Part shown: one piece after another, positions 1 to 64,000 of the stretch
Position numbering within the stretch: the stretch's first letter is position 1
Layout of the letters: every line of letters begins with the position of its first letter
Assembly (NCBI GenBank): GCA_037893245.1
Contig: JBAIAA010000509.1
Coordinates: 248,001-312,000, forward strand
Direction: 5' to 3'
Length of the DNA: 64,000 nucleotides
From: Crossaster papposus
Lineage: Eukaryota; Echinodermata; Asteroidea; Velatida; Solasteridae
The notes under the pieces: generated by a model
The model's database searches: none
Told to the model about the DNA's origin: nothing
Seen by the model: the letters and a program-made list of their open reading frames with translations, nothing else
Made by a program: the position numbers and the translations under genes

Positions 1-860
1 TATAAAAAGGTAAGGCAAAGGTTAAAAAGCCCAATAAAAAAAAGACTTGGCACTACACCCAGGTTGGACGACATCTTCATTGCATTACGACTGACGACCA
101 GAGTATCAATTTCAATTCCGATCCTAAGTTGAGACGAGTTCAGCCACGTTGCTATGGAAGTTAGGACGTGTTGAACGTGTATTAACTTTGGTGAAATCGA
201 TCCTAGGACGAGTCGCGAGTTGGGACGAGTTAATCTTCCTAAGACGCGTCTTAGCGTTTCGTGAAATCGGCCCCTGTTTACATAAAATAATTTGCAGACT
301 CACAACAGAGTCGTCTAATTTAATTACATTTAAATAATGTAATTGTTTAAATTTTAAATAAATTTTAAACGTATTTTTTTATAAAATGTAACATTCATGT
401 AATTTGGCCTGTGGGCCACGATATGAATGAAATCAACCATAATCAATCAATCAATCAATCAAAAACCTGGGCTAACTTAGAACTTTGAGTGCTGTTAGAA
501 AGTACCAAAATCAAAAGCCAACAGTTTTTTTATTAACATAATCTGATCTGGTTTTAACAAGGTACTGGTCCTGGAGGCCTGGCGTGAACAAAATATCATG
601 CTTCATCTTATGAAGAACTTGGTCCAGAAGGCCTGAAGCAGTGACAGTGGAATTGATACACCTTGCCTACTATCTAGTAGTTTTGTTTACATATAAGGCA
701 TGTGTACATGTATCATGTACATCATCAACATCAACAAACACTTATCTATTAGCCTAGGTATACAAACAAATATGATGGATTTTGGCAGATTTGGTCGAAT
801 ACCGTGAAAGAGGCAAAATACAGCATGCAACCATTTTTGCATTGAAATGTTCACATTGTC
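1..860. other. No gene recognised at the left edge
   Basis: A-T-rich sequence with GGACGAGT-type repeats (130-270) and an AATCAATCAATC tract at 440-462 that could be a LINE tail. If the PX-MIT gene ends at 875 this holds its 3' UTR, with an AATAAA on the minus strand at 534-529. Confidence 0.5.
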
Positions 861-934
861 AACAATTGACTCTTTTAGCATAAGAAAACAAATATTATAA
901 TTGTTTGCTTTTCACACATGTTCTGCAGACCCAC

Positions 935-1056
935 CTCCCATCTCTTGTTATTAGTAGCATCAGCCGATAGATACTTGTTGTACAAATCCTCAGCTTTCAT
1001 CAGGTAATGAGCCGTCTTCCTACGAACTGCCTCACGCCGATTTTTATTATCATCCG
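935..1056 (-). CDS. SNX15: PX-MIT gene exon 9 (third MIT helix)
   Basis: Codes residues 439-479: EAVRRKTAHYLMKAEDLYNK, then a polar tail ending RWE. A donor-like GAG|GTGGGT ends the exon in phase 0. If it is not used, the frame runs 19 more codons to a TAA at 877-875, with an AATAAA on the minus strand near 534-529 that could end the transcript. Which applies decides whether the protein stops after MIT (SNX15-like) or continues to a kinase domain off the window (RPS6KC1-like). Confidence 0.82.
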
Positions 1057-4000
1057 CTAATGGAAAAGAACAAAAAATCTTGTCAATTTATAACTAGTTC
1101 GCGCCGGAGGACGTAAATATAAACGCAAAGCTTTCCCCAGATTTAAACACGTCACGAGCAAGGCCGGAAATGTCTGTCAGCAGCGAGCAAGGCCAAAAAT
1201 GCGTTGGTGTGCTTCCCGGTACCATCGGCTTGAGCCCGCCTCGGATCGAGTTTCGTTAAAATTAATCCCGCGCCTCGGCTCGGTGATGTGAAAAATAATC
1301 CCGGCTCGAACTGGTTACTTGCCTAAATAATTACATCAAACACAGGAGAAAGTTACAGTCTGAAGAATTAAGTTTTATTCCTGAATACCCGAGACAGTTA
1401 AGCCATTCCAATTGGTCGAGAGCCCGATGCATGGGTATGTTTAAACAGTCGATAAAACATGGCACAGCCAGTTTTAAATTTAGACATCTATGACCCATGG
1501 TCCATGGTCTGGTTCATGACCCTTACATTGGTTAAACCTCCCACAGCATTTGCATTACAACCAATGAGTCCGTATATTAATGGTCCCGTTGCTATATCAC
1601 GCATATATCTTCATATAAGGGCACATGTGCAAGGCACATACCATTAAAATAGCTGGAGGAGTGTTCCTCAAAACACGAGGTAAAATGGTTGAACAAAATC
1701 GTTCAAAAATTGAATTTTACTTGTTTTGACTTTTTGACCAAAAGGTATTTATGAATGGGAATAAAAATGTGGTTGGCCGGTATTTAATAAACAAGTATGC
1801 TTAAAACTGGCCCAAGGGTCTGGGCATTGTTAATGCCCTTGCCTTCGACTCGGGCATTAACCTGTCCCCGCCCATGAGCAGGTTTTTAAAACTACATTTT
1901 GATTCCCTTAATAATACTCATCTACAAGGAGAGACACTGAAAAATATGCAATTCCGGCTGACTCTCACCAATGACCCCTTTGAGCAGCACGCCGACTCCC
2001 GACTTGTAGAGGTCAAAGGCCGCCTGGTAGCTGCCGTTAGCCTCGTTCTCCAGCGCTAGACTAATGTGATATGCGGCTTGGTAGAGGTAATCTTCCTCCC
2101 CGCCTACAGTGACATGAGCCACGCCCATGCCTCCTGTCGATTCCGTTATAGGCTTGGCCTGGGATCAAGAACACAGATTAAATGTAGTCATAGGGCCTTT
2201 TTAAATCACTGGCTTCCGCTTTGTCTTGGGCTTAAAGGAAACATGTAATAAGGTTTTTTTTTGCTTAAATCAATAAAGTATCATATTGACAACAACATTA
2301 TGTGTGAGGTTGTGTTTATTTTCTGTGATAAATGGGAGAAAATAATTTTTGAAAATGTTTAGTTATACCACTCCGCCCCTCAAAGGGAAGCCTCATTAAC
2401 ATAAAACTTCGCGTGGGGTATGACAAAAATCGAGGCAGAGAATTGCCTCGCTGCGGGGGTGCGCTACCCGGGCCTGGCTTGCATTATGCGCGCATTGCAT
2501 GCAACAAGTCTTTGTCTACGAGTTTACCATGCCGGTTTTTTATTCTAAATCAGGGTAAAAATACAACTGTTTTCAGTCATGCCGACTAGATGTGTAGCTG
2601 CTGGGTGTAGCAAAACTACCAAGGATAGAGTAAGCCTTCATTTGTTTCCAGCTGATCCTAAATATCGGAGGATTTGGACAGCCAAAGTAAAGCTTACCAG
2701 AGCGAAGTGGTCCCGCCGGGCCTAGTGATTTTTCGGCCCGATCTGCAGCGACCATTTTGAGCGGTCGTGCTTCGACACTGGTCTGTACAGCAACTTTGGC
2801 ATGCCCTTAAAAAACATGCTGAAGTCAGATGCTGTCCCAACGATATTCCAATCAGACGAATCTGTACTGTTTTCGTCAGATTCACTAAAAACCGACAAAA
2901 AACTTTCACGATCGTCCATGTTTAGTCCGCGCCGATTACTGTACATGTACATGTACATGTACTTTGTACGGTATCCTTTGCTTTGGACAGCGTGCGCGTG
3001 GGTGATCGCGTTTACATGGGGGTGTACGTACGTGTGCACAAGGCGTACGGGATTCGTACACTCTTGTACTCACAACAATGTGTGCGTACGTGGCCACGCG
3101 AACCCGTCTCGTACCTAGACGTCGCGTACCGACTATCGATAATTTGTCCGGGTTCTGACTCGATTTACATCACTCATTTTGAGTGGCCGCGAAATTTAAA
3201 AAGGGGGGGTCAATTTCTGGACGGCAAATTACCACACTAAACGTACACTAGAACCAGTTTGGCTTTTTATTCACATTTGATACACATAAATCTATTGATT
3301 TAAAACAAAAAATGCGTAATGAAGATGTTAGACTGCTTGTTTCCTTTAAGGAAATTTTAGGCTACCAACTGCAATGAACTCTAGCCACATTCTGGTGCCT
3401 GTTGTAGCTAACACGTTGACTGCCGGGCATAATTTCACAGGGCGTCCACATTTGCCAAGCATTGTACGCATGTGTGCATACATAATAAATACTTATAAAA
3501 AATAAAAAAACCACAGAAAAAAATAAACGTTTGATAGATGTATGTCCTCACCACTGCCAGCAGCGTATTTGTTGCGTTATCAGTGATGCCAGTGTATTCA
3601 ATTTACAATACAAAAACCTTTCATTTTCTACGAGTATACTCGCAGTGGCAGAATCCGGTACACTTGTTGCTACGACTATACTCGTAGTCGGCAGTCAACG
3701 TGTTAAGAAGGAGTCAATCGATTTATATGAACCCAACAGAACAGTTTGAATATTTACATTTACATTTGCATTTTATTCCATTATACAATCGTTGACTGCT
3801 GTGGTGTGGGATATGACGTTTTGAACACCCTCGGGGACACATAGCACCCTCAGCTTCGCCTTGGGTGCTATGCATTCCTTGGGTGTTCAAAACGTCATAT
3901 CCCACATCACAGCAGTCAACGATTGTTTTGTTATACCTCTGTCTTGAAACTCAGCAGATATTTATAAGGATTAAAGATACAAAACGTTCTAGTAAACATG

Positions 4001-7000
4001 TATTTTACTGTGGTAACGTTAATCACGCAAACGAAATGAACTCGCACACTTCGTCTGCTCATTCGCTGCTCCACTACAGTTTACTATCGTTAATAGTGTG
4101 CAGTTCAAAATTGCGCAGGTACCAATGATATACAGCTCACAGCGAACTAACTGCAGCTGACGTGTGATATCACACAGGGATGGGATATGCGTTGTTACAC
4201 AACAGACACGTGACCGTTCTAGTGTCTAGTATCCAAGACAGAGGTATAACATTCTAGTTGCTTCTGTGATTTGAAAATCGGAGGCGAAAACAAAGATGAA
4301 GCAAATGTTTTTAAAAAAACCTAGTCTGGATGCTGGATATTCTGTCTTGCTTTCTAATCTTACAGACTCCATGCAAGTAAAGTTGATGTTGGGGTCACAA
4401 TTGCTTTCAAGCAGAGCCAGATAAAAAAATAGGAGAAAAGAAGGATCCACATTTTCAACAAAGCAGGACAAAAGTAGGACTTCTGCAGGCTTCTAGGAGT
4501 AGTTTTTGTTGAAACTCACCCATGTCCACTGCATCATAAGACTCATTTGGCACGTTCTGTACTTTGAAAAACCTGTGTTTCATCTGTAACCAAGCTCTTA
4601 GAAGTACAGTTGCAGTACTCCTGCATCCAATTGATCGTGTGATTTACATAGAACAGTGTACTGTGTAACAGTGTTTTGAAAAACATTGAATAGGATTTCA
4701 TTTTTCGAATTTCTGGGACAAAAAAAAGTAGGAAATATTGTTAAAACAATGTTTGTAATCTAGAAGACATGTACACACGGAAAAACAATTTGAAGCGAGG
4801 CTGGAAATATCTGTCAGCGACCGGCTCACAGCTGGCATGTGTGGGGGGTGTGCTGCCCAGGGAATTTCAAAATCATATTGACGTATATACACAAAATATT
4901 CATACACAGCTTCATGAAAACACAACCGGTACCTTCAAGATGGCAGTCGGATGCACTGGGCCGGAAAAGCTCAATAACTACTTACGTTAAGAGATCTTGA
5001 GTCCACAATGCCCCCATCAGAGTACATCGCATCCTTCTCGGCAGCCTGCTGAGCTCGGATGCAGTTGAGATAGGCCCTGGCCATGGTGTTACGCTCATTC
5101 TTCACGTCTTCTGTTGACTCTGGGGGAATCGCTGTGTCTGCTTTCTGCTGCTCTTTGGAGCTGCCGGTAGTGGTCGATGAATCCAGCCCCTGGAAACAAG
5201 TATAAAACTAAATAATATAATGTACATGATTCATGTTTAAAGGTAGGATAAACCATTTGCAGATATCAAAAAATTTTACTACCGAATTATTAAGAAGTAT
5301 CTTACTTTTTTGAAAGTAAATAACGACTGTAGGCATCCAGCAAAATTTAATTTGATTTACAAAAATTCACAATCGCCTGACGGCGATCGCGAAAAAAACA
5401 AGAACAATATTAGAACCACTGCCCAACGCCGGTTGAAAATTATCGGACAGGTCAGTTAAACAATATTTACTAAAAAATACAACCCCCCAAATCCTCCAAT
5501 TTATTTAAGCAATTACCAATGGTGTATCCTACCTTTGAAGCTGAGGTATACCTTTAACAGCTATCCTAAGAGTTACCAACCAAAATACCGTTAAAACGCG
5601 TACTTGTTATAAAAATACGAGGTTCTCCCCCCCCCCCTTTCTGAAATTGTCAAAAAAAACACACACAAAAACATGCGAACCCTACTTTTGGGAAATTGAT
5701 GGTGATACCACTGTCAGTGGACAGATCTGTGGTGGAGTCTGCCGGTGTAGAGCTATCTGGTGAGTCTGGCTGTGGGTCCTCGTTGAGCACCGCACACATG
5801 TCCATGGCTTGGAATAACCAGCTGTTGCTCTGGTGTATGGGGGAAACCACAGCCATGGCTGATGAGGATAGCTCTGGAGGAAACCAAACACAAAGAAAAA
5901 AAGGGGTGTTTGAGTCTGGCAATGGTCAAGGAGTGAGGTATGTTATTTTAGTTATTACTTGGGGACTGGACTTATTACTGGACTTATTATAACATGATAT
6001 CAAACAAGTGGAACCAGACTATTTTGTATTCTCAGTGCCACCTCGTCCCCTGTAATTATTGTAATCATTTCTGGTATGAGGTTGCTGCACAGCATCGCGG
6101 TTTTATTCTTTTCCGACTTGACGTAAATGCATGTCAAAAACGGGAAGTATATTGGGAGAAAAAAACAAAAAACGCGGAGTCACGCAAAATAAAGCGGAGT
6201 TGGAAAATTAAAAACGCAGAAAATTACGCTTATTCAAATTGCGACTCATAAAATTTTGAATTGAACAGTTTTTAACGGTCATTTTTCATTTAATGAAAAA
6301 ATAGTGTCGTATCATATCCCTGCACATAAGTGCACATATCTACCATGACAGGTACTCAAGGCACTATATCATTAGTACACCAGGGGCCAATTTCACGGAG
6401 ATGCTAAGCGCACAAATTTGCTTAGCATGAAAATTTGTCCTTGGTAAAAACAAGGTTACAGACCAAATTTTTACGTGATCTTTATTGTTTTTGATTGACA
6501 ATCAGCTGGTTTTTTGCTTAGCATAAAAAACACGTAGAATTTTGGCTGTTTTTTTTTTTTTATTGAGCAAGACTTTTTTGTGCTAAGCAAATTTTTGTGC
6601 TTAGCAGCTCCGTGAAATTGGCCCCTGCTCATTGGGCCCATGAAACATTCCAAATACCATCTCAGCTCCCTGGGGAGTATACAGCTCAATGCTGCCATTT
6701 CGACGCAAAGCAGCTAATCAACCATCTCTGCCCACATAGGTACTATGCAATTTGCTCTTTGGTGGGAAGAAGCAATGAGTGACAAAGTGCCTTGCCCAAG
6801 GGCACAGGCACCATAGCCCCAAGATGGACTCGAACCCACAACCTGCATCTTTACCCACAGAATTCAAAGATCCAGACCACGTGGCCACGGCACTTCACAA
6901 GAAATCTTTACCTGTATCTGAGAGAGGATCAAAGAAGGACAAGTCTTGCAGCTGAGGGAGTGGCGTGGATGGCACCGAGTCCTCACTGAATGTTGTCCGA

Positions 7001-10000
7001 TCATCATCGTCGTCGTCGTCATAGTCGACCGTCCCATAGTCTGGCATGTCCTCTTCATTTTGCCTGTGGAGCCACACACCACCCAGAGATGGGCTACTGG
7101 CAAGCCCCTCCGAGGAACCAAGCTCTCTCCCCTCGGAGGGAGTGGTAGAAGCCGCATCACACCTTGGTAGACTTCTCGAGTGGGATGTTCCATTAGAAGG
7201 CCTGGGGAGAACCTTGGGTTGCAGGATGGACTCCGATGGGGACCGATTTATTGAGACCTCCTCTCCTCCCTTGACAAAATGAAATAAAATTACATCAACT
7301 TTCTAGTTAAGCTATTATCATTGCAGATGTAAATTTCTTAAATGATTTCTCATAACACACTACTGCAAGTTTCAAGCATTATATCCACGTGCTGCACGTG
7401 GGTAAAATGATCTATTGGGGCTGTGGCTAACTTTAAACGGTGACAGGTTAATTGGTCATCAATTTGTCATCAATGGCAGTGAAGATAGTAATGCTCAGGT
7501 TATTTGCAGTGCCTTTATAAAACTCAAGTTTTTGCATTATTTTTTCAGAGCGCTCTGACATTGGTGATCAAAATGAGCTGTTCAACTCTTGTGACATGGT
7601 ACATCATTCCACTTTGCCGTATTTTCCCGTACATGGAGTTCATTACAAGAGCATGTCAGAAATGAATTTCTTTTTAATTTTAGCAGTTTCAAAACAAGAT
7701 TAAGGCCAGCTTTTGACAGTCTTGTGGATGTATACTTGTACTAGGTTGTGTCAGTGGACTTGTACTGTAATACATGAAAGACTATTCTTAATATGATGTG
7801 GATTTGCGGGGAATTTTGTATATTAAGCCTTGTTAGGGTGTTTGTTAGGGTGTATTTAAAAAAAAAAAAATGTTTAGTCTGTTGGTCTGGATGTCAGTAT
7901 GTCTGTATGTTTGTTGGGCGGTGTTGGGGTATTTTTTTTCCATGCTTGTTGTGTCCTGTGTGTTTGTGCTTGTGTGTTCATTTGTTGTTTTTTGTTTTTG
8001 TTTGTTCTGTGTTTTGTGCTAAATTGTTCTAATTGTAGTTGGAGAGCCTCTCTAAACAATTTTATAGCTTTTTAGGCAATCCTTCACGCCTGCATACGGT
8101 GCAATTTAATGTAACTGAATTATTTAATTGTTACATGCATATTTTATTTTGCCTGAGAAATTATCTAATAAATAAATACAAATAAATAAAGTACATGTAC
8201 ATGTTTGCATGTCAGACTTTAGTTTGATATTTGGTTGCACAGTTTCTCAATAGTAAAAACGTGAAGAGGGAGTCTATTCGTGTCTGTGCCATACTGAAAT
8301 CATGTGCAAGATTCTAGGGAGTTGTGTATATCTCACCGCGAAGAAATTCCGGTAGTGATTGCTGCGTGTCAGTGGAGTGAATTTGGCAACAAATTCCAGC
8401 AGTTTGAGGGCGCTCTGACGTCTCTCTTCAACGACATCTTCGTCAAAGCGACCTTGGTCAAAGAAAACAAAAAGAAAAAAATTAGAGAAACTTTCACTCA
8501 ATAAATATCTAAAATAGTTGCTTAACCCTAACGCTCCTCAATCCTCCAAAATCCTCATTGCAGTTTGTGAGGATTTTTGAGGATTGAGGCTGTATGGGGT
8601 TTTTAACCAGTTCGCGCCGGATGACGAATATAAACGCAAAAATTTCCCCAAATTCAAAACGGATGACGAATATATACGCCAAGTTCAAGTTCGGAAATAT
8701 ATGTCAGCAGCGCGCAAGGCCGGAAATGCGTGGGTGTGCTACCCAGCACTATAGGCCTGAACAAGCTTCGGATCGAGTTTCGTTAAAAATAATCCCGCCC
8801 GTCGGCTCGGCGATGTTAAAATAATCCCGGCGCGAACTGGTTAAAAAAAGAGGATTTTTGAGGATTGAGGCACAATGTCGTTTCAAGTGTGGAGGATTTT
8901 TGAGGATTGAGGCTGAATGGGGTTTTCAAAAAATGAGGATTTTGGAGGAATGAGGCTGAATGGAGTTTTCAAAAAAACATAATAAGAATTTTTGAGATTG
9001 ACTTTTTTCAATCCCCAGAATCCTCATTGCAGTTTTGGAGAATTAAACAAAATGAGGATTTTGGAGAAGTGAGGAACATGATGTTGTTTCAAGTGTGTAG
9101 GATTTTTGAGGATTGAGGCTAAATGGGATTGAGGATGGTTGCTAGCAAAAAGGGCCTAGGGGGTTAGGGTTAATTTACCCTTACCCTGCCAGACGCAACA
9201 CAGTGCACCATCTAAAAGAGTCTGGGGCACTTTGATACATTCTTCTGTCAACACTATTGAGAGCTAGTACCCATTAAACAATGCCACAATGCCAGAGATG
9301 GATTATACTCCATTGGGTGACCACAGACTCTAATGAATCTTGTTGGAGGGATGTAGTCAATTCCCTGCAAGTTCATCACAAGTCCCTGCAAGTCCCTGCA
9401 AGTCCCTGCAAGTCCATCACAAGTCCCTGTAAGCCCCTGCAAGTCCATCACAAGTCCTCCAATTCCAATTTAAATCTCAAGCTATTCAAATGAGCTTTGA
9501 CAAAGGCATTCCTTTTTCATTGTTCAACCAGTTACTTATGACTGGCTTGTGAAAGGACTTGTGAAAGGACTTGTGAAAGGACTCGTGAAAGGACTCGTGA
9601 AAGGACTCGTGAAAGGACTCGTGAAAGGACTCGTGAAAGGACTCGTGAAAGGACTCGTGAAAGGACTCGTGAAAGGACTCGTGAAAGGACTCGTGAAAGG
9701 ACTCGTGAAAGGACTCGTGACTGGACTCGTGACTGGACTCGTGACTGGACTCGTGACTGGACTCGTGACTGGACTCGTGACTGGACTCGTGACTGGACTC
9801 GTGACTGGACTCGTGACTGGACTCGTGACTGGACTCGTGACTGGACTCGTGACTGGACTCGTGACTGGACTCGTGACTGGACTCGTGACTGGACTCGTGA
9901 CTGGACTCGTGACTGGACTCGTGACTGGACTCGTGACTGGACTCGTGACTGGACTCGTGACTGGACTCGTGACTGGACTCGTGAAAGAACTTGGGAAAGG

Positions 10001-13000
10001 ACTTGGGAAAGGACTTGGGAAAGGACTTGTGAAAGGACTTGTGAAAGGACTTGTGAAAGGACTTGTGACTGGACTTGTGACTGGACTTGTGACTGGACTT
10101 GTGACTGGACTTGTGACTGGACTTGTGACTGGACTTGTGACTGGACTTGTGACTGGACTCGGGACTGGACTCGTGACTGGACTCGTGACTGGACTCGTGA
10201 AAAGACTCGTGACTGGACTCGTGAAAAGACTCGTGAAAAGACTCGTGAAAAGACTCGTGAAAAGACTCGTGAAAGAACTTGGGAAAGGACTTGGGAAAGG
10301 ACTTGTGACTGGACTTGTGACTGGACTTGTGACTGGACTTGTGACTGGACTTGTGACTGGACTTGTGACTGGACTTGTGACTGGACTCGTGAAAAGACTC
10401 GTGAAAAGACTCGTGAAAAGACTCGTGAAAAGACTCGTAAAAGAACTTGGGAAAGGACTTGGGAAAGGACTTGTGACTGGACTTGTGACTGGACTTGTGA
10501 CTGGACTTGTGACTGGACTTGTGACTGGACTTGTGACTGGACTTGTGACTGGACTTGTGACTGGACTTGTGACTGGACTTGTGACTGGACTTGTGACTGG
10601 ACTTGTGACTGGACTTGTGACTGGACTTGTGACTGGACTTGTGACTGGACTTGTGACTGGACTTGTGACTGGACTCGTGACTGGACTCGTGACTGGACTC
10701 GTGAAAAGACTCGTGAAAAGACTCGTGAAAAGACTCGTGAAAAGACTCGTGAAAGAACTTGGGAAAGGACTTGGGAAAGGACTTGTGACTGGACTTGTGA
10801 CTGGACTTGTGACTGGACTTGTGACTGGACTTGTGACTGGACTTGTGACTGGACTTGTGACTGGACTCGTGAAAAGACTCGTGAAAAGACTTGTGAAAAG
10901 ACTCGTGAAAAGACTCGTGAAAGAACTTGGGAAAGGACTTGGGAAAGGACTTGTGACTGGACTTGTGACTGGACTTGTGACTGGACTTGTGACTGGACTT
11001 GTGACTGGACTTGTGACTGGACTTGTGACTGGACTTGTGACTGGACTTGTGACTGGACTTGTGACTGGACTCGGGACTGGACTCGGGACTGGACTCGTGA
11101 CTGGACTCGTGACTGGACTCGTGACTGGACTCGTGAAAAGACTCGTGAAAAGACTTGTGAAAAGACTCGTGAAAAGACTCGTGAAAGAACTTGGGAAAGG
11201 ACTTGGGAAAGGACTTGTGACTGGACTTGTGACTGGACTTGTGACTGGACTTGTGACTGGACTTGTGACTGGACTTGTGACTGGACTTGTGACTGGACTC
11301 GTGAAAAGACTCGTGAAAAGACTCGTGAAAAGACTCGTGAAAAGACTCGTGAAAGAACTTGGGAAAGGACTTGGGAAAGGACTTGTGACTGGACTTGTGA
11401 CTGGACTTGTGACTGGACTTGTGACTGGACTTGTGACTGGACTTGTGACTGGACTTGTGACTGGACTTGTGACTGGACTTGTGACTGGACTTGTGACTGG
11501 ACTCGGGACTGGACTCGTGACTGGACTCGTGACTGGACTCGTGACTGGACTCGTGACTGGACTCGTGAAAAGACTCGTGAAAAGACTTGTGAAAAGACTC
11601 GTGAAAAGACTCGTGAAAGAACTTGGGAAAGGACTTGGGAAAGGACTTGTGACTGGACTTGTGACTGGACTTGTGACTGGACTTGTGACTGGACTTGTGA
11701 CTGGACTTGTGACTGGACTTGTGACTGGACTCGTGAAAAGACTCGTGAAAAGACTTGTGAAAAGACTCGTGAAAAGACTCGTGAAAGAACTTGGGAAAGG
11801 ACTTGGGAAAGGACTTGTGACTGGACTTGTGACTGGACTTGTGACTGGACTTGTGACTGGACTTGTGACTGGACTTGTGACTGGACTTGTGACTGGACTT
11901 GTGACTGGACTTGTGACTGGACTTGTGACTGGACTTGTGACTGGACTTGTGACTGGACTTGTGACTGGACTTGTGACTGGACTTGTGACTGGACTTGTGA
12001 CTGGACTTGTGACTGGACTTGTGACTGGACTTGTGACTGGACTTGTGACTGGACTTGTGACTGGACTTGTGACAGGACTTGTGACAGAACTTGTGACAGA
12101 ACTTGTGACAGAACTTGTGACAGGGACTTGCAGGGACTCGAATACAACTCTGTCTTGTTGCACTGGCAGCACTTAACTAGTTCGCGCCGGATGACGAATA
12201 TAAACGCAAAAATTTCCCCAAATTCAAAACGGATGACGAATATATACGCCAAGTTCAAGTTCGGAAATATATGTCAGCAGCGCGCAAGGCCGGAAATGCG
12301 TGGGTGTGCTACCCAGCACTATAGGCCTGAACACGCTTCGGATCGAGTTTCGTTAAAAATAATCCCGCCCGTCGGCTCGGCGATGTTAAAATAATCCCGG
12401 CGCGAACTGGTTAAGGACAAATGGTGCATGTTGCTGCATCTGGCATGGGTTTCTAGCCAAAATACCCTGGAGGGCGAGTTGTTTCTTTAGCTATAACAAA
12501 CGAGGTTTCCCAGATATTCTTACTGTTGTGATATACACAATGCAAATTACATTTTGATCAGATAGGTCTTGCTGCACTGGGCAGGCTTGTCATTTAATTG
12601 GTGCAAGTTGCTGCGTCTGACAGAGTTTCTAGCTAAAGGTTCTACCTTAGGCCACAAACTATCAATCACCCCTCGTAGTTGGGATTGTCTCCCCAAGCAA
12701 GGATGTGGAGTTTCATCTGTCTTAAAGGGATCGTATACGTTTGGTAATTACTACAAAAATTAATGGCAATAAAAACTTACTTGGTAAGAAGTACAGCAGC
12801 TTTGGATAGTATAATGCATTTTTAGAAACTTTTCACTTCGAAGTACTGCGGTTATAAAAAGAGATATCACTTTTTATCCCCAAAAATTTGAATCTGAGAA
12901 GCGTTACTGCAGTGACGTTTCTCAGATTGTGTATTCCAATGCAGATTATTCTTCCTGCATGGACATAACCGCTCCAGATTTTTGGCAATTTCTCTAAATC

Positions 13001-16000
13001 GCTACCACCCTTTAAAATGAAATTTGTAAAGGTTAGTTTTATGGTATATATCTATAACTATATAGGATTGAAACAAACAATGGGTTCCAATTACCAAATG
13101 TATATGATCCCTTCAATATCTGTGTACTATACTTTTATTTACCAAAGAATTTAGCTTTGGCAAAGACGGGGAACTTTTCAGGCCTGCGTAAGTTGTAATG
13201 CAGCTGGGCGAGTGCCTTGTGTAACTTCCTGAAATCATTGTAGCGCTTCCAAACCACCGTCTGAAATGTGGAAAGAGAACATGACAAACGATGGTCAACG
13301 TTTATATGGAAACCTGCTAATATTAAATATTTAGGCCCAAATCTACATCATAAATGTTGCAACTTGATGCCACTTTTTCCTTCATATGTGACCTGTCACA
13401 ACAAAATGAGAGTAAAGTCGGAAAAATTGAAAATTGAGATATTGGTATTTTCAAATTCTTGGGAAAGATGGCTTTCCAATGGTACATAACACTTTGGGGT
13501 CTTGCGATAATGACTTTTTACAGCGCTGTAGAAAGTCATGGGTTTCACAAAACGTGTTTGTGAGAAAACTTACTTTAAAAATCTCAAACAAAACACACAA
13601 AAGATTACAAAACAGGACAAGTAAGGTTATTAGGTTGAGCATAGCAACGGCTATGTTCTAATCATTATTTCTTCTTGAAATTTTCCACACATACAAACTA
13701 TTGTTTAAACAACAAAATATCAAAATTTTGAAAACGTAGGATACTTAAGAGGACCTGATTTGCATATTTAATTACCGTGTTAATTAGACAACTAATGGAC
13801 TTTAATCCAAACACTAACTACGCAAACACTACGCAAATCGCGTAATTTAAGAAGTTTTCGATCATCTGATCTCACCCAAAAAAGCGCAATATGTAGAGGA
13901 GGACTTGGGCTTTCCAAATTACTCAAAATTTTAAAATTGACCACCCCTTCATATTTTGACTTTGGATGGCCATATCTCTGAATCACATCGTGCGACTTTA
14001 CTCTCATTGTATGTATATATCATCTCAATGGTCAATCAGTCCAAAAAATGTTGTTAGGAAATACTCTCCGTAGACTTGTTACACAACAGCTGAAGTGGCG
14101 TCAGGATACTACGGTACAGTACATGTACATTCTTTCCAAAATGGAATAAGATAAGTACATGTACATGTACTGGTAGTTTGTGTTAACACCCTGGTAATAC
14201 TCTTTAGTGAGATGTGGGGTTCTGAAAAGAACAGGAGGAACCACACATCTCACTAAAGAGTATAACCGTGGTGTTACCGCAAACTATATTCTTATTGCCT
14301 TTTCGCCATGTAAACCTTCAAATCGCAAAATGGAATAAAGTATTCCACATGGAACCATTTTAAAGATAAAAAAGTCAACCTCTTTACAAAAATATGTCAG
14401 ATAATCAGAGAGTTGCTCTGAAATGCAATATTCATAAAACTTGTAAAGTTCTACATAACTTGGTGATGAGGGGTTATCCATTTTTAAGAGTAAAGGGAAA
14501 GGCTATTATGAAGCCCTAACATAAATATATCAACAGAAAAATATATACAAAATGTTTTCTCACCTCAACTACTGCTTCAGGTTTTGCTACGGAGAAAGCC
14601 TGCATGAAACAAACAAAACAAATCAAGTAAACAAAGAATTAGGTGGCTATTAATGCAGTGAGCTAAAATGTTATCCTCTAAAGATTGCAGAAAGGATTTC
14701 CTGTACAGATATCACTGTTTTGTAATTATACATTTTTAACCAGTTCGCGCCGGGATTATTTTAACATCTCCGAGCCGAGGGGAGCGGGATTATTTTTAAC
14801 GAAACTCGATCCGAAGCGGGTTCAGGCCGATAGTGCCGGTAAGCACACCCACATATTTCCAGCCTTGCTCGCTGCTGACAGACATTTCCGAACTTGAACT
14901 TGGCGTGTTTATGCATCATCCGTTTTGAATTTGGGGAAAACTTTGCATTTATATACGTCATCCGGCGCGAACTGGTTAATCTTCAAAGCGCCAAATGTTT
15001 CCGTCCTATTTGCTTATTTTCTCTCAACTTTCTTTTCTTGATTCTTCTTCTGTATTTTTGCTAGCAAACATCCTTGGGTCTTGCCAGTACTCGGCAGTCT
15101 TATTACATGTATATTGCAATATGTTGTGTAAAACAATTACCAGCGTAAACTGTATGACACGCAAAGTCTAGTCCCGGTTGGATGGTAATGCCTCTCAATT
15201 CATATTCAATACCGTCGAATCTAGTACAAAAATTCAGGGCACTTTGTGAAGATCTTCTAGGAATCAAGCGAGACCAAAAAAAGGCAACACGTTTGTCTTG
15301 GACTCCACCCTTTTTTACGGAATTTCTTGGGACCGGAAGGTGCTATGTTTGCGTATTAGTGATTAACAGGAAAATTTGTAAAAAATGTGGCCGTCAAATG
15401 ATAGGGTGTTCTTTATCTGAACAATTGTTCATGTTTTACAAAGATCCGAGCATGGGGGTGTAAGTATAAGCCACTTCGACATTCCAACTGCGCATGTGCA
15501 CAACAAGATTCAAAAAATTTTCTCTTGAGATAAACACGGCAGACAAATGCACACAAGGCTATGAGGAACGTGGTAACCGAATCCGCATTTTGTGCATTTT
15601 CTTGTGAAATCAAAAAGACGATGGCCACACAAAACACCTGAAAACACCTGAAAACACCAAAACGTAAAAAAAACATTTACTTAATAACTTTAGAACACGA
15701 CGATCTCTTTAAATTCGCTGGTACCCCGCTATGCTTTTGCACGCAATCGCTGAAATGTTTATCTCAAAAAATTTTTTGTAAAATCTCCATGTGCACACGC
15801 GCAGCGGGAATATCGAACTGGCTTATTCCGCTGCCACGTTCACGGGTCTAGGCTTAACATCGTAGTCCTTACAAATACAAGTGACAAAAGTGACAATCCT
15901 TACACAGTGCTCAAATTAAATTTTTACTCTGTGAAGTACAAGGTAAGACAAAAATATGTTTCTAAAATAGCGTCAGGTTGAAACATTCTTTCCAACTTTG

Positions 16001-16254
16001 CGTGTATAAACGTCATCCGACGCGAACTGGTTAAAAAGGGTCCCGTGGCGTAGTCGTATTCCGTATAATCGCCGGTGTGGTGTACAAACTACAAATTTAA
16101 TTTGGTTTTGTTTGTCATCTATGTCGAAAATGTTTATTACATAGCATACCCTGTAAGTCACTTTGTAAACAGTAAATCCCTTTTCGTGTTTGGTGGGGTC
16201 TGTGACGGTGAAATTTCTGATCCAAGTATTTTTCGACTTCGTCGAAGATGCCAT
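935..16254 (-). CDS. SNX15: SNX15/RPS6KC1-like PX-MIT protein, nine exons, C-terminus uncertain
   Basis: The spliced product has 479 residues before the last donor-like site. Exons in order: 16254-16150, 14599-14564, 13260-13143, 8452-8337, 7269-6912, 5873-5686, 5189-4986, 2158-1969, 1056-935. All eight introns are GT-AG and every phase joins. Residues 14-125 form a PX domain with the PI3P-binding WKRYNDF motif and the GRFDEDVVEERR helix. Residues 126-375 are low-complexity, with a run of seven Asp and an LSFFDPL motif resembling the ALFDPF motif of vertebrate SNX15. Residues 399-465 form an MIT helical bundle (YLYQAAYHISLALENE, then EAVRRKTAHYLMKAEDLY). PX domains bind endosomal PI3P and MIT domains bind ESCRT-III tails, so a role in endosomal sorting is likely. 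The gene could be SNX15, or RPS6KC1 whose kinase exons lie beyond the left edge. The ARL2 neighbour and the FDPL motif favour SNX15. Confidence 0.88.
1094..1314 (+). mobile_element. CCAGTTCGCGCC MITE, copy 1
   Basis: Terminal inverted repeats CTAGTTCGCGCCGG and CCGGCTCGAACTGG; about 221 bp. The internal GGATCGAGTTTCGTTAAAA is shared with the other copies. The flanking TTAA is mutated. Lies in PX-MIT intron 8, right beside exon 9. Confidence 0.85.
1969..2158 (-). CDS. SNX15: PX-MIT gene exon 8 (first MIT helices)
   Basis: Codes residues 376-438, with EEDYLYQAAYHISLALENE and YQAAFDLYKSGVGVLLKGV, the first two MIT helices. The acceptor TGATCCCAG is used because only it preserves phase with exon 7; a nearer AG would shift the frame. 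The donor is GTGAGA, phase 1. Confidence 0.9.
2579..3118 (+). pseudogene. THAP-domain relic with two in-frame stops
   Basis: The frame starts MPTRCVAAGCSKTTKDRVSL and contains the C2CH zinc-coordinating residues of a THAP domain (Cys5, Cys10, Cys56, His59 within CSDHF), the conserved RIWTAKV Trp and the closing AVPTIF motif. All lie in one frame and at normal spacing. TAG (2723-2725) and TGA (2726-2728) interrupt it at codons 49-50. After the domain the frame stays open to 3118 but turns into low-complexity sequence over an ACATGT repeat. THAP domains occur in host DNA-binding proteins and in Kolobok and P-type transposons. It lies antisense inside intron 7 of the PX-MIT gene, so a transposon relic is most likely. 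Confidence 0.7.
3785..3926. repeat. 142-bp foldback
   Basis: Arms of about 55 bp: ACAATCGTTGACTGCTGTGG against CACAGCAGTCAACGATTGT, continuing through GGGATATGACGTTTTGAACA. In PX-MIT intron 7. Confidence 0.9.
4986..5189 (-). CDS. SNX15: PX-MIT gene exon 7 (linker)
   Basis: Codes residues 308-375. The second half (NERNTMARAYLNCIRAQQAA) is likely helical. The acceptor is TTTCCAG and the donor the consensus GTAAGT. Both ends are phase 0. Confidence 0.82.
5241..5534. mobile_element. TTAA-AGGTAGGATA MITE, copy 1
   Basis: Left end TTAA then AGGTAGGATAAACCATTTGC; right end AATGGTGTATCCTACCT then a mutated TTGA. The centre holds CGCCTGACGGCGATCGCG. Sits in PX-MIT intron 6. Confidence 0.85.
5686..5873 (-). 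CDS. SNX15: PX-MIT gene exon 6 (linker)
   Basis: Codes residues 245-307, including SPIHQSNSWLFQAMDMC and a Ser/Thr/Asp-rich tail. The acceptor TTTCCTCCAG is strong and the donor is GTAGGG. Phase 1 in and phase 0 out fit both neighbours. Confidence 0.8.
6381..6627. mobile_element. CAGGGGCCAATTTCA MITE, copy 1
   Basis: 247 bp with ends CAGGGGCCAATTTCACGGAG and its complement, plus inner TGCTAAGCACAAATTTGCTT arms. In PX-MIT intron 5. Confidence 0.85.
6790..6870 (-). repeat. tRNA-related SINE fragment
   Basis: The minus strand carries a B box (GGTTCGAGTCC). The adjoining GTGCCTTGCCCAAGGGCACA hairpin is a common companion in invertebrate SINE-like repeats. In PX-MIT intron 5. Confidence 0.4.
6912..7269 (-). 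CDS. SNX15: PX-MIT gene exon 5 (Ser-rich and acidic linker)
   Basis: Codes residues 126-244. It opens with GGEEVS, matching the GGE that follows the PX domain in SNX15. It then runs through a Ser/Pro-rich stretch and a run of seven Asp, and ends LQDLSFFDPLSDT. The acceptor follows TTTTGTCAAG and the donor is GTAAAG in phase 1. Confidence 0.85.
7860..8190 (+). mobile_element. Possible LINE 3' end with AAATAAATA tail
   Basis: T/G-rich stretch ending GCCTGAGAAATTATCTAATA then AATAAATACAAATAAATAAA. No coding remnant. In PX-MIT intron 4. Confidence 0.35.
8337..8452 (-). CDS. SNX15: PX-MIT gene exon 4 (end of PX domain)
   Basis: Codes residues 87-125: GRFDEDVVEERRQSALKLL to HYRNFFA. This is the helical end of the PX domain, with the GRFDE and EERR signature shared by SNX15 and RPS6KC1. 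The donor is GTGAGA, phase 0. Confidence 0.93.
8521..9165. repeat. Degenerate GAGGATTTTTGAGGATTGAG repeats
   Basis: Several copies of a roughly 40-60-bp unit built on GAGGATTTTTGAGGATTGAG and GCTGAATGGGGTTTTCAAAA. A related piece lies in ARL2 intron 1 (19140-19255). A MITE (8607-8840) is inserted in it. Confidence 0.75.
8607..8840 (+). mobile_element. CCAGTTCGCGCC MITE, copy 2
   Basis: 234 bp between perfect TTAA duplications (8603-8606, 8841-8844). Ends CCAGTTCGCGCCGG and CCGGCGCGAACTGG. Almost identical to the copy at 12177. Confidence 0.92.
9363..9457 (-). repeat. Short AAGTCCCTGC tandem repeat, inverted relative of the 12-bp minisatellite
   Basis: About nine degenerate units of AAGTCCCTGC and AAGTCCATCAC. 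Read on the other strand they give GCAGGGACTT, the motif found at the far edge of the large array (12120-12140). Confidence 0.8.
9541..12131. repeat. 12-bp minisatellite with higher-order repeats, about 2.6 kb
   Basis: About 215 units of 12 bp, in variants GACTGGACTTGT, GACTGGACTCGT, GAAAGGACTCGT, GAAAAGACTCGT, GAAAGAACTTGG and GACAGAACTTGT. The GAAAGAACTTGG marker recurs at 10271, 10439, 10751, 10919, 11183, 11351, 11615 and 11783, so spacings are 168, 312, 168, 264, 168, 264 and 168. A 432-bp higher-order unit (264 plus 168) is therefore repeated. The 12-bp period keeps three frames free of stops for about 900 codons. The array lies in intron 3 of the PX-MIT gene. Confidence 0.95.
12177..12410 (+). 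mobile_element. CCAGTTCGCGCC MITE, copy 3
   Basis: 234 bp between TTAA duplications (12173-12176, 12411-12414). By eye only about two bases differ from the 8607 copy. Confidence 0.92.
12726..13112. mobile_element. TTAA-AGGGATCGTATACG MITE, copy 1
   Basis: 387 bp. Left end TTAA then AGGGATCGTATACGTTTGG; right end CCAAATGTATATGATCCCT then TCAA. Ends 30 bases from exon 3 of the PX-MIT gene. Confidence 0.9.
13143..13260 (-). CDS. SNX15: PX-MIT gene exon 3 (PX core)
   Basis: Codes residues 48-86: TVVWKRYNDFRKLHKAL through FPVFAKAKFF. The Arg-Tyr pair of WKRYNDF is the PI3P-contacting motif of PX domains. The acceptor is CATTTCAG and the donor GTAAAT. The exon ends in phase 1 and joins the Gly at the start of exon 4. 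Confidence 0.93.
14176..14284. repeat. 109-bp foldback
   Basis: Arms pair GTTTGTGTTAACACC with GGTGTTACCGCAAAC and TACTCTTTAGTGAGATGTGG with its complement. In PX-MIT intron 2. Confidence 0.9.
14564..14599 (-). CDS. SNX15: PX-MIT gene exon 2 (36-bp microexon)
   Basis: Codes only AFSVAKPEAVVE (residues 36-47). It fits the PX segment between YKVTYR and VVWKRY in position and length. The acceptor is CATGCAG, the donor GTGAGA, and both ends are phase 0. Confidence 0.85.
14740..14975 (-). mobile_element. CCAGTTCGCGCC MITE, copy 4 (reverse orientation)
   Basis: 236 bp between TTAA duplications (14736-14739, 14976-14979). The internal GAGTTTCGTTAAAA motif reads on the minus strand. Confidence 0.9.
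15182..15463 (+). pseudogene. Possible piggyBac transposase C-terminal fragment (Cys-rich end)
   Basis: The end of the frame reads ATRLSWTPPFFTEFLGTGRC followed by YVC, then CKKCGRQMIGC. This resembles the piggyBac tail, where RL..HFPE precedes a cross-brace Cys-rich domain (RC..C, then C..C). Spacing of the later Cys residues is off and the upstream frame is not recognisable. It lies in intron 1 of the PX-MIT gene. Confidence 0.3.
15988..16030 (+). mobile_element. CCAGTTCGCGCC MITE, terminal fragment
   Basis: Only one end is present: CGTGTATAAACGTCATCCGA and CGCGAACTGG, followed by TTAA at 16031. Confidence 0.7.
16150..16254 (-). CDS. SNX15: PX-MIT gene exon 1 (start of PX domain)
   Basis: Codes residues 1-35, beginning MASSTKSKNTW and running into FTVTDPTKHEKGFTVYKVT, the first strand of the PX domain. 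The frame stays open upstream, but this Met is chosen because the family starts 12-15 residues before the FTV.DP motif. The donor is GTATGC and the exon ends in phase 0. Confidence 0.88.
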
Positions 16255-16612
16255 GATCGACGGTCCAGCACTCCAAATTATCTCATGAAGTCGTTGTCGA
16301 AACCTCAGCTTAGGCTTCATCTTGGCTCCATCACCATTGCCAAACTGCATGAACGAAACCAATAAAGACGAAGCTGAGGTTTCAAAAATGGCCCTTGTAT
16401 CTGGATCTGTCACACGACGTAGTGTGGCTCCTGACGCAATATGTAGCTGTAAGCCAGACGAGAACATTACAAAATATTTGATCACTTGGTGGGGGCGCTA
16501 TACAAGATTACCGCGACAACTAAACTTCGAGTTCGACAGTCGATAGGATTTGATCAGCAATTTGTCGGCGATTAAAACCATTTATACGTACGTCCACACA
16601 CATTCCCTCAAT
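16255..16612. promoter_or_regulatory. Putative bidirectional promoter between the PX-MIT gene and ARL2
   Basis: Only 358 bases separate the two divergent start codons, and neither 5' end shows another clear exon, so both genes probably start here. I see no obvious TATA box. A short foldback (CGAAACCTCAGCTT at 16296 against AAGCTGAGGTTTC at 16371) lies in the half next to the PX-MIT gene. Confidence 0.6.
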
Positions 16613-16677
16613 ATGGGATTGTTGACAATTTTAAAGAAAATGAAAGAGAAGGAAAAGGAAGTTCGACTTCTAATGCT
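16613..16677 (+). CDS. ARL2: ARL2 exon 1 (N-terminal helix)
   Basis: Codes [20 protein letters not shown] plus ML (21 codons and two bases). The donor is GTATCC. The exon is too short to show as a long open frame but matches the ARL2 N-terminus almost residue for residue. Confidence 0.95.
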
Positions 16678-19600
16678 GTATCCTTTTGTAATATAAAAAA
16701 TAATGTATTTTGCTTGCAGTTACTGCGTGCAAACCGTTAACGGATAACGGTCTCGACTTGTATCGTCAGACCCCCTAAATCTGCGCGGTCCTATTTCTGC
16801 GCACTCGCCTTTAATTTCAATTTGGCAACGCGCGCGTCTTAAAAATGATGTACTGTCACTAGGATCGTATTCTTTGATGCATGAACTTTCACAACCACCG
16901 ACAAAATATGTAAAGTGAATGCTTTAACGGTAAGTCAGGCAAAAATTGAAAAAAATCTGCTTTTTACAGCTAATTTACTAGGTACAATTGTTGGTAGAGG
17001 CTTTCGGGCCTGCAGAAGTCGAAAAGATGACCGCACGGTAAACTTTGTTATTCGCCCTCTGTCGTCAGTATTATAGCTACCGTGTCCTATATAATTCATT
17101 ATTTTTTTAAAGGCGGTTTAAGACTTGCGGTGCAACAAAGAAGACATGTTACTTATATTATTTTGGAATTTTCTTCTGTCATACCTATTAAAATCTGACA
17201 TCTTGACAATGTTCTCTGTTGATTGGGATGATCAATATATGACATATATGACATACATTCATCAAGATAGTTTAGGTTACCAAATCTAAGAAGGGGTCAA
17301 TTTATTAAGGCATTTAAATATTATTAGGTTTATTTGTATTTTTAATTAATTCAGGCCTAATCAACAACCGAGTTTATTGATGCACCCTTCTAAAAACTCA
17401 GCGAACCAATTGCTACTTGAAATGAACAATACAACGCACAACTTGGTCCTGGGTGTACCTTGTATAAACCATTATCACAAAGATTATTAATATTAGAACG
17501 AGAGGCTTTGAACGTCTGAGGTGACGATTTGTAATATTGTAAAACTATTTTGTATTGCCTAAAGAACATAAAAATCCATTTTAGTATGAATTCAGAGCAC
17601 GGCAGTCTTTAGTTTAGTTTGACTGAGAGTATGATTCGTGAACACTCGTGTAGAGCTAATCCTACTAATATTTAAAGTAACAAAAATTATTATTAATTAT
17701 TTTAATATTAATGTACATTTCCAACTTTATTAATACATTTCTTCAATGATAACAATACAAACTGGGGTCTACATATATATTAAATAGGTAAATATGTATA
17801 AATTGGATGTGAATTTTAAATATATGCCTTTTTGTAAAAACAAAATTAACAATTATCTATTGAGAATTCAACCATTATGTCGAATTAATCTTGAAATTAC
17901 GGAAAGTGTACTGGCATTGAAAAAAAAAAGGAAATAATTATGTTAAAAATGTTCAAGCTAATATATTTTCCAAAATCAAGGAGTAAAAAATGTTGTTCTT
18001 GAGTAGCATGGCCCGGACACCGTAGATTTTCCATGAAGCGCCCCACTGCGCAGATTTAGGCAGGATTTTTTTCTGAACGCCAGAACTGCACGCTTTGGAA
18101 TTCCCCGCTTGTCGCTACAAATAAAGATAATTTGGCTTTGTTAATCAGCATGGTGGAAGATCGTAAGCCAACAATATAAGTTTTGTTGATGAAAAGAGTG
18201 GTTGCTCTTTTAGTTTTAAGCTACTCGGTTGCAAACCCTTATGTGCGCAGAAATAGGATGATCGAGGATACTATGTGTGACGGCTTTTTATTTAGGCAAC
18301 AGTGCGATGACCCGGTTATTACTGTGTGATAATGACCGGGTTGGGGGATGACCGCTGCTAATGGACCCGGTCATCCCCCAACCCGGTCATCCCCTAACCC
18401 GGTCATTATCACTATCAGGGCAGTAATAATTAAACCGGGTCCTCGCACTGCACTGTTATTCCCTTTAATAAATACCTTTTTAACAAGAAAAATTGTGAAA
18501 TTGCTCCAAATTTCGTGACTTTCACTTTCAGTGATATTTCCAGCGTTTTGTGTTTATGTTCAGGGGCCATAGTTTTAGCTTATGCATGGTACCCAATCTT
18601 TTTTATATGCGTTGTGTTGCCCATACTTCGGGACCAGTCGGGACAAGTGCATTTTGAAAAATGCCGCGCGTATAGATACAAACGTTCTACGCGTACATTG
18701 ATAGCACGCAGTATCAAGATTTGATGCGTCCTTGTTACAAGTTACCGTAGAACTGTTGCATTCGGCCAATCATTGGCTTACATGATGCTGGATTCATGCT
18801 GGTTAAGGGGACATTTATTTGCTTCTTCTTGAAAGCCGGGTTATTACTACATGATAATGTCCTCCACGTGATCGATTCTCAACCAATTAGAAGCCAGCAA
18901 CTCTCCTAGGTATTTATTAGACAAAAATATAGTGCCCAAGATTTTGGATTAAACCTACAATAAAATACAAAGGTCGCCAAAACCACGACAATAACAACAA
19001 AAAACACTTACAAATCGGCCTGAATCCATTCCATGGCCATGCAGGTTCTTTGCTAAGACAACAATACACAATTATATATTACAAATTAAAAGTTTTAAAG
19101 GGTTATTCTGTGTGAGTGTGTCAAATTACCCATTTTTTATTTAATGCCCTCAATCTTGCAAATTCCTCTGATGCATCTTCCAAATGTGCCCTCAATCCTG
19201 CCAAATCCTGCAATTTGCAAAGAGGATTTGGGAGGATTTGGGATGGTTAGGGTTAAACTTTAAACTTTCTTGGGCTAGTTTTTGTTGAGATAGTTTTATT
19301 AAAGCTGTGGTCGGATGAAATTGTTTTGCTCGGAAGAACCTTAACCTTGCAAAAAAGTGGACTAGACAATGCTGGCAAGACAACAATTCTAAAGAAATTC
19401 AACGGGGAAGACATCAGTACCATCTCTCCAACCCTAGGCTTCAACATCAAGACATTGGAACACAGAGGGTGAGTTGACCCCTTGACGCCGGTATTAATTC
19501 CTCACTCACTGCATTATACGCATGACTGCACAGTAACCTTTGTCCAGCAGCTGCACTGCACAATGGACACGAGCATGCAGCTGTGACACAGGCCATGGTC

Positions 19601-22600
19601 TACGGCATAGCACAGCTGACAACATTCCGGACAGATTTGCGGGCCACGGCCATAGCATCAAGGGGTTAAAAAAGGAAAAATTGAGGTTGATTTGAAACGT
19701 GATCCTTGATCTATCAGTGTTTCATGGAGGGTTTTGTAGCCTGTATGTGTCCTGTACAGCTGACTGAGCATCACTATTGTAACAAAATCAGCATTGTGCT
19801 AACAGATTACGTGTTTACATGCTTAATTGGTAAACAGTGGTGTCTTCTTCCAGAACTGTATTTAGTCTTACAGACTGTGAGGCCCAAAGATGTTAAAAAC
19901 ATTTTGTTGGAACAAAAAAACGTGAAAATTACAAAAGGTCATATATGCAAAGTAGCAGTCTAATTCCAATCAAACTTGGTTCATAGATGCAATACCGTAA
20001 CCTTCATATTGTGTTTTTTCAAAGGTCAAAGGTCATTGAGGTCAAGTTTTAAAATAGGCTTGAATTGTAAAATGTGTCTGAAAATGTTTGCAATATTGTA
20101 TACTTCATATGATGATCCTTTCAAAGGTCAAGTACTGAGGTGAAAGGTCATTTGAGGTCAAATGTTATTTAAGGTCAAATGCCATTTTAAGTCAAAGGTC
20201 ATTTGAATTCAAGTTCTTAATTAGGATTGAATTGCAAATTGTGAATTATTCAAAAACTTTAGGTCCAATTGCAATCAACCTTGGGTCATGTATGCAATAT
20301 TGTAACCAGTTATATGATGGTTGTGTCAAAGGTCAAATACTGCGGTCAAAGGTCGTTTAAGGTTAATTACGAAAGCAGACGAGACATGTGGTTCGTGACC
20401 CGTCCTTGTTAGACTTCCAATCAAGTATATTTTTAGACCCACTTGAACTTATCCGCTGCTGGCCGCAATACTTGCCTGTTTCTTGGTACGTCCAATACTT
20501 ATGTGTGACGTACATTTGTATTTTCACTACTATGTACCCAACTTTGCTTCACGAGCAGGGCCTGTGGTGACTGACTCTGGGGAGAGTCGGAGCTAATCGC
20601 GGTATGGCACATGGCACTAATTACCCGAGTCAACACAGGGGAGCTAATAAAACACACCCAAAATGAATGTACACGTACTCTGGACTGATTTAAGACATAA
20701 CACAACTGACAGATTGTACTTGACCCATCTTGCTGTTATTCCTTTCAGCTTTAAGCTAAATGTTTGGGATGTCGGAGGCCAGAAGTCGCTGCGGTCATAC
20801 TGGAGGAACTACTTTGAGAGCACCGATGGCTTGATTTGGGTCGTAGACTGCGCCGATAGGAGGAGACTGTTAGACTGTAAAAAGGAGCTTCATTCCCTGC
20901 TAATAGAAGAGGTATGTACAGTACGAGTTCATGACTAAAATATTGCAAACTGCATATACAAACTGTTGGACTCTGATTCTGGAGGTATGTCTCACCCAGT
21001 GTAAAGACAATCAGTATATTAGGGGTTCCAGTACCCATCCCAACAGATTCCAACAAAACCTGGTGTTGGAGTTTGACTGGATAGGGATTGTTAGGGTTTT
21101 AATGTTTGTTAGTACATTTGTGTGTATAAAATATCTACATGCAATTGCAACGTATGCACTTTTTCAGCTGCACATTTGGTTAAAATAAAATTGTTTGAAA
21201 TTTACACATTTCTTAGTGCTCATTTCTTGTCTGGACTAAAATTCTACAAACCGTTTTGCGAATATTTTGTCAAACAAATAGCCAAAGCTAGGTTTTGGGG
21301 CTACCTTTCTGTAATATTTCTGTAACCCTTTCTGTAATATGTCATTGATGTCATTTCAAGTTTTTCTCTACCCTTATCTTTACATTTGTAACCCGCCCTG
21401 CAAAAATATGTTAAAAATATATTTTTTGTATTTTACAGTTGCTCAGAAAAAGCAGGAAATAAGCCTTAATTTTATTTTTGGCACAACTCTGTAGTGTAAT
21501 GCATTGGTCTTTTACAATTTTTGGAAATTTGCTTTTTCTCAGTTAAATTCAAAATGTCTTTGAAAAGAAATGAAGATTTACAATTGTAGTGCTTCATCAG
21601 ATGCTATGGTAAGAGAATGACAAAACCTGTATTAAATTTAATTTAGGGATCAAAACAATCTTTTTAATCGATCAGATCTGAAAATATAGGTGTCGGAGAA
21701 ACTAAAATGCCTTAAAACAAAAACATTATTTGTTTGAAAAAAAATGACCTCTGAGACAATAAACAGCCCTTTACGTACAAATGTATTTTGCGACATCAGA
21801 CTCATTTTTGCAGAGCGGGTCACATTTGATTTTCACTCTAATTGTCATGCTTATTACCAGCACCAATGAATGCTCTGGTTCACTATTGGCCATGTTTTGC
21901 TTTTTGCAAATCAAAAATTACACCATGAGGCCAAGGATTTCATGTGCAGTGCACATTGAACTGATGATTCTATATAAGTGATTGTGAATCCAGAGATATA
22001 GCCGAGTCTGGAGGCGATGCCTAAGCTTGGCTAACCACAGGAAGTTCAGAACTGATGATTCTACAAGTGACTGTGAATCCAGAGGTGTAGCCGAGTCTAG
22101 AAGCGATGCCTTAGCTTGGCTAACCACAGAAAGTTCAGTGCTGATGTAAACATCTATGAAAGTGTATCTGTCTTCTATTTTTCTGCAGAGATTATCGGGA
22201 GCTACTCTGTTAGTATTTGCTAACAAACAGGATCTACCCGGGTCCTTACCTGCAGATGATATTAGACAGGTAGGTTCCATTCTTTATCACTTATCGGGCA
22301 AAACTTCAGTTGTCAGTACATGTATATTATACACATTTTGTTTGTATTCAGAGGTTTTGAGCGTAATCAACAAAACAAGCTAATTTGAATAGGGTTAAGT
22401 ATAAGGGTGTGTATTTATGTTGTGACACCCCTACGTTTCGACTACTCAAACATGGTTTGAGGGTCAATATTAGCTCCTAATTGGCATTTTCAATACCAAG
22501 GGAAGCTAATATCAACTACCCACCCGAAATATACCATGTTATATATACCATGTTTTACTATACCTCAAACATGTATATATTCAGTTTACTTACAATTTAT

Positions 22601-23643
22601 AGCTCAGGAAAACACTGATTACATGTCGCCGTGCTGCCATCTTTTTGTGTGTTGCAGCTTGGGCGATGTTTGCGCATGCGTGCTACACCCATGAGTTAGT
22701 CTTGCATACGCACTGTGGACCTCCGAACAATATAGGTCCACACGATGCGGGAAGAGGTTACGGTTTGTGGACTTGCACACGTCCACAATCTGTTTTTCAG
22801 TTTCCGAAAAAGAGCGCTAGAGGAAAAACGGGTTAGGGTTATATATAGAAAAGATAGAAGGGACAGCTGAGAGGCCCATAATCCAAATTTGAGGGTAAAT
22901 TTGTTTTGGGGAAGCGAGAAAAATGAGTATTTAGTCAAAGTTTGTTAACTACACGAAGACAAAGGAATGTCCACAGTGCGTATGTAAGGTAAAGCTGTGT
23001 GTGCTAGTGCCGCACCCGTGTGCTAGTGCTGCACCCGTGTGCTAGTGCCGCACCCGTGTGCTAGTGCCGCACCCGTGTGCCAGTGCCGCACCCGTGTGCC
23101 AGTGCCGCACCCGTGTGCCAGTGCCGCACCCGTGTGCCAGTGCCGCACCCGCGTGCCAGTGCCACACCCGCGTGCCAGTGCCACACCCGTGTGCTAGTGC
23201 CACACCCGTGTGCTAGTGCCACACCCGTGTGCTAGTGCCACAATTGCATTGTAAAGCGCAGTCTTAGTAGACTAGCCCATTGGTAACCCGTTCGCTAATC
23301 TACTACGCATGCACATTAACCCTGTGCCCGAATACTCGCGTGCGCGCTTGGCAAGCAGCAAAAATATCAGCTGGCACGTGATGATAAATGGACCAGTGAG
23401 AATTTGCCTCGGGTCATGAATATGTATAAGGTATAGCAAACACATTTTCTGCCCAATATACTAAGTCGGTGTTCTCAATAAACATCTTGCTCTCTTCTTG
23501 TCTGACAGACTCTAGAGCTTGACAACATCAAGACTCACCACTGGCTGATAATTGGCTGCAGCGCCGTCACCGGCGAGAATTTACTTCAAGGAATTGACTG
23601 GTTGGTGTCAGATATTGCATCCAGGATTTTTACCATGGACTGA
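16613..23643 (+). CDS. ARL2: ARL2, ADP-ribosylation factor-like GTPase 2 (five exons, complete)
   Basis: Exons 16613-16677, 19358-19468, 20749-20911, 22189-22269 and 23509-23643 join in phase to give 184 residues, the same length as human ARL2. It starts [20 protein letters not shown], the amphipathic N-terminal helix. The GTPase motifs are all present: GLDNAGKT P-loop (23-30), switch I with [14 protein letters not shown] switch II, NKQD specificity motif and CSAVTG. ARL2 regulates tubulin folding with cofactor D and releases lipidated cargo from PDE6D and UNC119 in its GTP state; this comes from the family. Gly2 is present, but vertebrate ARL2 is not myristoylated. Introns are about 2.7, 1.3, 1.3 and 1.2 kb and full of repeats. 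No disabling change is seen. Confidence 0.96.
18298..18457. repeat. Foldback of GACCGGGTTGGGGGATGACC in ARL2 intron 1
   Basis: Outer ends AACAGTGCGA and CACTGTT pair. Inside, GATAATGACCGGGTTGGGGG pairs with copies of GGTCATCCCCCAACCCGGTC. The unit is present on the right side more than once. Confidence 0.7.
19358..19468 (+). CDS. ARL2: ARL2 exon 2 (P-loop and switch I)
   Basis: Codes [18 protein letters not shown] and [17 protein letters not shown]. The acceptor is an A-rich AAAAAAG with a poor pyrimidine tract, chosen because it completes Leu22. The donor is GTGAGT, phase 2. Confidence 0.95.
20021..20366 (+). repeat. AGGTCA-rich repeat in ARL2 intron 2
   Basis: At least eight AGGTCA or near-AGGTCA half-sites in one orientation. 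Two (20023 and 20030) are one base apart, a DR1 arrangement. The spacing of the rest is irregular. It looks like a degenerate repeat; a nuclear-receptor enhancer role is inference only. Confidence 0.6.
20749..20911 (+). CDS. ARL2: ARL2 exon 3 (switch II, WDVGGQ)
   Basis: Codes [20 protein letters not shown] to LHSLLIEE (54 codons after a split Gly). The acceptor is CCTTTCAG and the donor GTATGT. Confidence 0.96.
21958..22143 (+). repeat. Two-copy direct duplication in ARL2 intron 3
   Basis: A unit of about 85 bp, from ACTGATGATTCTA through GCTTGGCTAACCACAG, is present twice in tandem with a few changes, just before exon 4. Confidence 0.85.
22189..22269 (+). CDS. ARL2: ARL2 exon 4 (NKQD motif)
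   Basis: Codes [20 protein letters not shown] and PADDIRQ, 27 codons in phase 0 at both ends. The acceptor is TTCTGCAG and the donor GTAGGT. Confidence 0.96.
22998..23242. repeat. 19-bp minisatellite in ARL2 intron 4
   Basis: About 13 units of GTGCTAGTGCCGCACCCGT, with internal variants GTGCCAGTG and GCCACACCC grouped toward the middle and right. Confidence 0.95.
23509..23643 (+). CDS. ARL2: ARL2 exon 5 (CSAVTG, stop)
   Basis: Codes [20 protein letters not shown] to the C-terminus SRIFTMD, followed by TGA at 23641. The acceptor is TCTGACAG. A TTAA-flanked MITE begins 140 bases after the stop, probably within or beside the 3' UTR. Confidence 0.96.
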
Positions 23644-23783
23644 TGATGAACCAGCTCGTGATGTTATTCTTCAGAGGGCTGCTTCAAGAGACCACAGTTT
23701 GGGATTGGCAACAGAAATATCTAATATTGAGCAAAACCAGCGGTCATTACAGTGATTACACACATCAAAATAAGAATAGTTAA

Positions 23784-24018
23784 CCAGTTCGCGCCGGATT
23801 ACGTATAGAAACGCACATTTTTTTCCAGATTCAAAACGGATGACGCATAAACACGCCACGAGCAAGGCCGGAAATGTCTGTCAGCAGCGAACAAGGCCAG
23901 AAATGCGTGGGGGTGCTTCCAGGCACTCTTGACCTTAACCCACTTCGGATCGAGTTTCGTTAAAAATAAATCCCGCCCCTCGGCTCGGTGATGTTAAAAT
24001 AATCCCGACGCGAACTGG
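23784..24018 (+). mobile_element. CCAGTTCGCGCC MITE, copy 5, beside the ARL2 3' end
   Basis: 235 bp, TTAA on the left and TTAG on the right. It starts 140 bases after the ARL2 stop codon and so may be transcribed in its 3' UTR. Confidence 0.9.
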
Positions 24019-24234
24019 TTAGGAATTAATTTCGCGGTTACGCTCAGTAAAATCAAATTTAGATTTTTTCTTCTAATCTTTTGCAAAAAATACAAACGAT
24101 TCCCCACTGTAAAATCGGCTATTTTGAACCATAACTCGATACAGCATAGCGCGACTTTACGCTGTTTTCGTGGGAGCAGATCACATATGAATGGAATGTT
24201 CATTATTAAACCATTGCTAGAGGTCACTCTATTG

Positions 24235-24560
24235 TTAAAAGTGTGGATTCGTATCTACGAATCTTTAGTAAAGTATGGATTCGGAACGGTTTTTATCTTG
24301 CCTACATTTTTAACAATTACGAATCTACGGTCATTCATTTCCTCAACCCTAATCCAGAGCTTGATTACATAAGAGCCTTGAGAATCTCCTTTATGTAAAT
24401 TAAGTCTATTGGCCGCGATACATGCATGCCTTTTTCATCTCCACTTAACTGGGTAGTTAATAACAATACTTCCTTCTTTTGACGCAATGGTTTAAGTCAG
24501 AGAATACACTTGTAAGTGTGAATTCGTAATTACGAATCCACACTTTCTCGTGTATTCTCC
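24235..24560. repeat. Inverted GTGGATTCGTAATTACGAATC motifs
   Basis: Short palindromic blocks built on GATTCGTA and TACGAATC occur near 24242, 24285 and 24515. Likely a degraded foldback. Confidence 0.5.
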
Positions 24561-25031
24561 TATAGATAAAAGAAGTTTTACTCGTTTCTATTGGTAGAGA
24601 GTCTGCTGGTTAAAAAAAACATAATATATAACAGGTCTCGCATGAAATTTGTTATTAGATTTCTGGTACTGAAACCAAGGAATCATATAGGCAATGTAAG
24701 CTAGCAAGGCTGACGAAACCTTTTGAGAAGACAAGAAGAAGTTACAGTTTTAGAGGTGGGAGGAGAACCTCAGAAGAATAATCTGGGAGGAAAACCCACA
24801 TGCGGATCAGGGTGGGAATCAAACCTGGGCCACAGTGGTGGAAGGCGAGGAAAGTAACAACAGTACCAACCTGGATTGGACTCCTATGAAACTGGTTCCT
24901 TTTTACCTTTTATTGGTTGAACCCCTCACAAAAAATTCACACTACACTGGTGCAGCTGCGGTCTGCACCAATCTCCATTAAGAGTTTTTCAGTTGTACAT
25001 GTACTTGCGGGAGACACATACATTGAACATA

Positions 25032-26060
25032 AACACCTCACCAAAAGTATGTCCCCCTCTCAACAGTTCATCATAACATCGTCAGGTAAAACATTTTACC
25101 AATCAAACTTAGTTAAAAAAAATCCTATGACTGTTTCCTAAATGTTGTTTGAAAATAAAATATGTCCATAACTTCATGGCTGAATGAGCTCAAATAATGA
25201 ACAAAACTGCCCTTCTCAAAGGTCACAAGTTTATGAATGGCTTCTTATTAATGGAAAAAAACACCTGTGGTTGAATGCAGTTATAAAATACCCACCAAGT
25301 GTACATTACTCTAATCTGTAATCAATTCAGGATCATTCAACCATGCAAATCCCCTTCTTGGCTCAGAGCTTAGCACAGTGAGATGTAAGGTGATCAGTCC
25401 CATTCCTTGTCCCAATACACCTTGCAGTTGACAAGCATAGGCCTACTGATTTTTTTTCGTGTTCTTAAATTAAGCATTATGCCCAGACTGTCTGATCAAG
25501 ACAGGGCCATTGCCATTGGTCTTTTACAGACTAATACCACTGACCTCTACACCTGGACAGATCATTGTCCATATTCTGCTGTGCTAACACTTGAAGTCGG
25601 CGCGAACTGGAAGTGCAACATGGCGGACCCAAGACGTCACTGCTGTGAGCCAATGAAATGTCCAGGTGTAGAGGTCAGTGGATTTACTCTGTACGTTTTG
25701 TATTTATAAACATTATGTACTACGTATCGTACCAACACCTGGACATTTCATTGGCTCACAGAGTCACGTCGTGGGTCCGCCATGTTGCACTTCTCCGCAT
25801 GCCGACTTCAAAATAAAACAATGATGATCTGTCCATGTATAGAGGTCAGTGACTAATACCCCTGTGAAGCAGGTGGCAGATCAACTTTTGTGACTTTTGA
25901 GAAGGGCAGTTTTTGTCATTAATTTGAGCTCATTCAGCCATAAACAACACTTAGGAAACAGTCAAAGGATTATTTCTAACTAAGTTTGATTGGTAAAATG
26001 TTTTAAATGACGATGTTATGACGAATTGTTAAGAGGGGGACTTACTTTTGGTGAGGTGTT
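25032..26060. mobile_element. Large foldback element with about 200-bp arms
   Basis: Ends AACACCTCACCAAAAGTATG and the complement are flanked by TA. Left arm 25032-25235 pairs with right arm 25885-26060 (shared TTGAGAAGGGCAGTTTT and AGTTTGATTGGTAAAA). A hAT-type MITE is inserted in the loop. Confidence 0.85.
25538..25851. mobile_element. hAT-type MITE with 8-bp target duplication
   Basis: 314 bp between direct repeats ACTAATAC (25530-25537, 25852-25859). Ends CACTGACCTCTACACCTGGA and GAGGTCAGTG. A second inner inverted repeat (ACACCTGGACATTTCATTGG) gives a double hairpin. Confidence 0.92.
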
Positions 26061-26220
26061 TAGCTAGATAGGTGTTTTCCAAAACAAAATCGTTAAAAGA
26101 TTTTAAGTTTTGACTTGCCATGACTTTTTTACCAAAAGGTATTCATGAATGGGAATACAAATGTGCTGGGCCATTTTTGTATATTCCCTCGTCTTTGGCA
26201 TCAAGACCCTTTATCAGCAT

Positions 26221-26469
26221 CCAGGGGCTAATTTCATAAAACATGTAAGCACAAAAAGTTGCTTAGCACAAAAATATTTTTGCTCAGTAAAAACAGGTTA
26301 CCAGCCAAAACTCCATGTGCTTTTCATGCTAAGCAAAAACCAGCTGAATATTAGTCACAAACGATATACATCACCTGAATATTATATTTGTAACCTTGTT
26401 TTTTCCCAATGAAGAATTGTTATGCTAAGCAAATGTTTGTGCTAACATGTTTTATGAAATTGGCCCCAG
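26221..26469. mobile_element. CAGGGGCCAATTTCA MITE, copy 2
   Basis: Ends CCAGGGGCTAATTTCATAAA and its near-complement; the same GCTTAGCA-rich interior as the copy at 6381, more diverged. Confidence 0.8.
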
Positions 26470-26725
26470 GTCCCAAGCTAGTTTTTAAGGTACTTTTTTA
26501 AAACTGGCCGAGCACATATTTATTACCTTATTAAGAACATCGTGTACAGGTATTTGATATTTTGACACGTGCTATAGACTGCGCAAGTTACATTCGATAT
26601 TCCTCACAGAAGCTCTATCTGTGGTCATGCATGAAAAGTAACCGTGTCAGTCGGAGCAAACTTGATCATGAAACTTTGGTTTACACCTCTAGTTCTGCTC
26701 AGAACCACAGTTTCTTTTATATTAA

Positions 26726-27114
26726 AGGGATCGTATACGTTTGGTAATTACTCCAAAAATTAATGGCAATAAAAAATTACTTGGTAAGAAGTACAGCAGC
26801 TTTGGATAGCATAATGCATTTTTAGAAACTGTTCACTTCGAAGTACTGCGGTTATGGAAAAAGATATCACTTTTTATGCCCAAAAATGTGAATCTTATCG
26901 AAGCGTTACTGCAGTGACGTTTCTCAGATTGTGTATTCCAAAGCAGATTATTCTTCCTGCGTGGACATAACCGCTCCAGATTTTCGGCAATATCTCCAAA
27001 TCGCTACCACCTTTTGAAATGAAATTTGTACAGGTTAGTTTTATGGTATATACCGATAACTATATAGGATTGAAACAAACAGTGGGTTCCAATTACCAAA
27101 CGTATACGATCCCT
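26726..27114. mobile_element. TTAA-AGGGATCGTATACG MITE, copy 2
   Basis: 389 bp between perfect TTAA duplications (26722-26725, 27115-27118), with near-perfect ends. Confidence 0.93.
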
Positions 27115-28211
27115 TTAAGTCTCTAACTGTGATTAGATTAAGTCTCTAAAGATATACATGTACTCGCAAATCTCTTGAAGTCTTTAAGAAGTCGGTACAA
27201 ACATTTTTAAGTCCCAACATCAAACAAATATTTAAATGTCTGCACTGTCTTTTTCCCAAAATATAAATATCTAGGCAACGACAAAACGATCTTGGGCATG
27301 TGTTTCAAAAAAAGTGTTGTAAAAAAAAATTGTTTTATATATATATGGTTTTTGTTTTTAATTGTAAGCCAACATTTAGCCATTAATAAATGCAAATTCA
27401 CCTGCACGTGCTACTTGGTATATAAAGTTGAAAGTTGTGAAAAATGAATGTTGCAGTTTGTTTGTTTTTAAAACAAATTATTGACCAAGGTATTAAAATT
27501 GGCACACTTGAGCCTTTTTAAGCTATATGCCCTAATAAAATAATACGACCATCTAATTATCAAGCATTTCTGGTCCAAGGTATCAAGTACTTGGTAGTGG
27601 TATCCTCAAATAATCTCCTTGAAAAACTTAAAGTGCTAACAATTAGTCTAGCTGGTCCATGCAATTTAGTAAAGCTATGGGTCCATGGCCCTTGGGTGCG
27701 GGCGTACAGGCTGTAGAGGCTAGTGTGTAGGGCGCTGTATGTGCCGCTGACACGGACGAATCGGAAACATTTTCAGAGAGAATCTGTGAAGATATTTGCG
27801 TCATTTCATTATTTATAGTACACATAGGCCTACATATATTTCTAAATGATCAACGATGTCATCTAAAGGTCACTTATAAAGTAACGCATTATGTTTTCCG
27901 GCCAATTTCTTAAAATGTTTATTCACTTCAAAAAATCGGTCATTAATTTTAGTCTGAATTTAAGAATCGCTCTATACACGCGTCTCATTTTCGCTTCCAG
28001 AGCAATCGATTACATTGTGGTTCAATCACTTAAGTGATCGGGCAAAACCAAGTTTCGGTTATGTCCATTCAGATTTGTTTACAAGACTTTTTTTCGCTTT
28101 TAGAGGGCGATTTCAAACATTGACCATTCTTTGCATAAAGAACCATTCTTATACGCGCTCTTTGCATTACACTAGGTCAACCTCCCCTTCCCATCAAAGC
28201 CACCATAAATA

Positions 28212-28448
28212 TAGACGATGTGCCCTCTGTTACATCTGTATTCAAATGTGCCCGGCAGTATGCGCACGCATCATGTTTTACATAAATTTGGTTAAGAGAT
28301 GACATCAGAGGTAATTCAAAGGCGACCTGACCTGCGACGTCACTTTTTAAGCAAATTTTATGTAAAAAAAAAGATGTGTGCGCATACTGCCGGGCACATT
28401 TGAATACAGATGTAAACACGTGAAGTCACTGATAGGGCACATCGTCTA
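28212..28448. mobile_element. TA-TAGACGATGTGCCCTC MITE, copy 1
   Basis: 237 bp flanked by TA, with arms of about 80 bp including TGCGCACGCATC and TTTTACATAAATTTGGTT. Confidence 0.88.
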
Positions 28449-28621
28449 TAGATCAAGTTATTTGTTTGAGAGGTCATTCAGTGGATGTTCATCAAGAAGT
28501 CTCTGAGGTGTTGTACACATGTCATCTACAACTTTTCGGTTTTTAGCATACGCGTGGCCTTCACGTATAGAAACGTACCTTTGATTGCTCTTGCTGTAGA
28601 TCGATCGATACCAGACTTTAA

Positions 28622-29169
28622 CCTCCACCCGTGACGTCACCCTATTGTCCTACCCCTCCATTATTTTGAACGAATGGAGCGTTGGAGGCGATATCTCTCC
28701 ATTATTTTGGGAAGGTAACGCAAGTGAACAAAGAATAAAGTCACTGAAACTAACCAGTGTAGCGGTTTTCGTTGTGAGAAACCTATGTACTCCAATCCGA
28801 TTTTCCCTTCAATCTTGTTCTATGGTTACACTAACCCATACGAAAATGTGTCGAAGAAAAAGACAAACATTATCGATAGTCGGATTCGAACCACAGACCT
28901 TTCGATCCATAGCTCTCCTCTCTACCAACTATGCTATTGACGAGTTGGTGAAAGAAGCTGTTCTTTATAATTCTTTATAGTTATTTAATGTATATGAGTT
29001 GCCATTGCTCTTTCTCATGAATATTTTAATCACGAACCACCCAGCTCCTGGAAAAAAATTTCACGAACCGCTACACCGGTTAGTATAAAGTGTCTTCTGA
29101 ACAAAGACGCTCCATTCGTGCAAAATAATGGAGCGGTAGGACAATAGGTGGTGACGTCCCAGGTGGAGG
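28622..29169. mobile_element. TTAA-CCTCCACC foldback element
   Basis: 548 bp between TTAA duplications (28618-28621, 29170-29173). Inverted ends CCTCCACCCGTGACGTCACC; arms extend about 60 bp with the CCATTATTTTGAACGAATGG block. A tRNA-like segment lies in the middle. Confidence 0.85.
28870..28945 (-). repeat. tRNA-like segment (pol III boxes), inside the foldback
   Basis: The minus strand has an A-box-like TAGTTGGTAGAG and a B box GGTTCGAATCC at tRNA spacing. Cloverleaf pairing looks incomplete, so this is a SINE piece or tRNA pseudogene. Confidence 0.45.
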
Positions 29170-29176
29170 TTAAGTC

Positions 29177-29280
29177 AGATAATGCCCTCGTTAACGCGCC
29201 ATTCATGGGTAATAATGTCCCTCGGGCTTCGCCCTCGGGACATTATTACCCACGAATGGCGCGTAACTCGGGCATTATCT
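29177..29280. repeat. 104-bp near-perfect hairpin
   Basis: AGATAATGCCCTCGTTAACG pairs with its near-complement ending GGGCATTATCT; the loop is CTTCGC. Directly abuts the TTAA-CCTCCACC element. Confidence 0.92.
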
Positions 29281-29594
29281 ATAACATAATCGGCAGTCTG
29301 CAGTTAGGCTGTGCACCACTCGAGGCATCAATGAGACGGTTTCGATCACGTACAGGTTGATTCAAGTCAAATATCAAATGAGGTTTGGAATTCTGTTTTT
29401 GATGTAATCTGCTATTTTGAATGAAAAAAAAGTACTTTTGTTTCCCTAACGCAAAAATGTATGCTTGCGTAAATGAATGCACGGGTAACGTAATGGCCTA
29501 ATGGCGTCTGTTTCTCAAAACTGAATGCACGGGCAATGAATTCAACTTCTGTTGAATTGAAATGGATTAAAGACGTGCATTCAAAATCAGACAT

Positions 29595-29926
29595 TACTTT
29601 CTTTGTTGTATACTTTTTTAAAATTATTATTTGAATTCTCATTTGATGAAATTGATTACCTCTTTAAAATTGAAAAGATAATCAACAAGTCCAGTCGAAC
29701 AAGCATTGCTAGATTGAATGATCATTGTGCGTCACCTAAAAGAACGACGATATGTTAAATGTATTGAACACATTGCTAAAGGAAGTTGAATGCCTCCTCA
29801 AAACTATTCCATTTTAAACTATTCAAAACTATAAACTTTCAAATTCTGTATTTGAAACACGATACAAACTGGGTGCACTAACATTAAAGTGGCTGCTCAT
29901 TTGCCGAAATTGACGGGGAAAACATA
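29595..29926 (+). mobile_element. Solo 3' end of the IS630/mariner-like transposon family
   Basis: Matches 53850-54177 of the full element in order (AATGATCATT.TGCGTCAC, AACACATTGCTAAAGGAA) and ends TTGCCGAAATTGACGGGGAA then AACATA. Confidence 0.8.
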
Positions 29927-30033
29927 TACTAAAAATTACAATTCAGTCCACAAAAAAATAATAATGAAAACTTAAACAAATGTGAAACATAAAAAATATC
30001 TATAAATATTCCTTCTTTTCCTAAATAGGAATC

Positions 30034-30273
30034 ATGTCGGCAAAGTTCCGGAGCCCATCCCATCTCAACCAGAAATTAAGCATCGCCAGTCAGCCTAATA
30101 GAAAGAGAAGAGCAGAAGGCGTAAACGATTACCATAACAGGAAGCTGCTGTTACTGGAGCGGAAAAGGAGTGAAGCCGAAACCAAGAGAGCGGAGCCTGC
30201 GGAGGTAGGAATTGAAAAGCTGGAGTTGGAGAAGGAAATGCTTTGTCTGCAAATATTGGAATGTTCGATGTAA
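30034..30273 (+). CDS. C-terminal exon of a Harbinger-type MADF/Myb-like partner protein (fragment)
   Basis: Seventy-nine codons follow an acceptor-like CCTAAATAG. The product has a basic stretch (QPNRKRRAEG) followed by a charged coiled coil (YHNRKLLLLERKRSEAETKR, then LEKEMLCLQILE). This is the usual C-terminal layout of the Myb/MADF-like protein that accompanies PIF/Harbinger transposases. No DNA-binding domain exon was found upstream. A HARBI1-like pseudogene follows 1.2 kb away on the other strand, which supports the reading. A decayed host gene is possible. Confidence 0.4.
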   Translation: MSAKFRSPSHLNQKLSIASQPNRKRRAEGVNDYHNRKLLLLERKRSEAETKRAEPAEVGIEKLELEKEMLCLQILECSM

Positions 30274-30656
30274 GATAATGTTCAATTTTGTTTCTAGGTT
30301 TTTGGAGGTTGGTATTGTCACTCAGTACAAAAGGAATGAAAGAGTTTCTCTCACAGCGTGTAACATTATGTTTCCTAGACGACCGTGGGCAAATTAATTG
30401 TTGATTCTTGAAGACCCTGTTTTTTATAAGCCAAAACCTATACAGTTTTCAATTATGACATTCTTAACTTTCTGAGCTTATTTTTGTGAAAAGGAAACCT
30501 GAATATACGCGTCATTCTCAAAATCAATCCAACATAAATTCACGTTTTACAAATTGAAATGCAGATTTGCCAAATTTTTGGTGAAAACCTATATTATTTT
30601 AAAAGGTTATCTGATATCAATGTCGTGATCATGAGTGTCTTTTTTTGTTGGGGGGC

Positions 30657-30681
30657 GGGGGGGGGGGGGGGGGGGGGGGGT
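30657..30681 (+). repeat. Poly-G tract
   Basis: An almost pure G run of about 25 bases followed by TGGGATT. Potential G-quadruplex and a likely slippage site. Confidence 0.9.
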
Positions 30682-30689
30682 GGGATTGC

Positions 30690-30840
30690 TGCTCGGAATT
30701 TTCCTAACGATTATGTGAATTAGCCAAGACGACCTATTCGAAGGTTATGGCGTGGTCTAGGCACGGTGTACCGTTATAGGGGGTGCCCACATCTGCGGTC
30801 TAAGCGCGCCGCATCTACCGCGATTAGGACGTCTTGCAAC
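30690..30840. repeat. Repeat related to the 51427 foldback
   Basis: Shares CTCGGAATTTTCCTAACGAT, GGTTATGGCGTGGTCTA and GATTAGGACGTCTTG with 51640-51755. Confidence 0.6.
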
Positions 30841-30914
30841 TAAGATTAGCATGCTACTTACTTCTAAAAGTAATGACTTGTTATGTGTGGACTACATATT
30901 CTCTGACAAGGTTG

Positions 30915-31225
30915 ACGTTGTCGTGCTATGGTGGTTGGTCCGGCCAGCGAAGCCTGGAGGGTCATTCTTCGGATCATAGGGCCTTTTCGAACTCCCTGGC
31001 TTCGTCTTCGTCTTTGGCTTAAGGCGATTTTTGACTCCCAACTGCAAGATCTCCAGCCACATTCTGACGCCTGTTGTGCTTCAGAAACATTCACTCGAGT
31101 GATGTGAACCCAAAAGTTAGACTATTTCAATTTTCTTCTATTTCTATTTGCTTCTCAGTAATTCGGAATTCGGAGGCGAAGCCAAAGCCAAAGACGAAGC
31201 AACGGTTTCGAAAAGGCCCATAGAG
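30915..31225. repeat. Diverged inverted repeat inside the Harbinger region
   Basis: CTTCGGATCATAGGGCCTTT and GGCTTCGTCTTCGTCTTTGG at 30968-31018 pair with the complementary strings near 31175-31240. Confidence 0.6.
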
Positions 31226-31479
31226 CATCGGATCATCTTCAATGTCCGGGAAGCCTCGACGCCTTACGAGGTTGTAAAGGGCAGCGCGCACACGCACCAA
31301 TCACCCGCTCGTTCTTGACAGCCGTTGTTCTGTGAAATCATAGGAACCACGATTGTTTGGAAACGAAAACTGTCGAGTTGAGACGTGGCACTAATTGACG
31401 TTAACGTTAACGAGTTTTGTTTAAACAAACGATAGCATAATATTAGGCCTTGTATAATTTTGCGTTTATGGAGTACCAT

Positions 31480-32098
31480 CAGTGGATTAAAAAAAAAAAT
31501 TGTAAATAAAATGAATCAACTAACCTATGTACTCCGTTGTAACTTGCTTCAGCACGATGTCTTGGTTGAAGAAACGTTGTGAGGATCAGTTTTGAAGAAT
31601 AACCAGTGTCTACCAACAAAACCTCTACATTTCTTTGTTGTCCTCGTTGCCCCAAAACATTAGATAAGGAACTTTCTCTAAGCACACGGGAGTCGTAGGT
31701 ACTGCCTGGCCATTTGGCATTTAGTTGGGTACACTTATTATCCACAACAGCTTGAGTGGTAGTTTTTCCTGTTGACGTACTTGTTCTTCGCTTCGTGTTC
31801 TCCTTGGGTTTCTCAGATTCGTATCTGTGCACCGTCAATAACTTCACCAATACGCCGGGAAATCCTGCGGCGTTGAAAAAAACCTCTCTGAATATCGAGA
31901 ACATCTGCAGCTAGCTGCTGACCACCTCACAAAATCACCCAACTTTCGTGAAAGACACGAGGACATAGCGTTTATTATTCTAGAGACGGGGGCTGAGAAA
32001 TTCTTATCGTATCCCCTACTGTCCGCTGAAATGTTTCGCACGCGTATAACTGCAACGCTATCAATACCTTGATTTTCGGAGAAATGGCACAACTTCAT
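31480..32098 (-). pseudogene. HARBI1-like (PIF/Harbinger) DDE transposase pseudogene
   Basis: Pieces of the transposase lie in different frames. Near 31840 one frame reads IDGAQIRI, the usual IDGTHIRI with the first catalytic Asp, then YVNRKNYHS. Another frame reads AKWPGSTYDSRVL (second Asp), LLVDTGYSSK and YNGVHR. Frameshifts and a stop separate them. Upstream (32098-31900) is a weak remnant with FFSTPQDFPAYW. Harbinger transposases cut at TWA targets. No autonomous copy remains here. Confidence 0.75.
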
Positions 32099-32099
32099 T

Positions 32100-33530
32100 C
32101 AGTTGGTAAATACATTTCTTCCCTTGTCAGTAACAAACAAAATACCGTTTCTATCAAACCTATACCGTGAGTAACGTTCGCTATCATTGTACTCTGCCAA
32201 TACCTCTTTCATGAAATACTCGCTCTCTCCGAAAAACTCTTTCGTTAAAATTCACGTGTTGTGAATATACCGCTAATCATGCAGATAATGTCAGTTGGGT
32301 GCTTGATGTTAAGTCGTTTTGACTTTTGATAACATTATTGGTCAGGCAGGGAACCGGACTAAGCTAACTCCTAATATGGACACTGGCGCGCGCGTCCCGC
32401 GTACTAGACTGCGCAATGCGATGTTATGCAGCACGCAAGCTAGCGGTACAGCGTGAAATAAATACGGACTCATTGTAGCAAAGATGGTATAGCGCGCATG
32501 AGCCTTGTGAAGTTTCAACTAATAAAGCCGGTAAAGCGACTTCGACCGGAAACAGTCTGTTATTGTTCACCGCGCGAAAACGCACGACCGGGAATTGTTC
32601 GTTGTTTTACGTAGGCCTAGTAAAGTTACACTTTGCAGACGACCGAATTATCTTTTCTGATTCAGCGAGTTTGAGTTCACAGACTTGTATATTGTCACTA
32701 TTTAATCCGCACGGTTGTTTTTCAATTGCATTATTGTTAAAATACCAAGTCACCCACTAAAAGCTAATGAAAAAAAAATATTTTCGGAAAGTTTTAGAAC
32801 ATATTCGCTTTTCCGCCATCTTTAATTTCAAGTGGCGACCAATCCCGATCGTCGGTTCAACTTTGGTCGAAACGTGATCACGGCACAACCGGGCACGCCA
32901 AAACGCTCAACCAATGACCGACGACCAAAACAGTTGTGCTCGCTAAAACAGGCCCCTGATTTCACCGGCGTCCAAATGTTTAAAACCGGCCACGTGATGG
33001 GCTCTCGACCAATAGGAATGGGTAAACTGTCTTGGGTGTTTATGAATACCTTATTAAACTAAACTGACAATTATGCATTGATGGCGCGATGCACGCTCTC
33101 CTATATAAACAATTTGACAAGCGCCTTACTCCCAGTCGCCACCGCGGGGGTGGGATGTGGGCCGGGAGGACACTATCCAAACATTTCCAAATCCTCGCCA
33201 CCGTTTCGGCTTAATACTCCCACCGGACTCATTTAAAAGCAAATGACAAGTCGCATTTGAAATTCATAACACTAATGTAATCGTTCGAGGCTTCATAATT
33301 TGACATTTCAAAACTCGTAGAGTTGCCGTATATGCTTGTAAAATGTCGCAAACCAAAAAACCTAATCAGGAGTATCCAATATACACAACAACAAAAAAGT
33401 CCCCAAAAACTACTGGTGCACTTGTGAACATGTTTCTTGAGCAATCTTTTAAAACATAATACTTCTCTAAATGTAAAAGAGTGAAAGCCACTCCAAAAGA
33501 GTACATTGTTTTTTTAATTGTTATATGTGT
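32100..33530. other. No gene recognised; short inverted blocks and simple repeats
   Basis: Holds a GC-richer patch at 32380-32460 and the string GTCGGTTCAACTTTGGTCG near 32853, but no protein motif. Microsatellite-like GTT and GT tracts begin at 33525. Confidence 0.4.
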
Positions 33531-33539
33531 GTGTATGTG

Positions 33540-33870
33540 TGTTGTTGTTGTTGTTGTTGTAGTTTGTTTGTTTTTGTCTTTGTTTTTGTCTTTGTTTGTT
33601 TGTTTGTTTTTGTCTCCTTTTTTAATGGTTTTTAATTTATAAATATCACTTTATTTAAGTCATTTCTTTTCAAATACACGTATTTGTTATATTTTCTTGT
33701 TAGATGTTACCATGTTTTGGAATTGCTGTTTTTCTCGTTTGATTTTGAATTTTGGTATCTATTGTTTTACCGTTATCTTTGTAATTTAACCGCGATTCAG
33801 CTTTTGGCTGCTATGGTTGAATGGTAATAAACCATTTCAAATCAATTCAAATCAAATCAAATACATGTTC
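33540..33870 (+). mobile_element. Possible LINE 3' end with AATCA-type tail
   Basis: T/G-rich sequence, then GCTATGGTTGAATGGTAATA and AACCATTTC, followed by AATCAATTCAAATCAAATCA. The layout resembles 3' ends of non-LTR elements. No reverse transcriptase is seen. Confidence 0.35.
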
Positions 33871-33879
33871 ACTTTTTCG

Positions 33880-36720
33880 AGGAGCCATATGGAGGACAAC
33901 TCCTTCATAATCATGGCTCCACCTCGAATAAAATGTACTCTTTTATAATGGTTTTCACTGTTTTTGGAGTTGTTTTTTACTCTAAACTAAATTTCACTCT
34001 TTTTTTGAGTGGTTGTGTAAGTCACTCACTCTTTTTGAGATTGAGCTTTTCATTATTTTACATTAAGAGAGCAAGCCAATCAACGTCAATGCGGAAATAT
34101 GTAGGGGTTAGGCCTATTTTGTATTCTTTGTTGCAGTTTTCCAAAGATCGTTGCCGGGAATTCCCCCATTTTATCCCCGGCACACAGTTGCTTTTGATGC
34201 TTTCATTGCCCCGGCCCCATGGGGTTGATTAAGCTGACCGGCGCAGAGAAAATAGATCTTTATTTTATAGGCGAGTCGAAAAGGGTAAATTTACAAAGAA
34301 ACGACCTAAGGGATTTTACCGTTTGACGGAAGGAATAAATGTCAGAATACCTTTTCAGTTCTTTCTGCACTAAAAATCCAAAAGAAAACACATGAGGCAA
34401 GGTGCGAGTTTTTTTTTACAGGTTTAATTTGTGTACGTTCTTTCTTTATTGGTTGGTATTAAGATTGTTCATTTTTCTTTATTGGTTTGATTCAAGTTTG
34501 TTTATTTTTGAAGTATAGGCCTATTTGATATCTCATTTACTCCAAAGAAGTAAACATTATAAACTAGGGAAATACGAGAAAAAATTACAAGGTACCACGA
34601 AAGTCGAAATTACACTCTCAAAACATGTATTAAAATTTAGTTAGTTACAATAGTATTAACCAACAATGTGCAATTTTTTCCAATTTGACAAATTTTGGGT
34701 ACCTTTTACCCAACGTTGGGCAAATTTTGTAAGCGTTTCTTTAACCAACTGTTATGTTGTTCACCTGGTAACCAACTTGGTCTATAGGTCGTCATCTTTC
34801 TTGGCTAGCACTTCTATCGTTTTCTGCATAGTTTTGGTTAAAATGTCTAGTTTACGTGTCACTTCCATCATCTTGCTGTTATCATTATTCCTGTGGTGTA
34901 TCATTTAAACATCTGCCTAACATCTTCACAACCTCCCCTGTGCATGTGTTGCAAAACCACATCACATGTCGCCCTTTCTCCAAAACTTTGTATTCTTAGT
35001 TGTTCAAATTGGTGCGGTTTATTTCATACATTGTTGACAACACTGATTCTCATTTGTGTAGGCCCTATCACTGTGGAGACATGGCTTTGTTCTAGTGTAC
35101 AAAATGGTTAGAAAGTCGAGCACGTTTTTCAAAATGCTCCCATTTTAACCATCACAATTATTTTCCTGGGTTGAAATTTTGACCCAATATACCCTATATT
35201 ATACCCTAACCCCAAAACTAACCCTAACCCACATCCTAACACTAGTTTTTGAGTAATTTAAGTACAATCCAAAAATCTAATTCGTGAAATTCCCAGTGGA
35301 GACCTATTCATCTATAGAAATTACCCTTTGGAGACCTTTTCACTCCCATTGTCCCCACTGTGTTCATGTCTCCAGAGGGTACCGTATTTCGCACCTTATA
35401 CCTTACATGTGTCGGTTACTTTATGTATGTATACCATACATTCTGCTTTGTTGGATTCAGTGGTCTCTCCCACGTCCACAGCTCCGCTGTGATCATTGTT
35501 TACATCCACATGTAAGCCGCCGCCATCTTTGATCTTAGGGGTGCACTAGCCTAATTCAAGCCCCATTGAAACCAGTGTAAAATCAATAACGTTTAGGGCC
35601 AAGTTTCATGCAAACCGACATCTCTGGGTTTTTTCAAACAACAATTGGTTAGCCAATTACATTTTTTAATATTCACACCAAAAGACGGTTCCCGAAAAGT
35701 GATACTTCCCCAGCTTGCACGCAGCCATTTTACAAATGGCATTCCTCTACGTTCTAGGGCAATTAGGACCCATTTTCCAACCGTAATTGTATCAAGTCTG
35801 CCCTCAGATTGAAGCTTAAAAACGTGGGGGTTGATCCTATATAGGCCATATTTACACAATCTCACCGTTGTTTTTACCAAACGGCCTCCCTTTTCAGAAT
35901 AAATTGTTGAGGCACGTTTCATGCTAATGAGCTCGCGTAAAGACTGCTAGAGCCTTCAGTTTCAGCTACAGATTCAAATCTGGTACTTTTACCAAAAGTG
36001 ATAGGTATGGGGTCTTAGCTTAACAATGCCTTAATTTACTTTTGAAAAATCGTAGTGGGTCCTCTTCTTATTCAGCAAGTGTTTATCAAATTTCGTCAGT
36101 TTAGAAAAACGTAACTACCATCTTAGATAGCGCTTTCATCTTGGACAGCGCCCTCAACAGAGTTATAGGATTAAGCATACATATACTGAAATGCTAGGAA
36201 ATGGTGTAATGTTTTTCGTACGTAAGACAATATACGGTTAACAGTTAAAATGACCGATCCCATCCTAATCATAAACAGGGTGGTAAACAAACCACGCAAC
36301 CTTATACTTTGAGTGTTCAGAGACCTTCACTTTTGATATAGATAGGGAATCTTTGAAAACTGAGGAAAATAATACCGAGAACTTCCCGGTTCAGCGCGCC
36401 ACTGTCATTTCTGTGAACCAAAGCCAAGGGCACTTACAATTACTTATCGCACTCAGTGAACAAAAATGGCGCTAAAATCAAAACTACTGAACCGATTATC
36501 GGGAGTTTTTCGGTATCATTTAGTTCTTCTAACGAGATTTCCTTCTAACGAGATTTCCTAGCCATATATATCACTGGTTCAGGTTCCTGGCTAAGGTACG
36601 AAGTTGCGTTTTTTGTTTACCATCCTGTAATAATATTAATAAGGGGGAAAAAAATACTGCTCTATTATAATAACTCAGGCCTACCCTCTCAGCGGCTTAA
36701 GAGAGGGATATATAGTTGTG
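33880..36720. other. No gene recognised
   Basis: A-T-rich, with ACTCTTTT-type repeats at 33930-34050, ACCCTAACCC-like words at 35190-35245 and a GTTGGGTACC repeat piece at 34690-34800. The 109-codon minus frame at 35593-35922 shows no motif. Confidence 0.4.
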
Positions 36721-36862
36721 GTGAACCAAACCAGACGCCATCTTGCGGCCTGACTGTGACAGGCGTGGAGGAGTGGTGTTGTTGGGCCCATGTCGTTCTT
36801 GTTATCTTGTAGCATGCACTAACCGGTTAAAGCGCTCCGACTCGGCGGTGGGTCGTGTATAC

Positions 36863-36946
36863 CTGCAAGGTCCCCGGAGCCCGGTCTGTCGGCCATAAGT
36901 CTCGCCAATTCATCGACCGTCATGTGGTCACGAAGAAGATCCAAAA
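36863..36946 (-). other. Candidate isolated exon (84 bp)
   Basis: Between a good acceptor (TTTTTGTGTATAACCAG) and a donor-like GCAG|GTATAC, one frame reads LDLLRDHMTVDELARLMADR followed by PGSGDLA. This is an amphipathic, protein-like sequence in a locally GC-rich patch. No partner exon was found and the family is not recognised. Confidence 0.3.
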
Positions 36947-37959
36947 CTGGTTATACACAAAAATAGCAAGCAGAAATAATAGGCCTATCTCATAATTGTA
37001 AATGGGCAAGAACAAAAAACACGCACAAGTACATGTACACAAATACGTTTCACAAAACTTAACAATTAATCCTCTACAAATCCCCAAAATCAATCTTATC
37101 CCCAAAACAGTTCATTAAATAATCCTAATGTTATAGTTCGCATTCAGTTGATTCTTCCCGGGAGTTGATAACCATAAGACTTTTAAGAGAACATTTTCTG
37201 GCCATTTCTTGAGAAGCACCCAGAACATCAAGTTGTTAAAACTCTAGCTCGTTTAAAAATCTTTTTTTGTCCGGATTGACAAAATACTTGGTCACTTCTT
37301 CCAATTCAAAACTCAGTCATACCATGGAGGAAGGAACCTTCCTCCATGGTCATACCTACTTTGACAATTTCTTTATAGTCAAGGCGCGCGTGGCTATCCT
37401 ACCCGGATGCGCGACGCACCCGCCTAGCCTCCCAGCCGAAAATGCTGGCGTGAAAATAAACTCATTCATTGTTTTCAAGTTGCACGAATCATGCATATGC
37501 ATATTCATTTGAACCAATCGTTGGGTGGGGCGCACATGTTACAACAATCTCATTGGTGGGGCAAATATAACTGTTGAGGGAGCCAATCAGCGATCACAGA
37601 ACGGCGGTCGCATCACGTACTACGCGACGCCCGGAATTTGTTTGTGAATTAGCTCTAATTAGATATGCAACGCAGATATATGCAACGCTGAATGGGTAGT
37701 GGAATGACTATTATGAAGCCGCTATGCATATTCAAATCCATTCATGGTCAAATTTGCATGAAAAGGTCACGCCCCATTTAGAAGGTTAGCAAAGACGATA
37801 GGGAAGCTAATCTATAACCGTGTCCGTTTGCGGGCGCACTGCGTGAAAAGATTGCATAGGCGTCGTGCACACTATCGAATACTCTTGTCTTTGGAGATTG
37901 ACAAAACTCGCAGCCGAATGAAACCCTCTGTATATACCCTGAGCCATTCGTCGGTATAC

Positions 37960-38103
37960 TCGCTTGCTGCCGAATGAAGTTGTGACACAGCGTATAACAG
38001 CTTCAAAAACCATGTTTTTGCCGAAACCCATGGGAAGGTTTACAAACAGGTATCTACCTTCTAACGCAGTTTTGATAGCGTAGCGTGATTGTGATGGTTT
38101 AAA
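37960..38103 (-). pseudogene. RecQ-like helicase fragment (Walker A region)
   Basis: The minus strand reads QSRYAIKTALEGRYLFVNLP followed by MGFGKNMVFEAVIRCV. This matches the Q motif and Walker A region of RecQ-type helicases (Q..AI, then LPTGFGKS), with Thr to Met and Ser to Asn changes at the nucleotide-binding loop. The rest of the frame is unrelated sequence. The fragment is isolated and probably dead. Such helicase pieces are often carried in invertebrate repeats. Confidence 0.45.
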
Positions 38104-38222
38104 TTTACAACAATTATAAGTTATGTGCAGCGAAATCTAAGCTTTTTTTATGCCTGGTGTCGCAGTCCTCTCGTGTGGTCTTAAAGCACAGAGCAAGGAA
38201 CTGTTCCTTGCTCTATGCTTAA

Positions 38223-38598
38223 AGGTAGTATACACCATTGGTCATTGCTTGAATTATCATGAATGGGTTGATTTGGGAGGTTGTATTTATAGTAAATATC
38301 GTTTAACTGAGCTGTCCGAAGTTTTAGAATCATGGATGCCGAGAAAAGCACGAAAAACAGCGGGTTTTTTTCAACCGGCGGAGAGCAGTTATTCTTATGT
38401 TATCTTTGTTTTCTCGCGATCGCCGTCCGGCGATCGCGAATTTTTCATTATAAAACTATATTTTTCGGAATAATTACAGGACTAGCGCAATCATTTTGCT
38501 GGATGCCCAGAATCAACATTTACTTTCAGATGAGTAGGATATTTCTTAATATTTCGGTAGTAAATATTTTCGATATCGGCAAATGGTGTATACTACCT
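38223..38598. mobile_element. TTAA-AGGTAGTATA MITE, copy 2
   Basis: 376 bp between TTAA duplications, with ends AGGTAGTATACACCATT and its complement and a central GCGATCGCCGTCCGGCGATC palindrome. Confidence 0.9.
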
Positions 38599-38856
38599 TT
38601 AAAGTAAGAACATAATACCCTGCACATTATGGCCTAGATGGTTTGAATGAGACGATACATTTAGGACTGAAAGGAATAACAGAATCGTATACCTTGTACT
38701 TGATCGCTTCTGTAGGTCGTCGTCTCAACTCGCTTCTGTATATAATCGTTGGCAACTGTAACACCTGTTTTGGGAAAAAGAAAGACTTTAGTCGAATGAA
38801 AATTATAAATACTGCGGCTTCAATCCAATGTATGGGTACTAAGGGGCATCAGCCTA

Positions 38857-39096
38857 TAGACCATGTGCCCTCTGTTTACATCAATATCCAAATGTGCCCG
38901 TCAATATGCGCACGCATCGTGTTTTACATAAATTTGGTTAAGAGGCGACATCAGAGGTGACATAATTCGAAGGTGGTCTGACCTGTGGCGTCACTCCTCA
39001 ACCAAATGTTATGTAAAACACGATGTGTGCGCATATTGACGGGCACAGGAATATAGATGTAAGCACGTGACGTCAGATCAGAGGGCACATCGCCTA
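38857..39096. mobile_element. TA-TAGACCATGTGCCCTC MITE, copy 2
   Basis: 240 bp flanked by TA; same arms and order as the copy at 28212. It lies 360 bases beyond the stop codon of the 119-residue gene. Confidence 0.88.
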
Positions 39097-39456
39097 TAGT
39101 GACAACGCTTCTCTCCTCCCCTTGCGAGACACCTTTTCCCCCCGAGAGACCCTGTAGTATGTTGTCAGTTGTACGCGCTGCTTGACAACCCGACAAATAT
39201 TTAGCTCTGTGACGTGAATGATGTATATATTCCGAGAGAAAAAAATCGAAGATTTTGGTTTGAACCAACTGCTGAAGAAAATTTACAAAAATGCATCGCT
39301 CAGACGCATCTTTGATTTTTTTTTTTTTTAAATAATGAAAGCTTGTCAGAATGAAGGAATGATTTACTAGATCGTCAAGCTTGAGAACAATTTGGTTGGT
39401 TACTGTTTTGATAGTCGGTATACTTCCCCTTTAGGGAGTGAGCTCGGCACGGTATT

Positions 39457-39689
39457 TTAGTACAGACCTGAGACCTCACGATTTGTACTCTCTTCATATT
39501 CCTTTCGTGCAATGTGTGCAGCTAGACTAGCCAGCAGTCCATTCAGGCTTTCGCAATCCTCTCGTAGCAGGCTCCATAGCCAGTATAGTCCTTCCTCAGA
39601 GCTGATCGCACGGGCCTGCTTATTAGAAGTGTGTGATAGCCAGTCAGAGGACTGGGTCCAATCGACGGGCGTTCCCTCAGGAAACAGCG
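39457..39689 (-). CDS. Small unrecognised gene, exon 2 and stop
   Basis: Two bases plus 77 codons to TAA, after a pyrimidine-rich acceptor. Contains SSEEGLYWLWSLLREDCESL and ends NREVSGLY. Confidence 0.58.
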
Positions 39690-40192
39690 CTGTGGACAAA
39701 AAGGCAATTTGTAATCGAATCTGACGGAATGGGTCATTATGCGTTTAGCCTAAAATGATGACTAAAAGTAAACCCTGTTCTTTATTTCATTACAGGGTGT
39801 CTCAAATAAAACCTATAATCCTTAAATTAAGGGTTAATTTGACCAAACTGTGTGCTGTATGACTAATTAAATTTATATTGGAATTTGTAAATTCAAATGA
39901 TAAACGTTGTAAAATATTTTGTTTGAACGGCATTCAAAACAGCAGTGACAGAATTACATTTAAACAATCGAAGGAAATTTGTAATAAAATTTTACAATGA
40001 ATTTTTGGACTGTATAATTTACTTCTGACATTTTGAAATGGAGGCATTTCTTTCTGTACCCTTACCATGTTGCAAAACGTAAAGACAGCCTGGGCGGATC
40101 TTGAAGGAGAAACCAGTTGTCTCCGAAAGTTCTTGTGAGAGACAATCTTGAACCTGCTGGCGGAAAGTTGTGTTTTTATTTGCAGCACACAT
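39457..40192 (-). CDS. Small two-exon gene, 119 residues, function not recognised
   Basis: Exon 1 (40192-40066) starts MCAANKNTTFRQQVQDCLSQ and ends IRPGCLYVLQH. It stops at a consensus donor GTAAGG in phase 1. Exon 2 (39689-39457) follows the acceptor TTTTTGTCCACAG, completes an Ala, and reads LFPEGTPVDWTQSSDWLSHT, a Trp-rich middle, then LREDCESLNGLLASLAAHIA and a charged end before TAA. Both exons are open, the phases match, and composition is protein-like, with predicted helices in the second half. No signal peptide, membrane segment or known motif is seen. I do not recognise the family. No clear AATAAA lies close downstream, so a further exon is possible. Confidence 0.6.
40066..40192 (-). 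CDS. Small unrecognised gene, exon 1
   Basis: Forty-two codons plus one base, from ATG to the donor GTAAGG. Contains QQVQDCLSQELSETTGFSFK. Confidence 0.58.
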
Positions 40193-40324
40193 CGTCAATT
40201 GATCATGATTATTCAGTTAGTTCGATGTTTATTCATGTGAAATAGCAATGACGTCACACATTGGTATTATAGTCAGTCGTACATGTACATTAAAGCAATT
40301 TAAAGAACCGATGTTGTCAACCTT

Positions 40325-40395
40325 CTAAAATGGCTAATTGTTAGTGGGTTGGATTATGGATCGCAAGATCCCTGGTTCGAATTCGATATGTTAAT
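40325..40395 (+). repeat. tRNA-like fragment
   Basis: A-box-like TTAGTGGGTTGG and B box GGTTCGAATTC are at tRNA-like spacing. No full cloverleaf is evident. Confidence 0.3.
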
Positions 40396-40725
40396 TTTCG
40401 TTAAATATTTGTGTTTTCCGATGTTACAGTTGAAATAGGTTTAATCTGAGAACCTTAAGGGTACCGAATTTAGAAACCTAAATGTTGATCTTCTATCCAC
40501 ACAGCGTGATAAATATTCATGTTAGAGTGCGTGAAGTGATTGGTTAAAATATGCTTGGCAAAAATGCCGTAAAAAAGTGATGAGCTCCGTGCGCCAACAA
40601 GAAAGGGCGCTATTTACCTCGGGAACGGTGTCCTATGGATGGGTCACAATACAATTTCGCTGGTTTAACAGACGCCGTTCCTTGGTTCTCAGACCAAAAC
40701 GTATCTGACTATTTCTGATGACTTA

Positions 40726-41225
40726 GGCCGTGTCCGAAACGACTGCCTAGAGCTACGGTCTACGTCTACAGCTACAGCTACGTCTACGTAGGCGCTAAGG
40801 CAAATGGAATTTGGACGCGGCTATACGGTAGAGCCTACGGCTAGTTATTGCGCCCCCAAGCGATGCTTGAATTAGTGTTTGCAAAATTACGATGTAAGAA
40901 TTTACAACAATTATCGTCTGCTAGATGTTACGCAATGTTTGTTTACAGCCGGTCGGAATACCTGATGATATTGACGTATTTGTCGATCTGTTAGTTTCAA
41001 TTCAATGCACTATCATTAAAAAAATTTACGAAAATTTGCTCCAAAATTAACGTTATATAGTGCTGCCGCCATTTTGTTTTGCCTGAGCTAGACAACTTCT
41101 GTTACGGCTAGATTTTTGTGACGTTGTAGCCGTAGCTCTAGACAGCATTTCGGACAGCGCTACAAAATGGCCGCCGTAGACAATAGACCTAGCCGTAGCT
41201 CTAGACACCCGTTTCGGACACGGCC
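40726..41225. mobile_element. PIF/Harbinger-type MITE with TTA target duplication
   Basis: 500 bp between TTA repeats (40723-40725, 41226-41228). Ends GGCCGTGTCCGAAAC and GTTTCGGACACGGCC; inside are several CCGTAGCTCTAGAC blocks and their complements. Confidence 0.9.
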
Positions 41226-41229
41226 TTAT

Positions 41230-43345
41230 AGGCTTTTCCGCACATTGATTGCAAAATGGCGTAATTGCTTCGTCTATCGTACGTTCAGCAACTGCGACGA
41301 CGAAATTGAATTGTCTTTCACCAAAAAGGATCGCAAATGACTCTTTGGACAAAGTGCGAACATGGACAACCAAAGACGAAATTGAACATTAAATATGCAA
41401 AAAGGTCATGAATTCATAAGACAAAATTGAAGTTAACCGTTAATGAACTTGAATAAACAAGTTTTAAAGGACGGTAATCGCCAATGTCACGTATAAGAAA
41501 TGCTGTCCGTTTCCGAAAAATGTTAGAATTTTGGATGGATATTTATCATTAACGTTTGCGATGTTTGAGTGTTTCAGGAAGTTAAGTTAAGATAAACAAC
41601 GTAGGTAAACCAAATAATGCCCACCGACTCAATCACACATCAAACAAAAAGTTTAGTTTTTCTCAATCGCTTTAACACGACAACTGCAGCTAAAGTCACG
41701 ATAATCAGAAGTAAAATCGCACCATTCAAAAGTGTGCATGCCTGGTGCTAAACTTAAACTATTATGTTGTTGTATTCGCACAAATTCATTACACTAGAAA
41801 ATTGTCGCATCTGGTTAGAAGTTAGCATGTACATTTCACACGGTTTATATAGCAATATAATGCACTAATGCAAAAGACTTAATATTCATCAAAAGTAATA
41901 TTGGGTATAGGATAATGACTGCGAGTGAGCGTCACAAGAAATGCTATACAGTTTAAAGCTTAATTTTTATATTCACGTTTATACGCTTTTCAAACATTGT
42001 TTCCCCCACCCCTCCCCTGGGCTGTGACAATCCCCGACCTTCAAGGGTGGGGCGCAGTAGCGTTTTCCTTTATATTATAGCACACTAATGGTAACAATGA
42101 CTTGTAAGGGACAAAATCCCCACCCTGGGGCTTAAAAAACGTGACCAAACATCGACATAAAACCTAGGCAGCTAGAGGTGGGGGAGGGGTGGGGAATCAA
42201 GTGGCAGGCGCATTAAGCTTATTACACAGACTATACGTATACTGCGTATATAGTACGCGGAACCGTCCGGAAAGTTGAACCGCGGGTTCAACTTTGCCGA
42301 TCGTTAGCGTGTTAGCTTGCGTTGTCGCTTGAAACGTTTCCATAATGTCGGCGTGGCAGGTTTGGGTTCGGTTCGCGTTTACGTGAAAAGCTTCTTCCCC
42401 AGATGCCTAGCAAAAGAAGATATTCGCTGCGACGTCGTCGAGCAAATGTGGCCTGGCAGGAAATGATTGCATTGCTCATGTATACAAGAAAATGGTCGCA
42501 TTTGCCAACAACAAATTGTTGGCATTATTTGACGAGTCATTTTCTTCTTCTTTTGTTTTGGGACGAGGTTAAATGCAAATACAATGTATATTTGTGACCC
42601 GCTCTACATAAATGAGTCGGATGTCGCAATTACCGTTGACACGTACAGGGCGATTGAATTTTTTTTTTTTTGTTGTTGTTGTTGTTGCTGTGTATTACTT
42701 CGTTTGTATCCATATTTTCAGAAAAAAACGAAATAAAACTTAATTTTGAATCTTAAAGTGTTTTAATACAGGATTTTGTTGACTGTTTTGTTTCAAGTTC
42801 AGTTATTTTGATCGTTGGGATACGTTAATTTTCTCTTAAAAGTGGCTGTTTCACACTTGAAAAATATATTATTTCAAAAAATCATAAACAATTAATGCAG
42901 TACTCTATAGCGCTCCGACATACATCAGACTCATTTATGTAGAGCGGGTCACATTTATATTTGGGACCACAAGCAAATTATACTTTTGTCTCTAAATAGA
43001 TATGGCATTAGAGAGACATTGAAATGTCTCCCTAATGCCACTTGTCTCCCTATTACAAACGCTGAAGTGTATCCTTATCTGTGGTTATGTACACCCAATC
43101 AATATTGCATGCTGATCATTCCGGCAGTTTACCTACCTGACTCTGGTAAAACAATGAAGGTTTCTCCTTTCCCTTATACACGGGCAAGCTCATGACTATA
43201 TTAGGGATAAAAAGGGAAAAACAAGACGTTCAGAACAGCGAATTTGCCTTAAAATGTCCCAACTTAACGCTTTGGTTTGCAGAATGTTGGCATTTTACAA
43301 CAGCAAGGAATAAGCAGCCACCGATTATTTCTCAGTATTTAACCT
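41230..43345. other. No gene recognised
   Basis: Apart from the inverted C-rich blocks, it holds a T tract with TTG repeats (42658-42690) and a pair of ATGGCATTAGAGAGACATTG-type inverted words near 43002-43040. Confidence 0.4.
41990..42210. repeat. Inverted pair of CCCCACCC-rich blocks
   Basis: TTTCCCCCACCCCTCCCCTG near 42000 is answered by GGTGGGGGAGGGGTGGGGAA near 42176. Confidence 0.55.
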
Positions 43346-43348
43346 TAA

Positions 43349-43808
43349 GGCCAAATAAATTTAAAAAACATGTTTAGCGTCACCGCCCGCTTTCTTTTTG
43401 GGGGCCGCCTCTTTTTTTTTTTTTTTTTTTTTTGAAAACAATGATAAATTTGACAATTTTTGTAAAAAAAACAACAACATTTTTTTTAATTTTTTTTAAA
43501 AGATAATATTTTAGACTTTAGCATCACTGTGTACATGCTCTGGAAATATTTGTCTAATACTAGGAAGGCTAGAGTGTGCTGTGTAGTCGTGTACGGTACA
43601 TGATCGACCCACATGAATTTTGATTTTTAATTGTGACTGAACCATGTTTTTATTTTAAATTGGAAGATAGTGTGTGACATGTTCACTACATGACTCGAAT
43701 TAAGATGTGTCGGGCGGCCATTTTGAAGAAAAAAAAGGGAAAAAAGGGCCTCCTCCTTCCTTTAAAAAAAAAGGCATGACGCTAAACATGTTTTTTTTTT
43801 AATTGGCC
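43349..43808 (+). mobile_element. GGCCAAA MITE with TAA target duplication, copy A
   Basis: 460 bp between TAA repeats. Inner inverted ends AAACATGTTTAGCGTCA. The interior has long T and A tracts and a GGGCGGCCATTTTGAAG block. Confidence 0.9.
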
Positions 43809-44638
43809 TAACAACCATACCTTTCAACCATGGGGGTAATAAATACCCGAGGATGGACCATTGATTGGTTTGTTACGCCACCCCGGGGGTGGCGTACATT
43901 GGTGGAAAACCAAACAGAAAATGGCGATTTTGAGGTCATTCTGTAAGTTTCCAGCAGTTCGATGTACACCATGTACAAACGGAGAACAACATGAAATGCA
44001 CGTTTACTGCTCTGTTGTAAGCTTTTGGGAGGTAATAAAGTACGCCTTATTTTGACCGTTTTCCAAACTCCATGCTTTGTCTCCGCCTGTGGCTTCGTTC
44101 ATGCAATTTGACAATGGTGATGGGGCCGGAGATGGAGCATAAGCTGCGGTTGTCATCCGTGTATCGCGTTTCAAAATGTTCGCGTGCAGTGAAAGGCTAC
44201 AGTACAAGTAGCTTCGTTTGGGGTCTATTTTTTTCAACACCCAATAACTGCAATTTTATCAACAATATTTAGCGGTTAATTTGTCATCTTTGAAACATAT
44301 TATTTTAACATTTATGAGGAGGCTTAGCAAGAAATGGTTGCTGTTTAAATTGTTCAAGATTGTTCCACTTCTACGCCCAATTCTCATCGTATAAATTCGT
44401 TGCCTTCGCGACCAGCGGGGTAACTATGGTTGAATTTGCCCTCCCCTCCTCCTCCTCATAGTTTCGCCACATATTCGTGGCATCATTTTACGAGTGTCCT
44501 ATTCCGTCTTTTATACAGGCGTTATTATGCTAACATTAATTCGTTCAGTGGACACTAATACGAGATCAGCAAGACTTCGGAGACAATAGCACCAAACTGC
44601 AAATCCGCCAAACTTTGACGTGTACGTGTACGCTATTT

Positions 44639-44707
44639 AAACCTTTTGTGGGCATGCTGCATCTTTTGTTGGCATGCTGCACCTTTTGTGGGCATGCTGA
44701 ACCTTTT
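44639..44707 (+). repeat. 21-bp tandem repeat, about three copies
   Basis: ACCTTTTGTGGGCATGCTGC repeated with a few changes. Confidence 0.85.
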
Positions 44708-44846
44708 GGTTATAGGATGGGTTTTTTCCTCCTCGGTGTTGTCTTCTCCGCTTCTTGATAGTTTTATATCTTGTTCTTAATTTAACTTTTTGTAATTTGT
44801 ATATTTTTATATGTCATCCTTTTAACTAATGAAGTGGAGTAAAATA

Positions 44847-44870
44847 AATAATAATAATAATAATAATAAA
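44847..44870 (+). repeat. ATA trinucleotide tract
   Basis: AATAAATAATAATAATAATA and on; possibly the tail of a LINE. Confidence 0.8.
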
Positions 44871-46195
44871 TATACATGTATTACGAAATGGTCAAATTGG
44901 GTGGTATTCATTAACAAAACTTAGCATTTCATTTTATTACCAATTTGTAAGCATTTACTAGCATATATTTATTAATTAAAAAAAAAAATGCTTTTACTAG
45001 AAAGTATTTGCTGACAACCAGAAGTATTCACTTGTTGCTTTCTTGCTAGAAAATATTGACCGTTTATTCATACGAAAGCATTTGATACGAAAGCATACGA
45101 AAGCATTTGTTCTTCATTAACGCTTAAAATATGCCTTTCCTTTTTGCTTGTTCTTCCTATAGCCATTTGCTAGTTTTTATTCATACGGCCCAATGACCGG
45201 ATGCAAGGACAACAACAGCATGACGTAAGTAAGTTTGATCGACATCGTGCGCTTGCAATACGTGCGCGGCACTTGCCTTGAACGGAAAACAAGAATATGC
45301 AGTGCATTCACGTTAGACTGCTCTTCGGCTGAAAATCGATGAAGAGTCCGTGCCCTCGGCTCCGGTATATCGTACTCATAACCTCGCCGTATTTTTAGCC
45401 TAAGCGGTTGAGTTAGACTCGAGGCTAACTCACCTCGAGAACGTGACTTCATTGAATGACTGAAGGTTGGTGATAGGGGCAAATTGGAGCGACGATTACA
45501 ATTATTACAACACTTCCGGGCAAGTAGGCCAGTTTGTTGTTGCACTTCCGGACCCCTCCGTGACCTTTCTATGGGCATTTTACACTGGGTAGCCCTTTTT
45601 CTTGCTATACTTTTTGACTGAATGATTTCCAAGTGTACTTTCCCCTGAGAAACATTCATGTTTGAATTTTATCTTGGCAATCCACACAACAAAAATGACA
45701 ACAAAATCTGTTAAAAATTGGTAACAACGAATTTTACTTATACGACCTTTACATCCGGATTTTCGTTCCTAGGTATCCTCGTTTGATCACGTTTGTTTTC
45801 ACATCGCGTATACTTGCGTGAGAACGAAATAATAACGACGCGAATATTTACCTACCTACGCCCAATGGATTCTAGATCGTTTAGATCACGCTTCAGTACA
45901 ATTCTTATCAATGATCATTTTAGATTTGTTTGTTTGTATTATAAATTGTGTGTTCCAAACGACAATTTAGTCTCCTATTCAAGTGTATGTTTTTAACCAA
46001 TGACCGCCACAGAATTATTTCATAAATGTTCATCTTTGTACGAGTGCTCCAATTTCCACATGTTTTGGTGGGGTTTTTTTTAAGTGAGAGGTTATTTTTA
46101 GGCACGATATTGGTCTTTCACTGTTTCAGTTTCCATACATTGAAATGCCAGCAACAATTTTTACAAAGGCCTTTTCAAACGCTTAGTTGTTTTAA

Positions 46196-46551
46196 AGGTA
46201 GGATACACCATTTGCAGATATCATAAATATTTACTACCAAATTATTAAGAAATATCTTACTCAATTGAAAGTAAATAATGATTCTAAGCATCCAGCCAAA
46301 TGATTGCACTAGATATCCTGTAATTATTTCAAAAAATATAAAACTAAATTCGCGATCGCCGGACGGCGAAAACAAAGTTAACATAAGAATAACTGCCCGA
46401 AGCCGGTCAAAAAAGAACGCTGATTTTTTATGATTTACTCGCCATGCATGATTATAAAACTTCAGACAGGTCAGTTAAACGATATTTACTATAAAATACA
46501 ACCCCCAAATATACCCATTCATGAAACAATTACCAATGGTGTATCCTACCT
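46196..46551. mobile_element. TTAA-AGGTAGGATA MITE, copy 3
   Basis: 356 bp between TTAA duplications; ends AGGTAGGATACACCATT and the complement; same central GCGATCGCCGGACGGCG stretch. Confidence 0.9.
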
Positions 46552-47396
46552 TTAAGAAATCAATGTACTATTTTTTTTTAACTCCGACTTTTACGCGCTA
46601 ATTTTTGTTTTCGAGAGGACCGGACCCGCCTTTCTACAAAGCTTGTGGGTGGAGATGCCGCTTCCTGTGAACTGGGGCGAGGCGGCTTTTGCGCCCATTT
46701 CCCCCGCAAATCTGGTGAGGTAGCAAAGCCACCCGTATACAATGTATTATACAAAAATAATGTAATTTTGCCGTATCTGCTTCGTTTAATTTTGCAGATA
46801 TCTGTAAAAGTAAAAAAACAAAGTCCCAGTTAAATTAATAATCCTTTCTGTAAACAGACAACAATGGACGAAATTTAATATTTAGCATTTTACGGTTTCT
46901 CTGTATTTTGCCTAAATAAATTGGTCTGTTATTAAGGATTACAAAATTTGTTTTTATTTTTTAATAATAACAACAATTTTTTTGTGATTACATTTTACAA
47001 ATTAACAGTTAAATGAAATAATATAAAGTACTGGCAACTCTGTTGACAGCACTTTTTCGGTAAAATCAGATAGCAACATTTTACAGTGTATAGTAAACAA
47101 AACTATAGTTAAGGTTATCGATTGGATGAAGCAAGGAGTAAACATCCTGCCTTGCAATGTGTTGGTAAATTAAATTAAAGTTATGTCAATAAGACTGTTT
47201 GTAGATGACATTATAGTTCCTTTTGAGACCAATATTTTGTACATGTGTCTTATGGGTTATCAGATCATAGCCGTTAAACAAATAACGCAACTCATGGACG
47301 CATGAAAATGAGCAATCTATATTTTAAAAAATATGACACATTGTGTAATAAATGTATTGGTCACTGTTTAACAATTAAACACAATCTTGCTATCAC

Positions 47397-47491
47397 AGTG
47401 TCGGATCTACGGGAGGGGGGTTAAACCCCCTTGGGCTGCCCAGTGAACATTTTCCGGGGGGGGGAGGGTAAAACCTAGATCCGCCCCTGTA
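47397..47491. repeat. Short palindromic G-rich element
   Basis: GGATCTACGGGAGGGGGG is answered by complementary AACCTAGATCCGCCCCTG. A compact MITE or hairpin. Confidence 0.6.
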
Positions 47492-47543
47492 TCAAACTGT
47501 ACCTTCCTGACAACAGACCAAATGCATTTTTACTTTTTTTAGG

Positions 47544-47711
47544 ATGGAGAAGACATCCAACAAATTAAGAAATGATGAAGATTTCTTGTTAACCTTGGAC
47601 CACTACATGCACGGCTTCAAATTACGCCACACAATTAGTTGTGCCAACGATGCTGATCACACTGAGAATCCATGCTTAGGATGTACCACAAGCGTAGAAA
47701 TTACAAATTAA
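47544..47711 (+). other. Candidate terminal exon (55 codons)
   Basis: A frame begins at ATG just after the acceptor-like TTTTTTTAG and runs to TAA: MEKTSNKLRNDEDFLLTLDH, then a Cys/His-containing end. No known motif and no partner exon. It may be a repeat fragment. Confidence 0.25.
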
Positions 47712-48104
47712 ATATAAACCCTGGAAAGTTAAGCTAAAAGATCGAAAACATCAATTCCTAATCGTAACGTAGCAGATTAACTAGATTGCAATGTTATGAC
47801 AACAGCGTCCACATTGAATGACAGAAAAATGAACTTTCCTTTCGTCTCTTGCGAGGAATTTTACGATTTTAGAACAAATCACAATGCTACAAATTTGAAT
47901 TATATACTGCGCACGAAACGAAATCAGTTGGTAACCTTTTTAAAGTGAAATTGAGAATTGAGTTTGACGATGTTTGGAGACGAAATTAAAATTCCTTATA
48001 GTCATAACGACTATATATAATTTGTGTGATACAAGTGCTGAAAAAACTGTGAAAACATGTTTTTATACTAATAGAGCAAGAAGATGTTTTATTTCTAACA
48101 GCTT

Positions 48105-48306
48105 TTACAGAGGTTTTTTTTTAGCTGGAGTATATCGCAGACCCGTGCGATGCAAGTGCACTGCATGAAGTCAAACACGGAGCAAAAACAAGAATTCTAG
48201 CTCAGATAACAATTACATTTTTGGCTCACATCATGAAAAAGATAAAACAGTATTTACCTGTTTGTTCTCCACAAAGAAGAAACAAGAAAAAAAGTGGGCA
48301 AACCAT
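48105..48306 (-). other. Candidate short secreted-peptide gene (two exons, 34 residues)
   Basis: Exon 1 (48306-48258) reads MVCPLFFLFLLCGEQT, signal-peptide-like, and ends at GTAAAT in phase 1. A possible exon 2 (48160-48105, acceptor TTCATGCAG) adds VHLHRTGLRYTPAKKKPL and a TAA in matching phase. In-frame upstream Met codons and a 97-base intron make this speculative. Confidence 0.2.
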
Positions 48307-48589
48307 CGCCTGATACCGGTGCCCTGGTTCCGAGTCAGCTGAGGATATTGTCGGTCTTGGTATTTCTTTCGCGAGGGGTGTCGAGGGCTGAAAATACCCG
48401 TCTGGCATCAAGCTATAGGTGCGGTCGATGCAACAAACTTCGGACATTCACGTCATCAACAGACAGAGCAGTGTGTGTGAGATGGGAGCGCTGGACTTTC
48501 ACTTTAAGACATCGGCCGACGAAAAAAATACCACCTGGTCGATACCTATGCCGTGATTGGTTTATTATACATGTATCACGAGTTATATA

Positions 48590-49640
48590 GTGACGTCCAC
48601 TCATTGCATTCGCTCATCAATTCGTGGTTTGTACGTTTTGTTAATTGTGAATTGACGTATTGGTCAACATTGGTTCAGTCCTTGTTTAGTCCCCTCGCTA
48701 TAATCGGTAGAATACACACATTGGCTCTCTTCGTACGCCCAACACTACTACAGTCAAACCTGCCATTGCGGCCACCTTACTACAGCGGCCACCTGGCTAA
48801 ACTGGCCACATTTGCTTGGTCCCAGTTTGATTCTTGTATAAACATACCATAACCATGCCTTGCTAATGCGGCCACTGCGTAACGCGGCTAGTGGCCAACC
48901 CATACCTGTACATGCATACATGATAATGTACGCTAGCCTACGAAGATGCTGCTGGAACATGTTTTGCCAGGAGAGGTGCTGGGTTTTTTTTAAGACAATT
49001 TAATTGAAAGCGCGAATCATGAAACCGTAAGGCGTGGACAATTTTTGATTGTTTATGCTCTGCGGTGCAACCTGAGACGATTCCCTGCGCTTTAACATTT
49101 TTAAACAAAAGGTTTAGCCTAAGTTGACCAAAATTGAGTTCATTTATTTACAATAATACTCTTGGTCTTGAAAATTGTATTCGTTTTCAAAAGTTGACAA
49201 CGGCGGTATTTTCAGCTCAGTACATTTCTTCTCCCTATTTTACAAAAGAATAATAACCTATTATGGAATAATTTAGACATGGTTATGTTGCGGTCAGAGA
49301 TTTTATGTTTGTAATGAAATCACAATTTTAGTATACAACGTTCGTGTTTTATCGTTGAAACGGGAGCCACAAAAATAAATATATGTTTAAACCATGTTCT
49401 TCCTTTTTGAAAAAATTCAGTGAAAAAAAATGTAATTTTTGAAACATACTTGGCCCTAAGAAATGTTCCAATCAAAATGTTAATATCATTAATCCTCATT
49501 TAATAAACAATGCTTAATTGATTATTTGTTGCCCCAATAAAAATCGTCGAAGCTGCGCGTGCGGCATGGGCAACCTTTACAATCTTGGAGATTTAGGGCG
49601 CGGCAACGTCAACATGCGACATGTGTACGCGTAATATCGC
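48590..49640. other. No gene recognised; GCGGCCACNTNGCTAA words
   Basis: At 48770-48895 several GCGGCCACC/GTGGCC words occur in both directions, as in a small degraded repeat. The rest is A-T-rich. Confidence 0.35.
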
Positions 49641-49895
49641 TGTTTGCAATGCGCCGTATTCCTGGTCCCATGAGGGCGCTGTAAGACGCCATTTTCTGGG
49701 TACCCAACACGGGTAAAATCGCGTTTAATGAAGTGGTTCAGTAACTTTACTTTTATCTAACAAATGGAATATTGAACAATTTTGATTTTGGAGCTGTAAG
49801 AATATGTAAACTGACGTGAATTATCTTCTAATCACTTTTAATTATACCCCAAATACCGTGAGAACAGCGCCATCAACGTTCAAAATACGGCCTAT
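49640..49895 (+). repeat. Dispersed 250-bp repeat, copy 1
   Basis: From GCGCCGTATTCCTGG through GGGTACCCAACACGGG to CAACGTTCAAAATACGG. The same sequence is found reversed at 56528. Confidence 0.85.
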
Positions 49896-50326
49896 TGCCG
49901 GACCATGAAACACAAAAACCTGAAAGGCCGTTGTCACAATAACTGCTAAATGTTTGTATCCTAAAAGAACAGGTATATTTATTAGTGCCACACCTCTGGA
50001 AGACGTAGCGCCAAAAACGGATCGTTTATTTTCCTTAAAAATTTCAACCAGCTGCCGATTTTTTTTCTCGACAGATCCATTTATATCTATAATTAATTAT
50101 TTACGAAAATTATGAGGCATCGTGTTGTATTTGTTATTTTAAACTTGTTGAAATGCAAATAATGGCCTCACGGAAGCATATACCCCTTACCTTCAAATGT
50201 TGTTGTCCACAGCGCACGCGAGTATGGTCCAGGGAGCGCTTGTACATTGCAGTACGCGCTGCGTATAGGCGCTATAGTCGCGGTATATGCAGCGCGCGCA
50301 CGTAGACCGCTGTTGCGGGCGCCCTC

Positions 50327-51113
50327 TAATGGCCCTGTCACAACAGAACGTTTTAGGCCAAAGCGCGAGTAGCGCGTTAAAAATAGTTGATACGCTGGCA
50401 AACGCTGAACTTCCACAGAAAAAGTCAAGTGGAACCGTGATTTCAGCGTGTCCGTAACGCGTTGATAACAGGTTCATAGCGTTCGCCAGCGCGTAAATAA
50501 CGCGTTAGTAACGCGCTCGACAACGACTGCCCAGCGCGTAAGTAGCGCGGCCCAACGCGCGCCAGCGTACGGCAACGACCACATGATTAGTTGTATAAAA
50601 AGCCGACGCGCTACTACAGTAATGGCCCTGTCACATCAGAACGTTTTAGGCCAACGCGTGAGTAACGTGTTGGAATTTCGGCAACACGCGGGTAAACGTT
50701 GACCAACGCTAGGCCAGCGTTCGCAACACGCTGGGCGCGTTACCCACACGCTGGAACACGCTGTCGCACGCTGAGGCAAAAATACATTTTTTCAACATAC
50801 CTAAAATTTTCAGTTACTCACGCGTCGAACGCGCTAGACGATCGTTACCAACCTACTACTCACACGCTGGCGACCCGCTGTCGTATTTTTACTATAAATC
50901 AGTGATGCGTTTCTCACACGCTGAGCGCGTTCCTCACACGCTACTCACGCGCTGACATACGCTGTGAACCCGTTATCAACCTGTATGGACACGCTGAAAT
51001 TACGGTTCCACTTGACTTTTTTCTGTGAAAGTTCAGCGATTGCCAGCGTATCAACTATTTTTAACGCGCTACTCATGCATTGGCCTAAAACGTTCTGTTG
51101 TGGCAGGGCCATA
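50327..51113. mobile_element. ACGC/GCGT-rich foldback A
   Basis: Left end GGCCCTGTCACAACAGAACG at 50329, right end complement at 51094-51110. Arms of about 150 bp share AGTCAAGTGGAACCGTGATT. Confidence 0.8.
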
Positions 51114-51425
51114 ACCAGCGTGTCGCCAGCGTACGCAAGCGTACACCAGCGTGTGAGTAGCGGGTTGGTAACGATCGTCTAGCGTGTTCGACGCGTGAGT
51201 AACGAACCTCGAACGCGCCGCCAGCGTGTGCAGTCACACGCTGGCAAACGCTGGAAATTGTAGGTATGTTTTCCTCAGCGTGTGACAGCGTGTCCCAGCG
51301 TGTGAGTAACGCGCTCAGCGTGTTGGTAACGCTGGCCTAGCGTTGGTCAGCGTTTGCCAGCGTGTTGCCAAAATTACAACGTTACTCACGCGTTGGCCTA
51401 AAATGTTCTGGTGTGACAGGGCCAT
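50622..51425. mobile_element. ACGC/GCGT-rich foldback B, interleaved with A
   Basis: Left end GGCCCTGTCACATCAGAACG, right end complement ending 51425. Its left arm starts inside A and its right arm lies beyond A. The interior is dense in CACACGCTG and CAGCGTGTG. Confidence 0.8.
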
Positions 51426-51426
51426 A

Positions 51427-51721
51427 ACGTACGCAGTAGACCACGCCATGACCTTCGAGTGGGCCGTCTTGGCTAATATCACTGCGAGAATTGTGTCGCA
51501 TTTGCATGCGCGTGTGACATTGCGTGTATACTCGCGTGACATAACATGCATAATCGCTGACTCATTGGTCAAGTTTCTGTTACGTCACGTAATTATGCAT
51601 GCAACGTCACACGCGCATGCAAACGCAACACAAATTTTGCTTGGAATTTTCCGAGCGATTGTGTCAGTTAGCCAGGACGTCCTATATTCAAGGGTCATGG
51701 CGTGGTCTACGGCGTACGTTA
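51427..51721. mobile_element. Foldback of AACGTACGCAGTAGACCACG
   Basis: Left AACGTACGCAGTAGACCACG pairs with the end GTGGTCTACGGCGTACGTT; arms of about 130 bp, with inner GCATGCGCGTGTGAC matching GTCACACGCGCATGC. Confidence 0.88.
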
Positions 51722-52649
51722 GAGGGCGCGATCCGCAATTAGGACGTCTTGAGGCCCATGTGCTGCACGTACTGGTGCTGCATCAACATTGCACGACTCC
51801 CAACGATCTTATATTTTTCTGTAGCGGCGCTACGCCCGCTTTATGATCTTTGGTTAAAACGCAAGACATGAAATTCACTGCGTTCCTGACGTAGTCCCGT
51901 ACCGGGTCGTATGCACGACCCTGTGGTACTACTCGTACGGTGGGCATGGGATGGCGTTCCTTTTTTAAAACCTGCCATCTTATGGCCTGCGTGTGACGTG
52001 AATCTGTGTGCTGATAGAATATAGATCCTATATTATTTTATTTTACCTTTTTTACTTTTACGATTTGTTTTTAATTTGGAAAAAAAAAACCATCAAAATA
52101 TTGGTACGGCTATAGCTGTACCTGCCGTACCGCTCTCTATACGGCCCTGGAATACACCATGCTTGAATTATGGGTGTATTTCGGATTTTTATAGGTTTTC
52201 CCCGTCAATTTCGGCAAAAGAGCAGCCAATTTAACCACAGCAAGTTCTATTTCGCGCGAAAATGAATGCTGCTAAAAATGGTCATTCCATTTCGTTTTAT
52301 CACTAGACAGATTTACCAAAATAACCATTCAATTGAACAATTTAACAAAACAGCATTCAAATTCGCAGGAGATTCATTGAGGCGTGTGTTTAGTCATTCA
52401 AATTCATTTTGTGGCAGGCATTTTTTGTAATTTGTGCAATCTAAAAAAGCACGCTCTGCTAAACCATAAATAAGGGGTTCTTTTTCTATGGTTAAACTTG
52501 TGTTTTCTTCAGAATGTTAAATGCATAAACACGGTTCACTTATTGGCATAGGAGTCCCTTTGCCGATGTACTTCGAAGACAAGCTTTCGCTATACAGTTT
52601 TAGTCGCATATTTTGTTGGCAGCTCGCGGGCGCTATATACGCAAAAGTG

Positions 52650-53515
52650 TCCCAGGTAGATCGAGAAAGGTTGTGTTGAGGCCTTCGAGGGAAATGAGCA
52701 AGACTACCTTGAGCTTGCGGTCAATTTGAACATCCACAAGTCCACAACAAGATCAATTGTTGCAACATTATTTGAGGACTGGAAGGCGGGAGACGCTGGC
52801 AAGAGGAGGAGCAACCCACAGCAAGATGGATGATGACATGCGAAACCATCTGCAAGGCATCCTTGACGCTAATCCCATCTTGGCAATTCAGCCCGTGAAG
52901 GCTAGTTTGAGTGAGCATCTGCCGGAGAAGCCCGACTGAGATTTATACTTCTACCATAGCCAGGACCTTGGATGGGATGGTGATAACATAAAACTCGTGA
53001 AGGACGTTCCTGATACAAGAAATTCCTCTGGAGTACTTGATCAACGCATCCAGTATGCCGAGTGGTACCTGTAGCATGGTGTTCTGGCGCATCTAGTCTT
53101 CATTGATGAAACAGGTTATAACATGGACTCGGTGTTCTCAGGATAGAGCTACACGAGGGATCGCCGCAAGACGAGTCGTGGACAGACAACGAGGGAGGAA
53201 TTGTGCAACGTCACCTTCGCGGTTTCGATCAAGTGAAGTCGGCTTGGTGCAGATTCGAGGAGTTTTTGGCGGACACAATTTAAGATTGAGCTGCAGTTTT
53301 CCCAGACGATGAATCCATACCTCATACACGACAAGCCGAGGCCTCATGTGCGAGCCGAACTTTCCGATGGTGCCGACCCAATGATCCAGCTGAAGCGCCT
53401 CCCTCCCTACTCCCCATTTCTGAACAGCACGGGGATGGCACATTCTGCATTCAAGATCGCAGTTAGGCGGACCCTAATTGGGTTTATACCTGAGTGGCGA
53501 CAACGTGTTAGATAC
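52650..53515 (+). pseudogene. IS630/Tc1-mariner-like DDE transposase pseudogene (copy 1)
   Basis: Pieces in several frames: the helix-turn-helix region (YLRTGRRETLARGGATHSKM), LVFIDETGYNMDSVF with the first catalytic Asp, a region reading HDKPRPH where the second Asp is expected, and LPPYSPFLNSTGMAHSAFK at the end. The last motif normally carries the third acid in PxE; here it reads STG, so that catalytic residue is lost. Stops and frameshifts occur between blocks. The element is inactive. Confidence 0.8.
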
Positions 53516-53783
53516 AGACAGACTGCCCGGCAAGCAGGTATGAACATGTAGCAATGAAGGGGCGAGCTCCTACAACAAGCAGCCATTCAGAGCGTTGATG
53601 TCATCACCCAAGTATGCAGTGGTACAACCATACACAAACATGCCAATATGTCTGGCCCGCCAACAGATTGATGGTTGAGGAAGACACAATAAGAAACCAG
53701 GGAAAAAACATACAGAAACACCAAAACAATAACAAACCTTATTTTTTTACAAACACAAACACAATAGAGTCAGTTAACCAATT

Positions 53784-53805
53784 AAGACCCCCCCCCCCCC
53801 CCCCC
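53784..53805 (+). repeat. Poly-C tract
   Basis: About 20 C residues following AATTAAGA, in the transposon 3' part. Confidence 0.9.
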
Positions 53806-54180
53806 ACTAAAAAAAAGAAAAAAAGGGAATATACGAAACAGTAATTGTCTGGTATTCGCATTTCTTTGTCGTACTTATTTGAATTCATATTTAGCGAAAT
53901 TGATTGCCTCTTTACAAAATTGAAAAAAACAAATCTGCAAAAGTCTTCAGTCGAACCAGCTTTGCTAAATTGAATGATCATTCTGCGTCACGAAAAAGAA
54001 CAACGATATGCTAAATTGAACACATTGCTAAAGGAATTTGAACGCCTCAAAACTAAATTGAATGCCCGAATTCTGAATTTGAAACACGGCAAAAACTGGG
54101 GAAGCAAAATTGCTCTAATTTGAACGCACGAAAATTAAATTTGTTGCTCATTTGCCGAAATTGACCGGGAAAACCTATAG

Positions 54181-54327
54181 TAAATATTTGTTAACTGACC
54201 TGTCTGAAGTTTTACAATCATGGATGCCAAGAAGAAAGCAAGAAAAACGGCGTTCGTTTTCAACCGGCGTCGAGCAATTGTTCTTGTTGTTCTTGTTTTT
54301 TTCGCGGTTGCCGTCCAGAGCCTGGGA
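54181..54327. mobile_element. TTAA-AGGTAGGATA MITE, internal fragment
   Basis: Matches the internal part of the family (TAAATATTTGTTAACTGACC, then GTTTTCAACCGGCGTCGAGC) but lacks the ends. It is interrupted by another MITE at 54332. Confidence 0.7.
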
Positions 54328-54331
54328 TTAA

Positions 54332-54720
54332 AGGGATCGTATACGTTTGGTAATTACTCCAAAAATTTATGACAATAACAACTTACTTGGTAAGAAGTAC
54401 AGCAGCTTTGGATAGTATAATGCATTTTTAGAAATTTTTCACTTCGAAGTACTGCGGTTATGGAAAAAAGATATCACTTTTTATCCCCCAAAAATGTGAA
54501 TCTGAGAAGCGTTACTGCAGTGACGTTTCTCCGATTGTGTATTCCAATGCAGATTATTCTTCCTGCGTGGACATAACCGCTCCAGATTTTTGGCAATATC
54601 TCAAAATCGCTACCACCTTTTGAATTGAAATTTTTACAGGTTAGTTTTATGGTATATATCTATAACTATATAGGATTGAAACAAACAGTGGGTTCCAATT
54701 ACCAAACGTATACGATCCCT
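54332..54720. mobile_element. TTAA-AGGGATCGTATACG MITE, copy 3 (nested)
   Basis: 389 bp between TTAA duplications, inserted into a fragment of the AGGTAGGATA family, so it is the younger of the two. Confidence 0.93.
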
Positions 54721-54744
54721 TTAAGCAGCAAAAACAAGAACAAA

Positions 54745-54830
54745 ATAATATAGGTTTTCCCGGCCAATTTCATCACAAATTATTTCAATTACATTAACAC
54801 GCATTCAAATTTACACATTTTCCCCTAATC
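54745..54830. repeat. Terminal piece of a TATAGGTTTTCCCGGCCAAT repeat
   Basis: ATAGGTTTTCCCGGCCAATT then TCATCACAAATTATTTCAAT. A second piece is at 57061-57120. The end resembles the IS630-like family but the interior differs. Confidence 0.6.
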
Positions 54831-56520
54831 CAATCTAATAACTAGGCTTCTTTTTAGCTAATATTGCATTGAATTTCGTCTTTGTGTACACATGATTTCG
54901 TTCTTTTCATTCAGTTTAGTTTTAGTCATTATATTTCATTTATAGGCATTCAAGACTACCTTTTCATCATTCTTTAGTTGAATTTCTACTACCTATTTAC
55001 AAAATTGATGAAATCCAATTAAGACTCATTGAAGCGCACATGAATTGTTGCTAGTTTTTGTTTTCTTTTTCGTTTATGGGCAATGAATTTCAACTTGTGT
55101 GTGTTTAAATTAAACATGAGTTGTTGCACGTTTATTCGAGGAAGCTGTATGGCAATAGCTCTTGTACTGGCACTTGAGTTGTTCTTGTTTCTTGTTTCAT
55201 TTACGTCCTGTGTTTTTCTTAAATTGTTCTTTGTGCTTTGTTATACCTCACGATTAAAAGTAAAGCCTGTATATACCCTGTATTTAGAAGAATGTAAAGT
55301 ACAGTTTGAAAAGTTATGGTGATAAGTTTGAAATGAAACCAACATCTTTCGCTACAGCCTTGTGATCATTTGCACTGGTCTTTATGTTTCCTTTATGCTA
55401 ATGTTCAGACCATGTCAAATTAAAAACTAACAACTGTTTTAAAGAAACAAAAGCTTAAAATTATTAGAAGGTCGTTATAAAATTAACCAAAATAAAATGT
55501 TGCTCTTTTCCTGTAGATTTCCTGTAGGTCCTATTCTTTAAGTTATATGTAAATTTCGCCTAATCGTTTCTTTATTATTTGAAATTAGATTTAGCCTTCA
55601 ATGTTTTGACGTGCTAGGTATCTCGCAATGCACATGGTTGTATATTGCTTGTTTCCTTTTGCGATCGAGGATCGAAAAACAAAAGAAAACAATGGGAACA
55701 AAAGATCCTCGAAGGACGGTTTCTTTGTCCTCGATCGGCAAGATAAGCGCAAAGCAATGGGGTTAGGTTTCAGTAAAGGAATAAAGGAAAACACAATAGG
55801 GAATCCTCGGTCGTAATGGCAATTCACGAACTACAGTACCATCTCACACACATTTTTCTTATTTTTATTTTTAAGTCCGAAATCCCATAGCGTACGCCCA
55901 ACTCGGATGTCGTTATGCAAAAGAAAATTTGCAAATCTGCTAGCGTTGACCATGAGCTCGCTATTATTAGGTTTAACAGTTTTGAATAGGAATACTAATT
56001 ATCTGCCGTAGGCGGCTTAAAATTTCTCCATACATGCTTGATCCTTATCAGATTGGTATTTCCTGATGCTGGAAATGTCAGATGGTGTTATCCGTGGTGA
56101 GAATGATAAAAGATACAAAATTGTGTATAACTGAGGAATCTCAAGGGTGCACTGTATTAATTATAGCATATACAAGCCTTACAACGTTGAATTCGAGTAT
56201 ATCCTGGACCATGGGCGATGCTTATATAGCCTCGAACCATATATGCGAGCGTAAGCATTGATTTCCTGGGCTTCTTCCGATTTTGTATGTTTTTTTGACA
56301 TTTCTTTAAAATAATATACAATCCACCCACACACTTTCAAAAGGTTAATAAGAACTTGTCTCCACTTAATCTGCTGTAATTTGTCTGCAATTTGTCGCTT
56401 CTCATTCAAGCCACAAGTTAACGCCTATATTAAGGTTCAGAATGCGTTTGAACTCTCAAAAATGCTTGGTTGGTTAAAACAGTTGGTTAGAAGTTTTTAA
56501 AGTTCTAAGTGTTACTCAAC
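54830..56520. other. No gene recognised
   Basis: A-T-rich. The only notable motif is GATCCTCGAAGGACGG with GTCCTCGATCGGCAAG at 55705-55742, which may be a short hairpin. Confidence 0.4.
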
Positions 56521-56527
56521 AATAAAT

Positions 56528-56778
56528 AGGCCGTATTTTTTAACGTTGAGGGCGCTGTGCTCACGGTATTGGGGGTATAATTAAAAGTGATTCGAATATA
56601 ATTCACGTCAGTTTACATATTCTTACAGCTCCCAAATCTACATTTTTCAATATTCCATTTGTTAGATAAAAGTAAAGTTACTAAACCACTTTAATAAACA
56701 CGATTTTGCCTGTGTTGGGTACCCAGAAAACTGCGTCTTACAGCGCCCTCATGCGACCAGAAATACGGCGCATTTCTC
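56528..56778 (-). repeat. Dispersed 250-bp repeat, copy 2 (reverse)
   Basis: Reverse complement of 49640-49895, including TGTGTTGGGTACCCAGAAAA and ACAGCGCCCTCATG. Confidence 0.85.
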
Positions 56779-56779
56779 C

Positions 56780-57000
56780 AATGACCAATGTTGGGTACAT
56801 TTTACCCAAGGTTGGTAAAATTTTGTAACCAACTTTTTAACCAACTATTGGTGGTTCACATGGTAATCAACGGTTGATTAAATGAATAAATGTGGTTAAC
56901 TTTAATCGACTTGTGTAAAATGACAATTACCAACCGTTGATTAGCAGGTGAACCACACAACAGTTGGTAAACAAAATTTAAACGTTAGGCAATGTACCCT
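56780..57000. repeat. GTTGGTAA foldback
   Basis: ATGTTGGGTACATTTTACCC and CAACTATTGGTGGTTCAC are answered by GTGAACCACACAACAGTTGG and GGCAATGTACCC. Related words occur at 34670-34800. Confidence 0.65.
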
Positions 57001-57060
57001 AGATTAGTCAAATTAGATAAATTCAAACATTGTTGGTTACAATGTTTACTTTTTAACTTG

Positions 57061-57120
57061 TATATGTTTTCCTGGCCAATTTCATCACAAATTAATTCAA
57101 TTTCATTAACACACATTAGT
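57061..57120. repeat. Second piece of the GGCCAATTTCATCACAAATT repeat
   Basis: TTTTCCTGGCCAATTTCATC and ACAAATTAATTCAATTTCAT match 54755-54810. Confidence 0.6.
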
Positions 57121-57689
57121 ACTGGTATCGAAATATCCGCCTTGGACTGAATGTTCATTATTGAAACAATGATTGACCAGTTTGCTGAGATAAAAGAAAT
57201 ATAGAATGTTGGAATATTCAAAAACAAATCTCCACTGTGAGTTAGAGTTTGGAGTTGAAGTTTTCTTTATTAGTTTAACCGTCAATTTTAACATTCTTAA
57301 AGGTAAGGGTTCGTCTCAAATCGGAATTGATGAGCAAATGCCCGTAATCGGTTGACGTCACATTTCGCTTTCTTAAGCAATAATGTGGTAGAGACTCATC
57401 CCTACTATAATTACAGTATATTTTAGCAACTAGTCTCCCAACTGTCGAACTATAGCCAGTCCTATACAAACATCATTCTCCCACTGAATTAAGTTAACAT
57501 GATTAGTTATTTAAAACAAATACAAATTGATTGGAAGGTAAGTATCATTTGTAAGTGTACGTGGCTTTCACAACTTAATTCGCTCTGCATGCTGCATCAT
57601 GCGCACATGTCATTTGGTCAGGGGGCACCCAACCCATTCTTGCCTCCTGGCACCCTGGACCAAAGTTACGCCACTGATGCGATTCGGTG

Positions 57690-58313
57690 GTTCACCAAGC
57701 CTACTTCACTAGAAACAGCGAAGGTGACGTTGCAATTTCTCCCTCGTTGTCTGTCGACGACTCCCCTTGCGGCGATCCCTCGCGGAGCTCTACCCTGGGA
57801 GCGTCAAGTCCAGACGTTATAACCGGTCTCGTCAATGGAGACTATAGATGCGCCAGAACACCATGCTGCAGGAACCACTTACCATACTGGACGCGTTGAT
57901 CAAGAACTTCAGAGGAATTTCTTGCATCAGGGATGTCCTCCACTAGTTTCAGTGTAATCATCATCCCATCCAAGGCCCTGGCTATGGTGGCAGTAGAAAC
58001 CTCGGGCTTCGCTGGCAGATGCTCACTCAAACTAGCCATCATTTGTTGAGATGAGATTAGCGTCAAGGATGCCTGGCAGATGGTTTCGCATGTCATCATC
58101 CATCTTGCTGTGGGTTGCTCCTCCTCTTGTCAGCGTCTCTCGCCTTCCAGTCCTCAAATATGTTGCAACAATTGATATTGCTGTGGACTTGTTGATGTTC
58201 AAATTGACCGCAAGCTCAAGGTAGTCTTGCTCGGGATCGTTTCCCTCGAAGGCCTTAATCAACCTTTCTCGATGAACCTGGGACACTCTTGCGTAGCAAC
58301 CACGAGCTGCCAT
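57690..58313 (-). pseudogene. IS630/Tc1-mariner-like transposase, N-terminal two thirds (copy 2)
   Basis: An intact start reads MAARGCYARVSQVHRERLIK, then LAVNLNINKSTAISIVATYL (helix-turn-helix) and LRTGRRETLTRGGATHSKMD for 93 codons. A second frame continues with TIARALDGMMITLKLVEDIP and LQHGVLAHL, just before the first catalytic Asp. The C-terminus is missing. Confidence 0.8.
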
Positions 58314-58610
58314 TTATAGAAATATGCGTGTAAAACTGTAGCGAAAGCTCGTCTTCGAAGTACATCGGCAAAGTGACTCAAGTGCCAATAATTGAACCGT
58401 ATTTATGCCTTTAACATTCGAAAGGAAACAAAAGTTTAACAGAGCGTTTTTTAGATTGCACAAATTACATAAATGCCTGCCCAAAAATGAATTTGAATGA
58501 CCAAACACACGTCTTGAAAACGCTCCTGCGAATTTGAATGCTGCTTTGTTGAATTGTTAAATTCAATGATTATTTTGTTAAATCGAATGACGCAACAGTA
58601 CATTTGACTA

Positions 58611-59680
58611 TACTCTAACAAAATCTGGGCAAAATTTCCTGGTGAACCATATATTAACATTATACTAGTTATTTATAAACATATCAACATGATACTGGTT
58701 ATGATCAAACCATGTGTATTATCATCCTGGTTACCTAAACATACATCTGGTGAAATCCTGTGACGTTTTTAAACTGACCAATCAGAATTCACGAAAGTTG
58801 TGTTCACAAAAGTCATGTTATTAAAGTTGTGGCGTTTTGTCTAAAAATGCACTTTCTTGACCGAAATATGTAATTATTCTAACGAATCAATGATAACATT
58901 TTGATTTTTGCAAACATAAGTAAAACAACATTGTATATGAAATTTCAACACGAATTATTAGTGGTGAAACCGTGACTTCTTTGTTGCGGGAATAAGCGTA
59001 ATATAAATTTAAACCGCGACACGTTATTGATATGTAGAGTAGTAAGTTGTAGTCATTGATGTATAGTATACGTTATAGTAAGCCTCGCAGCTTGGAGATT
59101 ATGGCTGTCCTCGTTGTTTTTGACCCTTCAGGTCTTTTTGGTAGGAGCATTTTGCTCCGTTTGTTTTGACCTTTAAGGTCTTTTTTTTTGTAATTGTTGT
59201 ATTGTTCGGTCCGTGTGTTGATGGTACATATTCTCGTTTGTTTTCTTTTTCTGTCAGACAGTTAGGGTCGTACCCTTCCATGGTAACGCGTGGGTAGCGT
59301 GGCTACACTGGCTGCATGTCTTGTTCTTGTTTGGTGTATGTTTCGTATTTATAGCTGGTTAAAAGGGCAGGGGGCGCTCGTAGCCTCACGTACTTTTGTG
59401 TAGTGTGACTATCCTGCCCTTGGGGTATTCCTTAGGAAGATCCATTCTACTGAATTTAAAGTGGAAGTGATTAAAGTTGTTTGTGGTAGGAATGTGGTAG
59501 AAAATAACCAGGAAAGTTTACCAGTGTGTCCTGGTATTTTTTACCAGGATACTGGTTGACGTACATTCACCAGGAAATCCTGGTGAAATTAACCAGGACA
59601 GAGTGGGTGGTATACGGACCAAGAATCTGGTAAAATTTCAACCAGACTCTGGTGAAATTTAACCAGATTTGTTTAGAGTG
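58611..59680. mobile_element. Nested element with ACTCTAAACAAATCTGG ends
   Basis: 1070 bp flanked by TA (58609-58610, 59681-59682). Ends TACTCTAACAAAATCTGG and complement of CACTCTAAACAAATCTGG. Inner CCAGGAAATCCTGGTGAA blocks repeat in both directions. No coding sequence recognised. Confidence 0.85.
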
Positions 59681-60384
59681 TAGTCATAAAACGAAATCGA
59701 ATGACTATTTTCAGCAGCATTCGATTTCGCGCAAAAACGAATGGCGCAGGGGTTAAATTGGCTGCTCTTTTGCCGAAATTGACCGGAAAAACCCGTTCAA
59801 ATTCGTTTTAAATCGAATTTTCTCTTGTAAGGATCAATTGAACATCATAAAGAAAACTTTAATCTCACAAATCATGGCCATTTTGTGAAGTTGGGTCACA
59901 CAAGGTTTGATATTTTGAAAATGTCTTCACATTCAAATTAATTTATATACCCATAACAAATTCTGTGTGTTTTGAGAAACACTAATTCATAACACAAATT
60001 GTAGAAATCAAATGTCTTTTCTTCATACACGATAATGATAAATTGTCGTACCATAACATGGACACCAAATTTGTTGGTGTCCTGTTACATGAAAAATCAG
60101 TACCTTACTTTTGACATATCTTAAAACAAATCTTTAACATTTTCAAAAACAATTATGTGTACTTACAGACAGCAATATTGAACAAAATTAATGTCAGATT
60201 TTCCCATTGAAACTTGGTGATATGGCACAAAGTAAAATGGACAGCGGTGTCCGTGTTACACGTGAACTCTACAAATATTCTTATTTTTGGCCTCATATTC
60301 ACTGAAGAGGTCTGATTTTCATATCATTTCATTATTTATATATATATAATATATTTATATATATTTATAATGTTATAAATATAT

Positions 60385-60892
60385 ATGGGCATAATCGCGC
60401 TTGGGTCGACCATTTTCCGTAATTTTAACGACATTAGGATGACCACCGTCGTTAGGGTGACCGTTTCGAGGTCGTCCGAGCGCCCAACTACTGGAAAAAA
60501 CAACATTTTTAAACATTTCATTGAATATGTCGATAGAGTGGGGTACATAATTTTTTCGAGGTTATATAATAATATATTCTCGAAAAACAAGCATTAGCGC
60601 GACCACTCCATAGAGACGCGCGCAAAAGTTTACGTTTTTTATTGTAACCTCCGTTTTTACCTGGAGCTTTTGCCACGAAATTTCATATTGATAGCATTAT
60701 GTACCCCACTCTATCGACATAGACAATAAAATGTAAAAAAATGTTTCTTTTTCCAGTAGTTGGGCGTTCGGACGACCTCGAAACGGTCACCCTAACGACG
60801 GTGGTCATCCTAATGTCGTTAAAATTACGAAAAATGGTCGACCCATGGAGGTTATTCCTCTATGGTCGACCCAAGCGCGATTATGCCCATAT
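60385..60892. mobile_element. Foldback with about 165-bp arms
   Basis: ATATGGGCATAATCGCGCTT GGG at the left pairs with the right end; arms include GACCACCGTCGTTAGGGTGA and end at GTCGATAGAGTGGGGTACAT. Confidence 0.92.
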
Positions 60893-61416
60893 CCTTGTCT
60901 AGTAAATGAAATACAGACATTTTTCACGCAAAGTATGCTCGAAAATATGTTTTCTGGTTTCACGTGTAACAGGGCACCATTTTGTTGTCATGTTACATGT
61001 GAACAAAAATGTATATCTGTTATTATTTTGAAAGCTGTCTTAAAAAATTCAAGAGTTTCACACATTAATAATACCTATACTTTATAGGCTTATGAAATTA
61101 TTAACAATTATACTAATAAATACAAGCAGAGAGAGTATAAAGGCAATTTCATTGTTACTGGTTTCACGTGTAACAAGGACACCAAATTTGGGCCATGCCA
61201 CACACAAACTTGACAACATAAATTATCGCCATTGAGTGTGAATAAATAACCCAACGAATCCTTTATTGGACTTGCGAAACTACTAATTTCCAAGTGCCTG
61301 AAGAACTTATCCACATCAGGTAAAACTGAGAGAGGAAGAAAAACATATTTTGTAGGGTTTAAAATTGCTTTTTTTTGGAAAAAGTCACACTTTATACTAA
61401 TGATGTAGAGCCTTAA

Positions 61417-61726
61417 AGGTAGGATACACCATTTGCAGATATCGAAAATATTTACTTCCGAATTATTAAGAAAAATCTTACTCATTTGAAAGTAAATAAT
61501 GATTCTAGGCATCCAGCAAAATGATTGCGCTAGCGAAAAAACAAAGATAACATAAGAATAACTGCTCGACGCCGGTTGAAATCCAACGCTTTTTTCGTGC
61601 TTTTTTCGGCATCCATGATTGTAAAACTTTAGACAGGTCAGTTAAACGATATTTACTATAAAATACAACCCCCCAAATCTCCTCATTCATGATAATTCAA
61701 GCAATTACCAATGGTGTATACTACCT
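61417..61726. mobile_element. TTAA-AGGTAGGATA MITE, copy 4
   Basis: 310 bp between TTAA duplications. The central GC palindrome is missing, probably by deletion. Confidence 0.9.
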
Positions 61727-61729
61727 TTA

Positions 61730-62490
61730 AGCACTTATTCTTTGGATATTGTTATGTTGTCGATAACTTACCGCCATGACCGATGCACGTACAATATAGT
61801 CCCTCCCCTCTTCGCGATTGTCAAGCATTCTCAGGTATTGGACAATTGGTCACTGATTATACACATCAGTGGGAGGTCATTGAAATTTAGACGCCCGAAA
61901 ATAGGTTGGAGGGTACGTGTCGGTTGTCGGAACGCAATGCCTATCCGACACTGAAGGGAATTGCTAGCAATTCAGGGAGACTATAGCTGCTCTTTTGAGA
62001 TGTAAAATGACCCAGGTTGACATTAATTGATCTCTAGGAGAAGGGTTAGTAGAGCTCCCCTCTAATCCCACCCGCGGCTCCAGCATGGTTGACGGTATTG
62101 AAATGACGTGAGCTGGCACCGGTTTCTAGCAAAGCAGCAGATAGAGGGCGCGCTACATGTTCCTCATCGTTCGTTCGTTTAGCTTACACGTGAACGAGAC
62201 CGTTCGAGTAGCCATCACGTGATCCTCGTGTCAGCCTAAGTCGATCATGCCTTGGTCATGCCATACCACCACAGCCCTAGCCTATACACACGCGGGTCTC
62301 TGGTGGATGCCCGGGTGATTATGCCAAGTGAGTATAATGGACAGATTTATGGCACACCATTTAATTATTATTAACAGTTTAGATTGATAATATTTTCGAT
62401 AATTCGGAGCACATCTCCCAGATTTTAGCAATTTGTTGATCTGGTAAGAGTGTTAACCCTGAATTTACAAACAAAACTTATTAGTAACGT
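61730..62490. other. No gene recognised
   Basis: Moderate GC, no motif-bearing frame and no clear repeat structure by eye. Confidence 0.35.
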
Positions 62491-62497
62491 TAACCTT

Positions 62498-63182
62498 TAC
62501 CTTTACCTAGGCTTCGTCCATCCACTGCAGGATGTAGCCCTCTGTCAAACCTTTCCAGGTTGTTCTTTCTTTGCTGTCCTTGTTTCATGGACCATTATTA
62601 ACGCTTTACCTTTAGCTAGTCGTCGTGCATCTACTGCAGGATGCACCCCTTCTGTCAGACCTCTCCAGGTTGTTCTTTTCTTTGCTGTCTTTGTTTAATG
62701 GACACCATTAACTACTTTTACCTTTACCTTTACCTAGTCGTTGTGCATCTACTGCAGGATGCACCTCTTCTGTCAGACCTCTCCAGGTTGTTCTTTTCTT
62801 TGCTGTCTTTGTTTAATGGACACCATTAACTACTTTTACCTTTACCTTTACCTAGTCGTTGTGCATCTACTGCAGGATGCACCCCTTCTGTCAGACCTCT
62901 CCAGGTTGTTCTTTTCTTTGCTGTCTTTGTTTAATGGACATCATTAACTACTTTTACCTTTACCTTTACGTAGTCGTTGTGCATCCACTGCAGGATGCAG
63001 CCCTCTGTCAGACCTCTCCAGATTGTTTTTCCTTGCTTTCCTTGTTTAATGGACATTATTAAAGTTTACCTTTACCTTAAGTTTACCTAGTCGTCGTTCA
63101 TCCACTGCAGGATGTAGTCCTCTGTCAGACCTCTTCAGGTTGTTCTTTTCTTTGCTGTCCTTGTTTAATGGACCATTATTAA
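62498..63182 (+). repeat. 118-bp tandem array, six units
   Basis: The CTGCAGGATG marker falls at 62525, 62634, 62752, 62870, 62988 and 63105 (spacings 109, 118, 118, 118, 117). Each unit has CTTTACCTTTACCTAGTCGT and TTTAATGGAC. A seventh, partial unit follows the inserted MITE at 63671-63700. Confidence 0.95.
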
Positions 63183-63667
63183 GGCCAAAAAACAAAAACA
63201 AACATGTTTAGCGTCATGCCTTTTTTTTAAAGGAAGGAGGAGGCCCTTTCTTTTTTCTTTTTTTTCTTTTTCAAAATGGCCGCCCAACACATCTTAATTC
63301 GAGTCATGTAGTGAAAATGTCACACCCTATCTTCCAATTTAAAATTAAAACATGGTTTACCCACGATTAAAAATCAAAATTCATGCGGGTCGATCATGTA
63401 TGTACCGTACACGACTACACGTCACACCCTATAGCCTTCCTATTAGAAAAATATATATTTCCAGAGCGTGTACACAGTGATGCTAAAGTCTAAACTACGA
63501 TCTTAAAATGTTATTATCTTAAATTTGTTTTTGTTTTTGTTGTTTGTTTTTTTCCAAAAATGGTCAAATTTATCAGTTTTTTCAAAAAGAAAAAAAAAGA
63601 AAAAAGGAGGCGGCTCCCAAAAAGGAAGCGGGCGGTGACGCTAAACATGTTTTTTTTTTATTTGGCC
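63183..63667 (-). mobile_element. GGCCAAA MITE with TAA target duplication, copy B (reverse)
   Basis: 485 bp between TAA repeats, the reverse orientation of copy A, inserted into the 118-bp tandem array. Confidence 0.9.
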
Positions 63668-63740
63668 TAACATTTACCTTTACCTAGGCGTCGTTCATCC
63701 ACGCTGGTTACCACCACGCATGGTGGGGAACAGGTAACTC

Positions 63741-63812
63741 CGCTACCACCACCACCCCTCCCCACCCCACTCTCGCTACCACCACCACCCCTCCCCACCC
63801 CACTCTCGCTTT
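63741..63812. repeat. Duplicated CCACCCCTCCCCACCCCACT block
   Basis: Two copies of a roughly 31-bp C-rich unit ending CTCTCGCT. The minus strand is G-rich and could form quadruplexes. Confidence 0.85.
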
Positions 63813-64000
63813 TATAATGTCCACGGCTGGGGCACTTGGTCATCACCTTCACACCCCCCCCCCCGCATTCGCCGATACATAATAACGCCATCGCGAGAAC
63901 AACCGTGCAGGTTGAGCAAAATGTTGTCTTGCCGTGAACGGTGCAGCGCCCCTCTTGCAAAAATCATGTCAAACTTGACGTCAATGGCGCTGGATATGTT

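Follow-up and report, generated by a model that had tools for sequence, protein, structure and literature searches.

A divergent pair of ARL2 and a PX-MIT gene of the SNX15/RPS6KC1 family in Crossaster papposus

In the asteroid Crossaster papposus a complete ARL2 gene and a gene for a protein with a PX and an MIT domain lie head to head. The PX-MIT gene is probably a single co-orthologue of three vertebrate genes, SNX15, RPS6KC1 and RPS6KL1. Both are ordinary animal genes, and their arrangement is a known kind of feature rather than a new kind of system. Human, too, has homologues of both genes side by side, and ARL2-SNX15 is there the name of a read-through transcript. This common adjacency is more likely to be inherited than to be due to chance. 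All positions below refer to the window, the whole stretch of 64,000 nucleotides that we analysed.

The gene models

The ARL2 gene is predicted from splice sites and reading frame to be complete, with 184 codons and the stop codon TGA distributed over five exons on the + strand. Exon 1 (16613..16677) also matches solved ARL2. Exon 2 (19358..19468) carries GLDNAGKTT and HRG and has a weak pyrimidine tract at its acceptor (cttgcaaaaaag). Exon 3 (20749..20911) holds switch II with WDVGGQ, exon 4 (22189..22269) holds FANKQDLPG, and exon 5 (23509..23643) includes the stop codon. When the product is compared to solved structures, the top match is ARL2 (9m1i, E 9.9e-104), whereas the best ARL3 chain reaches E 1e-63; identity to the solved ARL2 chain is 83%. 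The predicted product is a full-length Arf-family GTPase, far closer to ARL2 than to ARL3.

For the PX-MIT gene we modelled nine exons with 479 codons on the - strand, from sequence alone. Exon 1 (16150..16254) contains the start codon ATG (16254-16252) and the beginning of the PX domain. The PX domain is predicted to continue in exon 2 (14564..14599, AFSVAKPEAVVE), to have its core in exon 3 (13143..13260, VVWKRYNDFRKLH) and to end in exon 4 (8337..8452, FGRFDEDVVEERRQ); exons 3 and 4 match both Pfam and a solved structure. A putative linker follows, acidic and of low complexity in exon 5 (6912..7269) and continuing through exons 6 (5686..5873) and 7 (4986..5189). The first part of the MIT domain is predicted in exon 8 (1969..2158), where Pfam finds it, and its end in exon 9 (935..1056). 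In the product, PX (E 3.1e-10) precedes MIT (E 9.3e-13), and both pass the curated Pfam cut-offs.

The 36-base exon 2 was picked by hand and came ninth in an ad hoc score ranking. We chose it because it has good splice sites and fills a hole in the PX domain without gaps relative to SNX15. Elsewhere in the same alignment there is one single-residue gap.

An earlier note had described a complete ARL2 and a PX-MIT gene as divergent neighbors with 358 bases between their start codons. Our models agree with this description.

We also looked for relatives of both products further afield. Among viral contigs the ARL2 query gave 30 pattern matches, a two-sequence ARL2 alignment 262 and a PX query 3, with 0 confirmed relatives in each case. 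Among prokaryote genome contigs the two-sequence ARL2 alignment gave 585 pattern matches, again with 0 confirmed relatives.

Where the PX-MIT gene ends

Exon 9 stops at 935 on a GT donor in phase 0 (GAG/gtgggt), without a stop codon. Because the exon ends at an in-frame donor and not at a stop, the gene probably extends past the window, and its 3' end would lie outside. Judged by eye, this donor agrees with the consensus at 7 of 9 places, at least as well as 7 of the other 8 donors.

A different end is conceivable. Reading on past the donor adds 19 residues before a stop, and an AATAAA lies beyond the exon at 534, so that an end like that of SNX15 is possible. An AATAAA is present in half of the sampled stretches of 934 bases. 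Bases 1-934 gave no match to N-terminal pieces of RPS6KC1 and RPS6KL1 that reach no further than the beginning of the kinase region.

SNX15, RPS6KC1 or RPS6KL1

The earlier note assigned the PX-MIT gene to the SNX15 family. Its PX and MIT matches do make it a homologue of the SNX15/RPS6KC1 family; the choice of SNX15 as opposed to RPS6KC1 fares less well. The sequences of RPS6KC1 and RPS6KL1 used in the comparisons, and that of SNX15 outside the PX domain, were provisional.

If the gene were a true SNX15 orthologue, SNX15 and RPS6KC1 would have separated before the bilaterians, and the locus would be an ancient ARL2-SNX15 pair in which one gene has been turned around. Several observations speak for this. 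SNX15 (6ecm) is by far the best solved structure for the PX domain (E 7.3e-33), followed by SNX7 (E 2.6e-4). It is the only close relative among the 7 matched sequences, but none of these is named RPS6KC1, and the search cannot separate the two. The PX domain also scores a little better against SNX15 (125 bits) than against RPS6KC1 (121 bits). The MIT match to SNX15 runs a little way into the linker (31% identity over 160 positions, 1.6 bits above MIT alone), and the match to RPS6KC1 has no such extension. The stop 19 residues past the exon 9 donor would also give the protein an SNX15-like end.

The PX domains themselves argue against a true SNX15 orthologue. Over 115 aligned positions SNX15 and RPS6KC1 share 72 identities, more than the PX-MIT gene shares with RPS6KC1 (64) or SNX15 (61). 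The mutual similarity of SNX15 and RPS6KC1 exceeds that of the PX-MIT gene to SNX15 in 98% of PX bootstraps and that to RPS6KC1 in 93%. With PX and MIT combined the values are 99% and 87%. For MIT alone they are 74% and 45%, and there the pairs SNX15-RPS6KC1 and PX-MIT gene-RPS6KC1 are tied at 34 of 73 positions.

The trees point the same way, without significance. In the best PX tree the gene falls outside SNX15 and RPS6KC1, which group together (AU p 0.81). The grouping that would have set the gene with RPS6KC1 and apart from SNX15, named in the earlier note as a refutation of its reading, comes second (0.35), and that with SNX15 is worst (0.09); none is rejected at 0.05, and the outgroup chains are partial, with 54 to 105 positions aligned to the PX-MIT gene. 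In the MIT tree, too, grouping with SNX15 is worst (AU p 0.11, against 0.32 with RPS6KC1).

The MIT domain is slightly nearer to the other two human homologues, with 74.7 bits for RPS6KL1, the top score of the three, 69.3 for RPS6KC1 and 58.9 for SNX15, all against the provisional sequences. The domain architectures may differ as well. SNX15 ends just after MIT, whereas the gene here has an in-frame donor at that place and exon 9 lacks a SNX15-like stop. RPS6KC1 (RPK118), a PX-MIT-pseudokinase protein, has the same order of PX and MIT, with 56% (PX) and 47% (MIT) identity between the human sequence and our product, but its MIT is followed by a kinase part, of which there is none for the PX-MIT gene within the window. 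RPS6KL1 is an MIT-pseudokinase protein; in human it is not known to have a PX domain, which our gene carries. In Drosophila, CG7156 is listed as "protein kinase" next to RPS6KC1 in a table (PMC2435276).

On these comparisons the name SNX15 appears to be only half right for the PX-MIT gene. We regard a true SNX15 orthologue as unlikely, and prefer a co-orthologue of all three vertebrate genes.

The stretch between the start codons

The divergent start codons lie less than 1 kb apart, separated by 16255..16612, a possible shared promoter. A further in-frame ATG of the PX-MIT gene lies upstream at 16320 and would shorten the gap from 358 to 292 bases if used. As with bidirectional promoters, two start codons on opposite strands lie close together.

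This layout raises the question whether the pair is held by function, with one bidirectional promoter co-regulating both genes as the ancestral state. According to PMC2194621, about 10% of mammalian gene pairs are arranged head to head less than 1 kb apart and are generally co-expressed. Such a layout is common, however, and therefore weak evidence by itself. Moreover, the gene pair studied there is reported to be regulated asymmetrically (PMC2194621), and the co-regulation of microsyntenic genes is described as more assumed than shown in PMC5722932.

The stretch itself does little to favor a functional pair. Its GC content is 0.447 and it contains 20 CpG (observed/expected 1.13), but when 1273 stretches of 358 bases were sampled across the window, 25% had a value as high; its CpG content is not unusual. 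It contains an inverted repeat (16294..16388) with arms of 27 bases, 81% complementary and 41 apart. Positions 16301-16361 recur at 44151-44090 with 85% identity, hence the presumed promoter holds a piece of a dispersed element. A promoter scan used a bacterial sigma-70 model and is uninformative for this gap. The two human genes, presumably in tandem, also fit poorly with a promoter that has to be shared. We think it doubtful that function holds the pair together.

Linkage in other genomes

We take human ARL2 and SNX15 to lie in tandem, and human RPS6KC1 to be not adjacent to ARL2. The human order thus differs from the divergent one here. With a tandem order in human, the linkage would not depend on promoter sharing, and hence we read the adjacency as inherited linkage and not as proof of functional coupling. 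That human ARL2 should adjoin SNX15 and not RPS6KC1 favors, as does linkage in sheep, a true SNX15 orthologue.

The tandem pair in human had been put forward in the earlier note. Its linkage in mammals holds up: the fused name ARL2-SNX15 is in use in the literature, and the gene list of a 0.79-Mb interval in sheep includes ARL2, SNX15, SAC3D1 and BATF2 (PMC10298528). The tandem orientation itself is presumed. We found no published text on ARL2-SNX15 synteny, although supplementary lists could already contain the pair.

Alternatively, the two genes could have been brought together independently in two lineages. The orientation differs from the one presumed for human, and ARL2 and the PX-MIT gene are the only two host genes recognized. 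A Pfam search of 18 six-frame pieces covering 24001-64000, the 40 kb past ARL2 (E 0.001, stops as X), found no further host domain. As a control the same scan was applied to the known genes, where it recovered 3 of the 5 exons of ARL2 and 1 of the 2 MIT exons, which means that it misses small exons. Its sole match is a fragment of a DDE_Tnp_4 transposase below the curated cut-off. Scanned alone, this fragment passes the cut-off. Of ten open frames of the window scanned for families 7 had none, and Rfam gave 0 matches at the gathering score.

Coincidence would nevertheless be rare. With about 20,000 genes, the chance that one of three co-orthologues lies on either side of ARL2 is of the order of 3 in 10,000. 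The window was picked by a scan that may have been broad, which weakens the figure. We consider independent origin very improbable and inherited linkage the better reading.

A possible history of the pair

Under inherited linkage, one pre-vertebrate PX-MIT gene beside ARL2 would be the ancestor of SNX15, RPS6KC1 and RPS6KL1, which would be its vertebrate duplicates. The gene in Crossaster would continue beyond the window into a pseudokinase part of the RPS6KC1 type. SNX15 would have arisen by loss of the kinase part and RPS6KL1 by loss of the PX part, and human would keep the ancestral linkage to ARL2 only at the SNX15 copy.

The duplication argument leans on presumed human chromosome positions, in a proposed paralogon. 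A search of the literature found no confirmation of a paralogon holding ARL2 and PX-MIT family genes. Weak support comes from PROX1 at 1q41 and PROX2 at 14q24.3, as placed in PMC2211742.

The two genes are probably transcribed outward, in opposite directions, from a single open promoter region. By analogy to its relatives, the PX-MIT protein most likely binds endosomal phosphoinositide with its PX domain and ESCRT-III tails with its MIT domain. A binding screen reports ESCRT-III-family proteins as binding partners for the MIT domains of its relatives SNX15, RPS6KC1 and RPS6KL1 (PMC9477494). A table in PMC8340361 has rows for SNX15 and RPS6KC1 that, on our reading, give lipid ligands of the PX domain. 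RPS6KC1 is reported to be a proximity hit of Rab5A in PMC6639074, a paper with no mention of ARL2.

A stronger version is tempting, and we offer it as speculation that is more likely wrong than right. Crossaster would have kept the pre-vertebrate state, a PX-MIT-pseudokinase gene and ARL2 head to head on one promoter region. Of the copies made by genome duplication in vertebrates, only that of SNX15 would have stayed with ARL2, losing its kinase part, and the human ARL2-SNX15 read-through would have arisen late, once the old divergent pair had become a tandem one.

An ancient linkage would reveal no new mechanism. If the linkage is ancient, it would provide a gene-order marker for the kinship of SNX15, RPS6KC1 and RPS6KL1, which the short domains compared here leave unsettled. 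The divergent pair and the read-through tandem pair would then be two states of one neighborhood.

Gene models

The earlier note described ARL2 and the PX-MIT gene as divergent neighbours 358 bases apart. This was a correct and careful observation: we could model both genes, from the sequence alone, and the distance of 358 bases between the ARL2 ATG and the PX-MIT ATG is confirmed. ARL2 lies on the + strand and comprises 184 codons over five exons. In a search of solved structures, ARL2 chains are its top matches (83% identity to one of them), with ARL3 chains clearly behind. ARL2 is a GTPase for tubulin folding and the release of lipid-modified cargo. Intron 4 of the gene carries a 19-base minisatellite of 12.7 copies (22999-23239).

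The PX-MIT gene lies on the - strand and starts at 16254; nine exons with 1437 coding bases were modelled. Pfam detects both a PX and an MIT domain in the protein. Read plainly, the gene lacks part of the PX domain between its exons at 16.2 and 13.2 kb. An exon of 36 bases (14599-14564, - strand) supplies the missing piece with the correct phase and length. It was selected for this fit and not by rank, being only ninth by an ad hoc score.

Two of the introns contain sequences of a different kind. Intron 3 holds a minisatellite at 9534-12130 with about 216 copies of the 12-base unit ACTTGTGACTGG. The array has a strong strand skew and open frames of 878-950 codons on both strands, which could be mistaken for genes. 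Antisense within intron 7 there is a THAP domain (2549-3118, + strand), split across two frames, with its second half slightly under the Pfam cut-off. This stretch looks like a decayed mobile element.

The 3' end of the PX-MIT gene

The modelled coding sequence halts at base 935. In the model this is a phase-0 GT donor and not the end of the gene. Reading through the donor adds 19 residues before a stop, and the bases beyond it show no match to the provisional human protein sequences compared. A single AATAAA occurs at 534, as it also does in half of the sampled stretches of the same length. Given the phase-0 donor, the unmatched read-through and the commonplace AATAAA, we think that the gene probably extends past the left edge of the window, which is what one would expect of an RPS6KC1-type gene. 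The RPS6KC1 and RPS6KL1 pieces compared cover no more of the kinase region than its beginning, and hence bases 1-934, left of the last modelled exon, are a partial test for kinase exons.

Relationship to SNX15 and RPS6KC1

The earlier note placed the gene in the SNX15 family, with RPS6KC1 as the alternative. We compared it with human SNX15, whose PX part was checked against the solved chain 6ecm, and with a provisional sequence of human RPS6KC1. PX identities over 115 positions are 61 between the window gene and SNX15, 64 between the window gene and RPS6KC1, and 72 between SNX15 and RPS6KC1. The corresponding MIT identities over 73 positions are 31, 34 and 34. Bit scores point both ways. For the PX domain the window gene scores higher with SNX15 (125) than with RPS6KC1 (121), while for the MIT domain RPS6KC1 (69.3) exceeds SNX15 (58.9) and RPS6KL1, likewise in a provisional sequence, reaches 74.7.

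PX trees rooted on further PX domains, themselves partial, rank the grouping of SNX15 with RPS6KC1 best (AU p 0.81) and that of the window gene with SNX15 worst (0.09), with none rejected. The MIT quartet, which has no outgroup, places the window gene best with RPS6KL1 (AU p 0.77) and worst with SNX15 (0.11); again none is rejected. Assignment to SNX15 alone is not supported, and the name is better broadened to take in the whole SNX15/RPS6KC1/RPS6KL1 family.

A split between SNX15 and RPS6KC1 in vertebrates only would fit these comparisons, short of proof. We take human SNX15 to lie at 11q13, RPS6KC1 at 1q32 and RPS6KL1 at 14q24. These are regions with known fourfold paralogy. A literature search gave no confirmation of fourfold paralogy for the three genes in the portions of text available.

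The intergenic stretch

The 358-base stretch (16255-16612) is short enough to serve both genes. Besides distance and orientation, we saw no sequence signs of co-regulation of ARL2 and the PX-MIT gene in it. Its CpG content is ordinary by the standard of the whole window, 25% of the 1273 stretches sampled being as high. The stretch contains an inverted repeat (16294-16388) enclosing a dispersed repeat (16301-16361), a second copy of which lies at 44090-44151 (85% over 62 bases).

Origin of the adjacency

The pair is a feature of a known kind. With a gene number of about 20,000, an accidental shared neighbour has a chance of about 3 in 10,000 by our own arithmetic; a broad initial scan would weaken this figure. 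Because this chance is so small, descent explains the adjacency better than accident, and the linkage is likely inherited.

In a Pfam scan of the 24-64 kb region past ARL2, the one thing recognised was a fragment of a transposase; no domain of a host protein came up, and no third neighbour there backs the synteny. As a control on known genes, the scan recovered 3 of the 5 ARL2 exons and 1 of the 2 MIT exons, so genes made of very small exons could escape it. The fragment (31479-31910, - strand) matches DDE_Tnp_4, a Harbinger-type transposase. At 62493-63173 a unit of 118 bases is repeated in tandem 5.9 times.

In the published literature, as far as the available text goes, the joint name ARL2-SNX15 occurs in 13 papers, and the gene list of one 0.79-Mb sheep interval includes both ARL2 and SNX15 (PMC10298528).

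Proposed protein function

We know of no pathway common to ARL2 and the PX-MIT protein. According to the available parts of the sources, MIT domains of its relatives bind ESCRT-III (PMC9477494), their PX domains appear to bind phosphoinositide (PMC8340361), and RPS6KC1 is among the proximity matches of the endosomal GTPase Rab5A (PMC6639074). By analogy with these relatives, the PX domain of the Crossaster papposus protein should bind endosomal phosphoinositide and its MIT domain should bind ESCRT-III tails.
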